From Barnesiella sp. An22 (GTDB lineage: Bacteria; Bacteroidota; Bacteroidia; Bacteroidales; Barnesiellaceae), in assembly GCF_002159975.1 (NCBI RefSeq), contig NZ_NFJR01000003.1, positions 270,414 to 334,413 of the forward strand: 64,000 nt of DNA. Reading direction: 5' to 3'. The notes under the pieces are model-generated. The model saw nothing but the letters and a program-made list of their open reading frames with translations, was not told the origin of the DNA and did not search any database. This document shows, piece by piece, positions 1 to 64,000 of this stretch. Numbering within the stretch: the first letter of the stretch is position 1; every line of letters starts with the position of its first letter. The translations under genes and the position numbers were made by a program.

Positions 1-673
1 CCGCGTAGTCGAGATTCTCAACGACCAGACCGTAGTGCTGGCCCGCTCGGTATTCTCGCACTTTGCCGGCAGCGACGAACCCCGCTTCGACGAGTTCTCG
101 CACCAGCAGATCGACACCTTCACCCGCTGTGCCGACTACCTGCAACAGCACTCCAAACACAAGATACTGCGCCACATACTCAACACGGCCGGTATCCTGC
201 GGTTCCCCGAGTACCAGATGGACATGGTGCGCCTGGGCATCGGCCTCTACGGCGTGTCGCCCATTGCAGAGCCCTGCGGACTGGAGACCGTGAGCACCCT
301 GAAGACCACCATTCTGCAAATCAAGTCGCTGCCTGCCGGCGAAACCGTGGGCTACGGCCGCAAAGGCGTGCTCTCCCGCGACTCACGCATCGCCGCCATT
401 CCCATCGGCTATGCCGACGGACTGGACCGTCACCTGAGCAACGGCAAAGGGTGCGTGGTGGTGAACGGCAAACGGGCCCCCATCGTGGGCAACATCTGCA
501 TGGATGTGTGCATGATCGACGTGACCGACATCGACTGCCAGCCCGGCGACCGAGTAGAGATATTCGGCGAACAGTTGCCCGTCGACGAGATTGCCGAGAC
601 CTTGGGAACCATCCCCTACGAGATACTCACCTCGGTATCGACCCGTGTCAAACGCATTTATTACCGGGAATAG
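1..673 (+). CDS. Alanine racemase domain, 3' part of gene (5' end outside window)
   Basis: The reading frame is open from base 2, so the gene starts upstream of the window. The visible 223 residues are the C-terminal half of a PLP-dependent alanine racemase, which makes D-alanine for peptidoglycan. Recognisable family stretches are RLGIGLYG, the VGYGR segment holding the catalytic tyrosine region, AAIPIGYADG, and VGNICMDVCMIDVTD with the substrate-side MCMD-like motif; it ends in the usual TSVSTRVKRIY tail. In many Bacteroidales this domain is fused behind a MurF ligase domain, so the full gene may be the bifunctional MurF-Alr enzyme. That cannot be decided here because the N-terminal part is missing. 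A hairpin follows the stop codon. Confidence 0.93.
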   Translation, partial: RVVEILNDQTVVLARSVFSHFAGSDEPRFDEFSHQQIDTFTRCADYLQQHSKHKILRHILNTAGILRFPEYQMDMVRLGIGLYGVSPIAEPCGLETVSTLKTTILQIKSLPAGETVGYGRKGVLSRDSRIAAIPIGYADGLDRHLSNGKGCVVVNGKRAPIVGNICMDVCMIDVTDIDCQPGDRVEIFGEQLPVDEIAETLGTIPYEILTSVSTRVKRIYYRE

Positions 674-721
674 ACGAGACCGTTCGTCTACTCCCCCGGC
701 CCTCCTTCCCCCGACGGCCCT

Positions 722-748
722 GCAGCACCCCTGCGGGGCTGTCTTTAT
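722..748 (+). terminator. Hairpin after the racemase gene
   Basis: CAGC-A-CCCC pairs with GGGG-CTG around a TGC loop and is followed by TCTTTAT, about 50 bases after the racemase stop. The T-run is short, so this is a moderate terminator candidate. Confidence 0.45.
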
Positions 749-822
749 ATCCGCCCAAATCCACCTACGCGGCACAGATAGCCCCTCCCAAACAAGAGAA
801 CCAACCGCCCTGCCTCCCGCAC

Positions 823-859
823 AAAAAAAAGAGAGCCCGCCGTCAGGCGAGCCCTCTCA
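823..859 (-). terminator. Rho-independent terminator of the RNase G gene
   Basis: On the minus strand a GC-rich stem (GAGAGGGCTCGCC with GGCGGGCTCTC, TGAC loop) is followed directly by eight T. It lies 25 bases past the RNase G stop codon. Confidence 0.85.
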
Positions 860-884
860 CAACCGGGAGACCCGAACGGGTCTC

Positions 885-2459
885 TCATTTCTTGATTTCA
901 ATCTCTTCTTTCAGGTCAATCTCGTTTTTCTCGGCATCGAAGAACTTATATTCGAGATAAGCGAGCGACTGATTGGGTATCACCTTCATCTGGAAGGTAT
1001 ATTTGCAGCGCCATTTCATCTTCAGCGAGAAGACTCCCTGATTGATGTAAGCAGCTACGAAAGGATGCACGTGTAAAGTGAATTTTCTGATTTTCAACTT
1101 GTACACCAAATAATGGATTTTCGACTCCAACAAATCGGTAAAGAGCAAGGAGGGAGGAATAGTGCCTTTGCCGTGGCAAGTCGGACAATCTTCGCTGGTA
1201 ATGATATCGAGGGCCGGACGTACCCGCTGGCGGGTAATCTGCATCAACCCGAACTTGCTCAAGGGCAAGATATTGTGACGGGCACGGTCGTTGGCCATCA
1301 GTTCGCGCATGCGATCATACAGTTTCTGACGATTCTCGGCCTCGTCCATATCGATATAATCGATCACGATAATTCCGCCCATATCGCGCAACCGCAGTTG
1401 CCGGGCAATTTCTTCGGCAGCGTTCATGTTTACATCGAGGGCATTGCTCTCCTGGTCGGAGGAGGCTTTGGAGCGGTTGCCGCTGTTCACGTCGATTACG
1501 TGCAACGCCTCGGTATGCTCGATGATTACATACGCTCCGCTTTTGAAAGATACGGTCTTTCCTAACGAAGATTTAATTTGTTTCGTAATGGCAAAGTTGT
1601 CGAAAATCGGTAATTCGCCCTCGTAGAGTTTGACAATATCCTTGCGTTCGGGAGCGATGAGACTCACATAGTTGTGAATCTGCTTGTAGGTCTCCTTGTC
1701 ATTCACATAGATATTCTCGAACGAAGGGCTGAAAATATCGCGCAGCAGCCCCACGGTACGCCCGGTCTCTTCGTAGACGAGCGAGGGGAGTTGCGCCTTC
1801 TGCAACTTCACCAGCATATCTTCCCAACACTTCACCAGAGTCTTGAGCTCGTTGTTCAACTCGGCCACCCGTTTGCCCTCGGCCACCGTGCGCACAATCA
1901 CCCCGAAGTTGCGGGGCTTGATGCTCTGTATCAACTGGCGCAGGCGCAGCTTCTCCTCGTTCGACTTGATTTTTTGCGATACCGAAACCTTGTCCGAGAA
2001 AGGAATCAGCACCAGAAAGCGGCCCGCAAAGGAGATTTCGGCCGTCAATCGCGGGCCCTTCGACGAAATAGGTTCCTTGGCAATCTGTACCAGAACCTCC
2101 TGGCCCACCTTCAAGGCATCGTTTATCGTGCCGTCCTTTTCAATATCGGGCAGCAGATTGAACTTGGGGAGCGACAACACCCGCTTGCGGTCGGCAAGCG
2201 ACTGTTTCAAGAACTTGGCACTCGAGTTGAATTGAGTACCCAAATCGAGATAGTGCAGGAAAGCATCCTTTTCGTAACCTACATCGACAAACGCAGCGTT
2301 GAGTCCCGGCATCAGCTTCTTGACCCGACCCAAATAGATGTCGCCCACCGAAAACGATATGTTCCGAGCCTCCTTCTGGAGCTCGACCAACCGTTTGTTC
2401 TCGAGCAGTGCAATAGAAATCTCTTTGGGTTGTACATCTACTACAAGTTCGCTGGTCAT
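885..2459 (-). CDS. rng: Ribonuclease G/E family endoribonuclease
   Basis: A 524-residue RNase E/G family protein, which cuts single-stranded AU-rich RNA in rRNA maturation and mRNA decay. An S1-like RNA-binding region begins near residue 39 (GDIYLGRVKKLMPGLNAAFVD). The two Mg-binding aspartate motifs of the DNase I-like core are DVNSG (about 323-327) and IDYIDMD (about 366-372). The Zn-link CPTCHGKG is at about 425-432. The frame stays open 48 codons further upstream, but that extension has no family similarity and starts at a non-consensus place; MTSELVVDV matches the usual N-terminus and was chosen. There is no long C-terminal degradosome scaffold, so this is the short RNase G type. It lies downstream of the genes for HU and a tiny basic protein on the same strand. 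Confidence 0.95.
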   Translation of the reverse strand: MTSELVVDVQPKEISIALLENKRLVELQKEARNISFSVGDIYLGRVKKLMPGLNAAFVDVGYEKDAFLHYLDLGTQFNSSAKFLKQSLADRKRVLSLPKFNLLPDIEKDGTINDALKVGQEVLVQIAKEPISSKGPRLTAEISFAGRFLVLIPFSDKVSVSQKIKSNEEKLRLRQLIQSIKPRNFGVIVRTVAEGKRVAELNNELKTLVKCWEDMLVKLQKAQLPSLVYEETGRTVGLLRDIFSPSFENIYVNDKETYKQIHNYVSLIAPERKDIVKLYEGELPIFDNFAITKQIKSSLGKTVSFKSGAYVIIEHTEALHVIDVNSGNRSKASSDQESNALDVNMNAAEEIARQLRLRDMGGIIVIDYIDMDEAENRQKLYDRMRELMANDRARHNILPLSKFGLMQITRQRVRPALDIITSEDCPTCHGKGTIPPSLLFTDLLESKIHYLVYKLKIRKFTLHVHPFVAAYINQGVFSLKMKWRCKYTFQMKVIPNQSLAYLEYKFFDAEKNEIDLKEEIEIKK

Positions 2460-2672
2460 AATTTGTGATTTATAGATTACTGTTAGTTCGGCGGGGGTAC
2501 CGGCAGACTGCAAACCGCCCGGTCTTTCCGCCCAAAAAATTTCAACAAGCCCCTTTCGCACATACGACGAACGGGGCCGATAAAGCAGAAAGAACAAATC
2601 CAATGCCTCCTCGAAACGAAACGCATCAAATTTGTTCTTTATGTGCTGTCATTCATTGAGAGCAGACAGACA

Positions 2673-2762
2673 TTATTTCTTCTTATGTCTGTTTTTTCTC
2701 AATCTTTTTTTGCGTTTGTGAGTAGCCATCTTGTGGCCTTTTCTTTTCTTTCCACTCGGCAT
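2673..2762 (-). CDS. 29-residue basic protein of the AURKAIP1/COX24 (mS38/bS22-like) type
   Basis: A very short ORF, too small for ordinary gene callers. It encodes MPSGKKRKGHKMATHKRKKR followed by nine more residues (LRKNRHKKK). About 60 percent of it is Lys, Arg or His and there is no acidic residue. This sequence is typical of the small proteins in Bacteroidota that carry the AURKAIP1/COX24 C-terminal domain, related to mitochondrial mS38 and actinobacterial bS22, which are ribosome-bound. Binding to the small ribosomal subunit is inferred from family. It sits between HU (48 bases upstream) and rng (213 bases downstream), all on the minus strand, and is probably co-transcribed with HU. Confidence 0.85.
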   Translation of the reverse strand: MPSGKKRKGHKMATHKRKKRLRKNRHKKK

Positions 2763-2809
2763 AACGATATGTTTTAAAGATTAGTATTTAATTGTGTTTG
2801 TGTCGTGCT

Positions 2810-3082
2810 TTATTTTACCTCGCCCATGAATGTTTTAGCAGGCTTGAAAGCGGGGATGTTGTGAGCCGGGATGATAATCGTCGTATTTTTGGAAATATTG
2901 CGAGCTGTCTTTTGGGCTCTTTTCTTTACGATGAAGCTGCCGAAGCCTCTCAGATATACGTTTTCACCCTTTGCCAAAGAACCTTTTACGGTTTCCATAA
3001 ATTTTTCAACGGTTTCAAGAACCACAGCTTTTTCGATACCTGTGTTTTTAGAAATTTCGTTTACGATGTCAGCCTTTGTCAT
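2810..3082 (-). CDS. HU family DNA-binding protein
   Basis: A 90-residue histone-like protein of exactly HU/IHF length. It starts MTKADIVNEISKNTGIEK. The beta-arm region reads RAQKTARNISKNTTIIIPAHNIPAF in place of the standard RNPxTGE-IPA-VPAFKPGK, but keeps the FGSF core and the AFKPAK end. It bends and compacts DNA in the nucleoid. A perfect -7 element (TATATTTG on the minus strand) lies 55 bases upstream. The downstream basic micro-ORF and rng follow on the same strand. Confidence 0.95.
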   Translation of the reverse strand: MTKADIVNEISKNTGIEKAVVLETVEKFMETVKGSLAKGENVYLRGFGSFIVKKRAQKTARNISKNTTIIIPAHNIPAFKPAKTFMGEVK

Positions 3083-3136
3083 TTTTGTATAAATTATAAT
3101 TATGTACTAATATATTGTTTTTAATTTTTTGGACTG

Positions 3137-3144
3137 CAAATATA
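3137..3144 (-). promoter_or_regulatory. Bacteroidales -7 promoter element for HU
   Basis: Minus-strand TATATTTG matches TAnnTTTG. No clean TTTG -33 box lies at 19-21 bases. The rest of the 388-bp divergent gap (3083-3470) is AT-rich, shows no further gene, and holds the opposite promoter for the CBS protein. Confidence 0.6.
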
Positions 3145-3439
3145 TAGCTTTTTGCCCATCTAAAAAAGCAAAAGCCTCTTTTTTTCTCAAATAAACACTT
3201 CTTGAGGGAGCCTCTCCGGTTTAGTGGTGCAAATATCGCACTTATTTTTCATTTTCGCTTCATCGTTTACCATTTAATTCTTTCGAATCTGCTGTTTTTC
3301 ACTCATCAGAGGTTGCGGCAACCGCTGCGAAGCTGCCTTCGGAGAATCAACAGGGAGACAGAAATAGCCAATTTAACTAAATAAAATTAAAAATAAATTC
3401 CTACCCTCATATTCCTGCCGCATTCCCATATATATTTTG

Positions 3440-3447
3440 TATCTTCG
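3440..3447 (+). promoter_or_regulatory. -7-like element for the CNNM/CBS gene
   Basis: TATCTTCG, one base off TAnnTTTG, lies 24 bases before the ATG at 3471; the -33 box is not clear. Confidence 0.45.
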
Positions 3448-3470
3448 ACCTGTAATTTTTTAATTCTCAC

Positions 3471-4751
3471 ATGGAAATCTTTATCATAGTACTCCTCATT
3501 CTTTGTAACGGAGTGCTCTCTATGTCCGAAATCGCCTTGGTTTCGGCCCGAAAAGTCAAACTCGAAAACAGTGCCAAAAAGGGGAGCAAGGCCGCACAGT
3601 CGGCCCTGAAACTCTCGCAAGACCCCGACCGATTCCTCTCCACCGTACAAATAGGCATCACCCTCATCGGTATCCTCACCGGTCTCTACTCGGGCGATGC
3701 TCTGGCCCAAGACCTGGCCGGCGTATTGGCTCAAAGCCCGGTGCTGGCCCCCTATGCGCTGGTTGTCTCCAAAGCGATTATCGTCATAGCCGTTACCTAC
3801 CTCACCCTCATCATCGGCGAGCTGGTGCCCAAGCGCATCGGTATGGTTGCAGCCGAGCGGGTTGCCAAAATCGTATCGCGACCCATGTCGTGGCTCTCGC
3901 TCATTGCCGCTCCTTTCGTATGGGTACTCACCAAGAGTACGGCAGGGGTATGCAAGTTTCTGGGTCTCTCGTCACAGAAGGAGGCTATCACCGAAGACGA
4001 AATCAAAGCCATCGTGCGCGAAGGTACCGAGGACGGCAGCGTGCAGGAGGTCGAGCAGGATATTGTCGAACGGGTATTCAACCTGGGCGACCGTAACATC
4101 TCGTCGATCATGACCCACCGCAGCGACCTCGTCTGCCTCGACATACAGGACGACAACGCCACCCTCAAGTCGAAAATCATCCACGACCTGCACGCCGTCT
4201 ACCCCCTCTGTGAGGACAGCCTCGACGACATCATCGGCATCGTGTCGCTGAAGGAACTCTTTGCCAAAATCGACGACCCCACCTTCAACATCAGGGAGGC
4301 GGCCGAGACTCCCTACTTCTTGCCCGAGAACATGAGCGTATATACTGCCATGGAACGGCTGCGCAACGAGAACCACCGTTACGGTCTGGTGACCGACGAG
4401 TTCGGCAGCATCGAGGGTATCGTCACCATCAGCGACATTCTGGGGGCCCTGGTGGGCTCGGCCTCGGCCGGACCTTCGGCCGACATCGTCACCCGCGAAG
4501 ACGGCTCGTGCCTTATCGACGGACAGTGCTCGTTCTACGACTTCCTCGACCACTACGACATGACCGACCGCTACCAGGAGTTCAACTACAACACCCTGAG
4601 CGGCCTCATCCTCGACCTGCTCCAGCACATCCCCACCGAGGGCGAAAAAATCGAGTGGCTCTGCTTCTCGTTCGAGATTGTCGACATGGACGGGGCACGC
4701 ATCGACAAAGTACTGGTACACAAACACGAAGAGCCCAAACCCGAAGAGTAA
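3471..4751 (+). CDS. Hemolysin-family CNNM transmembrane / CBS / CorC_HlyC protein
   Basis: A 426-residue integral membrane protein of the CNNM (DUF21) family. The first ~140 residues hold about four hydrophobic helices, including the conserved SMSEIALVSAR and TLIIGELVPKRIG motifs. Two CBS domains follow (about 205-330; the second contains YGLVTDEFGSIEGIVTISDIL), then a C-terminal CorC_HlyC domain (about 345-420). Relatives are linked to Mg or Co efflux, or in Bacteroidetes to gliding/secretion factors (GldE-like); haemolysis itself is not established for this type. It stands alone, with a hairpin after the stop and the queuosine operon downstream. Confidence 0.9.
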   Translation: MEIFIIVLLILCNGVLSMSEIALVSARKVKLENSAKKGSKAAQSALKLSQDPDRFLSTVQIGITLIGILTGLYSGDALAQDLAGVLAQSPVLAPYALVVSKAIIVIAVTYLTLIIGELVPKRIGMVAAERVAKIVSRPMSWLSLIAAPFVWVLTKSTAGVCKFLGLSSQKEAITEDEIKAIVREGTEDGSVQEVEQDIVERVFNLGDRNISSIMTHRSDLVCLDIQDDNATLKSKIIHDLHAVYPLCEDSLDDIIGIVSLKELFAKIDDPTFNIREAAETPYFLPENMSVYTAMERLRNENHRYGLVTDEFGSIEGIVTISDILGALVGSASAGPSADIVTREDGSCLIDGQCSFYDFLDHYDMTDRYQEFNYNTLSGLILDLLQHIPTEGEKIEWLCFSFEIVDMDGARIDKVLVHKHEEPKPEE

Positions 4752-4778
4752 CCGACTCACAATCGCCATACCCACAAC

Positions 4779-4819
4779 CGAGGGGTGAACCGCGGCCTCA
4801 CACCGGGATTCGCCCCTCG
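4779..4819 (+). terminator. Hairpin after the CNNM/CBS gene
   Basis: GAGGGGTGAACC pairs with GGATTCGCCCCTC (one mismatch, one G-U) in the gap after the stop codon. There is no T-run, so it may be a processing or Rho-assisted end. Confidence 0.4.
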
Positions 4820-4880
4820 TGTCGTATCCGGGGGGCACCCGACCGACAACACATCCTCGCTACCCCTCCCGACAAACCGG

Positions 4881-4911
4881 TTTGCGAATGTGCAAAAAAG
4901 TCGTACCTTTG
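4881..4911 (+). promoter_or_regulatory. Promoter of the queuosine transporter-queF operon
   Basis: TTTG (4881-4884), a 19-base spacer, then TACCTTTG (4904-4911): a full match to the Bacteroidales sigmaABfr consensus. Transcription would start near 4918, giving a ~75-base leader that contains the preQ1 aptamer. Confidence 0.85.
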
Positions 4912-4936
4912 CAGCCGAAATTTTTGCAGAACCTGT

Positions 4937-4990
4937 GAGGCGGACCTGCGTGCGCCTCCCGTGTGCTTGAACACCACGTAAAAAACAAGA
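4937..4990 (+). ncRNA. preQ1-I riboswitch (with an upstream P0-type hairpin)
   Basis: The core is 4960-4990. P1 pairs CGUG (4960-4963) with CACG (4975-4978). Loop bases CUUG (4966-4969) pair with CAAG (4986-4989) across the A-rich strand UAAAAAA, making the H-type pseudoknot; the ACACC stretch before the 3' side of P1 matches the aptamer consensus. The layout parallels the Bacillus preQ1-I element almost base for base. The tail ends 4 bases before the ATG at 4994, so ligand binding would hide the initiation region (translational OFF switch, inferred). GAGGCG (4937-4942) pairs with CGCCTC (4953-4958) just upstream. The gene controlled, a queuosine-precursor transporter, fits the ligand. Confidence 0.85.
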
Positions 4991-4993
4991 CCT

Positions 4994-5677
4994 ATGAACC
5001 GTACCGTATCTCTGCCCTTTCTCGTGATGGGCATCGTATTTTGTGTGTGCCTCATCTGCTCCAACCTGCTCGAGGTGAAAATGGTTTCGCTCGGAGGCAT
5101 CACCGCAACCGCCGGACTCATCGTCTTCCCCATCTCCTACATCATCAACGACTGCATCGCCGAGGTGTGGGGTTACCGCAAGGCGCGGCTCATCATCTGG
5201 ATGGGCTTCCTCATGAATCTGCTGGCGGTCATCTTCATCCAGCTGGCCATCGTCCTGCCCGCCGCCCCCTTCTGGGAAGGCCAGGATGCCTTCGTGGCCA
5301 CCTTCTCGTCCACCCAGCGCATCCTGCTGGCCAGCTTCATCGCATTCCTGGCCGGCTCGTTCCTCAACGCCTATGTGATGAGCAGGATGAAAATCTCGAG
5401 CGGAGGCAAACACTTCTCGCTGCGGGCCATCGCCTCGACCGTCGTAGGCGAGAGTGCCGACTCGCTGCTCTTCTTCCCCATCGCCTTCGGCGGGGTAGTC
5501 CCGGTCAAGGAGCTGGCCGTGCTCATCGTCACCCAGGCCTGCCTCAAGACCGCCTACGAAATCATCATCCTGCCCGTGACCGTACGGGTGGTGCGCCTGG
5601 TCAAGCGCATCGACGGCAGCGACGTGTACGACCGTCAGGTATCGTACAACATCTTCAAGATAAAAGATTTACAATAA
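4994..5677 (+). CDS. Queuosine precursor (preQ0/preQ1) transporter, YhhQ/QPTR family
   Basis: A 227-residue inner-membrane protein of the YhhQ (VUT/ECF-like, DUF165) family with about six transmembrane helices. Conserved features include ISYIINDCIAEVWGYRKAR near residue 50 and the ESADSLLFFPIAFGG segment near 160, which matches the family's D/S-rich helix. It would import 7-deazaguanine precursors. It is the first gene after the preQ1 riboswitch and is followed 9 bases later by queF, so import and reduction of preQ0 are one unit. No queC, queD or queE lies in the window, which would fit a salvage route, but de novo genes could be elsewhere. Confidence 0.92.
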   Translation: MNRTVSLPFLVMGIVFCVCLICSNLLEVKMVSLGGITATAGLIVFPISYIINDCIAEVWGYRKARLIIWMGFLMNLLAVIFIQLAIVLPAAPFWEGQDAFVATFSSTQRILLASFIAFLAGSFLNAYVMSRMKISSGGKHFSLRAIASTVVGESADSLLFFPIAFGGVVPVKELAVLIVTQACLKTAYEIIILPVTVRVVRLVKRIDGSDVYDRQVSYNIFKIKDLQ

Positions 5678-5686
5678 TTCAATCTT

Positions 5687-6142
5687 ATGGAATCGAAAGA
5701 ACCTCAACTTACTTTGCTGGGGCATAAGACTACCTATCGGCAAGACTATGCCCCCGAGGTGTTGGAAACCTTCACCAACAAACACCCCGAAAACGACTAC
5801 TGGGTGCGCTTCAACTGCCCCGAGTTTACCAGCCTCTGTCCCATCACCGGACAGCCCGACTTCGCCACCATACAGATCGACTACATTCCCGGCGAGCGTA
5901 TGGTCGAGAGCAAGAGCCTCAAGCTCTACCTCTTCAGTTTCCGCAACCACGGAGCCTTTCACGAAGATTGCGTCAACATCATCATGAAAGACCTCATCCG
6001 CCTCATGGAGCCCAAATACATCGAGGTAACCGGCTTCTTCACCCCCCGCGGCGGTATCAGCATCTACCCCTACTGCAACTACGGACGCCCCGGCACCGAG
6101 TATGAGCAGATGGCTCGCCAACGGTTGCAAAACCACCAGTAA
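5687..6142 (+). CDS. queF: NADPH-dependent 7-cyano-7-deazaguanine (preQ0) reductase
   Basis: A 151-residue unimodular QueF, which reduces preQ0 to preQ1 with NADPH. It carries the catalytic cysteine in [14 protein letters not shown] (about 45-58) and the NADPH-binding QueF motif [15 protein letters not shown] (about 76-90), plus the FxPRGGI element near the C-terminus. The length matches the small YkvM type rather than the two-domain enterobacterial form. It is co-transcribed with the upstream transporter under the preQ1 riboswitch, so its product would feed back on its own synthesis. Confidence 0.96.
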
Positions 6143-6148
6143 CACAAG

Positions 6149-6286
6149 ACCTCCCGCCTGGTCGGGAGTCCCTACCCTGTATACACGTGTAAGCCCTATC
6201 GGTTGCCTTTACAGCTCCGACAGGGCCCACACGTTATGAAATTTGACCGGTTGTCCTCCTGCTCTCCAGGACAGCAACTGGTCGTC
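6149..6286. other. Hairpin-rich gap between queF and a T9SS protein gene
   Basis: Three inverted repeats fill this convergent gap. CTCCCG...CGGGAG lies near 6149-6166. A two-part stem at 6185-6234 pairs ACGTGT with ACACGT outside and ten bases (6193-6202 with 6217-6226) inside; it pairs best as minus-strand RNA, where the one mismatch becomes G-U. GACCGGTTG pairs with CAACTGGTC near 6245-6286. None has a good T-run. They probably form the 3' ends of both transcripts. Confidence 0.45.
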
Positions 6287-6295
6287 AAAAAAATA

Positions 6296-8044
6296 CTATC
6301 TCACCATCTTCCCCACAGGCCTACCGCCAACACAAACCACATAGACGCCACTCGAAAGGCCCGACAGCGATACGACCGTTTCGGCCTCATCCGTAGCACC
6401 GGTGGCCACCATACGGCCCGACAGGTCGAACACGCGATAGAGGTCACCGGCAACGGTTCCCCGTATATACAGTGTCTCGCCCGTCATACTCAGCGAGAGG
6501 GCCGAGTCGTTTGCGACATTCTGAACCGCCGAAACCGCTACAAACCGATAGCGGGGCGAAATCATCGACGACAGATTGGCGCCGCCATAGAGGCTGTTCA
6601 TCGCATACCAGCGGCCCTGATAGTTGGCATAAGCCGTGCAGTCGTCTTGGGTACGGCTCTTCGTCGAAACCAACCCGAGCATATTGTCGGCATCGGGTGT
6701 AATCTCGGGGAATTCCAGCACCACGAAGAAACTGCCCGTCACCTCTACGGCCGGGAAGAATGCCGTACAGAACTGGCCCACCGAGTTTTCACTCCCGAAG
6801 AGTTCGCCCAGGCGCCCCGAGAACGAAGCGACAGCTTCGCCCGGCAGACCGTCGGGACCCTCGTCATAGATACTCAAAATCAAACTCTTCTCCTGGTTCG
6901 CGGCATCCAGAGCATAGAGGTAGGTATAGATGACCACCTCGTCGACCTCGCCCCGGGCATTGTCGGGGAGGGTAAACTTCTCGGCAATCGTCGTGTAATT
7001 CGAGTTCAAGCCCAGCATGAAACCATACTCGCTCACCTGATAGGTCATCAGCTCGTCCGATTTCCGACGGTTGCACACATAGTCCATCACGGCAGGCGAC
7101 AGGTGCACGACCCCGGTCTCCAGCGTATCGCTGGCCGTCCCGTTCTCATTGGTGGCTGTCACTACACCCTGTTTCACCCCATCGGTGACATACACGACCG
7201 AGGCCGAGGCTGCCTGTACCGACGCGGGAGTGGCATCGGTACCGAACTCCCAGCTGTACGAATCGACGTTCTGCCCGGTAGCCCCGTAGTTCAACGGCTC
7301 CGAATCGCCCACATAGACCGTATCGGCCGTAAACGACCAGAGGCCGCCCGTATAGTAGGCCTCGACCGACGGCAACTCCACGAGAGGTTCACTCGATACC
7401 GTAAAGTCATCGAAGCCGACCGCATTGCCCTGCGTCCCGGCCGGGGTACAATGGTGTATGGCAAAGTAATACTCGCCCGCCGTCTCGGGGGTAAATACCC
7501 CTTCTACCTTGGTCCACTCGGTACATATCTCGGCCTGCTCGCCGGTGCGGTCGAGCAGGCGCTGCGTCTGCGCGGCTGCCGAAGCCTCGGAGCCCACCGT
7601 AATCTCAAACTGGTCGGCCACACCTTGGTAACCGGGGGCAAAACAATACAAGGCAATATAATACGGCTTGCCCGCCTCCAGACTCAAGGCCGGCGAAAAG
7701 GCCCAGGCATCCCGGGCATTCCCGCGACTGTCGGGACCCGAAACCAGATAATACTTGCCCGAGTGTGCCGTAATTCCGCTCAACGCATTTACCTGTATGG
7801 TGAACGCCGCGGTAGCACTCGCGTCGGATACGCTCCAGCCCGCGGGCAAAACGGTCGACACATCGGGGGTGTCGAAATTCTCGGTATACGGCAGGGTGGC
7901 ACCCGCCGTCGAATAACAGATGACTTTCGAATCCAACGGACGCTCCCGGAGCAACGTGTTTATCCGGGGCAACTCATACATCGGTTGTGCCGAAACTCCC
8001 AGGCTCAACGCCATGGCGAGCCCTGCAAAACAAAACTTATTCAT
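6296..8044 (-). CDS. T9SS-exported protein with choice-of-anchor J and PKD-like domains
   Basis: 582 residues starting MNKFCFAGLAMALSLGVSA, a clear signal peptide. A choice-of-anchor J (cleaved-adhesin) domain spans about 40-200 (LPYTENFDTPDVSTVLPAGW at its start, DAWAFSPALSLEAG inside). A PKD-like stretch with DSYSWEFG follows near 260-320, then a beta-rich unknown region. The C-terminus is a T9SS type A sorting domain (VFDLSGRMVATG ... LSSGVYVVCVGG). The first in-frame Met lies four codons upstream; the Met giving the proper signal peptide was used. The product should be exported across the outer membrane and anchored or released. It follows the 1232-residue relative with 72 bases between, so the two are likely one transcript. 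The ligand is unknown. Confidence 0.88.
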   Translation of the reverse strand: MNKFCFAGLAMALSLGVSAQPMYELPRINTLLRERPLDSKVICYSTAGATLPYTENFDTPDVSTVLPAGWSVSDASATAAFTIQVNALSGITAHSGKYYLVSGPDSRGNARDAWAFSPALSLEAGKPYYIALYCFAPGYQGVADQFEITVGSEASAAAQTQRLLDRTGEQAEICTEWTKVEGVFTPETAGEYYFAIHHCTPAGTQGNAVGFDDFTVSSEPLVELPSVEAYYTGGLWSFTADTVYVGDSEPLNYGATGQNVDSYSWEFGTDATPASVQAASASVVYVTDGVKQGVVTATNENGTASDTLETGVVHLSPAVMDYVCNRRKSDELMTYQVSEYGFMLGLNSNYTTIAEKFTLPDNARGEVDEVVIYTYLYALDAANQEKSLILSIYDEGPDGLPGEAVASFSGRLGELFGSENSVGQFCTAFFPAVEVTGSFFVVLEFPEITPDADNMLGLVSTKSRTQDDCTAYANYQGRWYAMNSLYGGANLSSMISPRYRFVAVSAVQNVANDSALSLSMTGETLYIRGTVAGDLYRVFDLSGRMVATGATDEAETVVSLSGLSSGVYVVCVGGRPVGKMVR

Positions 8045-8116
8045 GCGAAAATCCAATTAAATACGAGAGGGGCATGCCTGTGAGAGTATCCCCCTCTCTT
8101 GCTTAGTTATCTGAAA

Positions 8117-11100
8117 TTATGGAACAAGTATCTTTCCCGAAATTACCCGGTTGCCGGTAAGCAGTCGGACAATATAGACTCCGGACGAAAGGCTGCTCAA
8201 ATCGATAATCGACTCGTCGCGATAGGTACCCATCGCAACACCCCGACAGTCGTAGAGCGCCACCTCCGTATAGTCGCCCACGATGTGAAGCCGCTCGCCA
8301 TCGAAGAAGAACGAGGCTGCATCGTTGTTCACATCCTCCACACCCGATACGGTATGAGTGCGCTCCATATCGAAGGCGTAGATGCGCATCAGGGTAGCCG
8401 AGAACTCCGGCGGGCAATCGGCCTTCACACCAAAGTAGTAGATGCCGTCGTGAGGAATGCAAACCGTACCCGATACCTCGCTGCGTTCGTCTATCACATC
8501 GCCCTCAGCCACCAGCGTGGTATAGGAGTCGGGGGTATCTTTGTCGGCCATGTAGATCTTCAGGTTCTGCCCGTGGTTGCTCGAGGGGTCGTCGATCATA
8601 ATCATGTAATCCATCGTCACCTTCACCGAATCGCCGGCCGACAAGGCCACCGAGGGAGCCACCAGCAGACCCGGCAGCGCATTCGACTCCACGTCGTAGT
8701 CGTACCAGATATACATCGACTCCATGAAGGTCTCGTCGCCCTCGGTCTGGGCCGACCACTGCTCGATGTTGGAAGCCGGGCTGTAGTGGTACCACTCGTC
8801 TTCGTGTGTCAGGAAGTCCGAGCTGTACGGGAGAGTCGTCTGGGCCCCCGTGGCGGGCTTCAGTTCAATATCGTCGAGGTAGAGACAACCGTTACCCTTG
8901 GGCGAATAGCAGTTGATGACGATATAATAGTTACCGTCGGCAGCCACCGTCACCGGTACCAGCAGCTTGGCATAATACTTGTCTTTCACGATTACGCTGT
9001 CGTTGTCATACAACAGCGTGGCCTGAGACATGTCGTCGGGGTCGGTCGTCAAATAGACTCTGAATCTCTGTACATAAGACAGAGGGCTATCCGGCGACGA
9101 GGGTTGATTCAACATCGTACGATAGAACATCGAGAACTCATATTCGCCGGCCGGTATCTCTATGCACTGCGACCGGGCCCAGGCATCGACATCGGCACTC
9201 ATCTGATCGGTGCATCCCAGCAATCCCATTCCATCGTAGGCCGAACCCGAGCCCCACTGGGAATGAGCAATCACCAGAGTGGCCGACGTAGACGAATGCA
9301 GGCTCCAGTACTGGTCGGTTGCGGTATCTTCGAAATCCTCCTTGTACGGCAGGGTAGCATTGGGCCAATTCTGCAAGGTAGCACTCGGCAGAGCATCGTT
9401 GTAGCTGTCGGTATCGGCCGAACTCTTCGCCGAGCAGGTAAAGACGTAGCTTCCCTTGGCCGAAATATCGGCCTTTTGGGTAAAGGTATAGGTGGCCGTG
9501 TCGCCCGGAGCCAACGGACCGGCAAACAGTTCCGACACGGAGGTCTCGCTGTTATTGACCGTATACGAGACCTTCACGTTCTCCTGAGGCGAAACACCCG
9601 CATTGACGAAGCGCATGGTCACGGCTGCCTCGCTCAAGTTGAACCCGCTCTGGCAGTCGAGCGAAACCGAGGTCATGGCTATATCCTCGGCCGCATCGAT
9701 GCGCACATCGTCGAGAATCACATTGCGGCCCGTACCTTCGTTGTAGAAAGCGAAATAGTAATTGCCGGCCTCGGGTATATCGAAACTGGCATACCCGTAA
9801 TGATATTGCCCGGCCACATCCAGCGGATACGAGCACAAGAGCGTGGTCATCTCGTCGGGGTCGTCGCTGCGTCCCATATAGACCTTCAGTGAGCTTTCGC
9901 CCGTCGTGTAGACGGTTGCATAGTAGAACGAAATGCGGGCTTTTCCCTGCGGCATCGCAATGGCCGGACTGATGTACCAGTCGTTGTGCGTGATGCCTGC
10001 AAAAGAATCGATGTAACCTATACCGCTCCCCTCTTTGGGCAAACCTTTCGTGGCATTCAATACGGGTTCCCAGTAAACCCCGTCCTGGTCGGGATTATAC
10101 GACGACCAGTAAATCACGTCGGACGAGTCGTCGTTGAATCCCATATCGTGCGGGAAGGGGCGCGCCGTATATACCTCCACGCGGGTAGAGACGGTATCAT
10201 TCGTCAAGTCACCATCGGCAGCCATGGCCGACCATACTTTCACCACCTTCTCGCCCGGGGTGCTCCAGTCGCACGTAGTTTCAAATACATACTCCTTGCT
10301 TTCGTTGGCAGCCAACTGGTCGATCTCGCCCGATACGATTTCACCGTTGTCGACCTGGAAATAGACCGGGATATGGCTTTGTGCCATCTTGCCGCCATTC
10401 TTGAACCGGGCCGCAACCGTCACCTGGTTGTTGACCAGCTTGGCCGACAGCTTGGGCGAGGTGATGCGCTCGGCGATAATATCTTCGTAGGGGTCTTTTA
10501 TCTGGATATTCTTCACGACAACCTGAGCCTCGGTGTTGGCCTGCAAAGCCAGCGAAACCAATCCGGCCTCTTCGATCGAGCAGACAATCGCCGCTTTGGC
10601 AAATTCGGTTTCCGATGCCGGCAACTTGTCCGATACACCCACCTCGACATACTCTTTCTTTACGAAATAGCCGGTCTTGACCGACATGGTAAAGTCGAGA
10701 CTCGACATGTATTCAAATTCGACCCGCACACTCCCGGCCGGCAGCGAGATACAGTTGCTTCTCAACAACGCCGTGTTGCCTTTATACGGTACCGAAACCC
10801 AACCTTCGTTCTCGACACTGTATGCCCAATAGGCCGATCGCATGGAGGGTGTACTGGAACTCGAGAAATCGGTCGTGGCATTCTCGGTATTCATCTCATA
10901 CGGGTACTCAATCGACGGTCTCACCTCAATCTCGGTCGAAAGGGTATCGTTCTCGACATTCAAGTCGTTCGAAACACCATCGACCCAAGCCGTTATCACA
11001 CTCGTCTCATTTTCTACACACAGAGCTTTCAGGGCAAAGAGATACGTTTTATGTTCGCCGGAAAGCAACGGCTCCGTCACTACCTCCGAAACCACGTCGC

Positions 11101-11815
11101 CATCGCCTACCCGATAGTTCAGCCGATACGAGGTGACCGACAAACCGGTATTGACAACTTCGACTTGGACAGGGTGTTCCGTATCGCAGGATGTGCCCAA
11201 CCCCTCTACCACGTAGATAGCCATGTCGGCACCCGGATTTCCATCGATGTTCACATCGTCTACATAGGTCAAATTGGAAACAAAAGAGTATCCTCCGTGA
11301 CCTCTTTCATGGAATGCCACATAGATAGACTTGCCGGCATACTTCGACAGGTCGAACACATAGGCGCCCCACGGCAATAAATTCTGCGGCGAGATGCACA
11401 TCAGGGTATCGGTAAAATTGACTCTTGCCGTATCGGACTGGGAAACAAGCACCTCAAACGCCCGCTCTTCGGACTCAATACCGGATGCCCAATTGGCACC
11501 CAACATGAAGTGCAAATACTCTCCCGCTTTGATTTCGACTTGAGGGGTCACCAGCCACGAGTCGGTCTCCAGTCCTTCGCCGAAACCTCCCGATTTGGAA
11601 CAGGCTGCATAGCCGCCGGTGGTGTATCCCAATACAAACGGATCGATATCTGCGGTCGAACTCCATCGAGGATAATCGTTCAGCGTACTCGGTATGCAAG
11701 TCGTTGTCCAACCCTCTGGAGGGAATGTTCCACCATCGAAAGTCTCGTGCAATTCGGCAAACCCAAGGTTTACATTCAATAGCACAAGTAAAACAATCAG
11801 TAAACTCTTTTTCAT
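8117..11815 (-). CDS. Large T9SS-exported protein with repeated choice-of-anchor J and CARDB-like domains
   Basis: 1232 residues with signal peptide MKKSLLIVLLVLLNVNLGFA. At least four choice-of-anchor J modules can be recognised by their openings: LHETFDGGTFPPEGW near residue 25, FPHDMGFNDDSSDVIYW near 560, LPYKEDFEDTATDQYW near 830 and LPYSSDFLTHEDEWY near 1000. Between them are CARDB/Ig-like stretches such as VQVEVVNTGLSVTSY and VTMRFVNAGVSPQENV. It ends in a T9SS type A sorting domain (LYDCRGVAMGTY ... SSLSSGVYIVRLLTGNRVISG). Such modules mediate binding in Bacteroidales surface proteins and gingipain adhesin regions, but no protease or glycosidase domain is present. The TPR/HTH regulator is divergent, 355 bases away. 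Confidence 0.88.
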   Translation of the reverse strand: MKKSLLIVLLVLLNVNLGFAELHETFDGGTFPPEGWTTTCIPSTLNDYPRWSSTADIDPFVLGYTTGGYAACSKSGGFGEGLETDSWLVTPQVEIKAGEYLHFMLGANWASGIESEERAFEVLVSQSDTARVNFTDTLMCISPQNLLPWGAYVFDLSKYAGKSIYVAFHERGHGGYSFVSNLTYVDDVNIDGNPGADMAIYVVEGLGTSCDTEHPVQVEVVNTGLSVTSYRLNYRVGDGDVVSEVVTEPLLSGEHKTYLFALKALCVENETSVITAWVDGVSNDLNVENDTLSTEIEVRPSIEYPYEMNTENATTDFSSSSTPSMRSAYWAYSVENEGWVSVPYKGNTALLRSNCISLPAGSVRVEFEYMSSLDFTMSVKTGYFVKKEYVEVGVSDKLPASETEFAKAAIVCSIEEAGLVSLALQANTEAQVVVKNIQIKDPYEDIIAERITSPKLSAKLVNNQVTVAARFKNGGKMAQSHIPVYFQVDNGEIVSGEIDQLAANESKEYVFETTCDWSTPGEKVVKVWSAMAADGDLTNDTVSTRVEVYTARPFPHDMGFNDDSSDVIYWSSYNPDQDGVYWEPVLNATKGLPKEGSGIGYIDSFAGITHNDWYISPAIAMPQGKARISFYYATVYTTGESSLKVYMGRSDDPDEMTTLLCSYPLDVAGQYHYGYASFDIPEAGNYYFAFYNEGTGRNVILDDVRIDAAEDIAMTSVSLDCQSGFNLSEAAVTMRFVNAGVSPQENVKVSYTVNNSETSVSELFAGPLAPGDTATYTFTQKADISAKGSYVFTCSAKSSADTDSYNDALPSATLQNWPNATLPYKEDFEDTATDQYWSLHSSTSATLVIAHSQWGSGSAYDGMGLLGCTDQMSADVDAWARSQCIEIPAGEYEFSMFYRTMLNQPSSPDSPLSYVQRFRVYLTTDPDDMSQATLLYDNDSVIVKDKYYAKLLVPVTVAADGNYYIVINCYSPKGNGCLYLDDIELKPATGAQTTLPYSSDFLTHEDEWYHYSPASNIEQWSAQTEGDETFMESMYIWYDYDVESNALPGLLVAPSVALSAGDSVKVTMDYMIMIDDPSSNHGQNLKIYMADKDTPDSYTTLVAEGDVIDERSEVSGTVCIPHDGIYYFGVKADCPPEFSATLMRIYAFDMERTHTVSGVEDVNNDAASFFFDGERLHIVGDYTEVALYDCRGVAMGTYRDESIIDLSSLSSGVYIVRLLTGNRVISGKILVP

Positions 11816-11975
11816 AAAAACAACCATTTAAAAAAACAAATTCTTATTGCCTACATCATATATACGGGGATATACAAAACGTAATCATACCGATTCGTTA
11901 GCTCTTTACAAATGAAAACAAAATCTCACAGACCGTAAAGTTTTGTTCCCCCAGCCAACTACTGCAATCCGGGAC

Positions 11976-11983
11976 CAAACGTA
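11976..11983 (-). promoter_or_regulatory. Candidate -7 element for the T9SS adhesin operon
   Basis: Minus-strand TACGTTTG matches TAnnTTTG, 161 bases before the start codon at 11815. No TTTG -33 box is seen. The rest of the 355-bp gap (11816-12170) is AT-rich with a small hairpin (CGTAG...CTACG) overlapping this element, and no gene. Confidence 0.4.
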
Positions 11984-12142
11984 GAAAACACTACGGCATT
12001 AGCCCGTATATAGATATAAACCAATTGTTTAGCAATCCTTTTAAAATAGCATTTTCAAGTAAGAAAAATTATTGTCAGCCCCGAGAGAGGTAAAAATCTA
12101 TTTTTCACACCCCGAGTAAAATAATAAATTATAAATATTTCG

Positions 12143-12150
12143 TATCTTTG
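12143..12150 (+). promoter_or_regulatory. -7 element for the TPR/HTH regulator
   Basis: TATCTTTG, a perfect TAnnTTTG, 20 bases before the ATG at 12171. Confidence 0.65.
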
Positions 12151-12170
12151 TCATACACATTCAAAGTGCT

Positions 12171-14012
12171 ATGGTCATGAGAGAGCCTTGTCGAAACCGT
12201 CTTTTTCTGAAAATTGTCTTATGCGGAGTCCTATTCATAGGTCTTGCCTCCAACTACTGCCTGGCTCGAAACTACTCATCCAACCTGAAACAGTTTCTCC
12301 AAGAGACCCAACAAATATATACAGCCGGAAACCTCAAAGACAAGAGTCATGCCTCTCAGAACCAAGCCTATATCGACTCAACAACACACCTGTTGCAAAC
12401 GGCATCGCTCCCCGACTCGACTGCGATAGCCACCCTGTACGACATGGCGGTCAAGCTCAGTGAGAGCCGACTTTACAACCCCACCATCGAATACACCAAA
12501 CTGGCCCGGCGCTTCCTGCAGGAGAACTTTTCCGACGGGCTCGACAAGGAGAAGGCCATCGTCAATCTGGCTCTTATCCAGGCTTCGGCCTATCAGTCGT
12601 TGGGCATGTCGACCCCGGCCATCAACATCTACTTCAACACCCTCGAAGAGACCAAAAAGTATCGCATGGACGATATGACGGCCATCATCTACAACAACCT
12701 GGGCAGCACGTTTCAGCATCAAAAAGAGTATGCTCAAGCCGATACCTTTTTCAACAAGGCGATACAACTCAACGAGGCTCATAAAGACAAGCAGAAACTG
12801 TTTGTCAACTACAACAACCTGGCTATCACCTACGCCAAACAGCAAAATCACGACAAGGCCCTGGAATACGCCTTCCTGGCCATACACCAGCTCGATGCCG
12901 AGAAGGACAAAGACATGATTATGCTCATGCAACAGAGCATTGCCTCGATCTATCTCAATCGCAACGAACCGCTGCTGGCTCTGAAAATCATACAAGAGGT
13001 GGAGAAATACCAGCTTCAAAAGGGGCAAAGTCCCTTTCTCATCTATACCTACCGGCTGCTGGCTCAAATATACCTGCAGCTCAACCGCACCGACGCGGCA
13101 CTGGAGGCCCTGCAAAAGGCGAAACAACAAGCCGACCTCTGCCACAACGACAAGGAACTGGTTCCCCTGCTGAACCTGTTTGCCAAAATCTATGCCGAGA
13201 AAAACGAATATGCCAACGCCTACCGCAACCTGGCCCGGGCCGTATCGATCAAAGATTCCCTGTCCGACATCGAGAACCGACACCAGGTTACCGATATTGA
13301 AGAGATGTATCTGGCCGGGCAGGAGCGCAACCGGCAAGAGGCAATGGCGGCCGAGCAGGCGCGAGAAAGAAATATTATCGTCTACACGCTGTTGGGAATC
13401 ATTATCGCCGTGATGGTGGTCGTTCTGCTCCGTTACCGAACCAACTTGGCACACAAACGAGCCGACAAAGAGGCTTCGATACAAAAGACTCACCAACAGT
13501 TCAAGAGCGAATTGCAACAGAAAGAGGGCGAAAAGGAGCAGTTGGAAGAGCAGATTGCCATCCAGGACGAACAGTTGATGCAACTGAAAAAAGAGCTGAC
13601 CTCGCTCTCGATTCAATCGGTACAGAACGAAAACTACATCGAGAAACTAAACGAAGAGATGAAGAGACTCCTACTCGAAATCAATGTCAAGGAGACCGAA
13701 AAACGGAAACACATCAAAGAGATTATCTCGAAAATCAATCAATACAACACCCAAAGCAGCTGGGAGGAGTTCCGCTACCGATTTGAAAACGTACAAGACT
13801 CGTTCTTCCAAAAGCTGTCGGCTCAATACCCCGACTTGACCACCAACGACCAGCACCTCTGTGCCCTGCTGAGGCTGGGCCTCTCGACCAAGGAGATTGC
13901 CGCCATCACCTTCAAGGAGGTGCGCAGCATCGAATCGGGCCGAAACCGGTTGCGCAAAAAGCTGGGACTCTCCGAAAAAGAGGACCTGGTCAAATTCCTG
14001 ACCCGGTTTTAA
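12171..14012 (+). CDS. TPR-repeat membrane protein with cytoplasmic coiled coil and C-terminal LuxR-like HTH
   Basis: 613 residues. An N-terminal hydrophobic segment (about 12-32) acts as signal peptide or anchor. TPR repeats span about 60-370 (for example AIIYNNLGSTFQHQKEYAQAD, ALEYAFLAIHQLDAEKD). A transmembrane helix is at about 403-423 (IVYTLLGIIIAVMVVVLL), a charged coiled coil at about 430-540, and an HTH at about 555-613 with LSTKEIAAITFKEVRSIESGRNR. The layout puts the TPR sensor in the periplasm and the DNA-binding head in the cytoplasm, a one-component membrane regulator (inferred). It faces the two T9SS adhesin genes, which are its obvious candidate targets. It ends 12 bases from the convergent radical SAM gene. 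Confidence 0.85.
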   Translation: MVMREPCRNRLFLKIVLCGVLFIGLASNYCLARNYSSNLKQFLQETQQIYTAGNLKDKSHASQNQAYIDSTTHLLQTASLPDSTAIATLYDMAVKLSESRLYNPTIEYTKLARRFLQENFSDGLDKEKAIVNLALIQASAYQSLGMSTPAINIYFNTLEETKKYRMDDMTAIIYNNLGSTFQHQKEYAQADTFFNKAIQLNEAHKDKQKLFVNYNNLAITYAKQQNHDKALEYAFLAIHQLDAEKDKDMIMLMQQSIASIYLNRNEPLLALKIIQEVEKYQLQKGQSPFLIYTYRLLAQIYLQLNRTDAALEALQKAKQQADLCHNDKELVPLLNLFAKIYAEKNEYANAYRNLARAVSIKDSLSDIENRHQVTDIEEMYLAGQERNRQEAMAAEQARERNIIVYTLLGIIIAVMVVVLLRYRTNLAHKRADKEASIQKTHQQFKSELQQKEGEKEQLEEQIAIQDEQLMQLKKELTSLSIQSVQNENYIEKLNEEMKRLLLEINVKETEKRKHIKEIISKINQYNTQSSWEEFRYRFENVQDSFFQKLSAQYPDLTTNDQHLCALLRLGLSTKEIAAITFKEVRSIESGRNRLRKKLGLSEKEDLVKFLTRF

Positions 14013-14024
14013 TCTCGCGGCTAT

Positions 14025-14957
14025 TCACACACCCTCCTCGCACAGGCGTCCCTGCCAGGTATCGCGTTCGCGCATGCGACGCAACAGACGGGCGGTAAAC
14101 TCGTGGTTCTTAAGTCCCCAGTTGGGGGCAATGAGCAGCGAGGCAGGCGACTGCGACACAAACCGCTCGATGGCGATGCGGGGCGACAGCCGTTCGGCAA
14201 AGTCGATAGCCAGGTCTATGTACTCGTCGACCGCATAGAGGTGGAAATCCTGCGGCCGCTCCTCATACTCGCGAGCCATGCGGGTGTGCCTGATGAGCTG
14301 CAACTGATGCAGCTTGAGGGTATCGAGAGGCAACTGCGACATGCGGCGGGCATGGTCGAGCATCTGTGCCCGGGTCTCGCCCGGCAATCCCAATATCAGG
14401 TGGGCACCCACAAGCACCCCGGCAGCCGCAGTGCGACGAATGGCATCGGCCGAGGCGGCAAAGTCGTGTCCGCGGTTGATGCGTCGCAGGGTCTCGTCGC
14501 AGGTACTCTCCACCCCATACTCCACCAGCACGAAGGTGCGGTGCGACAGCTCGGCCAGATAGGCGAGCAGGTCGTCGGGCATGCAGTCGGGGCGCGTACC
14601 GATGATAATGCCCACCACACCGGGGTGAGCCAGCGCCTCCTCGTACTTGCGTTTCAGCTCCTCAAGTTCTCCATACGTATTGGTATAGGCCTGGAAATAG
14701 GCCAGATAGCGCATATCGGGATATTTACGGGCAAAAAAGGCGATACCCTCGTCGATCTGGCAGGTAATGCTCTTGCCCGTATGGCAATAGTCGGGGCTGA
14801 AAGTCTGGTTGTTGCAATAGGTGCACCCCCCTACCCCGATAGTGCCGTCGCGGTTGGGGCAGGTAAAGCCGGCATGCAACGAGATTTTCTGCACCTTGCC
14901 GTCGAAGCGAGAGCCCAGGAAATCGGCAAAATCGCGATAGCGCTTCCGCTCCATCAT
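14025..14957 (-). CDS. TIGR01212-family (YhcC-type) radical SAM protein
   Basis: 310 residues. The radical SAM cluster motif is written as CPNRDGTIGVGGCTYCNN (about 30-50), the spaced form with the last two cysteines as CxxC that marks this family. It also has GIIIGTRPDCMPDDLL and LGLPGETRAQML, the SAM-binding part of the barrel. The reaction is not established for the family. The ATG directly follows the TGA of the upstream dipeptidase gene with two bases between, so the two are translationally coupled. An in-frame TTG two codons earlier overlaps that stop and is a less likely start. Confidence 0.9.
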   Translation of the reverse strand: MMERKRYRDFADFLGSRFDGKVQKISLHAGFTCPNRDGTIGVGGCTYCNNQTFSPDYCHTGKSITCQIDEGIAFFARKYPDMRYLAYFQAYTNTYGELEELKRKYEEALAHPGVVGIIIGTRPDCMPDDLLAYLAELSHRTFVLVEYGVESTCDETLRRINRGHDFAASADAIRRTAAAGVLVGAHLILGLPGETRAQMLDHARRMSQLPLDTLKLHQLQLIRHTRMAREYEERPQDFHLYAVDEYIDLAIDFAERLSPRIAIERFVSQSPASLLIAPNWGLKNHEFTARLLRRMRERDTWQGRLCEEGV

Positions 14958-14959
14958 CC

Positions 14960-16318
14960 TCAATGCCCGAAACGGTTATAAAACTCGGTCACGGCCACGA
15001 TACCCTTCTCGTACATCTCCATGAGGAAGTTCTCGTTGGGCGAGTGGGTGGCGTCCGACTCCAGGCCGAAGCCCATCAAGACCGATTTCACGCCCAGCAC
15101 CTTCTCGAAGGTGGCGATAATGGGGATACTGCCTCCGCGACGCACGGCCAGCGGCTGTTTGCCGAAAGCCAGCGTATAGCCCTGCTCGGCAGCCTTGTAG
15201 GCCGGCAGGTCGATGGGACATACATAGCTCTCGCCACCGTGCATGGGAGTAACCTTCACCTTCACGCTGCGGGGAGCCACCGACTCGATATAGTCGATAA
15301 ACATCTGCGAAATCTTCTCGTGGTTCTGGTGGGGTACCAGGCGGCACGACACCTTGGCATAGGCTTTCGAGGGGAGCACCGTCTTGGCACCCTCGCCCGT
15401 ATAGCCGCCCCAGATGCCGCAAATGTCGAACGTGGGGCGAATGGCCGTACGCTCCAGCGGAGAGAATCCAACCTCACCGGCCAGCTCGTCGACATCGATG
15501 GCCTGCTTGTATTTCGTCTCGTCGTAAGGCACGGCACCCAGCATGGCCCGCTCTTCGGCCGAGACATTCTCTACATCGTCGTAGAAGTGCGGGATAACGA
15601 TACGTCCGTTGCCGTCGACCACCCCGGCCAGCATCTTGCACAGCTCGTTGATGGGGTTGGCCACCGTACCGCCGAAGATACCCGAATGCAGGTCGCGGTT
15701 GGGACCGGTCACCTCGATTTCCCAATAGGCCAGACCGCGCAACCCCGTCGTAATCGACGGCGTTTCGAGCCCCACCATACTGGTGTCGGAGACCAGAATC
15801 ACGTCGCACCGCAACAGGTCGAGGTGCGTTTTGCAAAACTCCTCGACACCGGGCGAGCCAATCTCTTCGCCACCCTCGATCAGGAACTTCACGTTGCAGC
15901 ACAGCAACCCTTCGCGCACGGCAATCTCGAAGGCCTTCAGCTGAATGAAGCCCTGCCCCTTGTCGTCGTCGGCACCACGGCCCCACAGGCGCCCCTCCTT
16001 GATGACCGGCTCGAAAGGCTCGGTGTGCCACAACTCCAGCGGCTCGACGGGCATCACGTCGTAGTGGGCATAGACCAGCACCGTGGGATAAGACGGGTCG
16101 ACCAACTTCTCGGCAAAGACCACCGGCGAGGCCGACGTAGGCATCACCTCGGCCCGGTCGGCACCGGCTTCGAGCAGCAACTCGCGCCACCGCTCGGCGC
16201 AGCGCAGCATGTCGTCCTTATGTTCGGGCAAAGCGCTTATCGAAGGGATGCGCAACAACGAAAACAGCTCGTCGAAGAAGCGATCGCGATGATCGGCTAT
16301 ATACTTTCGTGTATCCAT
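14960..16318 (-). CDS. M20 family dipeptidase/metallopeptidase
   Basis: 452 residues of the M20A (carnosinase/CNDP-like) family, a two-zinc cytosolic peptidase. Metal and catalytic motifs are visible: VLVYAHYDVMPVEP (His and catalytic Asp, about 82-95), GRGADDDKG (bridging Asp, about 115-123) and IEGGEEIGS (Glu pair, about 150-158), then a lid/dimerisation domain with LHSGIFGG. The role is probably release of amino acids from dipeptides. It lies 13 bases downstream of aroC and is coupled to the radical SAM gene. Confidence 0.93.
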   Translation of the reverse strand: MDTRKYIADHRDRFFDELFSLLRIPSISALPEHKDDMLRCAERWRELLLEAGADRAEVMPTSASPVVFAEKLVDPSYPTVLVYAHYDVMPVEPLELWHTEPFEPVIKEGRLWGRGADDDKGQGFIQLKAFEIAVREGLLCCNVKFLIEGGEEIGSPGVEEFCKTHLDLLRCDVILVSDTSMVGLETPSITTGLRGLAYWEIEVTGPNRDLHSGIFGGTVANPINELCKMLAGVVDGNGRIVIPHFYDDVENVSAEERAMLGAVPYDETKYKQAIDVDELAGEVGFSPLERTAIRPTFDICGIWGGYTGEGAKTVLPSKAYAKVSCRLVPHQNHEKISQMFIDYIESVAPRSVKVKVTPMHGGESYVCPIDLPAYKAAEQGYTLAFGKQPLAVRRGGSIPIIATFEKVLGVKSVLMGFGLESDATHSPNENFLMEMYEKGIVAVTEFYNRFGH

Positions 16319-16331
16319 ATCGGTTATGTTT

Positions 16332-17405
16332 TTATAGTTTATGACTTTGTGCCAACAGATAGTAATCGAGCATCACCATGGCCGCCATGGCCTCGACCAC
16401 GGGCACGGCCCGCGGCAGCACGCAAGGGTCGTGACGCCCCTTGGCCTTCAACACCGTGGGGGTTCCCTGCACGTCGACCGTCTCGATGTCGCGCAACAAG
16501 GTAGCCACCGGCTTGAATGCCACCCTGAAGTAAATATCCTCGCCGTTGGAGATACCCCCCTGGATACCCCCCGAGTAATTGGTGCGTGTGGCGATGTGGC
16601 CGTCGTGCGACTCGAACACGTCGTTCACCTGCGAACCCCGGCATTTCGCCCCGGCGAAACCCATGCCATACTCAAACCCCTTGGCGGCATTGATGCTGAG
16701 CATGGCACTGCCCAGAGCAGCGTGCAGCTTGTTGAAAACCGGCTCGCCCAGCCCCACGGGCACATGACGGATAACCCCGGTGATGACTCCGCCCACGGTA
16801 TCGCCCTGCGACTTCACCTCGGCAATCAGCTGCTCCATCTGCCGAGCCATCCCGGCATCGGGGCAACGCACGGCATTCCGCTCAATCTCGGCCGGGTCGT
16901 AATCGCGATAGTCGCCAGACAGCGCCAACTCGCCCACCTGCGAGGTATAGGCCCACAACTCGATACCCAACTGCTTGAGCACCAACTTGGCCAGAGCCCC
17001 GGCCACACAGCGGGCTATCGTCTCGCGGGCCGACGAGCGGCCTCCGCCCCGGTGGTCGCGCACCCCATACTTGCGGGTATAGGTATAATCGGCATGCGAG
17101 GGGCGGAAGAGCTCCCGCATGTTGTCATAGTCGGAGGAGTGCTGATTCTCGTTCCACACCACAAACCCGATAGGGGCACCGGTGGTCTTTCCCTCGAAGA
17201 TTCCCGACAGGAATTCGACCCGGTCGCTCTCCCGGCGGGGAGTCACCAGAGCCGACTGTCCCGGACGACGCCGGTCGAGCTCATGCTGTATAAAATCCAT
17301 ATCGACCGATATACCGGCAGGCATACCGTCGACAACGCCCCCGATGGCCGGGCCGTGCGACTCGCCGAACGAGGTGAGCGTGAAAAGATTTCCTATCGTA
17401 TTCAT
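16332..17405 (-). CDS. aroC: Chorismate synthase
   Basis: 357 residues, the normal length. It converts EPSP to chorismate with reduced FMN, the last step of the shikimate pathway. Signature stretches are present: [12 protein letters not shown] (about 12-23), RPGQS (about 47-51), [15 protein letters not shown] (about 106-120) with [13 protein letters not shown] after it, and the late [12 protein letters not shown]. It is the first gene of a three-gene minus-strand unit with the M20 dipeptidase and the radical SAM protein. A perfect -7 box lies 36 bases upstream of the start. Confidence 0.97.
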
Positions 17406-17440
17406 CTATCCGTCTATGCTGGTTATACATATATGCTATA

Positions 17441-17448
17441 CAAAGATA
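17441..17448 (-). promoter_or_regulatory. -7 element for the aroC unit
   Basis: Minus-strand TATCTTTG, a perfect TAnnTTTG, 36 bases before the aroC start; no clean -33 box. Confidence 0.65.
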
Positions 17449-17540
17449 GAAAAAAAGTCCGAATAGATAATGCTCCGACAAAATTCAACAACCCGAAACC
17501 ACCATTTCTCTCTCTCCGCAAGCTACAGGCAGGGCAACCG

Positions 17541-17583
17541 ATAAAAGAAGGCGGGGACTGCCTCATCGAGAGGAGCCCCCGCC
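17541..17583 (-). terminator. Terminator after the broken IdeS-like gene
   Basis: Minus-strand GGCGGGG...CCCCGCC stem followed by TTCTTTTA, 38 bases past the stop codon. The terminator is intact although the gene is not. Confidence 0.75.
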
Positions 17584-17620
17584 CTGTATGCGATACCGCT
17601 GTTATCCCGGCGGATGTTCA

Positions 17621-18197
17621 TTACTCTACATCACCAAAAGCCTGCTTCCAGATATCCTGGCGCAAGTCGACCAGAACAAGCGCCGTGATAAGAGACGTTC
17701 TCCGCGACCCGCCAAAAGGTTTAGGCAATTGAATGGTATAAGCCACGTCGCCCATGGAAGGGATTGCCGGATTCTCATCATAGGTAATACCAAGTCGGAT
17801 AATGGCGGCCCCGTTGGCATCCTGATCGACCAGGTTGTTGTCGCAATAGTAGATGTGCGACACATATCCCTCCTCGTCGAACTCGGCACCCCAGATGGTC
17901 ATGGCATGCAGACTCTCTCCTCCGGTGGTAAATTTATAGGCCGTAAACCCGATTGCCTTGTTCTCGGTGAAGGCCCGTTTCATCATCTCGTTGAAATTCT
18001 CCTTGGACATGTTGCGACTGTCCTCGATAATAGTCGCCGTTCTTGACCACGACCGAGAAGTCGGTCGAGTTGTCGCTTCGCAGCAAATACTCTACCTCGT
18101 CCATTGCCACACTCTTGCCGGTATCGGTATCCATATACCACCGATACGAGGCTCCTTGAGCCGACGATACCCAACAAAGGGCACAAACGAGCACCAT
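17621..18197 (-). pseudogene. IdeS/Mac-type cysteine endopeptidase remnant (frameshifted, catalytic Cys region missing)
   Basis: Two overlapping frames encode one protein. The first gives a signal peptide (FMVLVCALCWVSSAQG) and runs to VVVKNGDYY near 18028. A one-base shift then moves the match to EDSRNMSKENFNEMMKRAF and on to the stop at 17621. The second part aligns well with the C-terminal half of IdeS: LHAMTIWGAEFDEEG carries the catalytic His, YYCDNN the Asp region, and ITALVLVDLRQDIW matches the IdeS end. The N-terminal half with the catalytic Cys is absent. Upstream, an ATA codon at 18224-18222 stands where a start giving an ideal basic signal-peptide n-region (RKFRFPYF) would be expected. 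It looks like a decayed secreted immunoglobulin-protease relative. Confidence 0.75.
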
Positions 18198-18537
18198 GAA
18201 ATAAGGGAATCTGAATTTTCTTATTCGTTTTTATTTAAATTGATTCATACTATACACTTGGTCACATCGCAGCCATTCGACCACATTTGCATCGCTGCAC
18301 AACAGGGAGAAATCCAGGATGGAATCACCACCATCCGATATTGGAATCGGCACATACACAACCGTTTCGGTCAGTCCGAAGGGCAGACAAGCCACCCGTT
18401 CGCCGGGCAAGGATAAACAAATTTCCCAAAATCTGCCGAGAGCAAACAATTTTCTCCCTCATTTATTATAATTATTATCAAATACCATATCGTTTTTTTT
18501 CTTACTTTTGTGAAGCAAATTCTAAAACCCAAATGAT
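18198..18537. other. Gap upstream of the OmpA lipoprotein gene
   Basis: 340 bases. A 72-codon minus-strand ORF (18231-18449) is in the same frame as the broken protease and is cut from it by a TAA at 18233-18231. It has no recognisable domain and may be chance or further debris. The plus-strand -7 box of the lipoprotein gene is at the end. Confidence 0.3.
18503..18510 (+). promoter_or_regulatory. -7 element for the OmpA-family lipoprotein
   Basis: TACTTTTG (TAnnTTTG) 27 bases before the ATG at 18538. Confidence 0.6.
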
Positions 18538-19251
18538 ATGAAATCTATTAAAGTTCTGTCTTGTATTCTGATAGCCGGTATGCTGTTTACAGGTTGTAAC
18601 ATGTCAAATACCGGCAAAGGAGCCCTCATCGGAGGCGGTAGCGGTGCTGCTGTAGGTGCCGGATTGGGTGCCATCTTCGGAAAAGGCAAAGGTGCTGCCA
18701 TCGGTGCCGCCGTAGGTGCTGCCGTAGGTACGACCGCCGGAGCCCTCATCGGTAAAAAAATGGATAAGGCTGCCGAACAAGCCAAACAGGTAGAAGGCGC
18801 ACAGGTCGAGCAGGTAACCGACAATAACGGTCTGCAGGCTGTAAAGGTAACCTTCGACTCGGGCATCCTCTTCTCGACGAGCAGCTCTACCCTCAGCGCA
18901 TCGGCCAAAGCCGCTCTGAGCAAGTTTGCCAACAACGTGCTGAACCAGAACCGCGACATGGATGTCGCCATCTATGGATATACCGACAATCAGGGCTGGA
19001 AAAACTCGACGGCCGAGCAAAGCTACCAGAAGAACCTGAACCTGTCGCAAGAGCGCGCACAGAGCGTAGCCAGCTACCTGCTGGGTTGCGGTGTGTCGTC
19101 GATACAAATCAAGACCGTCGAGGGCATGGGCGAGGCTAACCCCGTTGCCGACAACTCGACCGCTGCCGGCCGCCAGGAGAACCGCCGGGTAGAAGTATAC
19201 CTCTACGCCAGCCAGCAGATGATTCAGCAGGCCGAAGCCGGAACGCTTTAA
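18538..19251 (+). CDS. OmpA-family lipoprotein with glycine-zipper segment
   Basis: 237 residues. A lipoprotein signal peptide ends in the lipobox FTGC at residues 17-20. A glycine-zipper region follows (about 27-75: GALIGGGSGAAVGAGLGAIF, then GAAIGAAVGAAVGTTAGALIG), able to lie in or on a membrane. The C-terminal OmpA domain (about 100-230) has the peptidoglycan-binding pattern YGYTDNQGWKNSTAEQSY ... NLNLSQERAQSVASYLL and ENRRVEVYLY. It resembles E. coli YiaD and would tie the outer membrane to peptidoglycan. Confidence 0.93.
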   Translation: MKSIKVLSCILIAGMLFTGCNMSNTGKGALIGGGSGAAVGAGLGAIFGKGKGAAIGAAVGAAVGTTAGALIGKKMDKAAEQAKQVEGAQVEQVTDNNGLQAVKVTFDSGILFSTSSSTLSASAKAALSKFANNVLNQNRDMDVAIYGYTDNQGWKNSTAEQSYQKNLNLSQERAQSVASYLLGCGVSSIQIKTVEGMGEANPVADNSTAAGRQENRRVEVYLYASQQMIQQAEAGTL

Positions 19252-19271
19252 GCCGCACCTCTCACAGCACG

Positions 19272-19301
19272 AACCCGGCCCTCGAAAGCCGGGGCTTGTT
19301 T
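19272..19301 (+). terminator. Hairpin after the OmpA lipoprotein gene
   Basis: CCCGGC...GCCGGGG followed by CTTGTTTG, shortly after the stop codon; moderate T content. Confidence 0.5.
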
Positions 19302-19395
19302 GCCCCACAGCATCGGCCATACCTACCGACGGGATGGCCGACAGGGTCTTGTGAGCCTCTATAAACCTATATTGACAATAAAAAAAATCGAAATA

Positions 19396-19941
19396 ATGAA
19401 AACTGTTTATTTATTTCTCGCTACAGGATTTGAAGAAATGGAAGCCCTCACGGTTGTAGACATGCTGCGTCGTGCCGGAATCGACATCACCACGGTTTCC
19501 ATCTCGCGCAATCTTCAAGTCGAGGGATCGCATGGAGTTACCGTAACCGCCGACTGTACCTGGGTAGAGCTGTCGGCCGATGATGTAGAATGGCTTGTCC
19601 TGCCCGGTGGAATGCCCGGCACCAAACACTTGAGCGAATGCAAGCCCCTCGTGTCGCTGCTGCAACGCCAGGCTGCCGCCAACAAACACATTGCCGCCAT
19701 CTGTGCAGCCCCCTCGGTATTGGGTCAGGCCGGACTGCTCAACGGCTACAAAGCCACCTGCTACCCCGGTTTCGAACAATTCCTTACGGGTGCCACCGTC
19801 ACCGGCGAACTCGTAACCATCGACCGCAACATCATCACGGGCAAGGGCCCGGCTGCTGCCATCCCCTTTGCCACTGCCATCATCGCCCAAATTGCCGGCG
19901 AAGAGAAGGCCAAAGAGGTGAGAGCTGCCATGCTGCTGTAA
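19396..19941 (+). CDS. DJ-1/PfpI family protein
   Basis: 181 residues of the DJ-1 (ThiJ/YajL) family. The active-site nucleophile region reads IAAICAAPSVLG with the elbow cysteine at about residue 105, the acidic partner is in FLATGFEEMEA (about 6-16), and LVLPGGMPGTKHL is typical. Relatives act as deglycases/chaperones or oxidative-stress proteins; the substrate is unknown. An upstream in-frame extension to 19300 has no similarity and was not used. A strong bidirectional terminator separates it from the convergent alaS. Confidence 0.93.
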   Translation: MKTVYLFLATGFEEMEALTVVDMLRRAGIDITTVSISRNLQVEGSHGVTVTADCTWVELSADDVEWLVLPGGMPGTKHLSECKPLVSLLQRQAAANKHIAAICAAPSVLGQAGLLNGYKATCYPGFEQFLTGATVTGELVTIDRNIITGKGPAAAIPFATAIIAQIAGEEKAKEVRAAMLL

Positions 19942-19963
19942 TCGGCAGAAATAAATCACTGCA

Positions 19964-20002
19964 TAAAAAAACTCCGGTCCTTTCGAGAACCGGAGTTTTT
20001 TT
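19964..20002. terminator. Bidirectional terminator between the DJ-1 gene and alaS
   Basis: ACTCCGGT (19971-19978) pairs with ACCGGAGT (19989-19996), flanked by A7 and T7, so it works for both converging genes. Confidence 0.9.
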
Positions 20003-20029
20003 ATATCGCGAATCGCAGGTTGCGGGGCA

Positions 20030-22648
20030 TTAACCCACAACCAGCGAAACCATCTTTTCCAACGCATCGGACAGGTGCTCGGCATTCTTACCGCCGGCCT
20101 GTGCGAAGTAAGGCTGTCCGCCACCGCCACCCTGTATCAGTTTGGCAGCTTCGCGCACGATAGCCGACGCATTCTTGCCATCGGCCACCACGTCGTTGCT
20201 AAACATCACCGTCAACAACGGTTTGTCGTTGTCCTTGGTAGCAGCTACAAAAGCCAATCCCTCGGCCACCTCGTTGCGCAGCATGAAGGCGATGCCCTTC
20301 ACGACATCGGCAGGCATAGGCCCGATGAAACGAATCAGCTTCATACCGTTGACATTCTCGGCCGTCTTGAGCATGCGCTCCTTCATATCTGCCATTTTCT
20401 CCTTCACATACTCCTCGGCCTGCTTGCGCAGCTCGGTATTCTCATCGATAGCCTTGTGGATAGCCTGTATCAGGTTGGGAGCATTGTTGAAGAGAGTCGC
20501 TATCTCCTTGAGCGAATCCTGCAACGAGTAGATTGTCTCCTCTACACGGGCTCCCGTGATGGCCTCGATACGGCGGATACCGGCCGCAATCGAACTCTCG
20601 GTCACAATCTTGATCATACCGATGTTACCGGTATTGGCCACGTGGGTACCGCCACACAGCTCAACCGACGACCCGAAACGGATTACCCGCACCTCTTCGC
20701 CGTACTTCTCGCCGAAGAGAGCCATGGCTCCCATGGCCTTGGCCTCGGCAATGGGCACGTTGCGACGCTCGTCCAGCGGAATGGCTTCGCGCACCTTGCG
20801 GTTGGCCAAAATCTCTACCTGACGCAACTCTTCGTCGGTCACCTTCTTGAAGTGCGAGAAGTCGAAGCGCAGCGACTGGGGCGATACATACGAACCTTTT
20901 TGCTCGACATGCGTACCCAGCACCTCGCGCAGGGCCTCGTGCAGCAAGTGGGTGGCCGTGTGGTTGCAGGCCGTAGCCTGGCGGGCCTCCTTGTCGACAA
21001 CGGCATGGAACTGAGCCGTCACCTCCTCGGGCATGTGCTCGGTAATGTGTATACCCAGGTTGTTTTCCCGTTTCGTCTGCAGAATCTCTACCGTCTCGTT
21101 GGCCGAAATCAGTTTGCCGGTATCGCCTACCTGGCCACCCATCTCGGCATAGAAGGGGGTGCGGTCGAGCACAATCTGGTAATATTCCTTGTTTTTCTGT
21201 TTTACCTTACGGTAGCGCAGGATGCGGCAGTCGCACTCCAGCATGTCGTAGCCCACAAACTCGGGCTCGCCCTCGCGCAGCACTACCCAGTCGCTCGTCT
21301 CTACGGCAGCGGCATTGCGGGCTCGCTCTTTCTGCTGCTGCATCTGGGCGTTGAATCCGTCGAGGTCTACCCCCATGCCCTTCTCCTTGAGGATGAGCTC
21401 GGTCAGGTCGATGGGGAATCCGTAGGTATCGTAGAGGGTAAAGGCATCTACCCCGCTTATCTCGTTCTTGCCGGCAGCCTTGGCATCGGCTACCACCTTG
21501 TCGAGCAGCTTGATACCGGTCTCGAGCGTACGCAAGAAGGCATCTTCCTCCTCCTTGATTACCTTGCCGATGAGCACCTTCTGCTCCTTCAGCTCGGGAT
21601 AGGCATCGCCCATCGTCTCGATGAGAATATCGAGCAGCTTGTAGAGGAAGGCCTGTTTCTGACCCAGGAAGGTGTAACCGTAACGCACGGCCCGGCGCAA
21701 GATACGGCGGATTACATAGCCGGCCTTGGCATTCGAAGGCAACTGTCCGTCGGTAATCGAGAAGGCGATGGTGCGGATGTGGTCGGCAATCACACGCATG
21801 GCGATGTCGACCTTGGGGTCTTCGCCGTAGGTCTTGCCGCAGAGGCGGCCAATCTCCTTGATGATGGGCTGGAACACGTCGGTATCGTAGTTCGAGGTCT
21901 TGCCCTGCAAAGCCATACAAAGGCGTTCGAAACCCATACCCGTATCGATTACCCGGGCAGGCAGCGGCTCGAGCGAACCGTCGGCCTTGCGGTTGTATTG
22001 CATGAACACGAGGTTCCAGATCTCGATTACCTGCGGGTGGCTCTGGTTCACGAGCGTGAGGCCATCGACCTCGGCCCGCTCGGCATCGCTACGCAGGTCG
22101 ATATGAATTTCGGAGCAGGGACCGCAGGGACCCGTATCACCCATTTCCCAGAAGTTGTCGTGACGGTTACCGTTGATAATGTGCTCCTTGGGCAGATGAG
22201 CCTCCCAGTACGAGGCAGCCTCGTTGTCGCGCTCGAGCCCTTCGGGAGCATAGCCCTCGAACACCGTAGCATACAAGCGGTCGGGATCGATTTTGAGCAC
22301 ATCGACCAGATATTCCCAGGCCCAGTTGATGGCCTCTTTCTTGAAGTAGTCGCCAAACGACCAGTTGCCCAGCATCTCGAACATGGTATGGTGATAGGTA
22401 TCGAGACCCACCTCTTCCAAATCGTTGTGCTTGCCGCTCACGCGCAGGCACTTCTGTGAATCCGCGACTCTCTTGTATTTGGCAGGAACATTGCCCAGGA
22501 TAATATCCTTGAACTGGTTCATGCCCGCATTGGTAAACATCAATGTAGGGTCGTCTTTAATGACCATAGGAGCCGACGGCACAATCTGGTGGCCTCGTTC
22601 CCTAAAAAAATCCTTAAACGATTCACGAATCTCTTTTGCTGTAAGCAT
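20030..22648 (-). CDS. alaS: Alanyl-tRNA synthetase
   Basis: 872 residues, normal length. The class II catalytic core opens with [30 protein letters not shown]. The editing domain carries [13 protein letters not shown] (HxxxH, about 560-575) and CGGTHV (about 665) for zinc and for clearing Ser-tRNA(Ala). The C-terminal DHHA1/C-Ala region has a glycine loop [14 protein letters not shown] near the end. It charges tRNA-Ala in the cytosol. It is divergent from the M23 gene over a 217-base gap whose promoters overlap. Confidence 0.98.
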
Positions 22649-22740
22649 AACAATCTAATTAAATTAAGTTCTTACGACGCTCCCGCTCCGTTACCGAAGC
22701 CGAAATCGCCTGTCTGGTATCTTAATATTACCAAAAACAA

Positions 22741-22771
22741 TTTGCAAAAATAGCTCAATTTATTATTTTTG
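22741..22771 (+). promoter_or_regulatory. Promoter of the M23-merR unit, overlapping the alaS promoter
   Basis: TTTG (22741-22744), 19 bases, TATTTTTG (22764-22771): a full consensus match. On the minus strand TATTTTTG at 22752-22745 is the -7 box for alaS and overlaps the spacer, so the two promoters interlock. Confidence 0.8.
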
Positions 22772-22785
22772 TGACCATGTGCAGA

Positions 22786-22814
22786 TAAAAAAATGTTCAA
22801 CAACATCTTTTTTT
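22786..22814. promoter_or_regulatory. Palindrome ATGTT-N4-AACAT in the alaS/M23 gap
   Basis: ATGTTCAACAACAT (22793-22806) is flanked by a run of A on one side and CTTTTTTTT on the other, so it could equally be a hairpin with tails. Same half-sites as the two identical palindromes at 39285 and 58747. Confidence 0.4.
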
Positions 22815-22865
22815 TGACGATTTACCCCGACGGGTGCCGATAGGACCGGCCTGTTAGTTATATCC

Positions 22866-23837
22866 ATGAGTAAAAAGGTTTTCTACATATACAACCCCAA
22901 GACACTGACCTACGAACGGGTGTACCCCTCCCTGCGCCAACGTATCGCCGTGGTGCTGCGCCACCTGCTCGTCGGGGGAGTCATCAGTATCGCACTCGTG
23001 GCCGGCCTCTACTTTTGGCTGGGCTCGCCCAAAGAGGAGATTCTCAAGCTCGAAAACGAGCAGATGAAGACTCAATACAAACTCCTCTCCAAACGGGTAG
23101 ATGCGGCACTGGCCGTGATGAGCGACCTGCAACAGCGCGACGACAACATGTACCGCGTGGTGCTGCAAGCCGAGCCCGTGAATGCCGAGGTGCGCGACAA
23201 CGGCATCTACAACCCCAGCCGGTATGCCGACCTGCTGAAGATGAGCGATGCCCAGCTGGTTGTATCGACCAGCCAGAAGGTCGACAACCTCACCCGCCAG
23301 GTCTATGTGCAATGCAACTCGATGAACGAACTCGTGAAGCTGGCTCAGGGACAGGAGGAGCGCATCAAGCACCTGCCCGCCATACAGCCGGTAGCCAACA
23401 AAGACCTCAAGCGCACCGCCTCGGGCTACGGCTATCGGGTCGACCCGGTATACAAGACCACCAAGTTTCACGAAGGCATGGACTTCTCGGCCAACATAGG
23501 AACCCCCGTCTACGCCACCGGCAACGGCAAGGTGATCGAGACCGGCTGGCAACAGGGCTATGGCAATACGGTCGTCATCGACCACGGCTACGACTACAAG
23601 ACCCGCTACGCCCACCTGAACAAGATTCTGGTACGACAAGGTCAAACGGTCGTTCGCGGCGAAGAGATTGCCGAGGTGGGCAACACCGGCAAATCGACCG
23701 GGCCTCACCTCCACTACGAGGTATTGTATAAGGGGAAGGCTCAGAACCCCATCAACTACTATTTCTTCGACCTATCGCCCGAAGACTACGACCGCATGAT
23801 TCAACTGGCCGAAAATCAGGGCCGTGTCATGGACTAA
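22866..23837 (+). CDS. M23 family zinc peptidase (LytM-type, membrane anchored)
   Basis: 323 residues. One transmembrane helix at about 37-57 (LVGGVISIALVAGLYFWL) is followed by a coiled-coil periplasmic stalk (about 60-170). The LytM domain at about 180-300 keeps all zinc ligands and catalytic residues: FHEGMDF (HxxxD), YAHLN and GPHLHYEV (HxH). It should be an active D,D-endopeptidase acting on peptidoglycan cross-links. Similar proteins sit beside a MerR-like regulator in other Bacteroidales. Its stop overlaps the upstream end of the merR-like frame, so the two are co-transcribed. Confidence 0.92.
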   Translation: MSKKVFYIYNPKTLTYERVYPSLRQRIAVVLRHLLVGGVISIALVAGLYFWLGSPKEEILKLENEQMKTQYKLLSKRVDAALAVMSDLQQRDDNMYRVVLQAEPVNAEVRDNGIYNPSRYADLLKMSDAQLVVSTSQKVDNLTRQVYVQCNSMNELVKLAQGQEERIKHLPAIQPVANKDLKRTASGYGYRVDPVYKTTKFHEGMDFSANIGTPVYATGNGKVIETGWQQGYGNTVVIDHGYDYKTRYAHLNKILVRQGQTVVRGEEIAEVGNTGKSTGPHLHYEVLYKGKAQNPINYYFFDLSPEDYDRMIQLAENQGRVMD

Positions 23838-23853
23838 CCTAATACGCTATCGC

Positions 23854-24192
23854 ATGAAAGAGACAGATCCCGAAAAACAAAAGCTCTACTACACCATCGG
23901 CGAGGTTTCCGAAATGCTCGATGTGAACCCCTCGCTCCTCCGTTTCTGGGAGTCGGAGTTCAAGACCATCAAGCCCAAACGCTCACCCAAGGGCACCCGA
24001 TACTATTCGCAAAAAGACATCGAGGAGATCAAACTCATCCACTACCTGCTCAAGGAGCGCAAGCTGAAAATCGAAGGGGCCAGGCAAATCCTCAAAAACA
24101 AACGCGAAAGCGTGACCCGCACCCAGCAGGTGGTCGAGCGACTCAAAGCCTTGCGCAACGAACTTGCCGACATGATTGCCGACATGGATTAG
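23854..24192 (+). CDS. MerR-family transcriptional regulator
   Basis: 112 residues. A winged-helix MerR DNA-binding domain occupies about 8-80 (YYTIGEVSEMLDVNPSLLRFWE and GTRYYSQKDIEEIKLIHYLL), followed by a short C-terminal helix for dimerisation. There is no cysteine-rich metal site or large effector domain, so the signal is unknown. It starts 16 bases after the M23 stop. The ATG at 23854 is preferred over an upstream in-frame start inside the M23 gene. Its stop overlaps the stop of the convergent VanZ-like gene. Confidence 0.9.
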   Translation: MKETDPEKQKLYYTIGEVSEMLDVNPSLLRFWESEFKTIKPKRSPKGTRYYSQKDIEEIKLIHYLLKERKLKIEGARQILKNKRESVTRTQQVVERLKALRNELADMIADMD

Positions 24193-24611
24193 CGGCGGGA
24201 GTGCCACCGCGTCCAGAGACGAGGCAACACATAGAGACTCAACAGAAATCCCAGCAGGGCTCCGCAACTGTTGGCGGCAAAGTCGAGCCAGTCGGCACTA
24301 CGGCCCAGCCCCATCGCCCCTTGCAACAGCTCCATCACACCACCCCACATGACGGCCACAACCATCCACCCGAGACGACCTCGTACCGACGGGCGCCCCA
24401 CCCGATACAAATCGTAGCTACCCACCACGACCAAAGCCAGATACATGCAGCCATGCACTACCTTGTCGGCCCCCTCGAAGAGGTGCAGCCCCTGGGTATG
24501 CACCGGGTCTTGAGCCAACGACAGATAGGTAATGGCCACCAACACGACGATTGTGGGGACAAAAGCCCCGCGCTTGAATAGTTGCATAGATCTCGTTTTT
24601 CGTTTTTCCAT
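24189..24611 (-). CDS. VanZ-like family membrane protein
   Basis: 140 residues with about four transmembrane helices (for example TIVVLVAITYLSLA, MYLALVVVGSYDLY). VanZ-like pattern: the early helix with a following FEGADKVVHGCMY stretch (conserved DK-HxxxY) and later RSADWLDFAANSCGALLG (D-xxANxxG). The function is not established beyond a link to cell-envelope or glycopeptide response. A full promoter lies 60-90 bases upstream. The open frame reaches further upstream, but across that promoter, so MEKRKTRSMQ was taken as the start. Confidence 0.85.
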   Translation of the reverse strand: MEKRKTRSMQLFKRGAFVPTIVVLVAITYLSLAQDPVHTQGLHLFEGADKVVHGCMYLALVVVGSYDLYRVGRPSVRGRLGWMVVAVMWGGVMELLQGAMGLGRSADWLDFAANSCGALLGFLLSLYVLPRLWTRWHSRR

Positions 24612-24670
24612 ATAACACCTGTGAGCCGGGAATATCTCAAACCCTCGGGCCGAAGTAGCCGGCGCGGCAA

Positions 24671-24702
24671 CAAAGTTAACACTTGCTCCCGGTAAAACCA
24701 AA
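24671..24702 (-). promoter_or_regulatory. Promoter of the VanZ-like gene
   Basis: On the minus strand TTTG (24702-24699), 20 bases, TAACTTTG (24678-24671): a full consensus match. Confidence 0.8.
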
Positions 24703-24801
24703 TACCTCCGTTGCGGCTTATCTGCCTCAAAGCCATGCGACTCGGTGCAGCCTCGAAGACTACACTTTTATACCAAAATCGTCAAATCTCCTTTTTATCA
24801 T

Positions 24802-24840
24802 TACTTTTGCAGTCGAATAGATTAAAAATTTATATTTTTG
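24802..24840 (+). promoter_or_regulatory. Two -7 elements before the NSS transporter
   Basis: TACTTTTG (24802-24809) and TATTTTTG (24833-24840) both match TAnnTTTG; the second is 27 bases before the ATG. -33 boxes are unclear. Confidence 0.5.
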
Positions 24841-24867
24841 CAATCATATTCCGAAAATGTCATAACG

Positions 24868-26211
24868 ATGGGAGAACAAGCAAAATTTGCAACAAAACTG
24901 GGTATTATCGCCACCACAGTGGGCTCGGCGGTAGGATTGGGAAACATCTGGCGATTCCCCTACGAAGCCGGTATGAACGGCGGCGGAGCCTTCCTGATGG
25001 TTTATATTCTGTGTGTACTGATACTGGGCATACCGGTCATGTGTGCCGAGTTCATCATAGGCCGGCGCTCCAAGAGCGACACGGTCGACGCCTTCCGCAA
25101 ACTGGCACCGGGCAGCCGCTGGCACTACATCGGCTACATGGGCATATTGGCCTCAGTCCTCATTCTGGGCTACTACATAGTCATCTCGGGGTGGACCCTC
25201 GAGTACCTCTTCCGCGCCCTCGGCAACGACCTGGCCGGGAAAACGGCCGCCGAGTTCAAAGCCGAACAGAATGCCTTTATCCAGAGCGATTTCCGCCCGC
25301 TGCTGTGGACCTATCTGTTCTTGATAATCAACTACGTGATTCTGTCGCGAGGGGTACAGAAGGGCATCGAAAAGATGTCGAACATACTCATGCCGCTGCT
25401 CTTCGTCATTCTCCTCGTCTTCTGCGTACGGTCGCTCACCCTGCCGGGCTCGAGCGAAGGGCTCGCCTTCTTCCTCCACCCCGACTTCTCCAAAATCACG
25501 CCGCAAGTCATCATCCGGGCCATGGGGCAAGCCTTCTTCTCGCTGAGTCTGGGCATGGGCATTCTGGTCACCTACTCCTCCTACTTCACCTCCAAGACTC
25601 ATCTGATAAAGACCGCCTCGACGGTAGCCGTACTCGACACCACAGTGGCTATTCTGGCCGGGGTCATCATCTTCCCTGCCGTATTCTCCTGCGGTCTCGA
25701 CCCCGTGGCCGGCCCCGACCTCGTGTTTGTCACCCTGCCCAATGTCTTCAACCAGATGCCGGTATCGGCGCTGTGGTCGGTGCTCTTCTTCCTGCTGCTC
25801 ACGGTGGCGGCGCTCACCTCTACGGTTTCGCTCTTCGAGGTGGCAGTCGCTTTCCTCATCAACTACATGCACATGAGCCGTAAGAAAGCTACCCGGATAA
25901 TGATACTCGTCATCGCCCTGCTGAGCACCGTCTGCTCGCTCTCCATCGGGTCGTGGAGCCACATCCGGATTTTCGGGAAGACCATCTTCGATGCCTTCGA
26001 CTACTTCTCGGCCATCATCCTGCTGCCCGTGAGCGGACTGCTCATCAGCATCTTCATCGGCTGGGTACTGAAGCGCAACATCTCGCGCGAGGAGCTCACC
26101 AACCGCAACAAGTTGCACGAGCCGCTGTTCAATGCCATCTTCTTCTCGATCAAATACATTGCGCCTGTCATTATCATACTTATCTTCCTGTCGGGATTCG
26201 GCATTCTGTAA
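24868..26211 (+). CDS. Neurotransmitter:sodium symporter (NSS) family transporter
   Basis: 447 residues with about 11-12 transmembrane helices, LeuT/MhsT-like. The sodium/substrate site of TM1 is clear (TTVGSAVGLGNIWRFPYEAG, about 12-31) and TM6 has SLSLGMGILVTYSSYF. It imports an amino acid or amine with Na; the exact substrate cannot be read from sequence. The start at 24868 (MGEQAKFATKLG) fits the family; a 10-residue extension upstream runs into the promoter. The next gene starts on the base after its stop codon. Confidence 0.94.
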   Translation: MGEQAKFATKLGIIATTVGSAVGLGNIWRFPYEAGMNGGGAFLMVYILCVLILGIPVMCAEFIIGRRSKSDTVDAFRKLAPGSRWHYIGYMGILASVLILGYYIVISGWTLEYLFRALGNDLAGKTAAEFKAEQNAFIQSDFRPLLWTYLFLIINYVILSRGVQKGIEKMSNILMPLLFVILLVFCVRSLTLPGSSEGLAFFLHPDFSKITPQVIIRAMGQAFFSLSLGMGILVTYSSYFTSKTHLIKTASTVAVLDTTVAILAGVIIFPAVFSCGLDPVAGPDLVFVTLPNVFNQMPVSALWSVLFFLLLTVAALTSTVSLFEVAVAFLINYMHMSRKKATRIMILVIALLSTVCSLSIGSWSHIRIFGKTIFDAFDYFSAIILLPVSGLLISIFIGWVLKRNISREELTNRNKLHEPLFNAIFFSIKYIAPVIIILIFLSGFGIL

Positions 26212-26499
26212 ATGGCACTCAGACGCGACAGCTTCTTCAAACTCTCGAGGGGCGAACGACGAGCCGCCCTGTGGCTGACAGGCATGCTGGCCGTGCTTGC
26301 CGTCGCCCGCATGGCCAAGTCATACCTGTTTCTGCACAAAGTTCCCGACACACCGGTACAGGTAGAGGCATTCCGGAATGACTTGAACGTGCTCGACAGC
26401 CTGCGCCAGAGCCAGGTCGATGCTACCGATGCACCCGTTACGACCGACCCGAAACCCGGCCCGCCCAAAAAGCTGGATGCGGTTCCGCGCGAAGAGTAG
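26212..26499 (+). CDS. Small membrane-anchored protein resembling the N-terminus of ComEA-like proteins
   Basis: 95 residues. The N-terminus SFFKLSRGERRAALWLTGML resembles the membrane anchor of Bacteroidota helix-hairpin-helix (ComEA-like) proteins, with one helix at about 20-38. Here the protein stops after a proline-rich polar tail (VTTDPKPGPPKKLD) and has no helix-hairpin-helix domain. Its ATG directly follows the TAA of the transporter gene, so translation is coupled. It may be a truncated relative or an independent small protein; the function is unknown. Confidence 0.7.
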   Translation: MALRRDSFFKLSRGERRAALWLTGMLAVLAVARMAKSYLFLHKVPDTPVQVEAFRNDLNVLDSLRQSQVDATDAPVTTDPKPGPPKKLDAVPREE

Positions 26500-26553
26500 C
26501 CAGCCGGACGAAGTTTTTCGTCCAATCATGCCGTGCCATTCAACAAAAAGCGT

Positions 26554-26561
26554 TATCTTCG
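26554..26561 (+). promoter_or_regulatory. -7-like element for folP-cdaA
   Basis: TATCTTCG (one base off TAnnTTTG), 82 bases before the folP start. Confidence 0.4.
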
Positions 26562-26642
26562 CTTAGTTAATCGGCACCCTCGACAGGCCGGTGCCACAAA
26601 CCGGCCGGGACCGAAACCCGACACCTGCAAGAGATTGTCTAT

Positions 26643-27509
26643 ATGATATTTCGCAACGTACCAAACAAACCGCTATCGCTGAATCTGGGAGGAGAACTGG
26701 TCTCCCTCTCGAGACCTCTGGTCATGGGTATACTCAACGTCACCCCCGACTCGTTCTACGCCGGGAGCCGCACCCCCGCTCCCGAACAAATTGAGGCACG
26801 GGTGCACCAGATTGTCGACGAAGGGGCCGACATCATTGACATCGGGGCCTACTCGTCGCGGCCTCAAGCCGACGACATCGCCCCCGACGAAGAGATGCGC
26901 CGCCTCGCTTCGGGGCTCGAAATCATACGCAAGCTCTACCCGCAGGCTCACGTATCGGTCGACACCTTCCGGGCCGACGTTGCCTCACGCTGCGTGCGGG
27001 AATACGGGGTGCAGATGGTCAACGACATCTCGGGCGGCGAGCTCGACCCCCGCATGTTCGAAACCGTGGCCGACCTCAAGGTGCCCTACATCCTCATGCA
27101 CATGAAGGGCACGCCGCAGACGATGATGCAACAGACCCACTACGACCACCTCATCGCCGAGATGCTCTACTACTTTGCCGAGCGCATCGCCCGGCTCGAG
27201 AGCCTCGGCGTGAACGACATCATCATCGACCCGGGATTCGGGTTCAGCAAGACCCTCGACGACAACTACCGCCTGATGAACCGGCTCGACGAGTTTGCCC
27301 GCATGGGCCGCCCGCTGCTGGTGGGCATATCGCGCAAGTCGATGATATACAAACTGCTGGGCACATCGCCCGACGAGAGTCTGAACGGCACCTCGGTACT
27401 CAACACGCTGGCCCTGCTGGGGGGCGCCCATATCCTGCGGGTACACGACGTGAAAGAGGCCGCAGAGACGGTAAAAATAGTTTCAAAAACCTTACAATCT
27501 GGAGATTAA
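26643..27509 (+). CDS. folP: Dihydropteroate synthase
   Basis: 288 residues, a TIM barrel. It joins p-aminobenzoate to the pterin pyrophosphate in folate synthesis and is the target of sulfonamides. Motifs in order: MGILNVTPDSF (about 29-39), GADIIDIGAYSSRP (about 60-73), SVDTFRADVA (about 104-113), NDISGG, LMHMKGTPQTM, DPGFGFSKT and ISRKSMI. The residues around the sulfonamide loop look ordinary. It lies 1 base upstream of cdaA, a linkage typical of Bacteroidota. Confidence 0.97.
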   Translation: MIFRNVPNKPLSLNLGGELVSLSRPLVMGILNVTPDSFYAGSRTPAPEQIEARVHQIVDEGADIIDIGAYSSRPQADDIAPDEEMRRLASGLEIIRKLYPQAHVSVDTFRADVASRCVREYGVQMVNDISGGELDPRMFETVADLKVPYILMHMKGTPQTMMQQTHYDHLIAEMLYYFAERIARLESLGVNDIIIDPGFGFSKTLDDNYRLMNRLDEFARMGRPLLVGISRKSMIYKLLGTSPDESLNGTSVLNTLALLGGAHILRVHDVKEAAETVKIVSKTLQSGD

Positions 27510-27510
27510 C

Positions 27511-28275
27511 ATGTTTTCATTCGGCATAAAAGATATTATCGACATACTCATCGTAGCCCTGCTGCTCTACACCCTCTACAAGATGATGAAGGAGTCGGGC
27601 ACGATAAGCATCTTTACCGGTGTACTGGCCTTCGTGGGCGTGTGGATTGTGGTGAAGCAGATACTCGACATGCGGCTCATCGGCTCGATTATGGACAAGT
27701 TCATGAGCGTGGGCCTGCTCATCCTCGTCATTCTGTTTCAGGACGAAATCAAGCGATTCCTCGTGCAGCTGGGCTCGCACAAGCGGTGGCGATTCTTTTT
27801 CAACTTCTTCCTCAAGCACAAGGACCAGGGCGAAAAGCCCTATATCATCCCCGTCGTGTATGCCTGCATGAACATGGCCAAGACCAAGACCGGCGCCCTC
27901 ATCGTCATCGAACAAGGGGTGTCGCTCGACAACTACAAAAACACCGGCGACACCATCAATGCCAACGTGAACGCCCGCCTCATCGAAAACATCTTTTTCA
28001 AGAACAGCCCCCTGCACGACGGTGCCCTCATCATCGCCGACAACCGCCTGGCCGCAGCGGCCTGCATTCTGCCGGTATCGCACAACAACAAGATTCCCAA
28101 GTCGATGGGGCTTCGCCACCGCTCGGCACTGGGCATCACCGAGGTGACCGACGCGCTGGCCATTGTCGTGTCGGAAGAGACGGGCAACATTTCGCTTGCC
28201 CACAATGGCAAAATCACCACCAAGATTTCGGGTAAAGACCTGGAGCGCATGTTGGTACAGGAGTCTATCGACTGA
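27511..28275 (+). CDS. cdaA: Diadenylate cyclase, CdaA type
   Basis: 254 residues. Three N-terminal transmembrane helices (about 8-80) precede a DisA_N/DAC domain that makes cyclic di-AMP from two ATP. The two catalytic motifs are LHDGALI (DGA, about 166-172) and GLRHRSALGI (RHR, about 200-209). The product controls potassium and osmotic balance and cell-wall state. No GlmM/CdaR partner gene is adjacent; instead it is coupled to folP. Confidence 0.96.
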   Translation: MFSFGIKDIIDILIVALLLYTLYKMMKESGTISIFTGVLAFVGVWIVVKQILDMRLIGSIMDKFMSVGLLILVILFQDEIKRFLVQLGSHKRWRFFFNFFLKHKDQGEKPYIIPVVYACMNMAKTKTGALIVIEQGVSLDNYKNTGDTINANVNARLIENIFFKNSPLHDGALIIADNRLAAAACILPVSHNNKIPKSMGLRHRSALGITEVTDALAIVVSEETGNISLAHNGKITTKISGKDLERMLVQESID

Positions 28276-28379
28276 TACGAAAACACTGCGAACGGGCCCG
28301 ATGCAAGAGACTCGTACCCCACGGTTCCCATCCGCCGGCTGCAATCGAAATCGTCTTACCAATATCTGCAAATAAAAGT

Positions 28380-28413
28380 CAGGTAACCGAACTGCCCCGA
28401 TGCAAGGCAGTTC
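28380..28413 (-). terminator. Hairpin at the end of the methyltransferase gene
   Basis: GAACTGCC (28389-28396) pairs with GGCAGTTC (28406-28413) and overlaps the TGA stop; minus-strand T-rich bases follow after a gap. Confidence 0.5.
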
Positions 28414-29380
28414 AATCTTTGTCGTGCGGTGTCGCCGGGCGCGACTTCTGCACGGCCAGCGTATTGCGCTCCCAGAATACCCCGTCGGCATAACCCTGTA
28501 TCGACGGGTCGCTCTCGGCCAGACACAACCGCTTGGCCGCCCACAGGCAATACTCCTCGTTCACCTCCACCCCCAGGTAACGGCGATTCAGCTTCCTGGC
28601 CACCACGGCCGAGGTGCCGCTCCCCAGGAAGGGGTCGAACACGAGGTCGCCCTCGCGCGACGAGGCCAGAATGAGCTTGGCATAGAGTTTCTCGGGTTTC
28701 TGGGTGGGATGGTCGGTATTCTCGGGCATCGACCAGAAGGGGATGCTGATATCGTCCCAGAAGTTCGAGGGGCAGGTGAGGCGGAAGTTTCCGGCACTCG
28801 TCTCCTGCCAGTCCTTGGGCTTGCCGTCCTGCCGATAGGGGGCTATCACCCGCCGCTTCTGCTTGACCGCCTCCACATCGAAATAGTAGTGCCGGGCATC
28901 CTTCACGCCGAACCAAATATCCTCCATCGCATTCTTCCAGTTGTGCAGGGCCCCTTTGCCCTTCTCGCGCTGCCAGGTGATGCGGTTGAGCACCGTAAGC
29001 TCCTCGTCCATCACCGTCTGTAAGGCCGCCGTACAACGCCAGTCGCCGCACAGGTAGAGCGACCCGGTGGACTTCAGCTTCTCGCACACCCGGTGGAACC
29101 AGCTGCGCAGATAATCCAGATAAGCCTCGTGCGAACGGGCCTGAAAGCTCATACCGTGAAAGTTTTTCGACAGATTATAGGGCGGGTCTACGATAATGAG
29201 GTCGGCCACACGGTCGGGGATACGGTCGAGCACGGCCAGCAGGTCGCCTTGGATGATGCGGTTGTCGAAGTCGAAATCCGCCGTCACCCGCCCGGCCGGG
29301 GTGATGAGCGGGCGCAACCGCTCCACCTCGTCGGGTTCGACGGTCAGGGTCCTGTTGTTTTTGGCTCGTCTCTTTTCCAT
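28412..29380 (-). CDS. Orphan site-specific DNA methyltransferase (N4/N6 class, beta order)
   Basis: 322 residues. The catalytic DPPY motif comes first (VDPPYNLSKNF, about 67-77) and the SAM-binding motif later (FDPFLGSGTSAVVARKLNRRYLGVEV), the beta-type motif order of N6-adenine or N4-cytosine methyltransferases. A target-recognition stretch lies between them. No restriction endonuclease or specificity subunit is next to it, so it looks solitary, possibly epigenetic; the recognition site is unknown. The frame continues upstream through TTG codons into a G/T homopolymer region that is really the typA terminator; MEKRRAKNNRTL is the likeliest start. Confidence 0.9.
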   Translation of the reverse strand: MEKRRAKNNRTLTVEPDEVERLRPLITPAGRVTADFDFDNRIIQGDLLAVLDRIPDRVADLIIVDPPYNLSKNFHGMSFQARSHEAYLDYLRSWFHRVCEKLKSTGSLYLCGDWRCTAALQTVMDEELTVLNRITWQREKGKGALHNWKNAMEDIWFGVKDARHYYFDVEAVKQKRRVIAPYRQDGKPKDWQETSAGNFRLTCPSNFWDDISIPFWSMPENTDHPTQKPEKLYAKLILASSREGDLVFDPFLGSGTSAVVARKLNRRYLGVEVNEEYCLWAAKRLCLAESDPSIQGYADGVFWERNTLAVQKSRPATPHDKD

Positions 29381-29468
29381 ACGACAGAAACAGGCAGCGT
29401 CCATATCGCCGCCCCGAAAGATGCGTGAAGATACGCAATTTTCTGCAGAAAGCCCCGCCCCACCCCCC

Positions 29469-29503
29469 AAAAAAAACGGGATGCGAAACAAATCCGCACC
29501 CCG
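29469..29503 (-). terminator. Terminator of typA
   Basis: Minus-strand CGGGGTGCG pairs with CGCATCCCG (one G-U) around GATTTGTTT, then T8. Confidence 0.9.
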
Positions 29504-29529
29504 CTATATCATACAAAGTTTTATGGCTC

Positions 29530-31329
29530 TTACGAACGGTTGGCCCGCTTGCGCTCGGTCTCGTCGAGAATAATCTTACGCAGACGCAGGTGGTGAGGCG
29601 TCACCTCTACATACTCATCTTCCTTGATGTATTCGAGGGCCTCCTCGAGGCTGAAGATAACCGGCGGCACGATACGGGCCTTGTCGTCGGCACCCGACGC
29701 ACGCATGTTGGTCAGCTTCTTCGACTTGGTCACATTCACCACAATATCGTTCTCCTTGGCATTCTCGCCCACTACCTGACCGGCATAGACCTCCTCTTGC
29801 GGGAAGATGAAGAAGCGGCCGCGATCTTGCAGCTTGTCGATGGCATAGGCATAGGCCGTGCCCGACTCCATGGCGATGAGCGAGCCGTTGGTACGGCGCT
29901 CGATATTCCCCTTCCAGGGTTGATATTCGAGGAACCGGTGCGCCATGATGGCCTCGCCGGCCGAAGCCGTCAGCACATTGGTACGCAGACCAATGATACC
30001 GCGCGAAGGTATCTGGAACTCGATGTGGATGCGGTCGTTCTGGGTCGTCATCGACACCATCTCGCCCTTGCGGCGGGTAACCATATCGATAATCTTGCTG
30101 GCATACTCCTCGGGCAGGTTGATGGTGAGCAGCTCGATGGGCTCGCACTTCTGCCCGTCGATCTCCTTGATGATAACCTGCGGCTGACCTACCTGCAACT
30201 CGTAGCCCTCGCGACGCATGGTCTCGATCAGGACCGACAAGTGCAGCACGCCACGGCCATAGACCGTCCAGGCATCGTCGCTGTCGCCACGCTCTACACG
30301 CAGGGCCAGGTTCTTGTCGAGCTCGCGTTTCAGACGGTCGGCAATGTGGCGCGAAGTCACATACTTACCATCCTTACCAAAGAAGGGCGAGTCGTTGATG
30401 GTGAACAGCATCGACATCGTAGGCTCGTCGATGGCGATACGCGGCAGAGGCTCGGGCTCGGCAGCATCGGCAATGGTGTCGCCAATCTCGAAATTCTCGA
30501 TACCCACGAGGGCACAAATGTCGCCCGAAGCTACCGACTGCACCTTGGTACGGCCCATACCCTCGAACACGTCGAGCTCCTTGATGCGTTGCTTTACGGT
30601 CGAACCGTCTTTCTTGCACAACGAAACCTCCATGCCCTCTTTCAACACGCCCCGGTGCACACGGCCCACGGCGATACGGCCTACATACGACGAGTAGTCG
30701 AGCGAGGTGATAAGCATCTGGGGAGTACCCTCGAGATACTGAGGTTCGGGGATGTATTCGATAATGGCATCGAGCAGCGCCGTAATGTTGTCGGTAGGTT
30801 TACGCCAGTCGGTCGAGAACCACCCCTGCTTGGCCGAACCGTATATGGTGGGGAAGTCGAGCTGGTCTTCGGTTGCATCGAGGCTGCACATCAGGTCGAA
30901 GACCATCTCCTGCACCTCGTCGGGGCGACAGTTGGGCTTGTCGACCTTGTTGATAACCACAATCGGCTTCAGCCCTATCTCGATAGCCTTCTGCAAGACA
31001 AACCGGGTCTGGGGCATCGGGCCCTCGAAGGCATCGACCAGCAGCAGACAGCCGTCGGCCATGTTGAGCACACGCTCCACCTCGCCACCGAAATCGGCGT
31101 GCCCCGGAGTATCTATAATATTGATTTTGTAATCCTTGTAACGAATAGAAACATTCTTGGAGAGAATCGTGATACCTCGTTCACGCTCCAAATCATTGTT
31201 ATCCAATATCAACTCTCCGGAGTTCTGGTTCTCGCGAAAAAGATGTCCGGCCAAAAGCATTTTGTCTACCAGCGTCGTCTTGCCGTGGTCGACGTGAGCG
31301 ATAATCGCAATGTTTCTGATTTTCTGCAT
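29530..31329 (-). CDS. typA: Translational GTPase TypA/BipA
   Basis: 599 residues, full length. The GTPase domain has [13 protein letters not shown] (G1, about 10-22), [12 protein letters not shown] (G3) and INKVDKP (G4), followed by EF-G-like domains and the BipA-specific C-terminal domain. It acts on ribosome assembly and stress adaptation. The start [16 protein letters not shown] was chosen; a longer frame upstream overlaps the promoter. A -7 box lies 78 bases upstream. It is divergent from rpsO. Confidence 0.97.
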
Positions 31330-31406
31330 ATAACCTATTTTAACCAAGTAGAGAGACCCAACCGCCACGCGAGTTGCGCATGCGCTTGCCTCTACGTTTC
31401 AAGGTG

Positions 31407-31414
31407 CAAAGTTA
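31407..31414 (-). promoter_or_regulatory. -7 element for typA
   Basis: Minus-strand TAACTTTG, a perfect TAnnTTTG; the -33 box is unclear. Confidence 0.6.
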
Positions 31415-31551
31415 CTATATTTTTTTGAAATGATACATCACTCTATTACTTTTAGTAATGACTTACCCCACTCTTCACGCCTCAGATACACCTCACTATC
31501 CCTGCACAACCACCCGGATGGACCACCTTTCAAAAAAAGAACAGCCAAATG

Positions 31552-31583
31552 TTTGTATACTCAAAAACAAATAACTACCTTTG
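31552..31583 (+). promoter_or_regulatory. Promoter of rpsO
   Basis: TTTG (31552-31555), 20 bases, TACCTTTG (31576-31583): a full consensus match, ~37 bases before the ATG. Confidence 0.85.
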
Positions 31584-31620
31584 TGCGCTCAATAATTTAT
31601 TAACAACAAAACTCAAAGAA

Positions 31621-31896
31621 ATGTACTTAGATTCTGAGAAAAAGAAAGAGATCTTTGGGAAATACGGAAAGTCCAATACTGATACTGGCTCACCCGAAGC
31701 GCAGATTGCATTATTTTCCTACCGTATAGCCCATTTGACTGAGCACTTGAAGTCAAATCACAAAGATCATAGCACTGAACGAGCTCTTAAAATGTTGGTT
31801 GGTAAACGTCGTCGTTTGCTCGACTACCTCATCAAGGTCGACATCAACCGCTACCGTGCCATCATCGCACAAAAAGAGCTGGGTATCAGAAAGTAA
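31621..31896 (+). CDS. rpsO: 30S ribosomal protein S15
   Basis: 91 residues. The conserved core GSPEAQIALFSYRIAHLTEH and the helix GKRRRLLDYL are present. It binds the central domain of 16S rRNA early in 30S assembly. The ATG at 31621 was taken; a 24-residue upstream extension crosses the promoter. It is followed by a strong bidirectional terminator. Standing alone, with no pnp gene next to it, is usual for this order. Confidence 0.97.
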   Translation: MYLDSEKKKEIFGKYGKSNTDTGSPEAQIALFSYRIAHLTEHLKSNHKDHSTERALKMLVGKRRRLLDYLIKVDINRYRAIIAQKELGIRK

Positions 31897-31920
31897 TTCT
31901 TTACGCTACACAGCAAAAAG

Positions 31921-31951
31921 AAAAGCGATTCGAAAACGAATCGCTTTTTTT
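31921..31951. terminator. Bidirectional terminator after rpsO
   Basis: AGCGATTCG-AAAA-CGAATCGCT with a T7 tail on the plus strand and T-rich tail on the minus strand, between convergent genes. Confidence 0.9.
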
Positions 31952-31978
31952 GTATCCTTACCGAAGGTGCCGGCCCAC

Positions 31979-32572
31979 TCAATCGTCATAGCGCTCCATT
32001 TCATAGCCATAGTCGAGCGAGCTATAATTGTCGCTATAAAGAATCAGCGTAGTGGCATAATCCTCGTCCCGACCATAGGCCCACAAATTGGCCCGATAGT
32101 GGAACATCTCGCCATCGCCACTAAGATCGACCCACTCTTTGTAGAACTCGTGATAAGCGCTGCCTTCTTCCGACTCAAAACCAAACACGAAGCCGACGAA
32201 GCCGTCGCCATCGAGGTCGCACGGGCAAGTATAATCGGTAATCATCTCCGACGGGAGGGTGCCCCCACCCAGACTTTGACGGTTCAAAACCACCTCACTC
32301 GAGAAATGGAAATGTGCCTGGCCGTTGGAAAACTCAATCCACTCAATCGAACAGGGCAGTTCTTCACCCACATAGGCCATCTCGCCCGACGGGTTCTCGA
32401 CATAACCGGCTTTTACTACCCGCCACTTACCGGCCAGAGCCGTGGTATAATTCCCTTGTATGGGTTCGTCGTCGCCCCCGAAAAGGTCGTCCATCAACTC
32501 GCTGCACGAGGTCAGAGAGACTACCGTCAGGGAGACCAGCAGCATCCGCAATATACTATCTTTCAGTCTCAT
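31979..32572 (-). CDS. Lipoprotein of unknown function, copy 2 of a tandem pair
   Basis: 197 residues. The signal peptide ends in the lipobox LTSC (about residues 20-23), then SELMDDLFGGDDEPIQGNYT. It shares a lipocalin-like opening with its neighbour: TALAGKWRVVKAGY ... EWIEFSNGQAHFHFS ... TDYTCPCDLDGDGF, ending in YGYEMERYDD. The compact beta-rich pattern suggests a small calycin-type barrel facing the periplasm or surface; the ligand is unknown. It starts 42 bases after the stop of its paralog and is probably on the same transcript. Confidence 0.8.
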   Translation of the reverse strand: MRLKDSILRMLLVSLTVVSLTSCSELMDDLFGGDDEPIQGNYTTALAGKWRVVKAGYVENPSGEMAYVGEELPCSIEWIEFSNGQAHFHFSSEVVLNRQSLGGGTLPSEMITDYTCPCDLDGDGFVGFVFGFESEEGSAYHEFYKEWVDLSGDGEMFHYRANLWAYGRDEDYATTLILYSDNYSSLDYGYEMERYDD

Positions 32573-32614
32573 ATTCTTCTTTTTATTAAACTCACAAACT
32601 CATAGCTTGTACAA

Positions 32615-33217
32615 TCAGTCGTCGTAACGCTTCATCTCATAGCCAAAGTCGACACACTCGGCATTGGTGCCATAGAGCACAAGCGTGGTGGCATAGTCCT
32701 CGTCCTTGCCATAGGCCCACTGACGCACCGACGAGTAGAATATCTCTCCGGTATCGCCCATATCATACTCGGTATAGGTCTCGACATAGCTGTCCCGATC
32801 GCTGTCGTATCTGAACCCGAAGACGAAATTATGGAAACCACTCCCGTCGAGTTCACACGTACAAGTATAATCGGTCATGGTTGTCGAGGGTCTCTCACTC
32901 CCGCCAAAGACGAGGTAATCGAGGGTTACCGGCTGTGAAAAGTGGAAATGCGCCTGACCGTTGGAAAATTCGACCCACTCGAGCGAACAGGGCACTTCAC
33001 CCCCTTCTCTCACATGAGCCATCTCTTCCGGTACATTTTCAATATCCCCGGCAGCTACGACCCTCCACTTCCCGGCGAGAGCCGTCGAGAAATTACTCTG
33101 AATGGGGTCGTCCTCTCCATCTCCAAAAAGTTCCTCCATCAATTCGCCGCACGATGTGAAAGAAAGCAGCGCACTCAGGCACAGCAATGCGCCTGTCAGT
33201 TTCCTTAATGTTTTCAT
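32615..33217 (-). CDS. Lipoprotein of unknown function, copy 1 of a tandem pair
   Basis: 200 residues, clearly paralogous to the next gene. Lipobox FTSC at about 20-23 followed by GELMEELFGDGEDDPIQSNFS. Shared blocks are TALAGKWRVVAAGD, EWVEFSNGQAHFHFS, TDYTCTCELDGSGF, KDEDYATTLVLY and FGYEMKRYDD; the loops between them differ and carry most of the divergence. No database family is recognised by eye. It is the first gene of the pair, with a -7 promoter box 66 bases upstream. Confidence 0.82.
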   Translation of the reverse strand: MKTLRKLTGALLCLSALLSFTSCGELMEELFGDGEDDPIQSNFSTALAGKWRVVAAGDIENVPEEMAHVREGGEVPCSLEWVEFSNGQAHFHFSQPVTLDYLVFGGSERPSTTMTDYTCTCELDGSGFHNFVFGFRYDSDRDSYVETYTEYDMGDTGEIFYSSVRQWAYGKDEDYATTLVLYGTNAECVDFGYEMKRYDD

Positions 33218-33282
33218 TGCTATTATACGATAAGAGTTTATCTATTCAGTCCTGTATTTACGTATATTCAGTTTCTACGCCT

Positions 33283-33290
33283 CAAAGATA
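33283..33290 (-). promoter_or_regulatory. -7 element for the lipoprotein pair
   Basis: Minus-strand TATCTTTG, a perfect TAnnTTTG. Confidence 0.6.
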
Positions 33291-33379
33291 ACACTTTTTT
33301 ACAAGTCCAAGGTTGATGAACGGACATTTTTTCTCGCCTCACCCTCACCCGCCCCCTCTTGCTTCCTCCTATTAAGCCA

Positions 33380-33414
33380 CAGGGCCGCAGCTGTCGAATA
33401 CAGCCGCGGCCCTG
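33380..33414 (-). terminator. Strong hairpin after the phosphorylase gene
   Basis: CAGGGCCG pairs with CGGCCCTG and GCTGT with ACAGC around a small loop, 25 bases past the stop codon. There is no T-run on the minus strand (CTTTCTTTT follows on the plus strand). Confidence 0.55.
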
Positions 33415-33439
33415 CCTTTCTTTTATCCCGGGAAAGGTT

Positions 33440-34309
33440 CTATATGCGTTCCAGAACGGTCTGGATAAGATCCGAGACGGCCGTCTTGTAGTTGGGGTTG
33501 GCGTGATGGGCCACCCGATTGGCAATGATGCTGCACACGGTCATGGCCTTGTGCCCCATCAACTTCGACAATCCGGCCAGAGCCGAACTCTCCATCTCGT
33601 AGTTGGTCACCACGTAGCGACCATACTTGAAGGCCTCGATTTTCTTGTTCAGCTCGGGGTCGGCCAGAGGCAGACGCAACTCACGGCCCTGCGGCCCATA
33701 GAAACCGTTGGCCGATATGGTCACGCCACGCACCATATCGTCACCCCCGATACGGGCCACCAGCTCGGGGTCGCTGTCGACTACATAGGGAGCGGCCCAC
33801 AGCGGATTCCACTTGACCGACTCGCAAAAGGCCTTCTCAAACTCGAGGTCGCACACCTCGTTGCGACGGGCGTAGAAGTTGAGCACACCGTCGAAGCCGA
33901 TAGACTTCTCGGCAATGACCGGCGTACCTATGGGCACATGGGGTTGCAACCCGCCCGAGGTTCCCACCCGCACAAGGGTCAACTGGCGGAACTGGGGCTT
34001 TTCGTAACGCGTCGTAAAGTCGATATTGGCCAGGGCATCGAGTTCGTTGACCACGATGTCGATATTGTCGGTACCGATGCCGTGCGAGAGGCACATCAGC
34101 GGTTTCCCCTTATAGGTACCGCCTATGGTATGAAACTCCCGGCTCGAAACCTCGAAATCGCGGGTGTCGAAAAACGAAGCGACCAGATTGACCCGACCGG
34201 GGTCACCGACCAGGATTACCTTGTCTCTCAACTGCTCGGGGAGCAAATGCAGATGGAACGCACTGCCATCGGCATTGATAATAAATTCAGACTCTGGGAA
34301 ATGTTTCAT
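33440..34309 (-). CDS. Nucleoside phosphorylase, uridine phosphorylase-like
   Basis: 289 residues of the PNP/UDP superfamily. Recognisable elements are the phosphate-binding LVGDPGRVN near residue 35, SHGIGTDNIDIVVNEL near 92, the TLVRVGTSGGLQPHVPIG block near 120-138 and the substrate Glu region YEMESSALAGL near 235. It would split uridine or a related nucleoside to base and ribose-1-phosphate for salvage. The exact base preference is not certain. A long hairpin lies only 15 bases before the start codon. Confidence 0.87.
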   Translation of the reverse strand: MKHFPESEFIINADGSAFHLHLLPEQLRDKVILVGDPGRVNLVASFFDTRDFEVSSREFHTIGGTYKGKPLMCLSHGIGTDNIDIVVNELDALANIDFTTRYEKPQFRQLTLVRVGTSGGLQPHVPIGTPVIAEKSIGFDGVLNFYARRNEVCDLEFEKAFCESVKWNPLWAAPYVVDSDPELVARIGGDDMVRGVTISANGFYGPQGRELRLPLADPELNKKIEAFKYGRYVVTNYEMESSALAGLSKLMGHKAMTVCSIIANRVAHHANPNYKTAVSDLIQTVLERI

Positions 34310-34323
34310 ATTGCTAAAAATTT

Positions 34324-34355
34324 TACCACGCCGCCCGATTGGGGACGGCGTGGTA
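34324..34355 (-). terminator. 10-bp hairpin between the glycogen operon and the phosphorylase gene
   Basis: TACCACGCCG (34324-34333) pairs perfectly with CGGCGTGGTA (34346-34355). On the minus strand it is followed by AAATTTTTAG and then the ATG of the phosphorylase gene. It can end the glycogen transcript, but it also sits in the phosphorylase leader. Confidence 0.6.
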
Positions 34356-34479
34356 CGAATATACGGATTGTGAGTGAATCGGCGAAATTGTTTCGCCTAA
34401 TTTTGTCTAAAAGGATCTGATTCGCCCTGGCAGATGTCCGTTGCACTCCGAGGAGAGAACCTCGGCGGCACCACCCCCA

Positions 34480-35853
34480 TCACTCTTGCTTCTCGGCAGT
34501 CTTCTTGGGAGTCTCGGCCTTAGCCTCTTTCTCCTTCTTGGCCTCGGCTCGTTTGGAGTGGCGCTCGGTGCGTGCCGACTTCAACTCTTTCTGCAACATC
34601 TCAATCTCGGCAGCCTGGTTCTTGATGGTTGTCAACAAGGCGTTCAACTCCTCGTTTTCAATCGACTCGGGATACTGGGCCTCGACGCGTACGATAAAGT
34701 CGCTCAACACATTCATGTAGTTGGTGAATGCCTCGTAAGGACTGTCGTAGGGGCTGTAATGGCTGTGCACGGCACCGTCGGAGAGATACTTCGTGCACAT
34801 GTAGTAGAAGTGGTCGCTGGCCTGCAGATAGTTCCAGTCTTGTTTCAGGCGGCGGTCGTCGCACAGGCGCACCCGCTCGGCTACCGAATAGAGTTTGCGG
34901 AAGGCCTCGTTCTGCAACGTGTTACCCAACCAGGCACTGGTATCGCGAGCCTCGTCGGCCCACGACATGGGATAAGGTACCGACAGTGCGTCGACCGGTT
35001 TGAGTTTGCTGATGGCTTCGGTAGGCGTGCAGAAACCTATCCCCTCTTGCTCGGCAAAGCGAGGCAAAGCCTTCATAAACTCGAAGATGCCCGACTCGCG
35101 CGGTTGCAGCTCGCCCAGCGTCTCGTAGTTCATAAAGAGGTTGACGATAGGCTCCTCGGCCGGGGTATTCTTGATCCACGAGATAAACTTGTCGGCCGTG
35201 AGAGGATAGTCACTCCACTCGTAGTTGGAGAAGCGGAACGAAATGTCGTCGCTCATCTTGTAGTTCTTCAGCAACATTTTCAGTTTGGGAGCCGCAGCCG
35301 AGCAGTAAAGGTAGTTGGGACTCTTCCAACCCAGGATGTGCTTGGCCCCTTCGGTGATAACCCCCTTGAAGCCCATCGAGGCAATCATCGAAGCTATATC
35401 GTCGGAGAATATCAACTCGGTATTGCGGAATACCTTGGGTTTCACGCCAAAGAGTTGCTCGATTTTCTCGTCGTGGTGTTTTACCTGAATCTTGAACTCC
35501 TCGGGATCGGCCAACGAAGCAAGCGAGTGGGCGTATGTCTCCGAGAGAATCTCCACGCAATCGGTCTTGACCAACTCCTTCATGCTGTCGATAAACTCGG
35601 GCACATAAATCTCGAGTTGCTCGAGAGCTACACCCGATATCGAGAAAGCCACCTTGAACTTGCCGTTGGCATTCTTGATCATCTCGAGCAGCGTGGCATT
35701 GGCCGGCAGATACGACCGTTGAGCAATGCGGGTGATAATATCGTCGTTGGCAAAGTCGTCGTAGTAGTAGTGGTCGTTACCTATGTCAAAGAAACGATAG
35801 CGTTTCAATCGAAACGGTTGATGAATTTGAAAATAGAAACAAATTGTTTTCAT
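34480..35853 (-). CDS. Glycoside hydrolase family 57 alpha-amylase-like enzyme
   Basis: 457 residues. The GH57 N-terminal signature is FYFQIHQPFRLKRYRFFDIG. Other conserved regions are FSISGVALEQLE, EILSETYAHSLASL and LFMNYETLGELQ, matching the barrel motifs that carry the catalytic residues. The last ~60 residues are a charged coiled coil (ESIENEELNALLTTIKNQAA and on), ending in a Lys/Glu-rich tail. It acts on alpha-glucan, most likely intracellular glycogen since it has no signal peptide. Last gene of a three-gene operon with a glycosyltransferase and a debranching enzyme. Confidence 0.92.
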   Translation of the reverse strand: MKTICFYFQIHQPFRLKRYRFFDIGNDHYYYDDFANDDIITRIAQRSYLPANATLLEMIKNANGKFKVAFSISGVALEQLEIYVPEFIDSMKELVKTDCVEILSETYAHSLASLADPEEFKIQVKHHDEKIEQLFGVKPKVFRNTELIFSDDIASMIASMGFKGVITEGAKHILGWKSPNYLYCSAAAPKLKMLLKNYKMSDDISFRFSNYEWSDYPLTADKFISWIKNTPAEEPIVNLFMNYETLGELQPRESGIFEFMKALPRFAEQEGIGFCTPTEAISKLKPVDALSVPYPMSWADEARDTSAWLGNTLQNEAFRKLYSVAERVRLCDDRRLKQDWNYLQASDHFYYMCTKYLSDGAVHSHYSPYDSPYEAFTNYMNVLSDFIVRVEAQYPESIENEELNALLTTIKNQAAEIEMLQKELKSARTERHSKRAEAKKEKEAKAETPKKTAEKQE

Positions 35854-35873
35854 ATAAGGTTGTGTTTTTTCAT

Positions 35874-37142
35874 TTATTTATAATTGCGCAGCACATTGTG
35901 GTAGATGTCGAGTACCTTCTGGCCGGCATACTTCCACTTAATCTCGTTTACTTCACGCTCGCCCTCTTCGCGCAACTGTTTATAGATGGCGGGATAGGTG
36001 ATGATCGAATAGATAGCGTCGGCCATAGCGTCGATGTCCCAATAGTCGATTTTGATGACATTGGTCAAAATCTCGGCACAGCCCGACTGTTTCGAAATGA
36101 TCGAAGGCACGCCCACCTGCATGGCCTCGAGCGGCGAGATACCGAACGGCTCCGATACCGACGGCATCACATACACGTCGCTGGCCTTCAACATCTCGTA
36201 GACCTGACGTCCCCGCAAGAATCCGGTGAAGTGGAAGCGGTCCGATATGTTGCGTTGTGCCGACAACATAATCATCTTGTTCATCATGTCGCCGCTACCA
36301 GCCATTACAAACCGCACGTTGTTGGTCTTGCGCAATACCCGGGCAGCCGCCTCGACAAAGTATTCGGGTCCTTTCTGCATGGTGATGCGGCCCAGGAAGG
36401 TAACCACCTTTTCCTTCGGATTGTGCGGCACCTCTATCGACTTGATTTCGTCGCTCAACGGCTCCACGGCATTATGTACCGTAGTCACCTTGGCCGGGTC
36501 GATGTGATACTTGTCGATAACCGTCTGGCGCGTGAGGTTGCTCACCGTGATGATGTGGTCGGCATGCAACATACCGTCGCGCTCGATGTTGTAGACCGTA
36601 GGGTTCACATTACCCCGGCTGCGGTCGAAGTCGGTCGCATGCACATGAATCACCAACGGCTTGCCGCTCACCTGCTTGGCATGAATGCCGGCAGGATAGG
36701 TGAGCCAGTCGTGCGAGTGAATGATGTCGAACTGCTCGGTGCGGGCAATCACACCGGCTACGATAGAATAGTTGTTGATCTCTTCCATGAGGTTGTCGGG
36801 ATAGCGCCCCGAAAACTCGATACAACCCAGGTCATTGGTCTTCAGATAATTGAAATCTGCATAGATATGACTGCGAAGGTCGAAATACTCCTGCGGGTCC
36901 ATGCAGTAGCCGTAGCGTTGCTGCACGTAATCCCAACTTACATCGCGCCAGGCGACAGGGGTATTGGCGGCCCCGATTATATGAGCAAAAGTTTTATCCT
37001 CATCTCCGTAGGGTTTAGGTATGACAAAGGTGATTTCAATATCGCCACACTCGGCCATGCCTTTGGTCAGGCCATAACTGGCCGTGCCCAAACCTCCCAG
37101 AATATGAGGGGGAAATTCCCAACCAAACATTAGCGCTTTCAT
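35874..37142 (-). CDS. Glycogen synthase-like glycosyltransferase (GT4/GT5 fold)
   Basis: 422 residues with a GT-B fold. The N-terminal domain starts MKALMFGWEFPPHILGGLGT, the GG-loop of nucleotide-sugar glucosyltransferases. The C-terminal domain has FLGRITMQKGPEYFVEAAAR (about 270-290) and the EPFGISPLEAMQVG donor-site motif (about 345-360). It probably extends alpha-1,4-glucan from a nucleotide-glucose. Flanked by debranching and GH57 enzymes, with 18-20 bases between genes, it fits the Bacteroidales glycogen cluster. The donor (UDP- or ADP-glucose) is not certain. Confidence 0.88.
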   Translation of the reverse strand: MKALMFGWEFPPHILGGLGTASYGLTKGMAECGDIEITFVIPKPYGDEDKTFAHIIGAANTPVAWRDVSWDYVQQRYGYCMDPQEYFDLRSHIYADFNYLKTNDLGCIEFSGRYPDNLMEEINNYSIVAGVIARTEQFDIIHSHDWLTYPAGIHAKQVSGKPLVIHVHATDFDRSRGNVNPTVYNIERDGMLHADHIITVSNLTRQTVIDKYHIDPAKVTTVHNAVEPLSDEIKSIEVPHNPKEKVVTFLGRITMQKGPEYFVEAAARVLRKTNNVRFVMAGSGDMMNKMIMLSAQRNISDRFHFTGFLRGRQVYEMLKASDVYVMPSVSEPFGISPLEAMQVGVPSIISKQSGCAEILTNVIKIDYWDIDAMADAIYSIITYPAIYKQLREEGEREVNEIKWKYAGQKVLDIYHNVLRNYK

Positions 37143-37160
37143 AGATATAGGAATTAGGCT

Positions 37161-39107
37161 TTACATGTTATACTTCTTCAATAATTTCAACACTCTCAAT
37201 ATTTCACCGACGTTGGCGGCATAGCTGATGGCTCCACGACCGGCGAAGGGCGGGTTGCCGTCGAACAGCTCGGAGATGGACCCGATACAGGTTTGCGACA
37301 TCTCGTCTTCAAACCCGATGAGCATCCGCTCCAGGAACGAGACACCACTGATGCCGAACACCTTCAGATAGGCCTCGGCATAGGCGCCCATCAGCCACGG
37401 ACGTGCGGGCCCCTGGTGATAGGCATACTCCCGCTCGGTCTGCGAACCTACATAGGTGGGGTTATAGCCGTAGCTCTTGGGGCTGAGCGTGCGGATACCC
37501 TTGGGGGTAAGCAACTCGCGCGTAACCACCTCGAGAGCCCGCTTGCGCTGACGCTTGTCGAGCGGCGAGTAGTCGAGCCCCAATGCTATGAGCATGTTGG
37601 GCCGTACACTCCAGTCTGACATCGAGCCGTCGACATAGTCGATCAGGTAACCATAATCGTTCAGGAAGGTAGCTACAAACGTCTCGCCCGCCTTATCGGC
37701 AATGGCATTCCACTGTTCTACCCTCGAAGCCAATTCCATATCTTCGGCAAAAAGGGCGGCAGCAAACTTCAAAGCATTGTACCACAACGCATTGAACTCT
37801 ACCAAATAACCGCTGCGCGGGTTCACGGGGCGACCGTCAACCACGGCATTCATCCACGAGATTACCCGGTCTTTGCCATTGGAGTAGAGCAGCCCGTTGT
37901 CGTGCAGGAAAAGGTTGGGATGCTTGCCTTTGACAATGTAGTCGAGAATATCGCACAGGAAACGGCCATACTTCTCGCGACAAGTCTCCATACCCTTCTC
38001 CTTGGCATACTGATAGATAGTCCAGGTAGCCCACAGCGGAATATCGGGCAGGTCGAGTTCGCCGATGTTTTCGTCGAGTTCGCCGGTAGTCATAAAGTGA
38101 CGCAGGGCCTTCTCGGCCGAAGCCATCACGTCTTCAAACGTCTGGTCGTCGCCAATGGCCAGCGTACACCCCGGCAGGGCAATAAACTGGTCGCGGGCCC
38201 GTACCCTGAACCAGGGATAACCGGCCAACAGATAGTGCCCCTTCTTCTGCTTGAAGTAGAACTGCTGAGCCGAGTTTTTCAGGCAGTTGTAGAAACTCGA
38301 GCGACACATGTGGCGATTGGCCAACTCTACTTCGTAAGTGTGAGCCAACGAGCGGGGTTTGGCCTCGACGGTTCCCGCCGAGAAGATGATGCTTTCGCCC
38401 TTCTTGATAGGTATCTCGAAGTAGCCCGGCACATAGAGGTCCTCCTGATAGGGATAGCCTCGCTCCTGGTCTTTGATATACTCGATGCCCTTGTACCAAT
38501 GGGGGTCAAATACAAACTTGGGGGCCTTGTTGAACTGCATGTACAACCGGGGATAGCCCTGGTACAGACAGCAGCTTATGCCGTTGGCCGCCTCTTCGTA
38601 ACGCTGGTCGAGCGCATAGTTTTCCACGCACAGATCGTTGGCATTGCGGAAGGCAAGAAACGGACGGAATTGCAGAATCGTCGGGGAGTGAGCATCGACG
38701 AGCGTATACTTGATAAGGATACGGTTCTCGTGCGAGATAAACACTTTTTCTTTCGTCAGAATCACACCGCCCACCCGATACATCGTCTGGGGCACCGACT
38801 CGCAATTAAACTCTCGAATGTACTTGTGTCCGTTCGGGCTGAAACAGTCGCCCTTGTACTTGTGCAAACCCAAGTTAAACGCAGCGCCGTGCTGAATCAC
38901 TGTCTCGTCCAGCGACGACAACATCACGTGATTGTCCTTATCCAGCTCGGGGATAGGAATTACCAACAACCCGTGTTGCTTGCGGGTGTTGCAATCGACG
39001 ATAGTCGTACAATGATACGCGCCCGACTTGTTGGTACGCAGCATCTCCTTGGGCAGCGACCACTCGAGGTTTATCATCAGGTTCTTGTCAAATTTCAGAT
39101 AACTCAT
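37161..39107 (-). CDS. Glycogen debranching enzyme (amylo-alpha-1,6-glucosidase family)
   Basis: 648 residues. The N-terminal GDE domain is about 1-250 (LEWSLPKEMLRTNKSGAYHC opening). The C-terminal alpha/alpha barrel is about 270-640, with the family block GYPWFRVRARDQFIALPGC, then GLLYSNGKDRVISWM and NPRSGYLVEFNALWYNAL. It removes alpha-1,6 branches from glycogen. The usual WGRDTF element reads RARDQF here; the catalytic Asp is kept. First gene of the glycogen operon, with a full promoter and a palindromic operator candidate upstream. Confidence 0.93.
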   Translation of the reverse strand: MSYLKFDKNLMINLEWSLPKEMLRTNKSGAYHCTTIVDCNTRKQHGLLVIPIPELDKDNHVMLSSLDETVIQHGAAFNLGLHKYKGDCFSPNGHKYIREFNCESVPQTMYRVGGVILTKEKVFISHENRILIKYTLVDAHSPTILQFRPFLAFRNANDLCVENYALDQRYEEAANGISCCLYQGYPRLYMQFNKAPKFVFDPHWYKGIEYIKDQERGYPYQEDLYVPGYFEIPIKKGESIIFSAGTVEAKPRSLAHTYEVELANRHMCRSSFYNCLKNSAQQFYFKQKKGHYLLAGYPWFRVRARDQFIALPGCTLAIGDDQTFEDVMASAEKALRHFMTTGELDENIGELDLPDIPLWATWTIYQYAKEKGMETCREKYGRFLCDILDYIVKGKHPNLFLHDNGLLYSNGKDRVISWMNAVVDGRPVNPRSGYLVEFNALWYNALKFAAALFAEDMELASRVEQWNAIADKAGETFVATFLNDYGYLIDYVDGSMSDWSVRPNMLIALGLDYSPLDKRQRKRALEVVTRELLTPKGIRTLSPKSYGYNPTYVGSQTEREYAYHQGPARPWLMGAYAEAYLKVFGISGVSFLERMLIGFEDEMSQTCIGSISELFDGNPPFAGRGAISYAANVGEILRVLKLLKKYNM

Positions 39108-39231
39108 ATCTCAATTAAATTTCTCTTACTTGTGTCTTTTTCATAATTTTTTCGGACTCTTCGTTCTATTGCAAATCATTTACCCCTTGCCCTATTCCAA
39201 AGATCCCGAAACATGCCATTCATATTTGTTT

Positions 39232-39263
39232 CGAATTTAACATAAACCGAAATAAAATGCAAA
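39232..39263 (-). promoter_or_regulatory. Promoter of the glycogen operon
   Basis: On the minus strand TTTG (39263-39260), 20 bases, TAAATTCG (39239-39232, one base off TAnnTTTG). The leader is about 120 bases. The gap 39108-39382 holds this promoter, the palindrome and the terminator of the neighbouring surface protein, and no gene. Confidence 0.65.
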
Positions 39264-39284
39264 CATTTTCTCAGCGAAAAAGGC

Positions 39285-39298
39285 ATGTTCTTAAACAT
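39285..39298. promoter_or_regulatory. Perfect palindrome ATGTT-CTTA-AACAT upstream of the glycogen operon
   Basis: A 14-bp operator-like site identical to 58747-58760, centred about 66 bases upstream of the predicted transcription start. The 5-4-5 symmetry is that of CRP/FNR-family sites; the position suits activation. Confidence 0.7.
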
Positions 39299-39347
39299 AC
39301 CTTCACAAACGACAATATATCAATGCCTTAGAACGATTATAAAATCA

Positions 39348-39377
39348 AAAAGGTTCCGGCCGAAACCGGAACCTTTT
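39348..39377 (-). terminator. Terminator of the GLUG surface-protein gene
   Basis: AAAAGGTTCCGG pairs with CCGGAACCTTTT across a 6-base loop; the minus strand continues TTTTGATTTT. Confidence 0.88.
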
Positions 39378-39382
39378 CTGAT

Positions 39383-42300
39383 TTATCGCTTGATGATTCG
39401 TTCTACCCGATCGCCACAGCGCACCAGGTAGAGCCCCTGAGTCAACTGCGACATCTCTACGACGGTCAATCCTTCGGCAGGCTCGACAATCGAGACCGTG
39501 TGGCCCGACAAATCGTAGAGATAGATTGTCTGCTCGGCCCCGCTCACATAGAGCTGATGGTCTACTACCGTAGGATAGATGCGTACCTGGGCCGACATCG
39601 TCGACTCGATTGCCGAATAGCCGGGGTCCTCCTCGGTCAGCACGGGATAGCCCTCGTTTTGTGCGGCATCGACCATCCAGTAGAAGGCCTTATGCTCGGT
39701 ATTGGTCGCATTGTATGCGCGGGTCCAGTTGTTCAAGCCGGCGGCAAACGTGCGGGTCTTCATTTCGTCGGCACTCAATGCACGGCCCAGATAATCGCCG
39801 GCAACCACACACCCCGACTCATAGTAGCTATTCTCTACGTTGGCATCTTGCGGAGCAATCGGGGCAACGATTCCACCCGTCGTCGACACAGCACCCACAT
39901 TGTAACAGTTGGCTACCCGAACCGCTATAATCCAGTGACCCGATATACCACCCACGTACGCCAACTCATCAGCAGATATTCGCCCGGTATTGTAACAGTT
40001 TATTACACTCGATTCTTGACTGGAATAACCCAGAATACCTCCGGCTGAAGAGTAGTCGTGCGTTGAACCCTCGACTGTTACATCAGCGCTATTGGCACAA
40101 TTCAGAATCGTCGAACTGTCCAAATATCCTCCTATACCTCCCGTGAAGGCCATATAGACCGAATAGTTGCCCGTTATCTGCACCTGGCCTGCTACCGGGC
40201 CCCTGTTTTCACACTGGTCAACGACCGAACCAGTCGCATAACCCACAATGCCACCCACATAACCATAGGGAGCCTCGAGTTCGACCGAAGCCCGGTTGAT
40301 GCACGCATCGATTGTCGAGTTGTAGGCATACGCGGCAATACCACCGCCATAGGTCGAACTCTTTACGATACAGTCGTCGGCCAGTACCACATGGGAGATG
40401 TGAGCTTGCGCAATCTGCCCGAAGAGCCCAGCAACGGCGGTATAGGCCGAGATTACCTCGCTGTGCAGATTGTGAATCTCGTAACCGCCGCCGTCGAAGG
40501 TACCACGGAAGGCCACGTCTACCGAACCTATCGGCTCCCACTTGAGACCGTCCAAATCGATATTGCCGGCCAGTGTCACCATCTTCCCTTCGAAGGTAGT
40601 GCCTGTCTTGACCAGATAGGCCAAACCGGCCAACTGTGCCGGGGTCGAGAGGGTAAACTCGGTTTGCGACTCGTCGTACCACGAAGCATCGTAGTTCCCT
40701 TCCGAGGTCCACCAGCCACCTACCTCGATATTCCCGCCCAATACGGGATAGCCGTTGTTCTCACCGGCCCGGATTTCCCAGGCGGAAAGAGTGGGCGAAT
40801 AGGGATCGCTATCCATCACAGACGTAGCATTGGCGGTGAGCAGTCCGGCAAATTCGTCACGCTTCATTTCGTCGGGTTGCATGGCCACACCTTTGATATT
40901 CAAGCCGGTCGTATCGGCCATGCACGTCACATCGTAGTACCCGTTTTCCAAAGAGAACTCTGTCGGATTACCCAGAGGCGAAATCTCTACAATAGCCGGA
41001 TTGCCATCCACCTCTATACCCGTGGCCGACAATTTGCCTGCATGATATACATTCGTCTGATTGGAATAGGAAGCACAAATTCCACCCACATGCACATCGG
41101 GGCCGGTTCCCGATACGTCACCTACATGGAAACAATTTATAATACGGGCATTTACGCCTGCCAGGCCCGAAACCCAGATAGTTGCATGATCAGACACGGC
41201 AACGATACGGCCACTGCTCGATGAATTGTAAATGGGTTTGTAGGATATGTCGAATCCCACCAGTCCACCTATGAACGACTCGGTATAACCCTCATGGCTT
41301 ACCTCTATTGAGGCCTGGCTGTGACAGTTATTCACACTTGCTCCGTCAAATACACCGGAGACCGCACCTACCATTCCCTGCAACGCAGCGACTATCTTCA
41401 CGCGCACCGAGCAGTCATCGGCCAAGGTAATATTCCTGACTTCGCCAGAAGTACACCCTATAAATCCAATCAGTACAGCACTTCTTACCCGACCGCAAGA
41501 ATAAGACTCTACCTCTACATCCATGTGATGAATCGTATGGCCATTGCCATCGATGTTACCCCGGAAGATTCGGTAATTGTAACCGATGGGCACCCAACGA
41601 TGACCGCTCAAGTCTATATCGTTGGCCAGCTTCACTGTTTTACCGGTGAAATCATAAGAGTGATAAACCAGATAAGAGAGGCCGGCCAACTGTGCCGGAG
41701 TCGAGAGGGTAAACTCGGTTTGCGACTCGTCGTACCACGAGATGTCGTAGTTCCCTTCCGAGATCCACCAGCCGGTAGCCTGCTGTTGCTCGGTACTCAA
41801 CTCGGGGCCATTTGCACCCTGGCGCCACTGCGACAACGATTCGACCCACGGGTCTTTCTCCAAAATGGTCATGACCGCCTCGTTCATCGTGGCCACCTGA
41901 GCCTGAGAGAGCAACTCCCCTTGCGAGAGGGCATACTCGTTATCGCTCACTTCCTCGGGCAAGCAACCGGCCCGGTAGTAGCCATGTTCTACAAATTCGT
42001 TTTCAAAAGTACCGGCTAAACCGCCAAACCGGGGAGCCTCAGCCACTCTGTCGGCAGTAATCGGCAATCGCCACCCATCCAGATACCCCACAGATTCTCC
42101 ATTTTCATAAGCAGAGATGAGTATCACTAAATTTTCGTCCGTGAAAGTAATTGCATTCCCATCCGTCGAAAGCGTTACCACCAGTTCACCACTTGCACCC
42201 GTCTCATTTTCCAAGGTCAACGAATAGCGGTTGGAATACATTCCTACCATCTGTCCCAGGGGAATGTGCAGCTTTCCATCGCTTTCCAGATTCCCGGTCA

Positions 42301-44527
42301 TCGAATAGCTCATCTCGGCACGAGTAGAGTAGATAGACAAGATATATTCATCGGCCGAATCAATCGAAGGCGAAATCGTCACGTCTAACGGAATTTCAAG
42401 ATCCTCTTCTCCCTGGAAAGGCGACAAAGCCGAGGCGTGATACGTGCCCACCCATTCACTGTCGGCACCTTGTGCGGCTACCCGGCCATTAAATATCGAC
42501 GACAACAGCATGGCATTCATGCAGTTGCCTGCCAAACCGCCGGCCGTATTGCCATATACCGTAGCATCGGAGCGACAATTCGTAATCGAACCTGTGCTTA
42601 TCAAGCCCGCTATCGAACCGGCCGTCAAGCCCGATACCATACACGTAGAGGAGAGCATAAGGTTACAGATATCGGCACCCTCGGCATATCCAAACAACCC
42701 GGCATAAGCAGCGCCGTCGACCCGCATTCCCGAGATGGTATGGCCACAGCCGTCGAACAGTCCCACGAAAGAGCGAGCCCCATCCTGGGTTTTATTGCCA
42801 ATCGGTATCCACCGATAGGCCGACAAGTCTATATCGGCTCCCAAACGAACCGTTACACCATTCGCAAGGCCTATGTGATAGACCAAATAGGACAAGCCCG
42901 CCAACTGTGCCGGAGTCGAGAGGGTAAACTCGGTTTTCGTATTGTCGTACCACGAGGTATCGTAATTGCCCTCGTCCCACCACGAGGAGGTAGGACAAAC
43001 CTCGGTACTCAAGGCAGGGCCTGAAGCCCCCGATGTCCACATGTTCATACTCTTCTCGGCTTGTGTCGGAGCCACCTCACGCACATACTCATTCAGGTCG
43101 TCGACCAACTGCGACGATTGCATCTCCTCATCGGTAAGTGCCGTACCCACTACCTGATTGGCATTGGTTACACTGTTTTCGGAGTAGTAGCAATACGCCC
43201 AGTCATATCCGCCGCTACCGACAAGCGCTCCACTCACGTCATCGCTCAGTAACCGGGCCGAGAGGGGCATCACCAGACTTTCACAAAGATATAAAGACTC
43301 ACCGTCTTCGGTCATCAAAACAGCAAACGTATTGCCCTGCGATGTGGTCAGGGTCACCGTCCTTCTATCGTCGGAGAGCGTTCCCAAAAATTCACCCTCG
43401 ACAAAGGCCGTAGTTTCCTCCAAAGCACACAAATAGAGCTTCCAGGTATCGCTCGAGCCTACATACTGGCCCAATGGAATGTGCAGCAGGCCATCGCTCC
43501 CGACCTTTCCGCCAAACTGATACGACAAAGCTTGTACCCCGGCAAACGAAATATCCAGGCTGTCGGGATAATCGGTACGCGGTACAAATCCTATCTGAAA
43601 ACCTTGCGAAACCGAGCTGTCGGATCCACTGGGTGCATATCCAAGATAATTACCCGACCATTTCTCGGGGAGGAACTTCGAAACCCGGCCATTGAATACA
43701 CACAGGCGAACCCGCGTACCATTGCAGGCCCCGACCAGTCCGCCTACCGTATGGCCCGAAACAGTAGCTTCGGAGTAGCAATTCTCTATCACTCCCTCGT
43801 CGTCTATCGAACCAATTATGGAACCGGCGATATTGCCGCTTATCTGACAATCGGAGGCCAACATCACATTGCGTATCTCGCCCCCTCGCACATACCCGAA
43901 GAGTCCGGCATACTCCTGACCGGTCACATGCAGGCCCGAAATCGTATGCCCGCCACCGTCAAATGTACCTCTAAACGAGATTTGAGAGGTGCCAATCGGT
44001 ATCCACTCGTGGGCCGACATATCCAAATCGGCCTCCAATCGTATGGTTACATTCCCAAAAGAATAACCCGAAGAGAGCCTATAGGCCAAACCGGCCAACT
44101 GCTCGGGAGTGGTCAGCCGATACAGTCTGACCGAACCATCAAACCACGATATATCGTAGTTTCCCTCATCGATCCAGGTCGTAGTCTGGGCCTGTTGCCG
44201 CCGGGCCATAACCTGCTCCCGACCGGACTGCAGCCGAGACCAGTCGCGCCCTGTAACCTGAACGGGAACCGACCACGACGGAATCGTCACCTTCGAGAGT
44301 CGCTTGCCGGAGAGCGACATAACCGACTCTCCCTTCGACAACTTTGCCTGTACAGACTTCTGTCCGGGGAGGGCCTGCGAACGGTTCGGAGCAGAAGCCT
44401 CGTTCAAACCCTTCAGCCGCATCTGAGCCAGCTGTACGGGCGAGAGCCGCTTCAACGGCTGTTCGGTAGCCCCTACGATTCCCACAGCCAAGCAACTCAA
44501 TACCAATAATGTAAGAATTCTTTTCAT
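39383..44527 (-). CDS. Giant T9SS-exported GLUG-repeat surface protein
   Basis: 1714 residues. Signal peptide MKRILTLLVLSCLAVGIVGA. Four large modules begin near residues 118, 516, 919 and 1272. Each opens with an EGNYDxSWxD block (WWTSEGNYDASWYDESQTEF in the last) followed by TLSTPAQLAGLxYLV, then a beta-helical stretch with GLUG-type turns (GNIDLDGLKWEPIG, FRGTFDGGGYEIHNLH, AGLFGQI, VGGIVGYATG). This matches bacterial GLUG-motif adhesins. The end is a T9SS type A sorting domain (VRIYPTVVDHQLYV ... LTQGLYLVRCGDRVERI). A 55-residue upstream extension of the frame lacks similarity and was dropped. Probably a surface adhesin; the ligand is unknown. Confidence 0.9.
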   Translation of the reverse strand: MKRILTLLVLSCLAVGIVGATEQPLKRLSPVQLAQMRLKGLNEASAPNRSQALPGQKSVQAKLSKGESVMSLSGKRLSKVTIPSWSVPVQVTGRDWSRLQSGREQVMARRQQAQTTTWIDEGNYDISWFDGSVRLYRLTTPEQLAGLAYRLSSGYSFGNVTIRLEADLDMSAHEWIPIGTSQISFRGTFDGGGHTISGLHVTGQEYAGLFGYVRGGEIRNVMLASDCQISGNIAGSIIGSIDDEGVIENCYSEATVSGHTVGGLVGACNGTRVRLCVFNGRVSKFLPEKWSGNYLGYAPSGSDSSVSQGFQIGFVPRTDYPDSLDISFAGVQALSYQFGGKVGSDGLLHIPLGQYVGSSDTWKLYLCALEETTAFVEGEFLGTLSDDRRTVTLTTSQGNTFAVLMTEDGESLYLCESLVMPLSARLLSDDVSGALVGSGGYDWAYCYYSENSVTNANQVVGTALTDEEMQSSQLVDDLNEYVREVAPTQAEKSMNMWTSGASGPALSTEVCPTSSWWDEGNYDTSWYDNTKTEFTLSTPAQLAGLSYLVYHIGLANGVTVRLGADIDLSAYRWIPIGNKTQDGARSFVGLFDGCGHTISGMRVDGAAYAGLFGYAEGADICNLMLSSTCMVSGLTAGSIAGLISTGSITNCRSDATVYGNTAGGLAGNCMNAMLLSSIFNGRVAAQGADSEWVGTYHASALSPFQGEEDLEIPLDVTISPSIDSADEYILSIYSTRAEMSYSMTGNLESDGKLHIPLGQMVGMYSNRYSLTLENETGASGELVVTLSTDGNAITFTDENLVILISAYENGESVGYLDGWRLPITADRVAEAPRFGGLAGTFENEFVEHGYYRAGCLPEEVSDNEYALSQGELLSQAQVATMNEAVMTILEKDPWVESLSQWRQGANGPELSTEQQQATGWWISEGNYDISWYDESQTEFTLSTPAQLAGLSYLVYHSYDFTGKTVKLANDIDLSGHRWVPIGYNYRIFRGNIDGNGHTIHHMDVEVESYSCGRVRSAVLIGFIGCTSGEVRNITLADDCSVRVKIVAALQGMVGAVSGVFDGASVNNCHSQASIEVSHEGYTESFIGGLVGFDISYKPIYNSSSSGRIVAVSDHATIWVSGLAGVNARIINCFHVGDVSGTGPDVHVGGICASYSNQTNVYHAGKLSATGIEVDGNPAIVEISPLGNPTEFSLENGYYDVTCMADTTGLNIKGVAMQPDEMKRDEFAGLLTANATSVMDSDPYSPTLSAWEIRAGENNGYPVLGGNIEVGGWWTSEGNYDASWYDESQTEFTLSTPAQLAGLAYLVKTGTTFEGKMVTLAGNIDLDGLKWEPIGSVDVAFRGTFDGGGYEIHNLHSEVISAYTAVAGLFGQIAQAHISHVVLADDCIVKSSTYGGGIAAYAYNSTIDACINRASVELEAPYGYVGGIVGYATGSVVDQCENRGPVAGQVQITGNYSVYMAFTGGIGGYLDSSTILNCANSADVTVEGSTHDYSSAGGILGYSSQESSVINCYNTGRISADELAYVGGISGHWIIAVRVANCYNVGAVSTTGGIVAPIAPQDANVENSYYESGCVVAGDYLGRALSADEMKTRTFAAGLNNWTRAYNATNTEHKAFYWMVDAAQNEGYPVLTEEDPGYSAIESTMSAQVRIYPTVVDHQLYVSGAEQTIYLYDLSGHTVSIVEPAEGLTVVEMSQLTQGLYLVRCGDRVERIIKR
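40626..42955. repeat. Three ~55-bp direct repeats inside the GLUG protein gene
   Basis: The segments at about 40626-40684, 41681-41742 and 42897-42955 are nearly identical (shared core GAGAGGGTAAACTCGGTTT) and encode the QTEFTLSTPAQLAGL module opening. They are spaced 1.06 and 1.22 kb apart, so homologous recombination could drop or add a module. Confidence 0.75.
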
Positions 44528-44718
44528 ATATATTTCGATTAAAGTTTGTCCCTGTCTCCAAAATATAGCGAAGTAAATAAGCAGTCCCAAAGTCCTCCTT
44601 TTGATTTCAGCCCATCGTTTATAAATGCAAAGAAAATAAAAAATATAATACTCGAGCTGTTTTTCCTTTCCTTTTTTTACATACCGACCCACAGAGTCAA
44701 CAATTTATATAACAGCAG

Positions 44719-44753
44719 CGAGGCGGAGCACCCCAATCGGGTACTCCGCCTCG
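44719..44753 (-). terminator. Hairpin after marC
   Basis: CGAGGCGGAG pairs with CTCCGCCTCG across a 15-base loop, ~30 bases past the MarC stop; no T-run follows. The rest of the gap 44528-44781 shows no gene. Confidence 0.5.
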
Positions 44754-44781
44754 ACGATATATCGCTATAAAAAAGTTACTA

Positions 44782-45378
44782 CTACGAGAACGACTCGAGC
44801 GCTACGGCCAGATTCTGCAAGAACATGCGCACCGAGAGGGCCAGCAGAATGATACCGAAGAACTTGCGCAGCACATATACACCGGTCTTGCCCAGCACTC
44901 GTTCCAAGATGTGCACGTTGCGTATCACGATGTAGATGACAATGATGTTGAGCACCAAAGCCGCCAATATACTGCCCAGGCCATAGAGTGCCCGCAGCGA
45001 GAGCAGCGTGGTGAACGAACCGGCTCCGGCAATGAGCGGGAATACGATGGGTACAATCGAGGCGGCACCCTCGGGGCCGTCGTTTCTGAAAATTTCAATA
45101 CCCAACAGCATCTCGATAGCCATGACGAAAATGACCAGGGCACCAGCGATGGCAAACGACGAAATGTCGACCTGGAACAACTCGAGAATCATATTTCCCA
45201 TAAAGAGGAAGGCCAGGAAGGTGACGAGCGAATAGACGGCAGCCTTCCACGCCACAATGTTATGACCCTTTTGCTTCATGTCGATAATAATCGGGGTAAG
45301 CCCCGTAATATCGATTACCGCAAACAAAATAATAAAAGCACTCAGGAAATCCTGAAATTTAAACGACAGTATATCCAT
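44782..45378 (-). CDS. MarC-family integral membrane protein
   Basis: 198 residues with six predicted transmembrane helices (for example FLSAFIILFAVIDITGLTPI and ALVIFVMAIEMLLGIEIF). The conserved SIVPIVFPLIAGAGSFTTLL block near residue 110 is the MarC/UPF0056 signature. Despite the name, the family's link to multiple antibiotic resistance has been withdrawn; the substrate is unknown. A -7 box lies 102-109 bases upstream. Divergent from the CRP/FNR gene. Confidence 0.93.
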   Translation of the reverse strand: MDILSFKFQDFLSAFIILFAVIDITGLTPIIIDMKQKGHNIVAWKAAVYSLVTFLAFLFMGNMILELFQVDISSFAIAGALVIFVMAIEMLLGIEIFRNDGPEGAASIVPIVFPLIAGAGSFTTLLSLRALYGLGSILAALVLNIIVIYIVIRNVHILERVLGKTGVYVLRKFFGIILLALSVRMFLQNLAVALESFS

Positions 45379-45479
45379 ATTCCATATAGTTTAGGCGTGT
45401 GTGACAACAATTCAAAACCGGCTGTGCAAAGGGCTATACACCCGTCGGTATCACTCCGAACAGACCTTCGTGGCCGCCG

Positions 45480-45487
45480 CAAAGTTA
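45480..45487 (-). promoter_or_regulatory. -7 element for marC
   Basis: Minus-strand TAACTTTG, a perfect TAnnTTTG. Confidence 0.55.
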
Positions 45488-45568
45488 ATGAAAAAAAAAG
45501 AAATCAATACTTTCTAAACAAAGAAGATGTTTTAGCATTTCAAACGAAACATAGTGAAAAAAATTTGT

Positions 45569-45576
45569 TAGTTTTG
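45569..45576 (+). promoter_or_regulatory. -7 element for the CRP/FNR regulator
   Basis: TAGTTTTG matches TAnnTTTG, 23 bases before the ATG. Confidence 0.6.
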
Positions 45577-45598
45577 AGAATCCTAATTGAGACACTAT

Positions 45599-46297
45599 AT
45601 GGACAGCATGTATGATGTTTTATTACAACTCCCTATTTTCCAAGGAGTAAGCCGGAATAAAATATCGGAGTTGATCGAGAAAATGAAATTCCATTTCCTC
45701 AAATATCCCAATGGCGAGAAAATCGTCACAAGTGGTGAAGAATGTAATCATCTGAAATTTCTCATTTCGGGCGAAATCAGGTCGGAACTGATTACGCAAA
45801 ACGAGAAGATGAAAATTACCGAAAAAATACAGGCGCCTAATGTCATAGCCCCCGAACATCTGTTCGGCCGCGATACCTATTTCCCGGCCAACCTGTATGC
45901 CGAAGGCACCGTAGGAATCATGCAAATCGAGAAGAGTTCGGTCGTACAAATGTTGCAAGAAGAACCTATATTCCTCATCAACCTGCTCAACATTCTGTCG
46001 CGACGCTCGCAAAAGGCTCTCGAAAGCTTCACCGCCCTCTCGTCGAACGACTTGAAAGAACGGTTGGCATTCTGGGTGCTGAGCCTTACGCAACAAAAAT
46101 CGAGCGACATCCACATCATCTGCAAGCAAAAAGACCTCTATGCCTTCTTCGGGGTACAGCGGTCGGTATTCCTTTCGACACTCGACTGTCTGAAAGAGAG
46201 CGGCATCATCGACTACACGGCCAAAGAGATTGTCATCCTCGACCGCTCCCGATTGAAAGACCTGTTGCTCGACTCGACCGATAAAGAGGACTTCTAA
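45599..46297 (+). CDS. CRP/FNR-family transcriptional regulator
   Basis: 232 residues. A cyclic-nucleotide-type effector domain spans about 10-130 (FQGVSRNKISELIEKMKFHF, then GEKIVTSGEECNHLKFLISG). A dimer helix (about 115-150) leads to a winged HTH at about 155-225 whose recognition region is DLYAFFGVQRSVFLSTLDCL. The phosphate-binding cassette of true cAMP receptors is not seen and there is no FNR-type N-terminal cysteine cluster, so the signal is unknown. The size and layout resemble the CRP-like carbohydrate regulators of Bacteroides (Cur/BT4338 type); orthology is a guess. An in-frame TTG four codons earlier is a less likely start. Confidence 0.9.
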   Translation: MDSMYDVLLQLPIFQGVSRNKISELIEKMKFHFLKYPNGEKIVTSGEECNHLKFLISGEIRSELITQNEKMKITEKIQAPNVIAPEHLFGRDTYFPANLYAEGTVGIMQIEKSSVVQMLQEEPIFLINLLNILSRRSQKALESFTALSSNDLKERLAFWVLSLTQQKSSDIHIICKQKDLYAFFGVQRSVFLSTLDCLKESGIIDYTAKEIVILDRSRLKDLLLDSTDKEDF

Positions 46298-46369
46298 CCC
46301 AAACATTCCACCTCATCGAACGAGGTACCCAAATGGTCACCTCGCACCATGAGTGTCCGTATAAAATCA

Positions 46370-46420
46370 TAAGAGAGAGAACCGCGCTCAGCCACCACGA
46401 CACGGTTCTCTCTCTTTTTT
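46370..46420 (+). terminator. Terminator of the CRP/FNR gene
   Basis: AGAGAGAGAACCG pairs with CGGTTCTCTCTCT, then T6. Confidence 0.88.
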
Positions 46421-46436
46421 CTACCCTCTTCCACAC

Positions 46437-46477
46437 AAAAACGAGAGGTCTGCCGAATCCGGCAAACCTCCCGTTTT
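46437..46477 (-). terminator. Terminator of the truncated sialidase gene
   Basis: On the minus strand AACGGGAGGTTTGCCG pairs with CGGCAGACCTCTCGTT, then T5. Confidence 0.85.
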
Positions 46478-46523
46478 ATCTCCGCTTCCCGTCAAACGGG
46501 AAACAGCAGCACATCACTTCTTC

Positions 46524-48140
46524 TTACTTTTTCACTACACGGAAGCTCTTCGAACCCTCGTCGGTAGTCACAACCAGAATCATGCTACCGGCAGGAAGCG
46601 TATTGGCTTCTATTCTGTTTTCACCTTCGCTCACGGCTACACGTTTCAGCAAACGACCGGCCAAATCGTATACACAGGCTTCGCCGGCGGCTGTCGAGTT
46701 GAGGTTGATCTCACTCGTAAACATCGTGGGATAAACCGTCATTTGGGCAGCCCGATTGCCATCGATTGCCGAAGGAATATCTTCGAACTCAGCTTCAATA
46801 TCGAGGCTTTCGGCCGGTACATCAACGGTGAGTTTGTTGTCCACCACGTCGGCCGTTCTATCGACCGAGTTTACCATGAGGCTGGCTACCTGGTAATTCT
46901 CGTCGGGAATCAAGGTAATCTCTACTTGTTCACCCACGATTATCTCGTCGTTGTTGTTGAGCAAAGCATCTTCACCGGCATAGCGAACCTCGATGGTACC
47001 GTTGGCGGGCGAGTTGAGAGTCAACACGGCCAAGTCTACGGGAGCAGGCTCCACGATATTCATCACGAAGTCGTAGCAACCACCCTTGTCGATAGCATCC
47101 ATAGCCGTGTGCTCGTGGGCCGACTTGTTGTGCCAGGCATCGGAGAACTGGATTCTCAAGCGGGTTTCGGCAATCTTGGCATCGGCCGGTACCGTGATGT
47201 TGACTGTAAAGTCTTTCAGCATCGTGTTACCATTGTCCGACAAAGTAGCGTTGGTATCTTCGTACGAGTCAATACCTACCTTGGTAATCATCTCACCCTC
47301 GTCATTGAAGTCGTAGTCGCGATTCCAATCGGCAAAGAGTACGGCGTGGCACCAGATCATGGCTGTGGTACATTGTACACGCAGCGAGAAGGTCTGACCG
47401 GCCTCTACCGTAAAGGGAGCCTGCGTGTCGATAAATACGGTCGAGGGTTTGCTCGACTGGGTGTAATCGAGATTTTCAACGGCATCGGTCGTGGTGGCCG
47501 AAGTTACATAACGATCTTCGGTAGAATGTATCGTACCGGTAGGTTGCTCCCATCCGGAGAGGAAGGTGTAGGTGGCCGAAGCCATCACACTGTTCGACAT
47601 GCCCTCTTTCACGGCAATGGCTTTGACGGTAACCGTCTCGTTCAACGTAATCGGGCCTTCATAGAGGGTCGATTCGGTAGTCGGAGTCGTATCGTCGAGC
47701 GTATAGTAGATTTGAGCATCTTCGGTCTCGGTCGTAATCGTGAGGGTTTGTTCCTCGGTATAGTATCCACTCTCCAGCGAGAATACGGGAGTAGCGACAG
47801 CTTCCATACCCGAAGGTTCGGTATAGGTATCGGCGTTGTCGGTGAGCCAGTCGAGCGAAACATTCAGGAAATAGGTGCTGTAATCTGTCGTGTTGTAGTT
47901 CTCTTCGACATATACACCTATCGTACCATCCTCGAGAATAGCGATTGACGAGTAGGCCGAACCGGTAGCGCAAAGCGTCTTCTTCACGGGCCAGGTTTCA
48001 CCTTCGTCGTAGCTGAGGAAGAGCGATACGTTTTGTCTTTCGGTAGCGTGGTTGGGAACCGTGTGCAGAATGCGGTCCTTGTCATAGCCGTCGAGTGTAG
48101 AGGTATATCTGACGATGTCGCCGTTGCAGTTACAACATAT
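46524..48140 (-). pseudogene. Sialidase (GH33) remnant: N-terminal part lost, C-terminal and T9SS domains kept
   Basis: The frame is open from 48140 down to 46524 but has no ATG where a gene should start. The top of it is unmistakably the late part of a sialidase propeller: GDIVRYTSTLDGYDKDRILH, VPNHATERQNVS, the Asp-box SYDEGETWPVKK and GSAYSSIAILEDGTIGVYVE. Behind it come a chitobiase/HexA C-terminal type domain (TPVFSLESGYYTEEQTLTI), a GEVED-like domain (FADWNRDYDFNDEGEMITKV) and a T9SS type A sorting domain. A TGA at 48143-48141 and unrelated sequence replace the signal peptide and the first catalytic blades (Arg triad, Asp, Glu). Re-initiation at a GTG (47987) would give an unsecreted 487-residue fragment. 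It is almost certainly inactive. Confidence 0.8.
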
Positions 48141-48385
48141 TCATGAAATGTATTGCATCTCCCCGTACCTCAGTCCTCAGACATAACACTATTCATACAC
48201 AAAGCCTCTAAACACCCTATCGATACAATGCCCCTGCCTCATCACATATCGCCCCGTTACAGATACACGACCAGGATAAAGAGCCCCGATAAATAAATAT
48301 CTTTATTTTATAGACCGGAATTTTCGAGACGACACCCATTAGGCATCTACCCGCATGCGCCTCGATTTATAAACGAAAAAGTCTT
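48141..48385. other. Gap upstream of the sialidase remnant
   Basis: About 245 AT-rich bases between the break in the sialidase frame and the PFOR terminator. No ORF, insertion-sequence end or clear inverted repeat marks the break; the missing 5' part of the gene is nowhere else in the window. Confidence 0.4.
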
Positions 48386-48424
48386 AAAAAAAGAGGTCCG
48401 AGACCTTTACAGGCCCCGGACCTC
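48386..48424 (-). terminator. Terminator of the PFOR gene
   Basis: GAGGTCCG pairs with CGGACCTC; the minus strand continues with T7. Confidence 0.9.
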
Positions 48425-48461
48425 CCGGTTTTTATGGTGCGACTAAACGCGTCTTGTGTTT

Positions 48462-51400
48462 TTAGTCTTCCTGTTCAACACCCCATTGCTGTTTGGCCAG
48501 ACGACGGTAGTTGTTGTAACGCCATCTTGCGTTGTCTTCGGCAGCTTTGAACAGTTCGGCAGCCTCGTTGGGATATTGTTTCATCACCGAAGCGAAACGA
48601 ACCTCGCCTTTGAGGAAGTCTTGGAACTTCGACCAGTCGGGCTCTTTGCTGTCGAGCGTGAAGGGGTTCTTGCCCTCGGCTTCCAACTCGGGGTTGTAAC
48701 GCCACAGGTGCCAGTAACCGCAAGCTACGGCAGCAGCCTCTTCGGCCTGCGATTTACCCATACCGGCCTTCAGACCGTGGTTGATACAGGGAGCGTAAGC
48801 GATGATAATCGAAGGACCGTTGTAAGCCTCGGCTTCGCGGATAGCCTTCAAGGTTTGAGCCTGGTCGGCACCCATGGCTACCTGAGCACAGTATACATAG
48901 CCGTAGGTCGAGGCGATAAGGCCGAGGTCTTTCTTACGTACGCGTTTGCCGGCTGCGGCAAATTTGGCGATGGCGCCGACAGGGGTAGCTTTCGAAGCCT
49001 GACCGCCGGTGTTGGAGTAAACCTCGGTATCGAGTACCAGCACGTTGACATTCTTGCCCGAAGCCAATACGTGGTCGAGACCACCGAAACCGATGTCGTA
49101 CGAAGCACCGTCGCCACCGATAATCCATTGCGATTTCTTGATGAGGTACTGGCTGAGCGATGCAATCTCCTTGCAGATTTCGCACTTGTCGGCGTTAGCC
49201 TTCACGATGGGCGTGATTTTGGCCTCGAGCTCGACGGTGCGGTCGGTATCCTCACGGTTGGCAATCCAGTCGGCAAAGAGCTCTTTGGTCTCGGCCGGAC
49301 AGCTGTCGCTTTCGATAGCCTGGTTCATGAGTTTGGCCAGACGGTCGCGCATCTTCTCTACGGCGAGCGTCATACCCAGACCGAACTCGCAGAAGTCTTC
49401 GAACAACGAGTTGGCCCAAGCTACACCTTTACCTTTTTCGTTGGTGGTATAGGGAGTCGAAGGAATCGAACCCGAATAGATCGACGAGCAACCCGTGGCG
49501 TTGGATACCATCTCACGGTCGCCGAAGAGTTGCGAAATGAGTTTCACATACGGAGTCTCGCCGCAACCCGAGCAAGCGCCCGAGAATTCGAACAACGGCG
49601 TAGCGAACTGCGAGTTCTTCACATTCGACTTGATGTCTACCAGGTGTTGTTTGCTCTTCACGTGGTCGGCACAATATTCCCAGCGGGGAGCTTCGCTCAA
49701 CTGGCTTTCCAGATCGGCCATCGAGAGAGCCTTGCCGTTCTTGTTGCCCGGACATACATCGACACAGTTGCCGCAACCCAGACAGTCGAGCACATCGACC
49801 TGCATGCGGAAGTGCATGCCCTTCATCGTGGCAGGTACCTTCATCTCGAGCGTCTCACCCTCTTTGAAAGGCGAAGCAGCGAGCTCGTCTGCATCGAGAA
49901 CGAACGGACGAATCGAAGCGTGAGGACAAACGTAGGCACACTTGTTACATTGGATACAGTTGGCGTTGTTCCATACGGGAACGAAAGTAGATACACCGCG
50001 TTTTTCGTATTTGGCGGTGCCGGCAGGCCAAGTACCGTCCTCGATACCCGAGAAGGCCGAAACGGGCAGGTCGTCACCGGCTTGTGCGTTGATGACTTTC
50101 ACCACCTTCTCTACAAATTCGGGAGCCTTGCTTTCAACGGCCTCGTCGTCGGGAAGGTTGGCCCATGCGGGATCAACGGCAACTTTTTCGTATTCACCAC
50201 CACGGTCTACGGCAGCGTAGTTCTTGTTGACTACATCTTCACCCTTCTTGCCATACGACTTCACGATGAATTTCTTCATCTGCTCGATAGCCAGGTCGAC
50301 CGGGATAACCTCGGTGATACGGAAGAAGGCCGATTGCAGGATGGTGTTGGTGCGGTTGCCCAACCCGATTTCCTGAGCAATCTTCGTAGCGTTGATGGTA
50401 TAGAACGAGATGTTCTTCTGAGCCAACGTACGTTTTACGTTGTTGGGCAGGTGTTTTACCAGTTCGTCGGCCGTCCAGATGGTATTGAGCAGGAAGGTAC
50501 CGTTGGGACGGATACCGCGCAATACATCGTACATGTGCAGGTAGGCCTGAACGTGGCAAGCCACGAAGTTAGGCGTATTTACCAGGTAGGTCGAGCGGAT
50601 GGGGGTATCGCCGAAACGCAGGTGCGAGCAGGTGAAACCACCCGACTTCTTCGAGTCGTAGGAGAAGTAAGCCTGGCAATATTTGTCGGTGTTGTCGCCG
50701 ATGATTTTTACCGAGTTCTTGTTGGCACCTACCGTACCGTCGGCACCCAAACCGTAGAACTTGGCCTCGAACATGCCTTCGCCACCGAGAGCCAGCTCCT
50801 CTTTCGGGGGCAGCGAGGTAAAGGTAACGTCGTCGACGATACCGATGGTGAAGTGATCTTTAGGCTCGGGCAATGCGAGGTTTTCGTAAACCGACAGGAT
50901 TTGAGTCGGGGTAGTATCTTTCGAAGCCAAACCGTAGCGGCCGCCTACGATCAGCGGGGCATCGGCCTTGCCGTAGAATACGTCTCTTACATCGAGGTAG
51001 AGGGGCTCACCGTTCGAACCGGGCTCTTTGGTACGGTCGAGTACGGCAATGCGTTTTGCCGTCTTGGGCACAGCAGCCAGGAAGTGCTCGGCCGAGAAGG
51101 GACGATACAGGTGAACGGCTACCAAACCTACCTTCTCGCCCTTGGCCATGAGGTAGTCGATAGCTTCGCGGGCAGCCTCGGTTACCGAACCCATGGCGAT
51201 GATTACGCGGTCGGCATCCTCGGCACCGTAGTAGTTGAACAGGTGGTAGTCACGGCCCGTGATTTCGTTGATTTTCTGCATGTAGTCCTCTACGATAGCC
51301 GGTACAGCCTCGTAATATTTGTTGGAAGCCTCACGATGCTGGAAGAAGGTATCGGGGTTCTCGGCCATACCGCGCATAACCGGTTTCTCGGGGTTCAAAG

Positions 51401-52025
51401 CGCGGGCGCGGAACTCGGCCAAAGCCTCTTGGTCGATGAGCGGAGCCAGGTCTTCGTTGTCGAGAGCTTCGATTTTCTGAATCTCGTGCGAAGTACGGAA
51501 ACCGTCGAAGAAGTTGATAAACGGTACACGCGAACGAATCGTAGACAAGTGAGCGACACCGGCCAGGTCCATCACCTCTTGAACCGAACCTTCGCACAAC
51601 ATGGCGAAACCGGTCTGACGAGTCGACATCACATCCTGGTGGTCACCGAAAATAGAGAGTGAGTGAGAGGCCAATGTACGAGCCGATACATGGAACACGC
51701 AGGGGAGCAACTCACCCGCAATCTTGTACATGTTGGGGATCATCAGCAAAAGACCTTGCGATGCCGTGTAGGTAGTCGTCAAGGCACCGGCCTGCAACGA
51801 ACCGTGAACGGCTCCGGCAGCACCGCCCTCCGACTGCATCTCTTGTACGAGAACCGTCTCGCCGAAGATGTTTTTACGACCGGCAGCAGCCCATTCGTCT
51901 ACATACTCGGCCATCGTCGAAGAGGGAGTGATAGGATAGATGGCAGCCACCTCGGAAAACATATACGAGATATGTGCAGCGGCTTGGTTACCATCACAAG
52001 TTAAGAATTTTTTCTGTTTACTCAT
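48462..52025 (-). CDS. nifJ: Pyruvate:ferredoxin (flavodoxin) oxidoreductase, single-chain
   Basis: 1187 residues, the fused homodimeric type. It oxidises pyruvate with CoA to acetyl-CoA, CO2 and reduced ferredoxin in anaerobic metabolism. The N-terminal pyruvate-binding domain has YPITPSSTMAEYVDEWAAAG. A ferredoxin domain with two [4Fe-4S] motifs is near 690-760 (CIQCNKCAYVCPH and CLGCGNCVDVCPG). The C-terminal TPP domain holds the proximal-cluster cysteines in GACSGCGETPYVKL and the TPP loop GDGASYDIGFGGLDHVLASG. It is the main window evidence for a strict anaerobe. It starts 44 bases after the ATPase stop on the same strand. Confidence 0.97.
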   Translation of the reverse strand: MSKQKKFLTCDGNQAAAHISYMFSEVAAIYPITPSSTMAEYVDEWAAAGRKNIFGETVLVQEMQSEGGAAGAVHGSLQAGALTTTYTASQGLLLMIPNMYKIAGELLPCVFHVSARTLASHSLSIFGDHQDVMSTRQTGFAMLCEGSVQEVMDLAGVAHLSTIRSRVPFINFFDGFRTSHEIQKIEALDNEDLAPLIDQEALAEFRARALNPEKPVMRGMAENPDTFFQHREASNKYYEAVPAIVEDYMQKINEITGRDYHLFNYYGAEDADRVIIAMGSVTEAAREAIDYLMAKGEKVGLVAVHLYRPFSAEHFLAAVPKTAKRIAVLDRTKEPGSNGEPLYLDVRDVFYGKADAPLIVGGRYGLASKDTTPTQILSVYENLALPEPKDHFTIGIVDDVTFTSLPPKEELALGGEGMFEAKFYGLGADGTVGANKNSVKIIGDNTDKYCQAYFSYDSKKSGGFTCSHLRFGDTPIRSTYLVNTPNFVACHVQAYLHMYDVLRGIRPNGTFLLNTIWTADELVKHLPNNVKRTLAQKNISFYTINATKIAQEIGLGNRTNTILQSAFFRITEVIPVDLAIEQMKKFIVKSYGKKGEDVVNKNYAAVDRGGEYEKVAVDPAWANLPDDEAVESKAPEFVEKVVKVINAQAGDDLPVSAFSGIEDGTWPAGTAKYEKRGVSTFVPVWNNANCIQCNKCAYVCPHASIRPFVLDADELAASPFKEGETLEMKVPATMKGMHFRMQVDVLDCLGCGNCVDVCPGNKNGKALSMADLESQLSEAPRWEYCADHVKSKQHLVDIKSNVKNSQFATPLFEFSGACSGCGETPYVKLISQLFGDREMVSNATGCSSIYSGSIPSTPYTTNEKGKGVAWANSLFEDFCEFGLGMTLAVEKMRDRLAKLMNQAIESDSCPAETKELFADWIANREDTDRTVELEAKITPIVKANADKCEICKEIASLSQYLIKKSQWIIGGDGASYDIGFGGLDHVLASGKNVNVLVLDTEVYSNTGGQASKATPVGAIAKFAAAGKRVRKKDLGLIASTYGYVYCAQVAMGADQAQTLKAIREAEAYNGPSIIIAYAPCINHGLKAGMGKSQAEEAAAVACGYWHLWRYNPELEAEGKNPFTLDSKEPDWSKFQDFLKGEVRFASVMKQYPNEAAELFKAAEDNARWRYNNYRRLAKQQWGVEQED

Positions 52026-52069
52026 CTTTACTGTTATTAAGTAATTAGTATTGTTTTTTCATCTCTATA

Positions 52070-53248
52070 TCAATATACAAACCCAAACAGCCACAAAGGT
52101 ATCAAGTTTTCGCTTCCAATCTTCATATTGTCTATGGCATAATAGAAATTGGGATTGATGCGGCTGCGGGGCACATTGCCCTGAACACGGAACAACTGCT
52201 CGCGATTGACCAGGAACTGAGCGTTCTTGCTGCCCATGTTCAACCGGTGATCCTTGTGCAACGTATTGTAGAAAAAGGTCTCGCGCACAGCCTGATCGTC
52301 GGCCTCGACCGAGCGGTTGGAGTATATGATGTTGGTATTGTGCATATAGACCATGGCCGGCTTCTTGGGGAACTCTTCGCCATCGCGATAGAGCATGTTG
52401 ATGAGGCGGGCATCCTTCAGGCTCTTGATGTAGTTCATCACCGTGGCCCGCGAAATCTGTATGTCCTTGCTCAACTGGCTCACATTGGTGGGTGCCGGCG
52501 ACTGTACCGAGAGCAGGTACATGAGCCGCCGCACCTTGGGCAGATACGACAACTCTATCTGCTTGATCAGGAGTATATCGACCTCCATAATCATGTTGAT
52601 GTTCTTCACCAGATTTTCCGAGAAGTTGGTCTTATCGAGGAAGAACGGATAGTAACCGTGGTGCAGATAGCCGGGGAAGTAATCGAGCGGATTGACCTGA
52701 CTGCAAATCTCTTGAGCTATCGTCTTGTGATGGGCCATGATGTCGTCGAGCGTGTAGGCGGGGAACCGGGTCGAAGCCATCAGATTCAGATACTCTCTGA
52801 ACGAGAAGCCCCGCAGGTTGTACGAGTCGACCAGGCCGGCCAGCACGGGATTCTCCTCTTTCAACCGCATCACCGACGAACCGGAGAAGATAATCTTCAA
52901 CTCGGGGAAAGTATCGTAGCAGTATTTCAGCTCTTCGGACCATCCGGGATACTTGAACACCTGGTCGATGAGCAGCACCCGGCCGCCCTGACTGTAAAAG
53001 CGCTCGGCAAACTCCCTCAACGTATGCTCCGTAAAGTATAGGTTATTGAGATTGATATACAGGCACGACCGGTCCAAGCCGTAATTTTCCTTGGCATACT
53101 GCAACAGAAAGGTGGTCTTGCCCACTCCCCGACTGCCCTTGATGCCTACCAGACGGCTGTTTTTGTTGATTTGATACATCAAGTCGCGTTTGACCGGCGA
53201 CTCGACATGCTCAACGAGATACTTGTGTGTTCTATAAAACGATTCCAC
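52070..53248 (-). CDS. AAA ATPase of the DUF4143 type
   Basis: 392 residues from a GTG start. The P-loop GSRGVGKTTFLL is near residue 37-48 and the Walker B-like RVLLIDQVFKYPGW near 90. A winged-helix segment (VSQLSKDIQISRATVMNYIK) comes near 265, followed by a C-terminal nuclease-like DUF4143 region. No ATG stands near the expected N-terminus (ESFYRTHKYLVEHVESPV); the GTG at 53248 gives the family start and lies 22 bases after a perfect -7 box, whereas the first ATG would remove the start of the domain. These ATPases are common orphans in Bacteroidales; their role is unknown. Confidence 0.85.
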   Translation of the reverse strand: MESFYRTHKYLVEHVESPVKRDLMYQINKNSRLVGIKGSRGVGKTTFLLQYAKENYGLDRSCLYINLNNLYFTEHTLREFAERFYSQGGRVLLIDQVFKYPGWSEELKYCYDTFPELKIIFSGSSVMRLKEENPVLAGLVDSYNLRGFSFREYLNLMASTRFPAYTLDDIMAHHKTIAQEICSQVNPLDYFPGYLHHGYYPFFLDKTNFSENLVKNINMIMEVDILLIKQIELSYLPKVRRLMYLLSVQSPAPTNVSQLSKDIQISRATVMNYIKSLKDARLINMLYRDGEEFPKKPAMVYMHNTNIIYSNRSVEADDQAVRETFFYNTLHKDHRLNMGSKNAQFLVNREQLFRVQGNVPRSRINPNFYYAIDNMKIGSENLIPLWLFGFVY

Positions 53249-53270
53249 GGCTTCTCTCTTAAACAGGGGG

Positions 53271-53278
53271 CAAAGATA
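53271..53278 (-). promoter_or_regulatory. -7 element for the ATPase gene
   Basis: Minus-strand TATCTTTG, a perfect TAnnTTTG, leaving a leader of ~16 bases to the GTG start. Confidence 0.6.
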
Positions 53279-53460
53279 ATAAAACCCGACTATTTTGGCA
53301 AGCCGACTTTGCAATTTATAGTGAGATTGTGGAGTTTACATCCGATTTTAACATTCTTTCAACTCTCTCTGTTCTCTCGATTTTCATCCCCTTCTCCCAC
53401 CCGACGGGGCTTTGCGAGACACTCCATTCAACCGGGAGAGCCTCTCTCAAGGAGAAACAA

Positions 53461-53493
53461 AAAAAGAGAGAGGCTGCCATTCAGCAACCTCTC
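53461..53493 (-). terminator. Terminator of the OmpA porin-like gene
   Basis: Minus-strand GAGAGGTTGC pairs with GCAGCCTCTC (one G-U) followed by TCTTTTTTTG. Confidence 0.85.
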
Positions 53494-53525
53494 CCCCTAT
53501 TGTGTTTTGTTCTCTTGTGCAGTAA

Positions 53526-54701
53526 TTACTCAGCCGGCGAAATAGTAGCGGCACGGTCGAGGATATAAGAACCGAAGCGATCGAGTTTGGCATCGCTGGT
53601 CTTTTGCTCCAGTTGGTCGGGATTTACACCGTAAGAAACCAAAGCATCGTAAACTCTTTCGGCACGAGCCTTGCGCAGTTTGGCATTGAAGGCAGCCGTA
53701 CCCGTTTCGCTGTCGGCATAACCGGTGATGACATATTTCTTGCCTTCGTTAGCCTTGATGGCTTTCGCTACGGCTCTCAACACTACGCGGTCTTTCGATT
53801 GCAGTTCCGAGCTGTTGATGTTGTAGTAAACCGTAACTACGGGAGCAGGTTCTTCAACCACTTTCTCGGCCGGACGATTCTTGCACTCGGCCAATTGTTG
53901 CTCGAGGTTGGCAATCTTGCGGTTGGCATCGCGCAACTGAGCTACCAGAGCATCGCCTTCGGCATCGCTATATTTGCCTACAACCGGTGCTACAACAGGA
54001 ATCTCGGGCGACTTCCATCCACGATCTTTGAATTTGTAGGTTACACCTACCAAAGCCGAAAACGCTTTGCCGTGATTTCCTTCATTAGAAACGGTCGTTT
54101 CCAATACGTCGAAACGCAAATCGAGGTTGATGGCCCAAGCATCGCTCAAGCGGAAGCGGTTGAGCAAACCACCACGCATACCCATGTTGGCCCAACTGGG
54201 AATATCACCTTCGCCCGATATGCCTACAGGGACACTCATACCGACGTACAGGATAGGCGAATAAACGCGTTCGCGATAACCACAGAACAGACTCGCCAAG
54301 TCACCCATCACATCGAGACCGGGAACAATAAGGCCATACGATTGTTTATAATAGGTGTTGTCGAGCATTTCATTGCTAACCCCATGCCCCCACAAAGCGG
54401 CACCTTTGATTCCGTAATAATCGGCGCCCAAACGCAAGCCGATAACCGGTGAGAACCATTTCTCAACATTCAGTCCAAACACAGGGGCGATACGTTTGCC
54501 AAAAGAGGCATTACTATCAAAACGTCCCAAGCTAAAATCGGCTCCGCCCTCAAGCGAAATCATCCAATTGTCCTTAAAGCTATTCAAGACAATCTCTTTG
54601 GAAGATTCTGTTTTAGCTTCCTCCTGGGGAGCTGCTGCAAGCATTGCCGGCGTTGCTACTCCAGTAGCCATAAGCAAAACCGCAAATACAGTCTTCTTCA
54701 T
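53526..54701 (-). CDS. OmpA-family outer membrane protein
   Basis: 391 residues. Signal peptide MKKTVFAVLLMATGVATPAM. A beta-barrel of about 200 residues (SLEGGADFSLGRF opening, MRGGLLNRFRLSDAWAINLD, ALVGVTYKFKDRGW at the end) leads to a short coiled coil (ALVAQLRDANRKIANLEQQL). The C-terminal OmpA domain (about 285-385) binds peptidoglycan: VITGYADSETGTAAFNAKLR and RAERVYDALVSYGV. It resembles the Pgm6/7 major OmpA-like proteins of Porphyromonas gingivalis. The many runs of T upstream leave the promoter unclear (TACCTTTA at 54813-54806 is the best -7). Confidence 0.93.
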   Translation of the reverse strand: MKKTVFAVLLMATGVATPAMLAAAPQEEAKTESSKEIVLNSFKDNWMISLEGGADFSLGRFDSNASFGKRIAPVFGLNVEKWFSPVIGLRLGADYYGIKGAALWGHGVSNEMLDNTYYKQSYGLIVPGLDVMGDLASLFCGYRERVYSPILYVGMSVPVGISGEGDIPSWANMGMRGGLLNRFRLSDAWAINLDLRFDVLETTVSNEGNHGKAFSALVGVTYKFKDRGWKSPEIPVVAPVVGKYSDAEGDALVAQLRDANRKIANLEQQLAECKNRPAEKVVEEPAPVVTVYYNINSSELQSKDRVVLRAVAKAIKANEGKKYVITGYADSETGTAAFNAKLRKARAERVYDALVSYGVNPDQLEQKTSDAKLDRFGSYILDRAATISPAE

Positions 54702-54854
54702 ACTTTTTCCTTTTTTTAATTAAAACTACTTTAATATCGGCAATCCGACCCTCTTCTTTCAAGGAATAGAGCAGATTGCGTCATAGACCCAACTAAATTT
54801 TCGGATAAAGGTACACGTTTTTTTTTACTCAGCAAACAATTTTTATTTAAATTT

Positions 54855-54893
54855 ACAAGAAAATCGCTTCTCCGTATTCCAGAGAAGCGATTT
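54855..54893 (-). terminator. Terminator of the transketolase gene
   Basis: AAATCGCTTCTC pairs perfectly with GAGAAGCGATTT; the minus strand continues TTCTTG. Confidence 0.85.
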
Positions 54894-54921
54894 CGGTCAA
54901 ATATGGCAATAGTTTCAACCT

Positions 54922-56955
54922 TTATTTACCAATGTATGAAGCTATTTCGTGCGCAATATGATCGGGTGTAAAGCCCAATTTCTCGTCGAGCACCTTATAG
55001 GGAGCCGAATAACCGAAGCGGTCCAGCCCGTAAATCTTACCACCTGTACCCACAACCGGCAACAGCGTCGAGGGCAAACCGGCCGTCAACCCGAATACGG
55101 GCAAGCCGGCAGGGATTACAGCCTCGCGATACGACTGCGGCTGGTCGAGGAAGAGCCCGATCGAGGGCACCGATACGATTTGTACTTTTACTCCCTGACC
55201 GTGCAGTATCTCGCTCGCACCGACCAGAGTCGACACCTCTGAACCGTTGGCAACCAGCACCACATCGGGGTTCTCGTCGCGCATCAACACATAGGCGCCC
55301 TTCTCGGCCTGCAAGGCATCGGCATAACGGTTGCCCGTAGCCGAAGGCAGGTCGGGCACATCCTGCCGCGACAGAATCAAGGCCGTAGGCGTATCGTTGT
55401 TCTCCATCGCCAGCTTCCAGGCGACCAACGTCTCGGCACTGTCGGCCGGGCGCAACACCAATACGCTGTTCTTTCCGCTGTGGTTTTTCAGCTGTTCCAA
55501 AAGCCGGATTTGTGCCTCTTGCTCTACGGGCTCGTGAGTAGGACCATCTTCGCCCACCCGGAATGCGTCGTGTGTCCACACATACTTCACCGGCAGCTCC
55601 ATCAAGGCAGCCATGCGCACGGCAGGTTTCATATAGTCCGAGAATACAAAGAAGGTACCGCAAGCGGCCTGCATGCCGCCGTGCAGCAAAATGCCGTTCA
55701 TAATCGAAGCCATGGTGAGCTCGGCTACACCGGCGTGCAGGAAGGCACCTTTGAAATTTCCTTTCGAGAAAGCACCGGTCTTTTTCAAGAAGGCCTCGGT
55801 CTTGTCCGAGTTGGCCAGGTCGGCCGACGAAACCACCATATTTTTCACCCGCTCGCCCAGATACGAAAGCACGTTGGCCGAAGCCGTACGGGTAGCCACA
55901 TTGGGCTTGTACTCAATCGAAGCGAAATCGAGTTCGGGCAATTTGCCGGCATAGAAGTCGTGCAGCTCGGCAGCCAGTTCGGGATTCTCCTTCTCCCAGG
56001 CAGCCTGCACGGCCTTGCGCTCGGCGACAATCTTTTTCAGCTCCTCGGCCCGACGGGCATACAGGTCAACCACCTCGGGGAATATCACGAACGGATTCTC
56101 TACGTTTCCGCCCAAATTTTCAACCGTCTTTTCGTACGAAGCGCCCGATTTGCTCAAGGGTTGCCCGTGCGTAGAATATTTACCTTCGAACTTCTCGCCT
56201 GTAGCCGTCACGCAGCCACGGCCCATGATGGTCTTGCCAATGATGAGCGTGGGGCGTTCGGTCTCGCGGTTGGCCAGAGCCAAGGCATCGCGAATGGCCG
56301 CAGGGTCGCACCCGTCTATCTCGATGACATTCCAGTTCCACGCCCGATATTTGGCAGCCGTATCTTCGTCGGTCACCGCATCGGTATCGGTCGAGAGCTG
56401 CACGTCGTTGCTGTCGAAAAACATAATCAGGTTGTGCAACCCCAGGAACCCGGCTACACGACCGGCTCCCTGCGAAATCTCTTCCTGTATACCACCGTCG
56501 GAGATGAACGCATAGATCTTATGGCTGCACCACTCGCCGAAACGAGCAGCCATGAAGCGCTCGGCAATCGCTGCGCCCACAGCCATCGTGTGCCCCTGCC
56601 CCAGCGGACCCGAGGTATTTTCGATACCATGTTTCACATCGACTTCGGGGTGCCCCGGCGTAATGCTGCCCCACTGGCGGAACGATTTCAAATCGTCCAT
56701 CGTATAGAAACCCGCCATCGCCAGCACGCTGTACAACATAGGGGACATGTGCCCGGGATCCAGGAAGAAACGGTCCCGATTGATCCATTGCGGATCCTCA
56801 GGATCATACACCAGAAACTCGGAATACAACACATTGGTAAAATCGGCACCACCCATGGCTCCGCCGGGGTGTCCCGATTTGGCCTTTTCAACCATTGCTG
56901 CCGTCAATACTCTTATATTGTCAGCCGCTCTGTTCAACAAGCTCGTATCGTTCAT
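54922..56955 (-). CDS. tkt: Transketolase
   Basis: 677 residues, full length. It moves two-carbon units between sugar phosphates in the pentose phosphate pathway with thiamine diphosphate. Motifs in order: SGHPGGAMG (about 28-36), GHMSPMLYSVLAM, GPLGQGHTMAVGAAIAERF, SDGGIQEEISQG (TPP/Mg binding, about 155-166), then the pyrimidine domain with HDAFRVGEDGPTHEPVEQ (about 460-477). The ATG at 56955 follows a -7 element (TATTTTTG, 56976-56969) by only about 13 bases, so the leader is very short. It lies downstream of the sugar permease gene, separated by a terminator. Confidence 0.97.
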   Translation of the reverse strand: MNDTSLLNRAADNIRVLTAAMVEKAKSGHPGGAMGGADFTNVLYSEFLVYDPEDPQWINRDRFFLDPGHMSPMLYSVLAMAGFYTMDDLKSFRQWGSITPGHPEVDVKHGIENTSGPLGQGHTMAVGAAIAERFMAARFGEWCSHKIYAFISDGGIQEEISQGAGRVAGFLGLHNLIMFFDSNDVQLSTDTDAVTDEDTAAKYRAWNWNVIEIDGCDPAAIRDALALANRETERPTLIIGKTIMGRGCVTATGEKFEGKYSTHGQPLSKSGASYEKTVENLGGNVENPFVIFPEVVDLYARRAEELKKIVAERKAVQAAWEKENPELAAELHDFYAGKLPELDFASIEYKPNVATRTASANVLSYLGERVKNMVVSSADLANSDKTEAFLKKTGAFSKGNFKGAFLHAGVAELTMASIMNGILLHGGMQAACGTFFVFSDYMKPAVRMAALMELPVKYVWTHDAFRVGEDGPTHEPVEQEAQIRLLEQLKNHSGKNSVLVLRPADSAETLVAWKLAMENNDTPTALILSRQDVPDLPSATGNRYADALQAEKGAYVLMRDENPDVVLVANGSEVSTLVGASEILHGQGVKVQIVSVPSIGLFLDQPQSYREAVIPAGLPVFGLTAGLPSTLLPVVGTGGKIYGLDRFGYSAPYKVLDEKLGFTPDHIAHEIASYIGK

Positions 56956-56968
56956 GGAATTTTTTTTA

Positions 56969-56976
56969 CAAAAATA
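56969..56976 (-). promoter_or_regulatory. -7 element for tkt
   Basis: Minus-strand TATTTTTG, a perfect TAnnTTTG close to the start codon; a TTTG lies 24 bases further upstream, slightly long for the spacer. Confidence 0.5.
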
Positions 56977-57019
56977 ATACAATTCGCGAGTATAAACCTA
57001 CAAAAACAGACAAAAGTTC

Positions 57020-57063
57020 TCAAAAAGAAAAAGAGAGCGAGGCTCCGGCCCCACTCTCTTTTA
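57020..57063 (-). terminator. Terminator of the sugar permease gene
   Basis: Minus-strand AAAGAGAG...CTCTCTTT stem with an inner GGCC pair, followed by TTCTTTTTGAG. Confidence 0.75.
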
Positions 57064-57095
57064 TCTATATATTTATGCGATAGACAAATAGTCGA

Positions 57096-58580
57096 TCAAT
57101 CTTCGGTAGGAATATCGGTATTGACATTCTTGCAACCGATCAGGCCATAGTACAGCAGGTATGCCAACATGGCAATTACCAGCCAGTAGCTGGCCAGGTA
57201 GCCGAAGCTGCCCGAGAGCATGTTCTGGATAAACGGCATCACACCGCCACCCACTACCATGGCCATGAAGATACCCGAAGCCTTGGCCGTGTATTTGCCC
57301 AGACCTTCGACTGCGAGGTTGAAGATACCACCCCACATCACCGAGGTGCACAGACCGCAGAGTACCAGGAAGAGGGCACTCAGGGGAACCTTGGGCGTTT
57401 CGAGCGATTTCATCACCGACTCGGGAGTCATCTTCTCCGTAGCCAAGGCTGCGGCATTTTGCTCCAGGAATTCGGCAGAGGGATTGGCCACGAAAGCCTC
57501 GGCCTCGGCAGCCGGGATACCGGCATTCTCCAGAAGCTCGACGGTCTTTTTGGCCGGGTCGTATACAAACTTCGGTACATCGAAACCTACGGTTTTAGGC
57601 GTGAAGATGGCAATCAACGTGAGGACAATGGCTACCGACGAAACGGCTATCAACTGAGCGCGGGTCGAAACCTTGCCGCTGATCAAGCTACTCAAGAAAC
57701 GGCCTACCAGCATCAGCAACCAGTAGATGGCCACGATGGCACCACCGATGGCGGCCCCGTTCACCAGAATACCGGCACCCTTGGCACTCGTATCGGCCAT
57801 GAAGAAGTTCAACTGAGCGGGGATACCTACCTCGATACCTACATAGAGGAAGATGGCAATCACACCCAGCAACGTGTGACGGAAGGCCAGCGGGCTATGC
57901 TCGAATTTCTCTTGGGGCTCACCCTTCTTGGCCAGGTGAGGTTCAGGGATGGCAATCGCCGAGATGATAATGAACGAAACGGCAAACACGGCCATGGCGA
58001 TGAAGAGCAGCGGAGTCACGTCGCTCATGGCGGTCTTGTCGGTTACCGAACCGATGAGCACACCCACGAAGAGCGGGGTAAGCGTAGCGGCCAGCGAGTT
58101 GAGGGTACCACCGGTTTGAATCAACTGGTTACCTTTGTTACCGCCACCACCGAGCAGGTTCAGCATGGGGTTTACCACGGTGTTGAGCATACATACGCAG
58201 AAACCGCAGATGAAGGCACCCAACAGATAGATAATCAGGTTCAGATACACCTCTTGTCCCCCTACGGAGAAGAGAGCCGTATCGGCACCCACAACACTCG
58301 ACAAATACTGAATAAAGAGGCCCACGAAACCTACGGCCATAGCCGTAAGAGCTGTTTTCTTGTAGCCGATTTTCACCAGCATCGTACCCGCAGGTACACC
58401 CATAAACAGATAGGCCAAAAAGTTCATCATGTTACCCATCATGCCGGCCCACGAATACTGGTTACCCCAGATAAGTCCGAACGGTGCCGCCAGATTGGTG
58501 ACGAAAGCAATCATTGCAAACAGGAACATCATTGCGATAATGGCAATAATTTTCCCCTTGTTTTTCTGATCTGTACTCAT
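57096..58580 (-). CDS. MFS sugar permease, FHS family (fucose / glucose-galactose permease type)
   Basis: 494 residues with about 12 transmembrane helices. The MFS/FHS features include the N-terminal NLAAPFGLIWGNQYSW, the first-loop VPAGTMLVKIGYKKTA and helix 5 FCVCMLNTVVNPMLNLLGGG with QTGGTLNSLAATLTPLFVG. A hydrophilic insertion of about 60 residues (PAAEAEAFVANPSAEFLEQN and around, about 345-405) sits between late helices, unusual in length. A proton-coupled monosaccharide importer is likely; the sugar is not certain. The operator-like palindrome shared with the glycogen operon lies 167 bases before the start. Confidence 0.92.
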   Translation of the reverse strand: MSTDQKNKGKIIAIIAMMFLFAMIAFVTNLAAPFGLIWGNQYSWAGMMGNMMNFLAYLFMGVPAGTMLVKIGYKKTALTAMAVGFVGLFIQYLSSVVGADTALFSVGGQEVYLNLIIYLLGAFICGFCVCMLNTVVNPMLNLLGGGGNKGNQLIQTGGTLNSLAATLTPLFVGVLIGSVTDKTAMSDVTPLLFIAMAVFAVSFIIISAIAIPEPHLAKKGEPQEKFEHSPLAFRHTLLGVIAIFLYVGIEVGIPAQLNFFMADTSAKGAGILVNGAAIGGAIVAIYWLLMLVGRFLSSLISGKVSTRAQLIAVSSVAIVLTLIAIFTPKTVGFDVPKFVYDPAKKTVELLENAGIPAAEAEAFVANPSAEFLEQNAAALATEKMTPESVMKSLETPKVPLSALFLVLCGLCTSVMWGGIFNLAVEGLGKYTAKASGIFMAMVVGGGVMPFIQNMLSGSFGYLASYWLVIAMLAYLLYYGLIGCKNVNTDIPTED

Positions 58581-58704
58581 TTTATAAGATTTTAATTTTA
58601 ATGTATTTAGAATAATATAAATGTCTCTATTGATATATGTGTGTGTCTATTCACGTGAATTCTTTTTCGGCCTTCTGTTTTTCTGGAAAACTTAAAATTA
58701 AGGA

Positions 58705-58712
58705 CAAAAGTA
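58705..58712 (-). promoter_or_regulatory. -7 element for the sugar permease
   Basis: Minus-strand TACTTTTG matches TAnnTTTG; a TTCG at 58734-58731 is a weak -33 box at 18 bases. A second TATATTTG (58747-58740) touches the palindrome. Confidence 0.55.
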
Positions 58713-58746
58713 ATGCTTATTATTCAGCTACGAACACAACAAATAT

Positions 58747-58760
58747 ATGTTCTTAAACAT
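58747..58760. promoter_or_regulatory. Perfect palindrome ATGTT-CTTA-AACAT upstream of the sugar permease
   Basis: All 14 bases identical to the site at 39285-39298, centred about 55 bases upstream of the predicted start of transcription. Confidence 0.7.
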
Positions 58761-58805
58761 AAATTTCATGGTCAAACACTCTTTCAAGCAGACGAGCGGG
58801 CCTGC

Positions 58806-59477
58806 TCAATAGACCCGCTCGCCGAATATCGAAGTACCTATGCGCACCAGCGTACTGCCATGCCGCAGAGCCAGCCGGTAGTCGTGCGACATACCCATCG
58901 ACAGCTCGGTAAAGGCTGCAGCGTCGACCGTACCCGAGGCCCTCAGTTCGTCAAACAGACTCTTCAGCTCGCCGAACTCCCGGTCTACCTCGGTCTCGTC
59001 GTCGGTGAGCGTGGCCATACCCATGAGACCGCACACCCGCACATGCGGATACCGCTCCAGGGGCTTCCCGCTCAGCCACTCGCGGCACGACTCGGGGGTG
59101 AATCCATACTTGCTCTCCTCGCGGGCCACATGTATCTCGAGCAGACAATCGACCACCCGGCCGCACTTGGTTGCCTCGCTGTCGATCACACCCAGCAGCT
59201 TCTCGCTGTCGACACTGTGAATGAGGGAGATGAAGGGGACGATATATTTCACCTTGTTGGTTTGCAGGTGGCCTATGAAGTGCCACTCGATATCCTTGGG
59301 CAGCGCCTCGTACTTGCCCACGAGCTCCTGCACCCGGCTCTCGCCAAAGATGCGTTGTCCCGACTCGTAGGCCTCCATCAGGGCCTCGGCGGGGTGAAAC
59401 TTCGACACGGCCACCAGGCGGGTACCCGCCGGCAGCTCCTGTCGTATGTTGGCTATATGTTGCGCGATTTCGTTCAT
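58806..59477 (-). CDS. YggS/PLPBP-family pyridoxal phosphate-binding protein
   Basis: 223 residues, a one-domain PLP TIM barrel related to alanine racemase N-terminal domains. The PLP lysine lies in LVAVSKFHP (about 21-29). Further family marks are FGESRVQEL, WHFIGHLQTNKVKYI (about 65-79), GLMGMATL and ELSMGMSHDYRLAL. It keeps PLP and amino-acid pools in balance and has no known enzyme activity. The ATG shares its A with the TGA of the DUF4494 gene, so the pair is translationally coupled. A weak hairpin spans its stop (58794-58820). Confidence 0.95.
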   Translation of the reverse strand: MNEIAQHIANIRQELPAGTRLVAVSKFHPAEALMEAYESGQRIFGESRVQELVGKYEALPKDIEWHFIGHLQTNKVKYIVPFISLIHSVDSEKLLGVIDSEATKCGRVVDCLLEIHVAREESKYGFTPESCREWLSGKPLERYPHVRVCGLMGMATLTDDETEVDREFGELKSLFDELRASGTVDAAAFTELSMGMSHDYRLALRHGSTLVRIGTSIFGERVY

Positions 59478-59941
59478 CACTCTTTCGGTCGGTCCTCCTC
59501 CTGCGTCTTGCCTTCGGGATTAAACGGATAGACATCCATGAGCGGGGTCTCGGCAATCGACACGATTACCCAGTCGGCCATGGTGCCCTTCATGCCGGCA
59601 TTCAGATTCTTGAGTGCGGTCTCAAAGTCGGCAGCCTGCACCAGCATGTACGATGCGGTGCGTTTCTCCATGCCGCTCTTCTCGTCGAGGGTGATGAAAT
59701 TGATTTTACACTTGTACCAGCGGTCGCCCGTCTCGTCGAAGAAGAGCTCGCTGAAGTTGGCCCGCTTCACGGCCGACACCGAAAACTCGCCCGAGATAAA
59801 GGGCGACACCTCTTCGATGATGCGCGCCTCGGCCTCGGTAAAGGAGAGGGCATCGACCAGATAGGGTTCCGTTACTTTCTTCTGCATGCCGTTTTCCAGC
59901 ATCTTGTCATATTTGACTCTGCATTCAAACCAGTTTGCCAT
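59477..59941 (-). CDS. DUF4494 domain-containing protein
   Basis: 154 residues, nearly all one domain starting MANWFECRVKYDKMLENGMQ. Further marks are VTEPYLVDALSFTEAEARI and the middle RWYKCKINFITLDEKSG. The family is found almost only in Bacteroidota and has no assigned function. It is coupled to yggS downstream, an arrangement that suggests, but does not show, a shared role. It begins 13 bases after the terminator of the deaminase gene, so it depends on read-through or a promoter not seen. Confidence 0.9.
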   Translation of the reverse strand: MANWFECRVKYDKMLENGMQKKVTEPYLVDALSFTEAEARIIEEVSPFISGEFSVSAVKRANFSELFFDETGDRWYKCKINFITLDEKSGMEKRTASYMLVQAADFETALKNLNAGMKGTMADWVIVSIAETPLMDVYPFNPEGKTQEEDRPKE

Positions 59942-59953
59942 ACGTTTCTATTC

Positions 59954-59979
59954 AAAAAAAGGAGGTGCTGCGCACCCCC
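59954..59979 (-). terminator. Terminator of the nucleoside deaminase gene
   Basis: Minus-strand GGGGGTGC-GCA-GCACCTCC (one G-U) followed by T7. Confidence 0.88.
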
Positions 59980-59997
59980 GGTGGTTCGTTATATCGG

Positions 59998-60468
59998 TTA
60001 ATATTCTATTTTGTCGCTTTTGTTCTCCCACTTCTCGAAAGCCTTGATGGCCTCGTCGTGCATGAGGGGGATGGCCTTCAAGTGCCGCTCATCCATCGGC
60101 AGAGCCAACTCGTCGTAAATAAACGAGTCGTCGAACCCGATAGCCTTGGCATCGGCCTTGGTGTTGCCGTAATAGACCTTGTCGAGGTGCGCCCAATAGA
60201 TGGCCCCCAGACACATGGGGCAGGGCTCGCACGAGGTGTATATCTCGCACCCGCTCAGGTCGAAGGTACCCAGCACGCGAGCCGCCTCGCGAATGGCATT
60301 CACCTCGGCATGAGCCGTGGGGTCGTTCGAGGCCGTCACCCGATTGGCACCCCGGGCGATTATCCGGCCATCCTTCACGATTACGGCACCGAAGGGACCG
60401 CCGCCGTGGTCGATATTGTCGAGCGAAAGCTCTATGGCCTCGCGCATAAAGGTATCTTTCTCACACAT
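59998..60468 (-). CDS. Nucleoside/guanine deaminase (cytidine deaminase-like fold)
   Basis: 156 residues. The zinc site is complete: THAEVNAIREAA (His and catalytic Glu, about 60-71) and SCEPCPMCLGAIYWA (two Cys, about 90-104). The N-terminal FGAVIVKDGRIIARGAN fits the GuaD branch, which deaminates guanine to xanthine, rather than tRNA-adenosine deaminase TadA; the choice is an inference. A GTG nine codons upstream is possible but the ATG at 60468 matches relatives. It has its own full promoter and terminator. Confidence 0.9.
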   Translation of the reverse strand: MCEKDTFMREAIELSLDNIDHGGGPFGAVIVKDGRIIARGANRVTASNDPTAHAEVNAIREAARVLGTFDLSGCEIYTSCEPCPMCLGAIYWAHLDKVYYGNTKADAKAIGFDDSFIYDELALPMDERHLKAIPLMHDEAIKAFEKWENKSDKIEY

Positions 60469-60551
60469 ATCTTCTCTATTAAAAAGCTCAAACACGCGGT
60501 GCCGGGTTCCCGACAGACCGCCTCAAGGGTGCATCTTCCCTCTTGGGTATA

Positions 60552-60582
60552 CAAAGATACGAATCAAATCGGGAGAAACAAA
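60552..60582 (-). promoter_or_regulatory. Promoter of the nucleoside deaminase gene
   Basis: On the minus strand TTTG (60582-60579), 19 bases, TATCTTTG (60559-60552): a full consensus match. Confidence 0.85.
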
Positions 60583-60619
60583 AGAACTCCCGCCGAAAAA
60601 GAGCCGCCCGCCTCCGATT

Positions 60620-61237
60620 TCAATCGGCATCGGCCGCCTCCTTCAGGCTCCGGTTCACCTGGTCGATATAGTCGAGCAGTTCGTCGCGCCCGCTCCCCCG
60701 CTCCGACGAGGTAGCAAAGATGGGCGGCAACTCCTCCCACGTCTCGAGCAGCACCTGTTTGTAGTGCTCGATGCCCGACTTGAGGGCCACGGGCCCCACC
60801 TTGTCGGTCTTGGTAAAGACGATGGCAAAAGGCACGCCGTTCTCGCCCAACCAGTGTATGAAGTCGAGGTCTATCTGTTGCGGCTTGTGACGACAGTCGA
60901 GCAGCACAAACAGGCAGGTGAGCTCCTGACGATGGAGGGCATACCCCTCGATCATCTTGCGCAGTGCCTCGCGGCTCTCCTTGCCCCGGCGGGCATAGCC
61001 GTAGCCGGGCAGGTCGACCAGATACCAGCTGTTGTCGATGAGAAAGTGGTTGATGAGCATCGTCTTTCCCGGCGTGGCCGAGGTCATGGCCAACCCCTTC
61101 TGCCGGGTGAGCATGTTGATGAGCGACGACTTCCCCACGTTGGAGCGTCCGATAAAGGCATACTCGGGCAACCGATGCGACGGGCAATCCTGCACCCGAC
61201 TGCTGCTCACCACAAACTTGGCGTTTTTTATCTCCAT
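60620..61237 (-). CDS. engB: Ribosome biogenesis GTP-binding protein YihA/EngB
   Basis: 205 residues, normal length. GTPase motifs: [14 protein letters not shown] (G1, about 28-41), SATPGKT (G2, about 53-59), [10 protein letters not shown] (G3, about 72-81), FTKTDK (G4) and ATSSERG (G5). It acts in 50S subunit assembly. A -7 box (TATATTTG, 61277-61270) lies 33 bases upstream. The BspA-like gene is upstream on the same strand behind a 354-bp gap. Confidence 0.97.
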
Positions 61238-61269
61238 ATCAATCTCTTTTTTCAGATGTTCAGGGAGGA

Positions 61270-61277
61270 CAAATATA
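61270..61277 (-). promoter_or_regulatory. -7 element for engB
   Basis: Minus-strand TATATTTG, a perfect TAnnTTTG. Confidence 0.6.
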
Positions 61278-61281
61278 CTGA

Positions 61282-61470
61282 CTTTTTCCGGATTTCCTAC
61301 TTTCGCCCCCGGTTTGTACGTCGAGGACGATCGGCAACACGCTCAATCTCAACCCGTCGCACAGCATACCGGGTGGATACCGCATCGAGGTGCGGTATGA
61401 CCAGTACGTCACCCCGCGCTGCGACGCGGAACCGGTAGACCGTAAATCATCTATTTATATGTTTATCATT
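61282..61470. other. Unassigned stretch with coding-like composition and a perfect hairpin
   Basis: A plus-strand frame from 61282 stays open for about 60 codons ([20 protein letters not shown] near its middle) but has no start codon and no recognised family. Inside it ATACCGCA pairs perfectly with TGCGGTAT near 61376-61396. It could be a gene remnant or a small structured RNA. With the engB -7 box and the hairpin at 61493 this is all that is seen in the gap 61238-61591. Confidence 0.3.
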
Positions 61471-61492
61471 ATTATAACATGACAAAGCCCCG

Positions 61493-61518
61493 ACTTGTGC
61501 AAGCCAGGGCTTTGTTTT
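61493..61518. terminator. Hairpin between the BspA-like gene and engB
   Basis: CAAAGCCC pairs with GGGCTTTG; a T4 run follows on the plus strand only, although the transcript it should end runs on the minus strand. Confidence 0.5.
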
Positions 61519-61591
61519 ATCCATTCAACAGGTCTCAGGACTGAGGTTATACCTATTTAGACACACCTTCAAGCACTTGAAGAAGAGTCGG

Positions 61592-64000
61592 TTACTTCAC
61601 GATAAATTTCACCGTGCGCGACTTCGTGCCATCATTGACCATAAGCAGATACATGCCGGCAGGGAAACTGGCATCTATGGATTGCCACTCGCCACACGTC
61701 AGTGTACCGGCGCTCATGGTTTGTCCGGTTATCGACACCACGCGATATTGTACGGCCGCAGCGGTTGTGCCGCTCACCTGTACCCAGGCCGTGCCTCGTG
61801 TCACGGGGTTGCTGCGCAACTTGACATCCATTTCCAGACCGTTGCTACCCTTAATCTCTTCGACAGCTACCACCGGTTCGGTAGTGAACTGTTTCTCCTC
61901 GCCATAGACTGTGCCGCTCGCTGTCGTGGCAAAGGCCCGGAAGCTGTAGGTCGTGCCCGGCTCAAGGTCGGTGAGTGTGGTCTGCATCCTTATCCCCGAG
62001 ACAGTTACCTTTTGTACTCCGCCATTCGTCGAAGCCTTGGTGAGAGGCGTTGTAGCCCAATACTCGAAGCCCTGGCTCGAAATGGCATCGGAGCCTTCCA
62101 ACGCATATCCGTTGAGAGTCGCACCGTTGGCGGTAACCGACAGGGCATCGTAGGTGCGCACCTCGGGCTCGAAGTATACCGCCGCATCGCCGGTAAAGAA
62201 TACCGCCCAGTCGCCATAGTAATAGGTGTCATTGATCTTGAGGAAAGGGCGATACTTATAGTAAACCTCGGGATTGACATTGCGCAGCGACCCCACGAGA
62301 TTACCCTCCACGACGGGGCAACTCACCTCGTTTGAGGGCATCTCGTCAGGAGCATCATAGCGTCTCCATTGAAATCCCGCACGCATCTCCTCATCATCGA
62401 GGTTGGTCGTTGCCATCAGTCGAACACTCGTGGTCGATGTGGGTTGCGCACTCTCGGTGGTCAGACTGGGATGCAACGTCGCTACCTCCAAGGTTGTGCG
62501 ATCATATCCTCCCTCTTCGGTGTGGGTGGCATAATAAAAGGTGTATGTTCTGTCGGGAGACAAATTGGTCCATTTCATCTCATCGCCGCTTATAAATTCT
62601 TTCGATCCTGAGGTTTTGGTGAACCCGCTCTCTATGAGTGTTGCGTCGCCATGGCCGCTATCCCCTTTTACGGTAATGGTCGTAGGCGTCCGCGAAATAA
62701 CACTTATCGAGGGAGATACATCCAAGGTTTCAAATGATTCAGCATGCTGTTCGGTAGAATATAGTATAGTATCCCCATATATTGCATAGGCCCTGATATA
62801 ATAGGACAATTCCGGAATCAGTCCGGTAATTGTAACCACCCCCTCTTCATCTACCGGATAATAAGAGTCTATACTATTCCCCCACCACCAATCACAGATG
62901 CACATTCCGTACTCTGTACACCAAGAAGGTTTTATAGATTCAACTCGAAATTGAAAAGTGGTTTGAGTTCGATTTAGGAATGTATATGTGGGATTAGGGA
63001 CTATTTCTCCCAGCTTCTTCGACAATTTTTGGTCGGAGTGGTCGCCTATGCTTACCCCTATACTCAAATCATATTCCGGCCATTCGGGTGTAGTTTCAAA
63101 ATAATAATAACCATCGGCACCTTGCAGGAGCTCCTGATAATTACCGTCTTTGGAACTTTTATACTGCACATAATTTATAGTCACGTTCTCATATCGAGGT
63201 GTAAGAGAGACTTTGAATGTGCCATTAGTGAGTTCACTCCGTGTTTCAATATAATAATCAGCAAGCGAATATATACTATCTGTAGGGTTGTCAAATATAT
63301 CCTGTTGCTCCATCGTCAACTCTTGCACGTACAGGTCCCCTTGCCACCCATCTAAGCAATCTCTAAAATCAGTTTCGGGGAACATAAATAATTTGGCAAG
63401 GCTATCGCAACCATAGACAAAACCATTTTCAATAGATGTAACAGAACCTGGTATTAGTAATTCGGTGAGGCCACTACATCCAGCGAAAGCGTAACTGCCA
63501 ATGCTTGTGACAGAATTAGGAATAGTAATGGAAGAGAGGCTCGTGCAATCATAGAAAGCTCTATATCCGATGCTTTTTACAGAATTACCAATAGTGACGT
63601 AAGAAAGGCTCGTGCAATCATTGAAAGCGGAACCGCCAATGCTTGTGACAGAATTGGGGATAGTAATGGAGAAGAGACTCGTGCATCTTAAGAAAGCGCA
63701 ATCGCCGATACTTTTTACAGAATTGGGGATAGTGACGAAGGTGAGTCCAGTGCAATCCTCGAAAGCGTAATCTCCGATACTTGTAACAGAATTGCCAATA
63801 GTGACGGAGGTAAGGTTCGTGCAACCATCGAAAGCGTTATCTCCGATACTTGTGACAGAATTGCCAATAGTGATAGAGGAGAGACTCGTGCAGAGTTCGA
63901 AAGCAGCTTCGCCGATGCTTGTGACAGAATTAGGGATAATAATGGAGGTGAGTCCACTACAATCAGAGAAAGCATAGCCACCGATGCTTTCTACAGAATT
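61592..64000 (-). CDS. BspA-like leucine-rich-repeat T9SS surface protein (5' end outside window)
   Basis: 802 codons are visible; the frame runs open to the window edge. The first ~200 residues are at least eight tandem LRR_5 repeats of 23 residues (consensus around TSIGxxAFxxCTxLTSITIP). An adhesin-like region follows, with several fibronectin type III-like units (for example TPTTITVKGDSGHGDATLIE, LTDLEPGTTYSFRAFATTAS). The C-terminus is a T9SS type A sorting domain (VQYRVVSITGQTMSAGTL ... PAGMYLLMVNDGT). BspA-type proteins bind host matrix proteins in oral species; here the ligand is unknown. Signal peptide and first repeats are not visible. Confidence 0.9.
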   Translation of the reverse strand, partial: NSVESIGGYAFSDCSGLTSIIIPNSVTSIGEAAFELCTSLSSITIGNSVTSIGDNAFDGCTNLTSVTIGNSVTSIGDYAFEDCTGLTFVTIPNSVKSIGDCAFLRCTSLFSITIPNSVTSIGGSAFNDCTSLSYVTIGNSVKSIGYRAFYDCTSLSSITIPNSVTSIGSYAFAGCSGLTELLIPGSVTSIENGFVYGCDSLAKLFMFPETDFRDCLDGWQGDLYVQELTMEQQDIFDNPTDSIYSLADYYIETRSELTNGTFKVSLTPRYENVTINYVQYKSSKDGNYQELLQGADGYYYFETTPEWPEYDLSIGVSIGDHSDQKLSKKLGEIVPNPTYTFLNRTQTTFQFRVESIKPSWCTEYGMCICDWWWGNSIDSYYPVDEEGVVTITGLIPELSYYIRAYAIYGDTILYSTEQHAESFETLDVSPSISVISRTPTTITVKGDSGHGDATLIESGFTKTSGSKEFISGDEMKWTNLSPDRTYTFYYATHTEEGGYDRTTLEVATLHPSLTTESAQPTSTTSVRLMATTNLDDEEMRAGFQWRRYDAPDEMPSNEVSCPVVEGNLVGSLRNVNPEVYYKYRPFLKINDTYYYGDWAVFFTGDAAVYFEPEVRTYDALSVTANGATLNGYALEGSDAISSQGFEYWATTPLTKASTNGGVQKVTVSGIRMQTTLTDLEPGTTYSFRAFATTASGTVYGEEKQFTTEPVVAVEEIKGSNGLEMDVKLRSNPVTRGTAWVQVSGTTAAAVQYRVVSITGQTMSAGTLTCGEWQSIDASFPAGMYLLMVNDGTKSRTVKFIVK
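63450..64000. repeat. 69-bp tandem repeats coding for LRR units
   Basis: The word GATGCTTGTGACAGAATT or a close variant recurs every 69 bases (about 63502, 63568, 63637, 63706, 63775, 63844, 63913, 63982). The units are very alike, so the count can change by slippage or recombination and may be misassembled in short-read data. Confidence 0.85.

Follow-up and report, generated by a model that had tools for sequence, protein, structure and literature searches.

Our study revealed two identical copies of a 14-bp palindrome, ATGTTCTTAAACAT, upstream of a glycogen operon and of an FHS-type sugar permease gene in a 64-kb window (the whole stretch of DNA that was analysed) of a Barnesiella genome, and we consider it probable that both are sites of the regulator Cur, from which it would activate the operon and the permease under carbon shortage. 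The palindromes occupy positions 39285–39298 and 58747–58760 and start 178 and 167 bases ahead of the minus-strand ATG codons at 39107 and 58580, respectively, exactly as the initial annotation had placed them. The pattern ATGTT-N4-AACAT was found three times in the 64 kb, compared to 0.05 expected under dinucleotide-preserving shuffling (none of 100 shuffles reached three), in agreement with the annotation's claim of a non-chance occurrence at about 0.06 expected. The single other intergenic occurrence that it had reported is ATGTTCAACAACAT at 22793–22806, between alaS (minus strand) and an M23 peptidase gene (plus strand); this third site is weakly conserved, with the exact 14-mer present in three of six aligned genomes.

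The palindrome had been read as having the layout of a Crp/Fnr-type dimer, and this was borne out: on sequence grounds it is the core of a published motif rather than a new one. Two reports give the consensus wwwTATGTTnTAnAACATAwww for Cur (BT4338), a Crp-family regulator of Bacteroides thetaiotaomicron (PMC3878776, PMC6989115). Cur is the carbon-starvation master regulator of Bacteroides. Scored against TATGTT-N4-AACATA, the glycogen-operon site matches 11 of 12 positions and the permease site, flanks included, all 12. In both window sites the four central bases, CTTA (TAAG in the other direction), differ from nTAn at one position; this mismatch counts against the assignment to Cur, as does the near-control level of both window sites outside the genus. 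Five cNMP-binding proteins are encoded in the genome. One of them (L001:1393-2094) is 65–67 % identical to relatives in six named Bacteroides records. Within its recognition helix, NLSNMTTSNAIRTLS was identical in all eight named records compared and invariant or nearly so across 16 aligned rows; trxB neighbours the cur-type gene in 9 of 17 loci tested. Judged by sequence, the named Bacteroides relatives, the motif and the trxB neighbour point to this protein as the Cur ortholog.

The best-established Cur target, fusA2, is activated by Cur and is the strongest Cur ChIP target in the accessible text of PMC6989115. In the present genome fusA2 (NF058620) has a site matching 11 of 12 positions at -108 from the ATG, and such a site lies 104–109 bases ahead of the ATG in all nine genomes of the genus. 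Outside the genus, a site of at least 10/12 was found in 10 of 18 genomes, whereas the reversed pattern reached this score in 3 of 18; locus L271, with 24 bases of upstream DNA, was omitted from this count. A strict search for TANNTTTG missed the fusA2 -7 box, which is one base short; if TAATTTG is this box, the centre of the palindrome lies 47 bases from its last G, compared to 48 bases at the permease. At cur itself, 32 of 80 loci were examined, and 20 of these had a related palindrome, TGTGCT-N4-AACAYR or one close to it, 20–28 bases upstream of the start codon, with scores of 8–11 of 12 positions. This agrees with the report of an autoregulatory site for BT4338 (PMC3878776). The cur site of the present genome scores 10/12 at -20, a score that alone is not above chance, and its place is kept in relatives.

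A gene for a further Crp/Fnr-family regulator is present in the window between the two ATGTTCTTAAACAT sites (45587–46297, plus strand), and Crp/Fnr proteins often have similar sites, so that this protein, or another Crp/Fnr protein of the genome, might be the binder; we regard this as improbable. The protein was rejected as the cognate regulator on its recognition helix, GVQRSVFLSTLD, which is unlike that of Cur, and on the occurrence of the same motif at fusA2 and at cur itself. The best palindrome found upstream of its gene scored 8/12, and its closest solved relative is 1zyb, a different protein.

The first gene after the glycogen-operon site encodes a glycogen debranching enzyme with GDE_N and amylo-alpha-1,6-glucosidase domains (37161–39107, minus strand; PF12439, PF06202), and is followed on the same strand by genes for a glycogen-synthase-like glycosyltransferase (35874–37142; PF00534, PF08323) and a glycoside hydrolase family 57 protein (34480–35853; PF03065, E 2.1e-76). 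The matches of the first two proteins to TIGR01561 and TIGR02149, respectively, were below the cut-offs. The initial annotation had proposed a -33/-7 promoter just downstream of each palindrome. For the glycogen operon this held, with a predicted -33 box, TTTG, at 39260–39263 and a predicted -7 box, TAAATTCG, at 39232–39239, both on the minus strand, the latter with one mismatch to TANNTTTG; in all nine genomes of the genus, TTTG-N20-TAAATTCG stands the same number of bases beyond the site. For the permease the proposal was weaker, resting on a -7 box without TTTG. Both sites were conserved in the orthologous promoters of the genus (nine genomes each), the glycogen-operon site as the exact 14-mer in eight and with one substitution in the ninth.

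The permease gene (57096–58580, minus strand; PF07690) encodes an MFS sugar permease nearest the gluP (glucose/galactose) family, with matches to TIGR01272 and NF046060 that were both below the cut-offs. Its predicted -7 box, TACTTTTG (58705–58712, minus strand), was recognized by comparison within the genus; the TANNTTTG box is conserved in all nine genomes, at an offset of 48 in eight and 47 in one. TTTG at the usual spacing before this box is absent in the present genome. The permease site is exact in six of the nine genomes, and the other three have TATGCT in one half-site; the permease of G002, G004 and G006 matches only in parts (46–65 % identical). If transcription starts five bases past the final G of the -7 box, the spacing found at Rfam-predicted FopS starts, the site centres fall at about -64 (glycogen operon) and -53 (permease), close to the -66 and -55 first proposed.

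These positions bear upon the idea that the palindromes, as inverted repeats within intergenic DNA, are RNA hairpins (a terminator or leader structure) rather than protein sites, which appears most improbable. Both lie upstream of the predicted start of transcription without a T run after them, and their half-sites mostly hold across genomes while the four centre bases vary. A terminator-like inverted repeat, AAAAGGTTCCGG/CCGGAACCTTTT, stands apart at 39348–39377 (minus strand); it is partly conserved in the genus and is the predicted terminator of the upstream gene, which it separates from the glycogen-operon palindrome.

We propose that the Cur ortholog would bind both ATGTTCTTAAACAT sites when the preferred carbon runs out, and that its effect on the glycogen operon and the permease would be activation. 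The permease site would act from nearly the geometry of fusA2, and the glycogen site from about 11 bp further upstream, above the -33/-7 pair, a position that fits an activator binding upstream of polymerase. Cur could instead bind both sites and repress the glycogen operon, with glycogen synthesis switched off under carbon limitation, an alternative that is possible but rather unlikely. The operon includes the glycogen-synthase-like glycosyltransferase, and of 175 genes both bound by Cur and changed in B. thetaiotaomicron, 140 were repressed and 35 activated in the available text of PMC6989115, a preponderance that counts against activation. However, both sites here lie upstream of the predicted core promoter, whereas those at cur and the FopS genes overlap theirs. 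For the preferred reading of the palindromes as Cur sites, the support observed comprises the motif match, the ortholog, the fusA2 site in the same genome, conservation in the genus and the fixed distance to the -7 box.

Genome-wide, the motif was above expectation, with 17 sites compared to 3 for the reversed pattern; across the nine genomes of the genus the counts were 113 and 45, and for the 16-mer TATGTTNNNNAACATA 48, compared to 4 for the control. By our own gene calls, which make the stretches analysed in this genome about 89 % coding, 11 of the 17 sites are intergenic and 6 fall inside coding frames. The latter resemble background, and in some other families the motif is no more frequent than its reversed form; even so, a chance origin without function seems extremely improbable, given the shuffling result, the 16-mer counts and the orthologous sites conserved at a fixed spacing throughout the genus. 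The two ATGTTCTTAAACAT sites in the window are the only ones of the 11 intergenic sites to face carbohydrate genes. The others lie in the divergent hemW/fusA2 gap, beside two FopS small RNAs (one just beyond the 3′ end of a GH125 gene), at a C10 protease, at the junction of rnf and vor, in the metA gap, which holds a 43-codon frame, in the recG/M23 gap, in the alaS/M23 gap of the window and at one further, unassigned place. The rnf genes at the junction were confirmed, and a search of Rfam for a known small RNA between rnf and vor gave nothing credible. The regulon is thus broader than sugar genes. With so few intergenic sites at carbohydrate genes (2 of 11), the case for carbon control depends on which regulator the motif belongs to and not on gene bias, and carbohydrate enrichment was dropped as the main proof; of the carbon-control regulon suggested by the initial annotation, carbon control and the link between glycogen turnover and sugar uptake were retained, but not a regulon marked by carbohydrate genes.

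Beyond the genus, a glycogen-operon site of at least 10/12 was found in 4 of 31 loci, compared to 3 of 31 for the reversed pattern, and one of at least 11/12 in 1 of 31, the same as the control; L088 and L090, examined separately from these 31, had no match at 10/12 or above. Because it is at background outside the genus, the glycogen-operon site looks like a genus-level gain. For the permease, 2 of 14 outside loci reached at least 10/12 (L226 with 11/12 and L228 with 10/12), compared to one at 10/12 for the reversed control, and four of the 14 loci carried degenerate remnants at -136 to -161.

Furthermore, the FopS small RNAs (RF04319) beside two exact sites scored 81.6 and 80.9 bits, against an Rfam gathering score of 56, placing them above the Rfam cut-off like the described family. 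Six FopS copies were found in eight of the nine genomes of the genus and five in the ninth, and 26 of the 53 predicted FopS promoters had the palindrome, placed at -27 to -29, where it overlaps the -33 box. We regard as evenly balanced the proposal that Cur is a missing transcriptional regulator of FopS across the Bacteroidales, sitting directly on the -33 box in roughly half of the promoters; it would thereby control RbpB-bound small RNAs that repress polysaccharide utilization loci, forming a two-tier carbon circuit of transcription factor and small RNA, and in Barnesiella Cur would also have captured the glycogen operon. In its available text, the FopS paper describes the family in Bacteroidaceae, invokes an unknown transcriptional regulator for bile salts and mentions Cur solely when comparing a fitness effect (PMC11697453). 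The canonical promoters and the co-expression of all FopS members that it reports in B. thetaiotaomicron lower the odds of this proposal; here, in contrast, the promoters divide about equally into those with and those without the Cur palindrome. The palindrome on FopS promoters suggests a candidate regulator for a family whose control is only partly known, and paralogs with and without it provide built-in controls in each genome.

In comparison with known systems, the Cur/BT4338 regulon of B. thetaiotaomicron shares the palindrome TATGTT-N4-AACATA, an orthologous regulator and the sites at fusA2 and cur, whereas a glycogen operon or gluP-type permease is not named among its targets in the available text (PMC3878776, PMC6989115). 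The word ‘glycogen’ occurs in the main text of neither PMC6989115 nor PMC10294740 and appears once in PMC3878776, outside any passage on targets; literature searches turned up nothing relevant on a Cur–glycogen link in Bacteroides or Barnesiella, and no study of carbon storage and starvation in Barnesiella. MasB, a narrowly conserved small RNA activated by Cur, provides a precedent for Cur acting via small RNA but is not a FopS member (PMC10994844). Cur governs colonization and the switch to poor carbon sources in gut Bacteroides, and a conserved Cur site at the glycogen operon and the permease would be a concrete prediction tying carbon storage to starvation. In Escherichia coli, CRP controls glgCAP and sugar permeases through the half-site layout TGTGA-N6-TCACA. 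It is likewise a Crp-family regulator whose upstream sites connect glycogen genes with sugar uptake, but its relationship to the Cur ortholog described here is remote, and its half-site and promoter type differ from those in Barnesiella.

The initial annotation had reported one palindrome, ATGTTCTTAAACAT, before both a glycogen operon (39285-39298) and an FHS-type permease gene (58747-58760). This observation was sound: both copies were found at these positions, 178 and 167 bases upstream of the minus-strand gene starts (39107 and 58580). The motif is genuine, yet previously known. Sequence scanning of the window revealed a third ATGTT-N4-AACAT at 22793-22806, which was exact in three of the six genomes aligned, and dinucleotide shuffles of the window generated a mean of 0.05 motifs, with three reached in 0/100. 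By sequence comparison, both half-sites and their distance apart match wwwTATGTTnTAnAACATAwww, the motif of Cur (BT4338), the Crp-family carbon-starvation regulator of Bacteroides thetaiotaomicron. This motif was put forward from comparative genomics (PMC3878776) and later backed by ChIP and by removing a 22-bp site upstream of fusA2 (PMC6989115). The novelty lies in its targets in this genus and, of greater interest, in the promoters of the FopS small RNAs.

The 14-mer pattern occurs 17 times in the genome under study, compared to 3 for the reversed control pattern; 11 of these sites are intergenic and 6 lie within coding frames, according to gene calls made in this analysis. Pooling the nine genomes of the genus gave 113 sites against 45 reversed, and 48 against 4 for TATGTTNNNNAACATA. 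In other families the excess varied by genome, and several genomes displayed none.

The best-established Cur target, fusA2 (EF-G2, NF058620), was used as a positive control, and the palindrome lies 104-109 bases before its ATG in all nine genus genomes. With TAATTTG, which is one base short of TANNTTTG, taken as the -7 box, the site centre stands 47 from the box's final G in eight of nine; the automated pattern failed in the ninth genome, where TATTTTG is seen by eye at the same place. Outside the genus, fusA2 was matched in 19 of 20 genomes searched, one of which was dropped for having too little upstream DNA. Scored as matches to TATGTT-N4-AACATA, sites of at least 10/12 were present in 10 of the 18 counted (3/18 reversed) and of 12/12 in 4 (0/18 reversed). 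The site sits in a gap shared with the divergent hemW gene, and a strict -7 box faces hemW in 7/9 genomes, so hemW may also be a target.

Within the genus, both window sites are held in place. The glycogen site is an exact 14-mer in eight of nine genomes, with a single substitution in the other, and all nine have a TTTG-N20-TAAATTCG promoter whose -7 box has its final G 59 from the site centre. It is separated from the gene preceding it by a terminator-like repeat (39348-39377) and is followed first by the gene for a glycogen debranching enzyme, then by those for a glycosyltransferase resembling glycogen synthase and for a GH57 protein. The permease site is exact in six genomes and has TATGCT in one half-site in three; its offset is 48 in eight and 47 in one. 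G002, G004 and G006 matched the permease in parts only, yet the alignment still holds for the promoter and for the end of the upstream gene. The gene itself encodes an MFS permease nearest the glucose/galactose family, scoring below the family cut-off, and transketolase comes next.

Beyond the genus, 33 glycogen loci were examined (21 of 47 other genomes with a match, plus 12 loci from 11 genomes). The site was at background in 31 of them, at 4/31 versus 3/31 reversed for at least 10/12 and 1/31 versus 1/31 for at least 11/12, and two further loci, examined separately, had no site. Among 14 permease loci examined, from 20 genomes with a match, L226 has a good site, L228 a weaker one, and L225, L227, L231 and L233 degenerate remnants; one reversed match reached 10/12.

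Carbon limitation raises Cur binding in B. thetaiotaomicron (PMC10294740). We propose that Cur would contact RNA polymerase from upstream and raise transcription, bound at about -64 in the case of the glycogen operon and at about -53 in that of the permease, the latter close to where it sits at fusA2; sugar uptake and glycogen turnover would thereby be coupled to starvation. Possibly Cur represses these genes instead of activating them, as it is reported to repress many genes it binds (PMC6989115).

Five cNMP-binding proteins are encoded in the genome, and the candidate Cur is the 233-aa product of L001:1393-2094, an own-genome locus. Among solved structures, 2gau is its best relative. The protein shares 65-67 % identity with relatives in six named Bacteroides records and 97 % with Cur of Barnesiella sp. 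An55 (NZ_NFHZ01000008.1), and its NLSNMTTSNAIRTLS is unchanged across the eight named records compared. In G116, a genome of another family, there are two Cur-like proteins, with 67 % and 54 % identity to the query. The window has a second Crp/Fnr regulator at 45587-46297, between the two sites; this was rejected as the regulator of the sites, being of another kind, related to solved structure 1zyb, with a different helix. Upstream of cur, most rows of a 12-row alignment have a TGTGCT-N4-AACAYR-like palindrome that overlaps the last part of a TANNTTTG-like box just before the start codon. An 8-11/12 match 20-28 bases before the start was seen in 20 of 32 loci examined, from 80 fetched; as such scores are singly not above chance, the evidence is the conserved position. 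An autoregulatory site has been reported for orthologs of BT4338 (PMC3878776), and this putative site agrees with it.

Orthologous site groups were built from exact matches among fetched loci, and their counts are lower bounds: the rnf/vor junction (rnf genes confirmed; at least nine genomes), recG/M23 peptidase (at least eight), a FopS small RNA beside an MTHFR gene (at least seven), the metA gap (at least six), a C10 protease (at least five), fusA2 (at least five among the loci fetched for grouping) and a second FopS (at least two). L006:4413-4888 has a Cur-type site in 9/9 genomes, between the rnf operon end and a short frame, ferredoxin-like by eye, before vorB; a conserved hairpin lies between site and frame, and this is perhaps an unannotated small RNA. 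At metA, the -7 box in the gap points away from this gene at an offset of 34 bp from the site in 6/6, towards a 43-codon frame recovered in five of six loci (L015, minus strand 4833-4964; also L176, L181, L189 and L194). In L015 the frame is followed by a terminator-like repeat; it possibly encodes a starvation small protein. The site at L014:4931 precedes the gene for a secreted protease of the C10 family, which has a T9SS sorting domain; it is kept in five fetched genomes, with the -7 offset fixed at 53. The site at L019:5021, in the recG/M23 peptidase gap, is 125-127 from the peptidase -7 box in 8/8 genomes, though much intervening DNA differs.

Two own-genome sites directly adjoin Rfam matches to FopS (RF04319), at L007:4990-5058 and L016:5022-5090. 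Among 60 relatives, at least 22 match at E ≤0.001 and at least 17 exceed the cut-off, counts that are minima because stricter filters lose weak matches (loci L283-L369). Each genus genome has six FopS copies, except G007 with five, and FopS is also present in several other bacterial families. For each of the 82 above-cut-off matches listed, we examined the 110 bases upstream, at a threshold of 10/12 or better. In the genus, 27/53 had the palindrome, and in 26 its position was -27 to -29; the reversed pattern gave 1, and shuffling gave a mean of 1.7 (maximum 6 over 200 shuffles). For other families the figure was 14/29 (12 at positions -27 to -31, the other 2 at -60/-61), with 3 for the reversed pattern and a mean of 0.9 on shuffling (maximum 4). 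TTTG was found in the -33 region of 0/38 palindrome promoters versus 24/44 others, which places the palindrome over the -33 box; for TTG the counts were 18/38 versus 41/44, partly reflecting the palindrome's own letters. Judged from these counts, a Cur-type palindrome covers the -33 box in about half of FopS promoters.

This overlap would fit occlusion and Cur-dependent activation equally. In B. thetaiotaomicron the FopS level is reported to be lower on high-mannose glycan than on glucose (PMC11697453), which would fit repression. The same source describes the B. thetaiotaomicron members as having canonical promoters and being co-expressed, and invokes an unidentified regulator for bile salts, not carbon; these points count against a role for Cur at FopS. 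MasB, a different small RNA, is reported to be Cur-activated (PMC10994844), and small RNAs close to Cur sites have been remarked on (PMC10294740).
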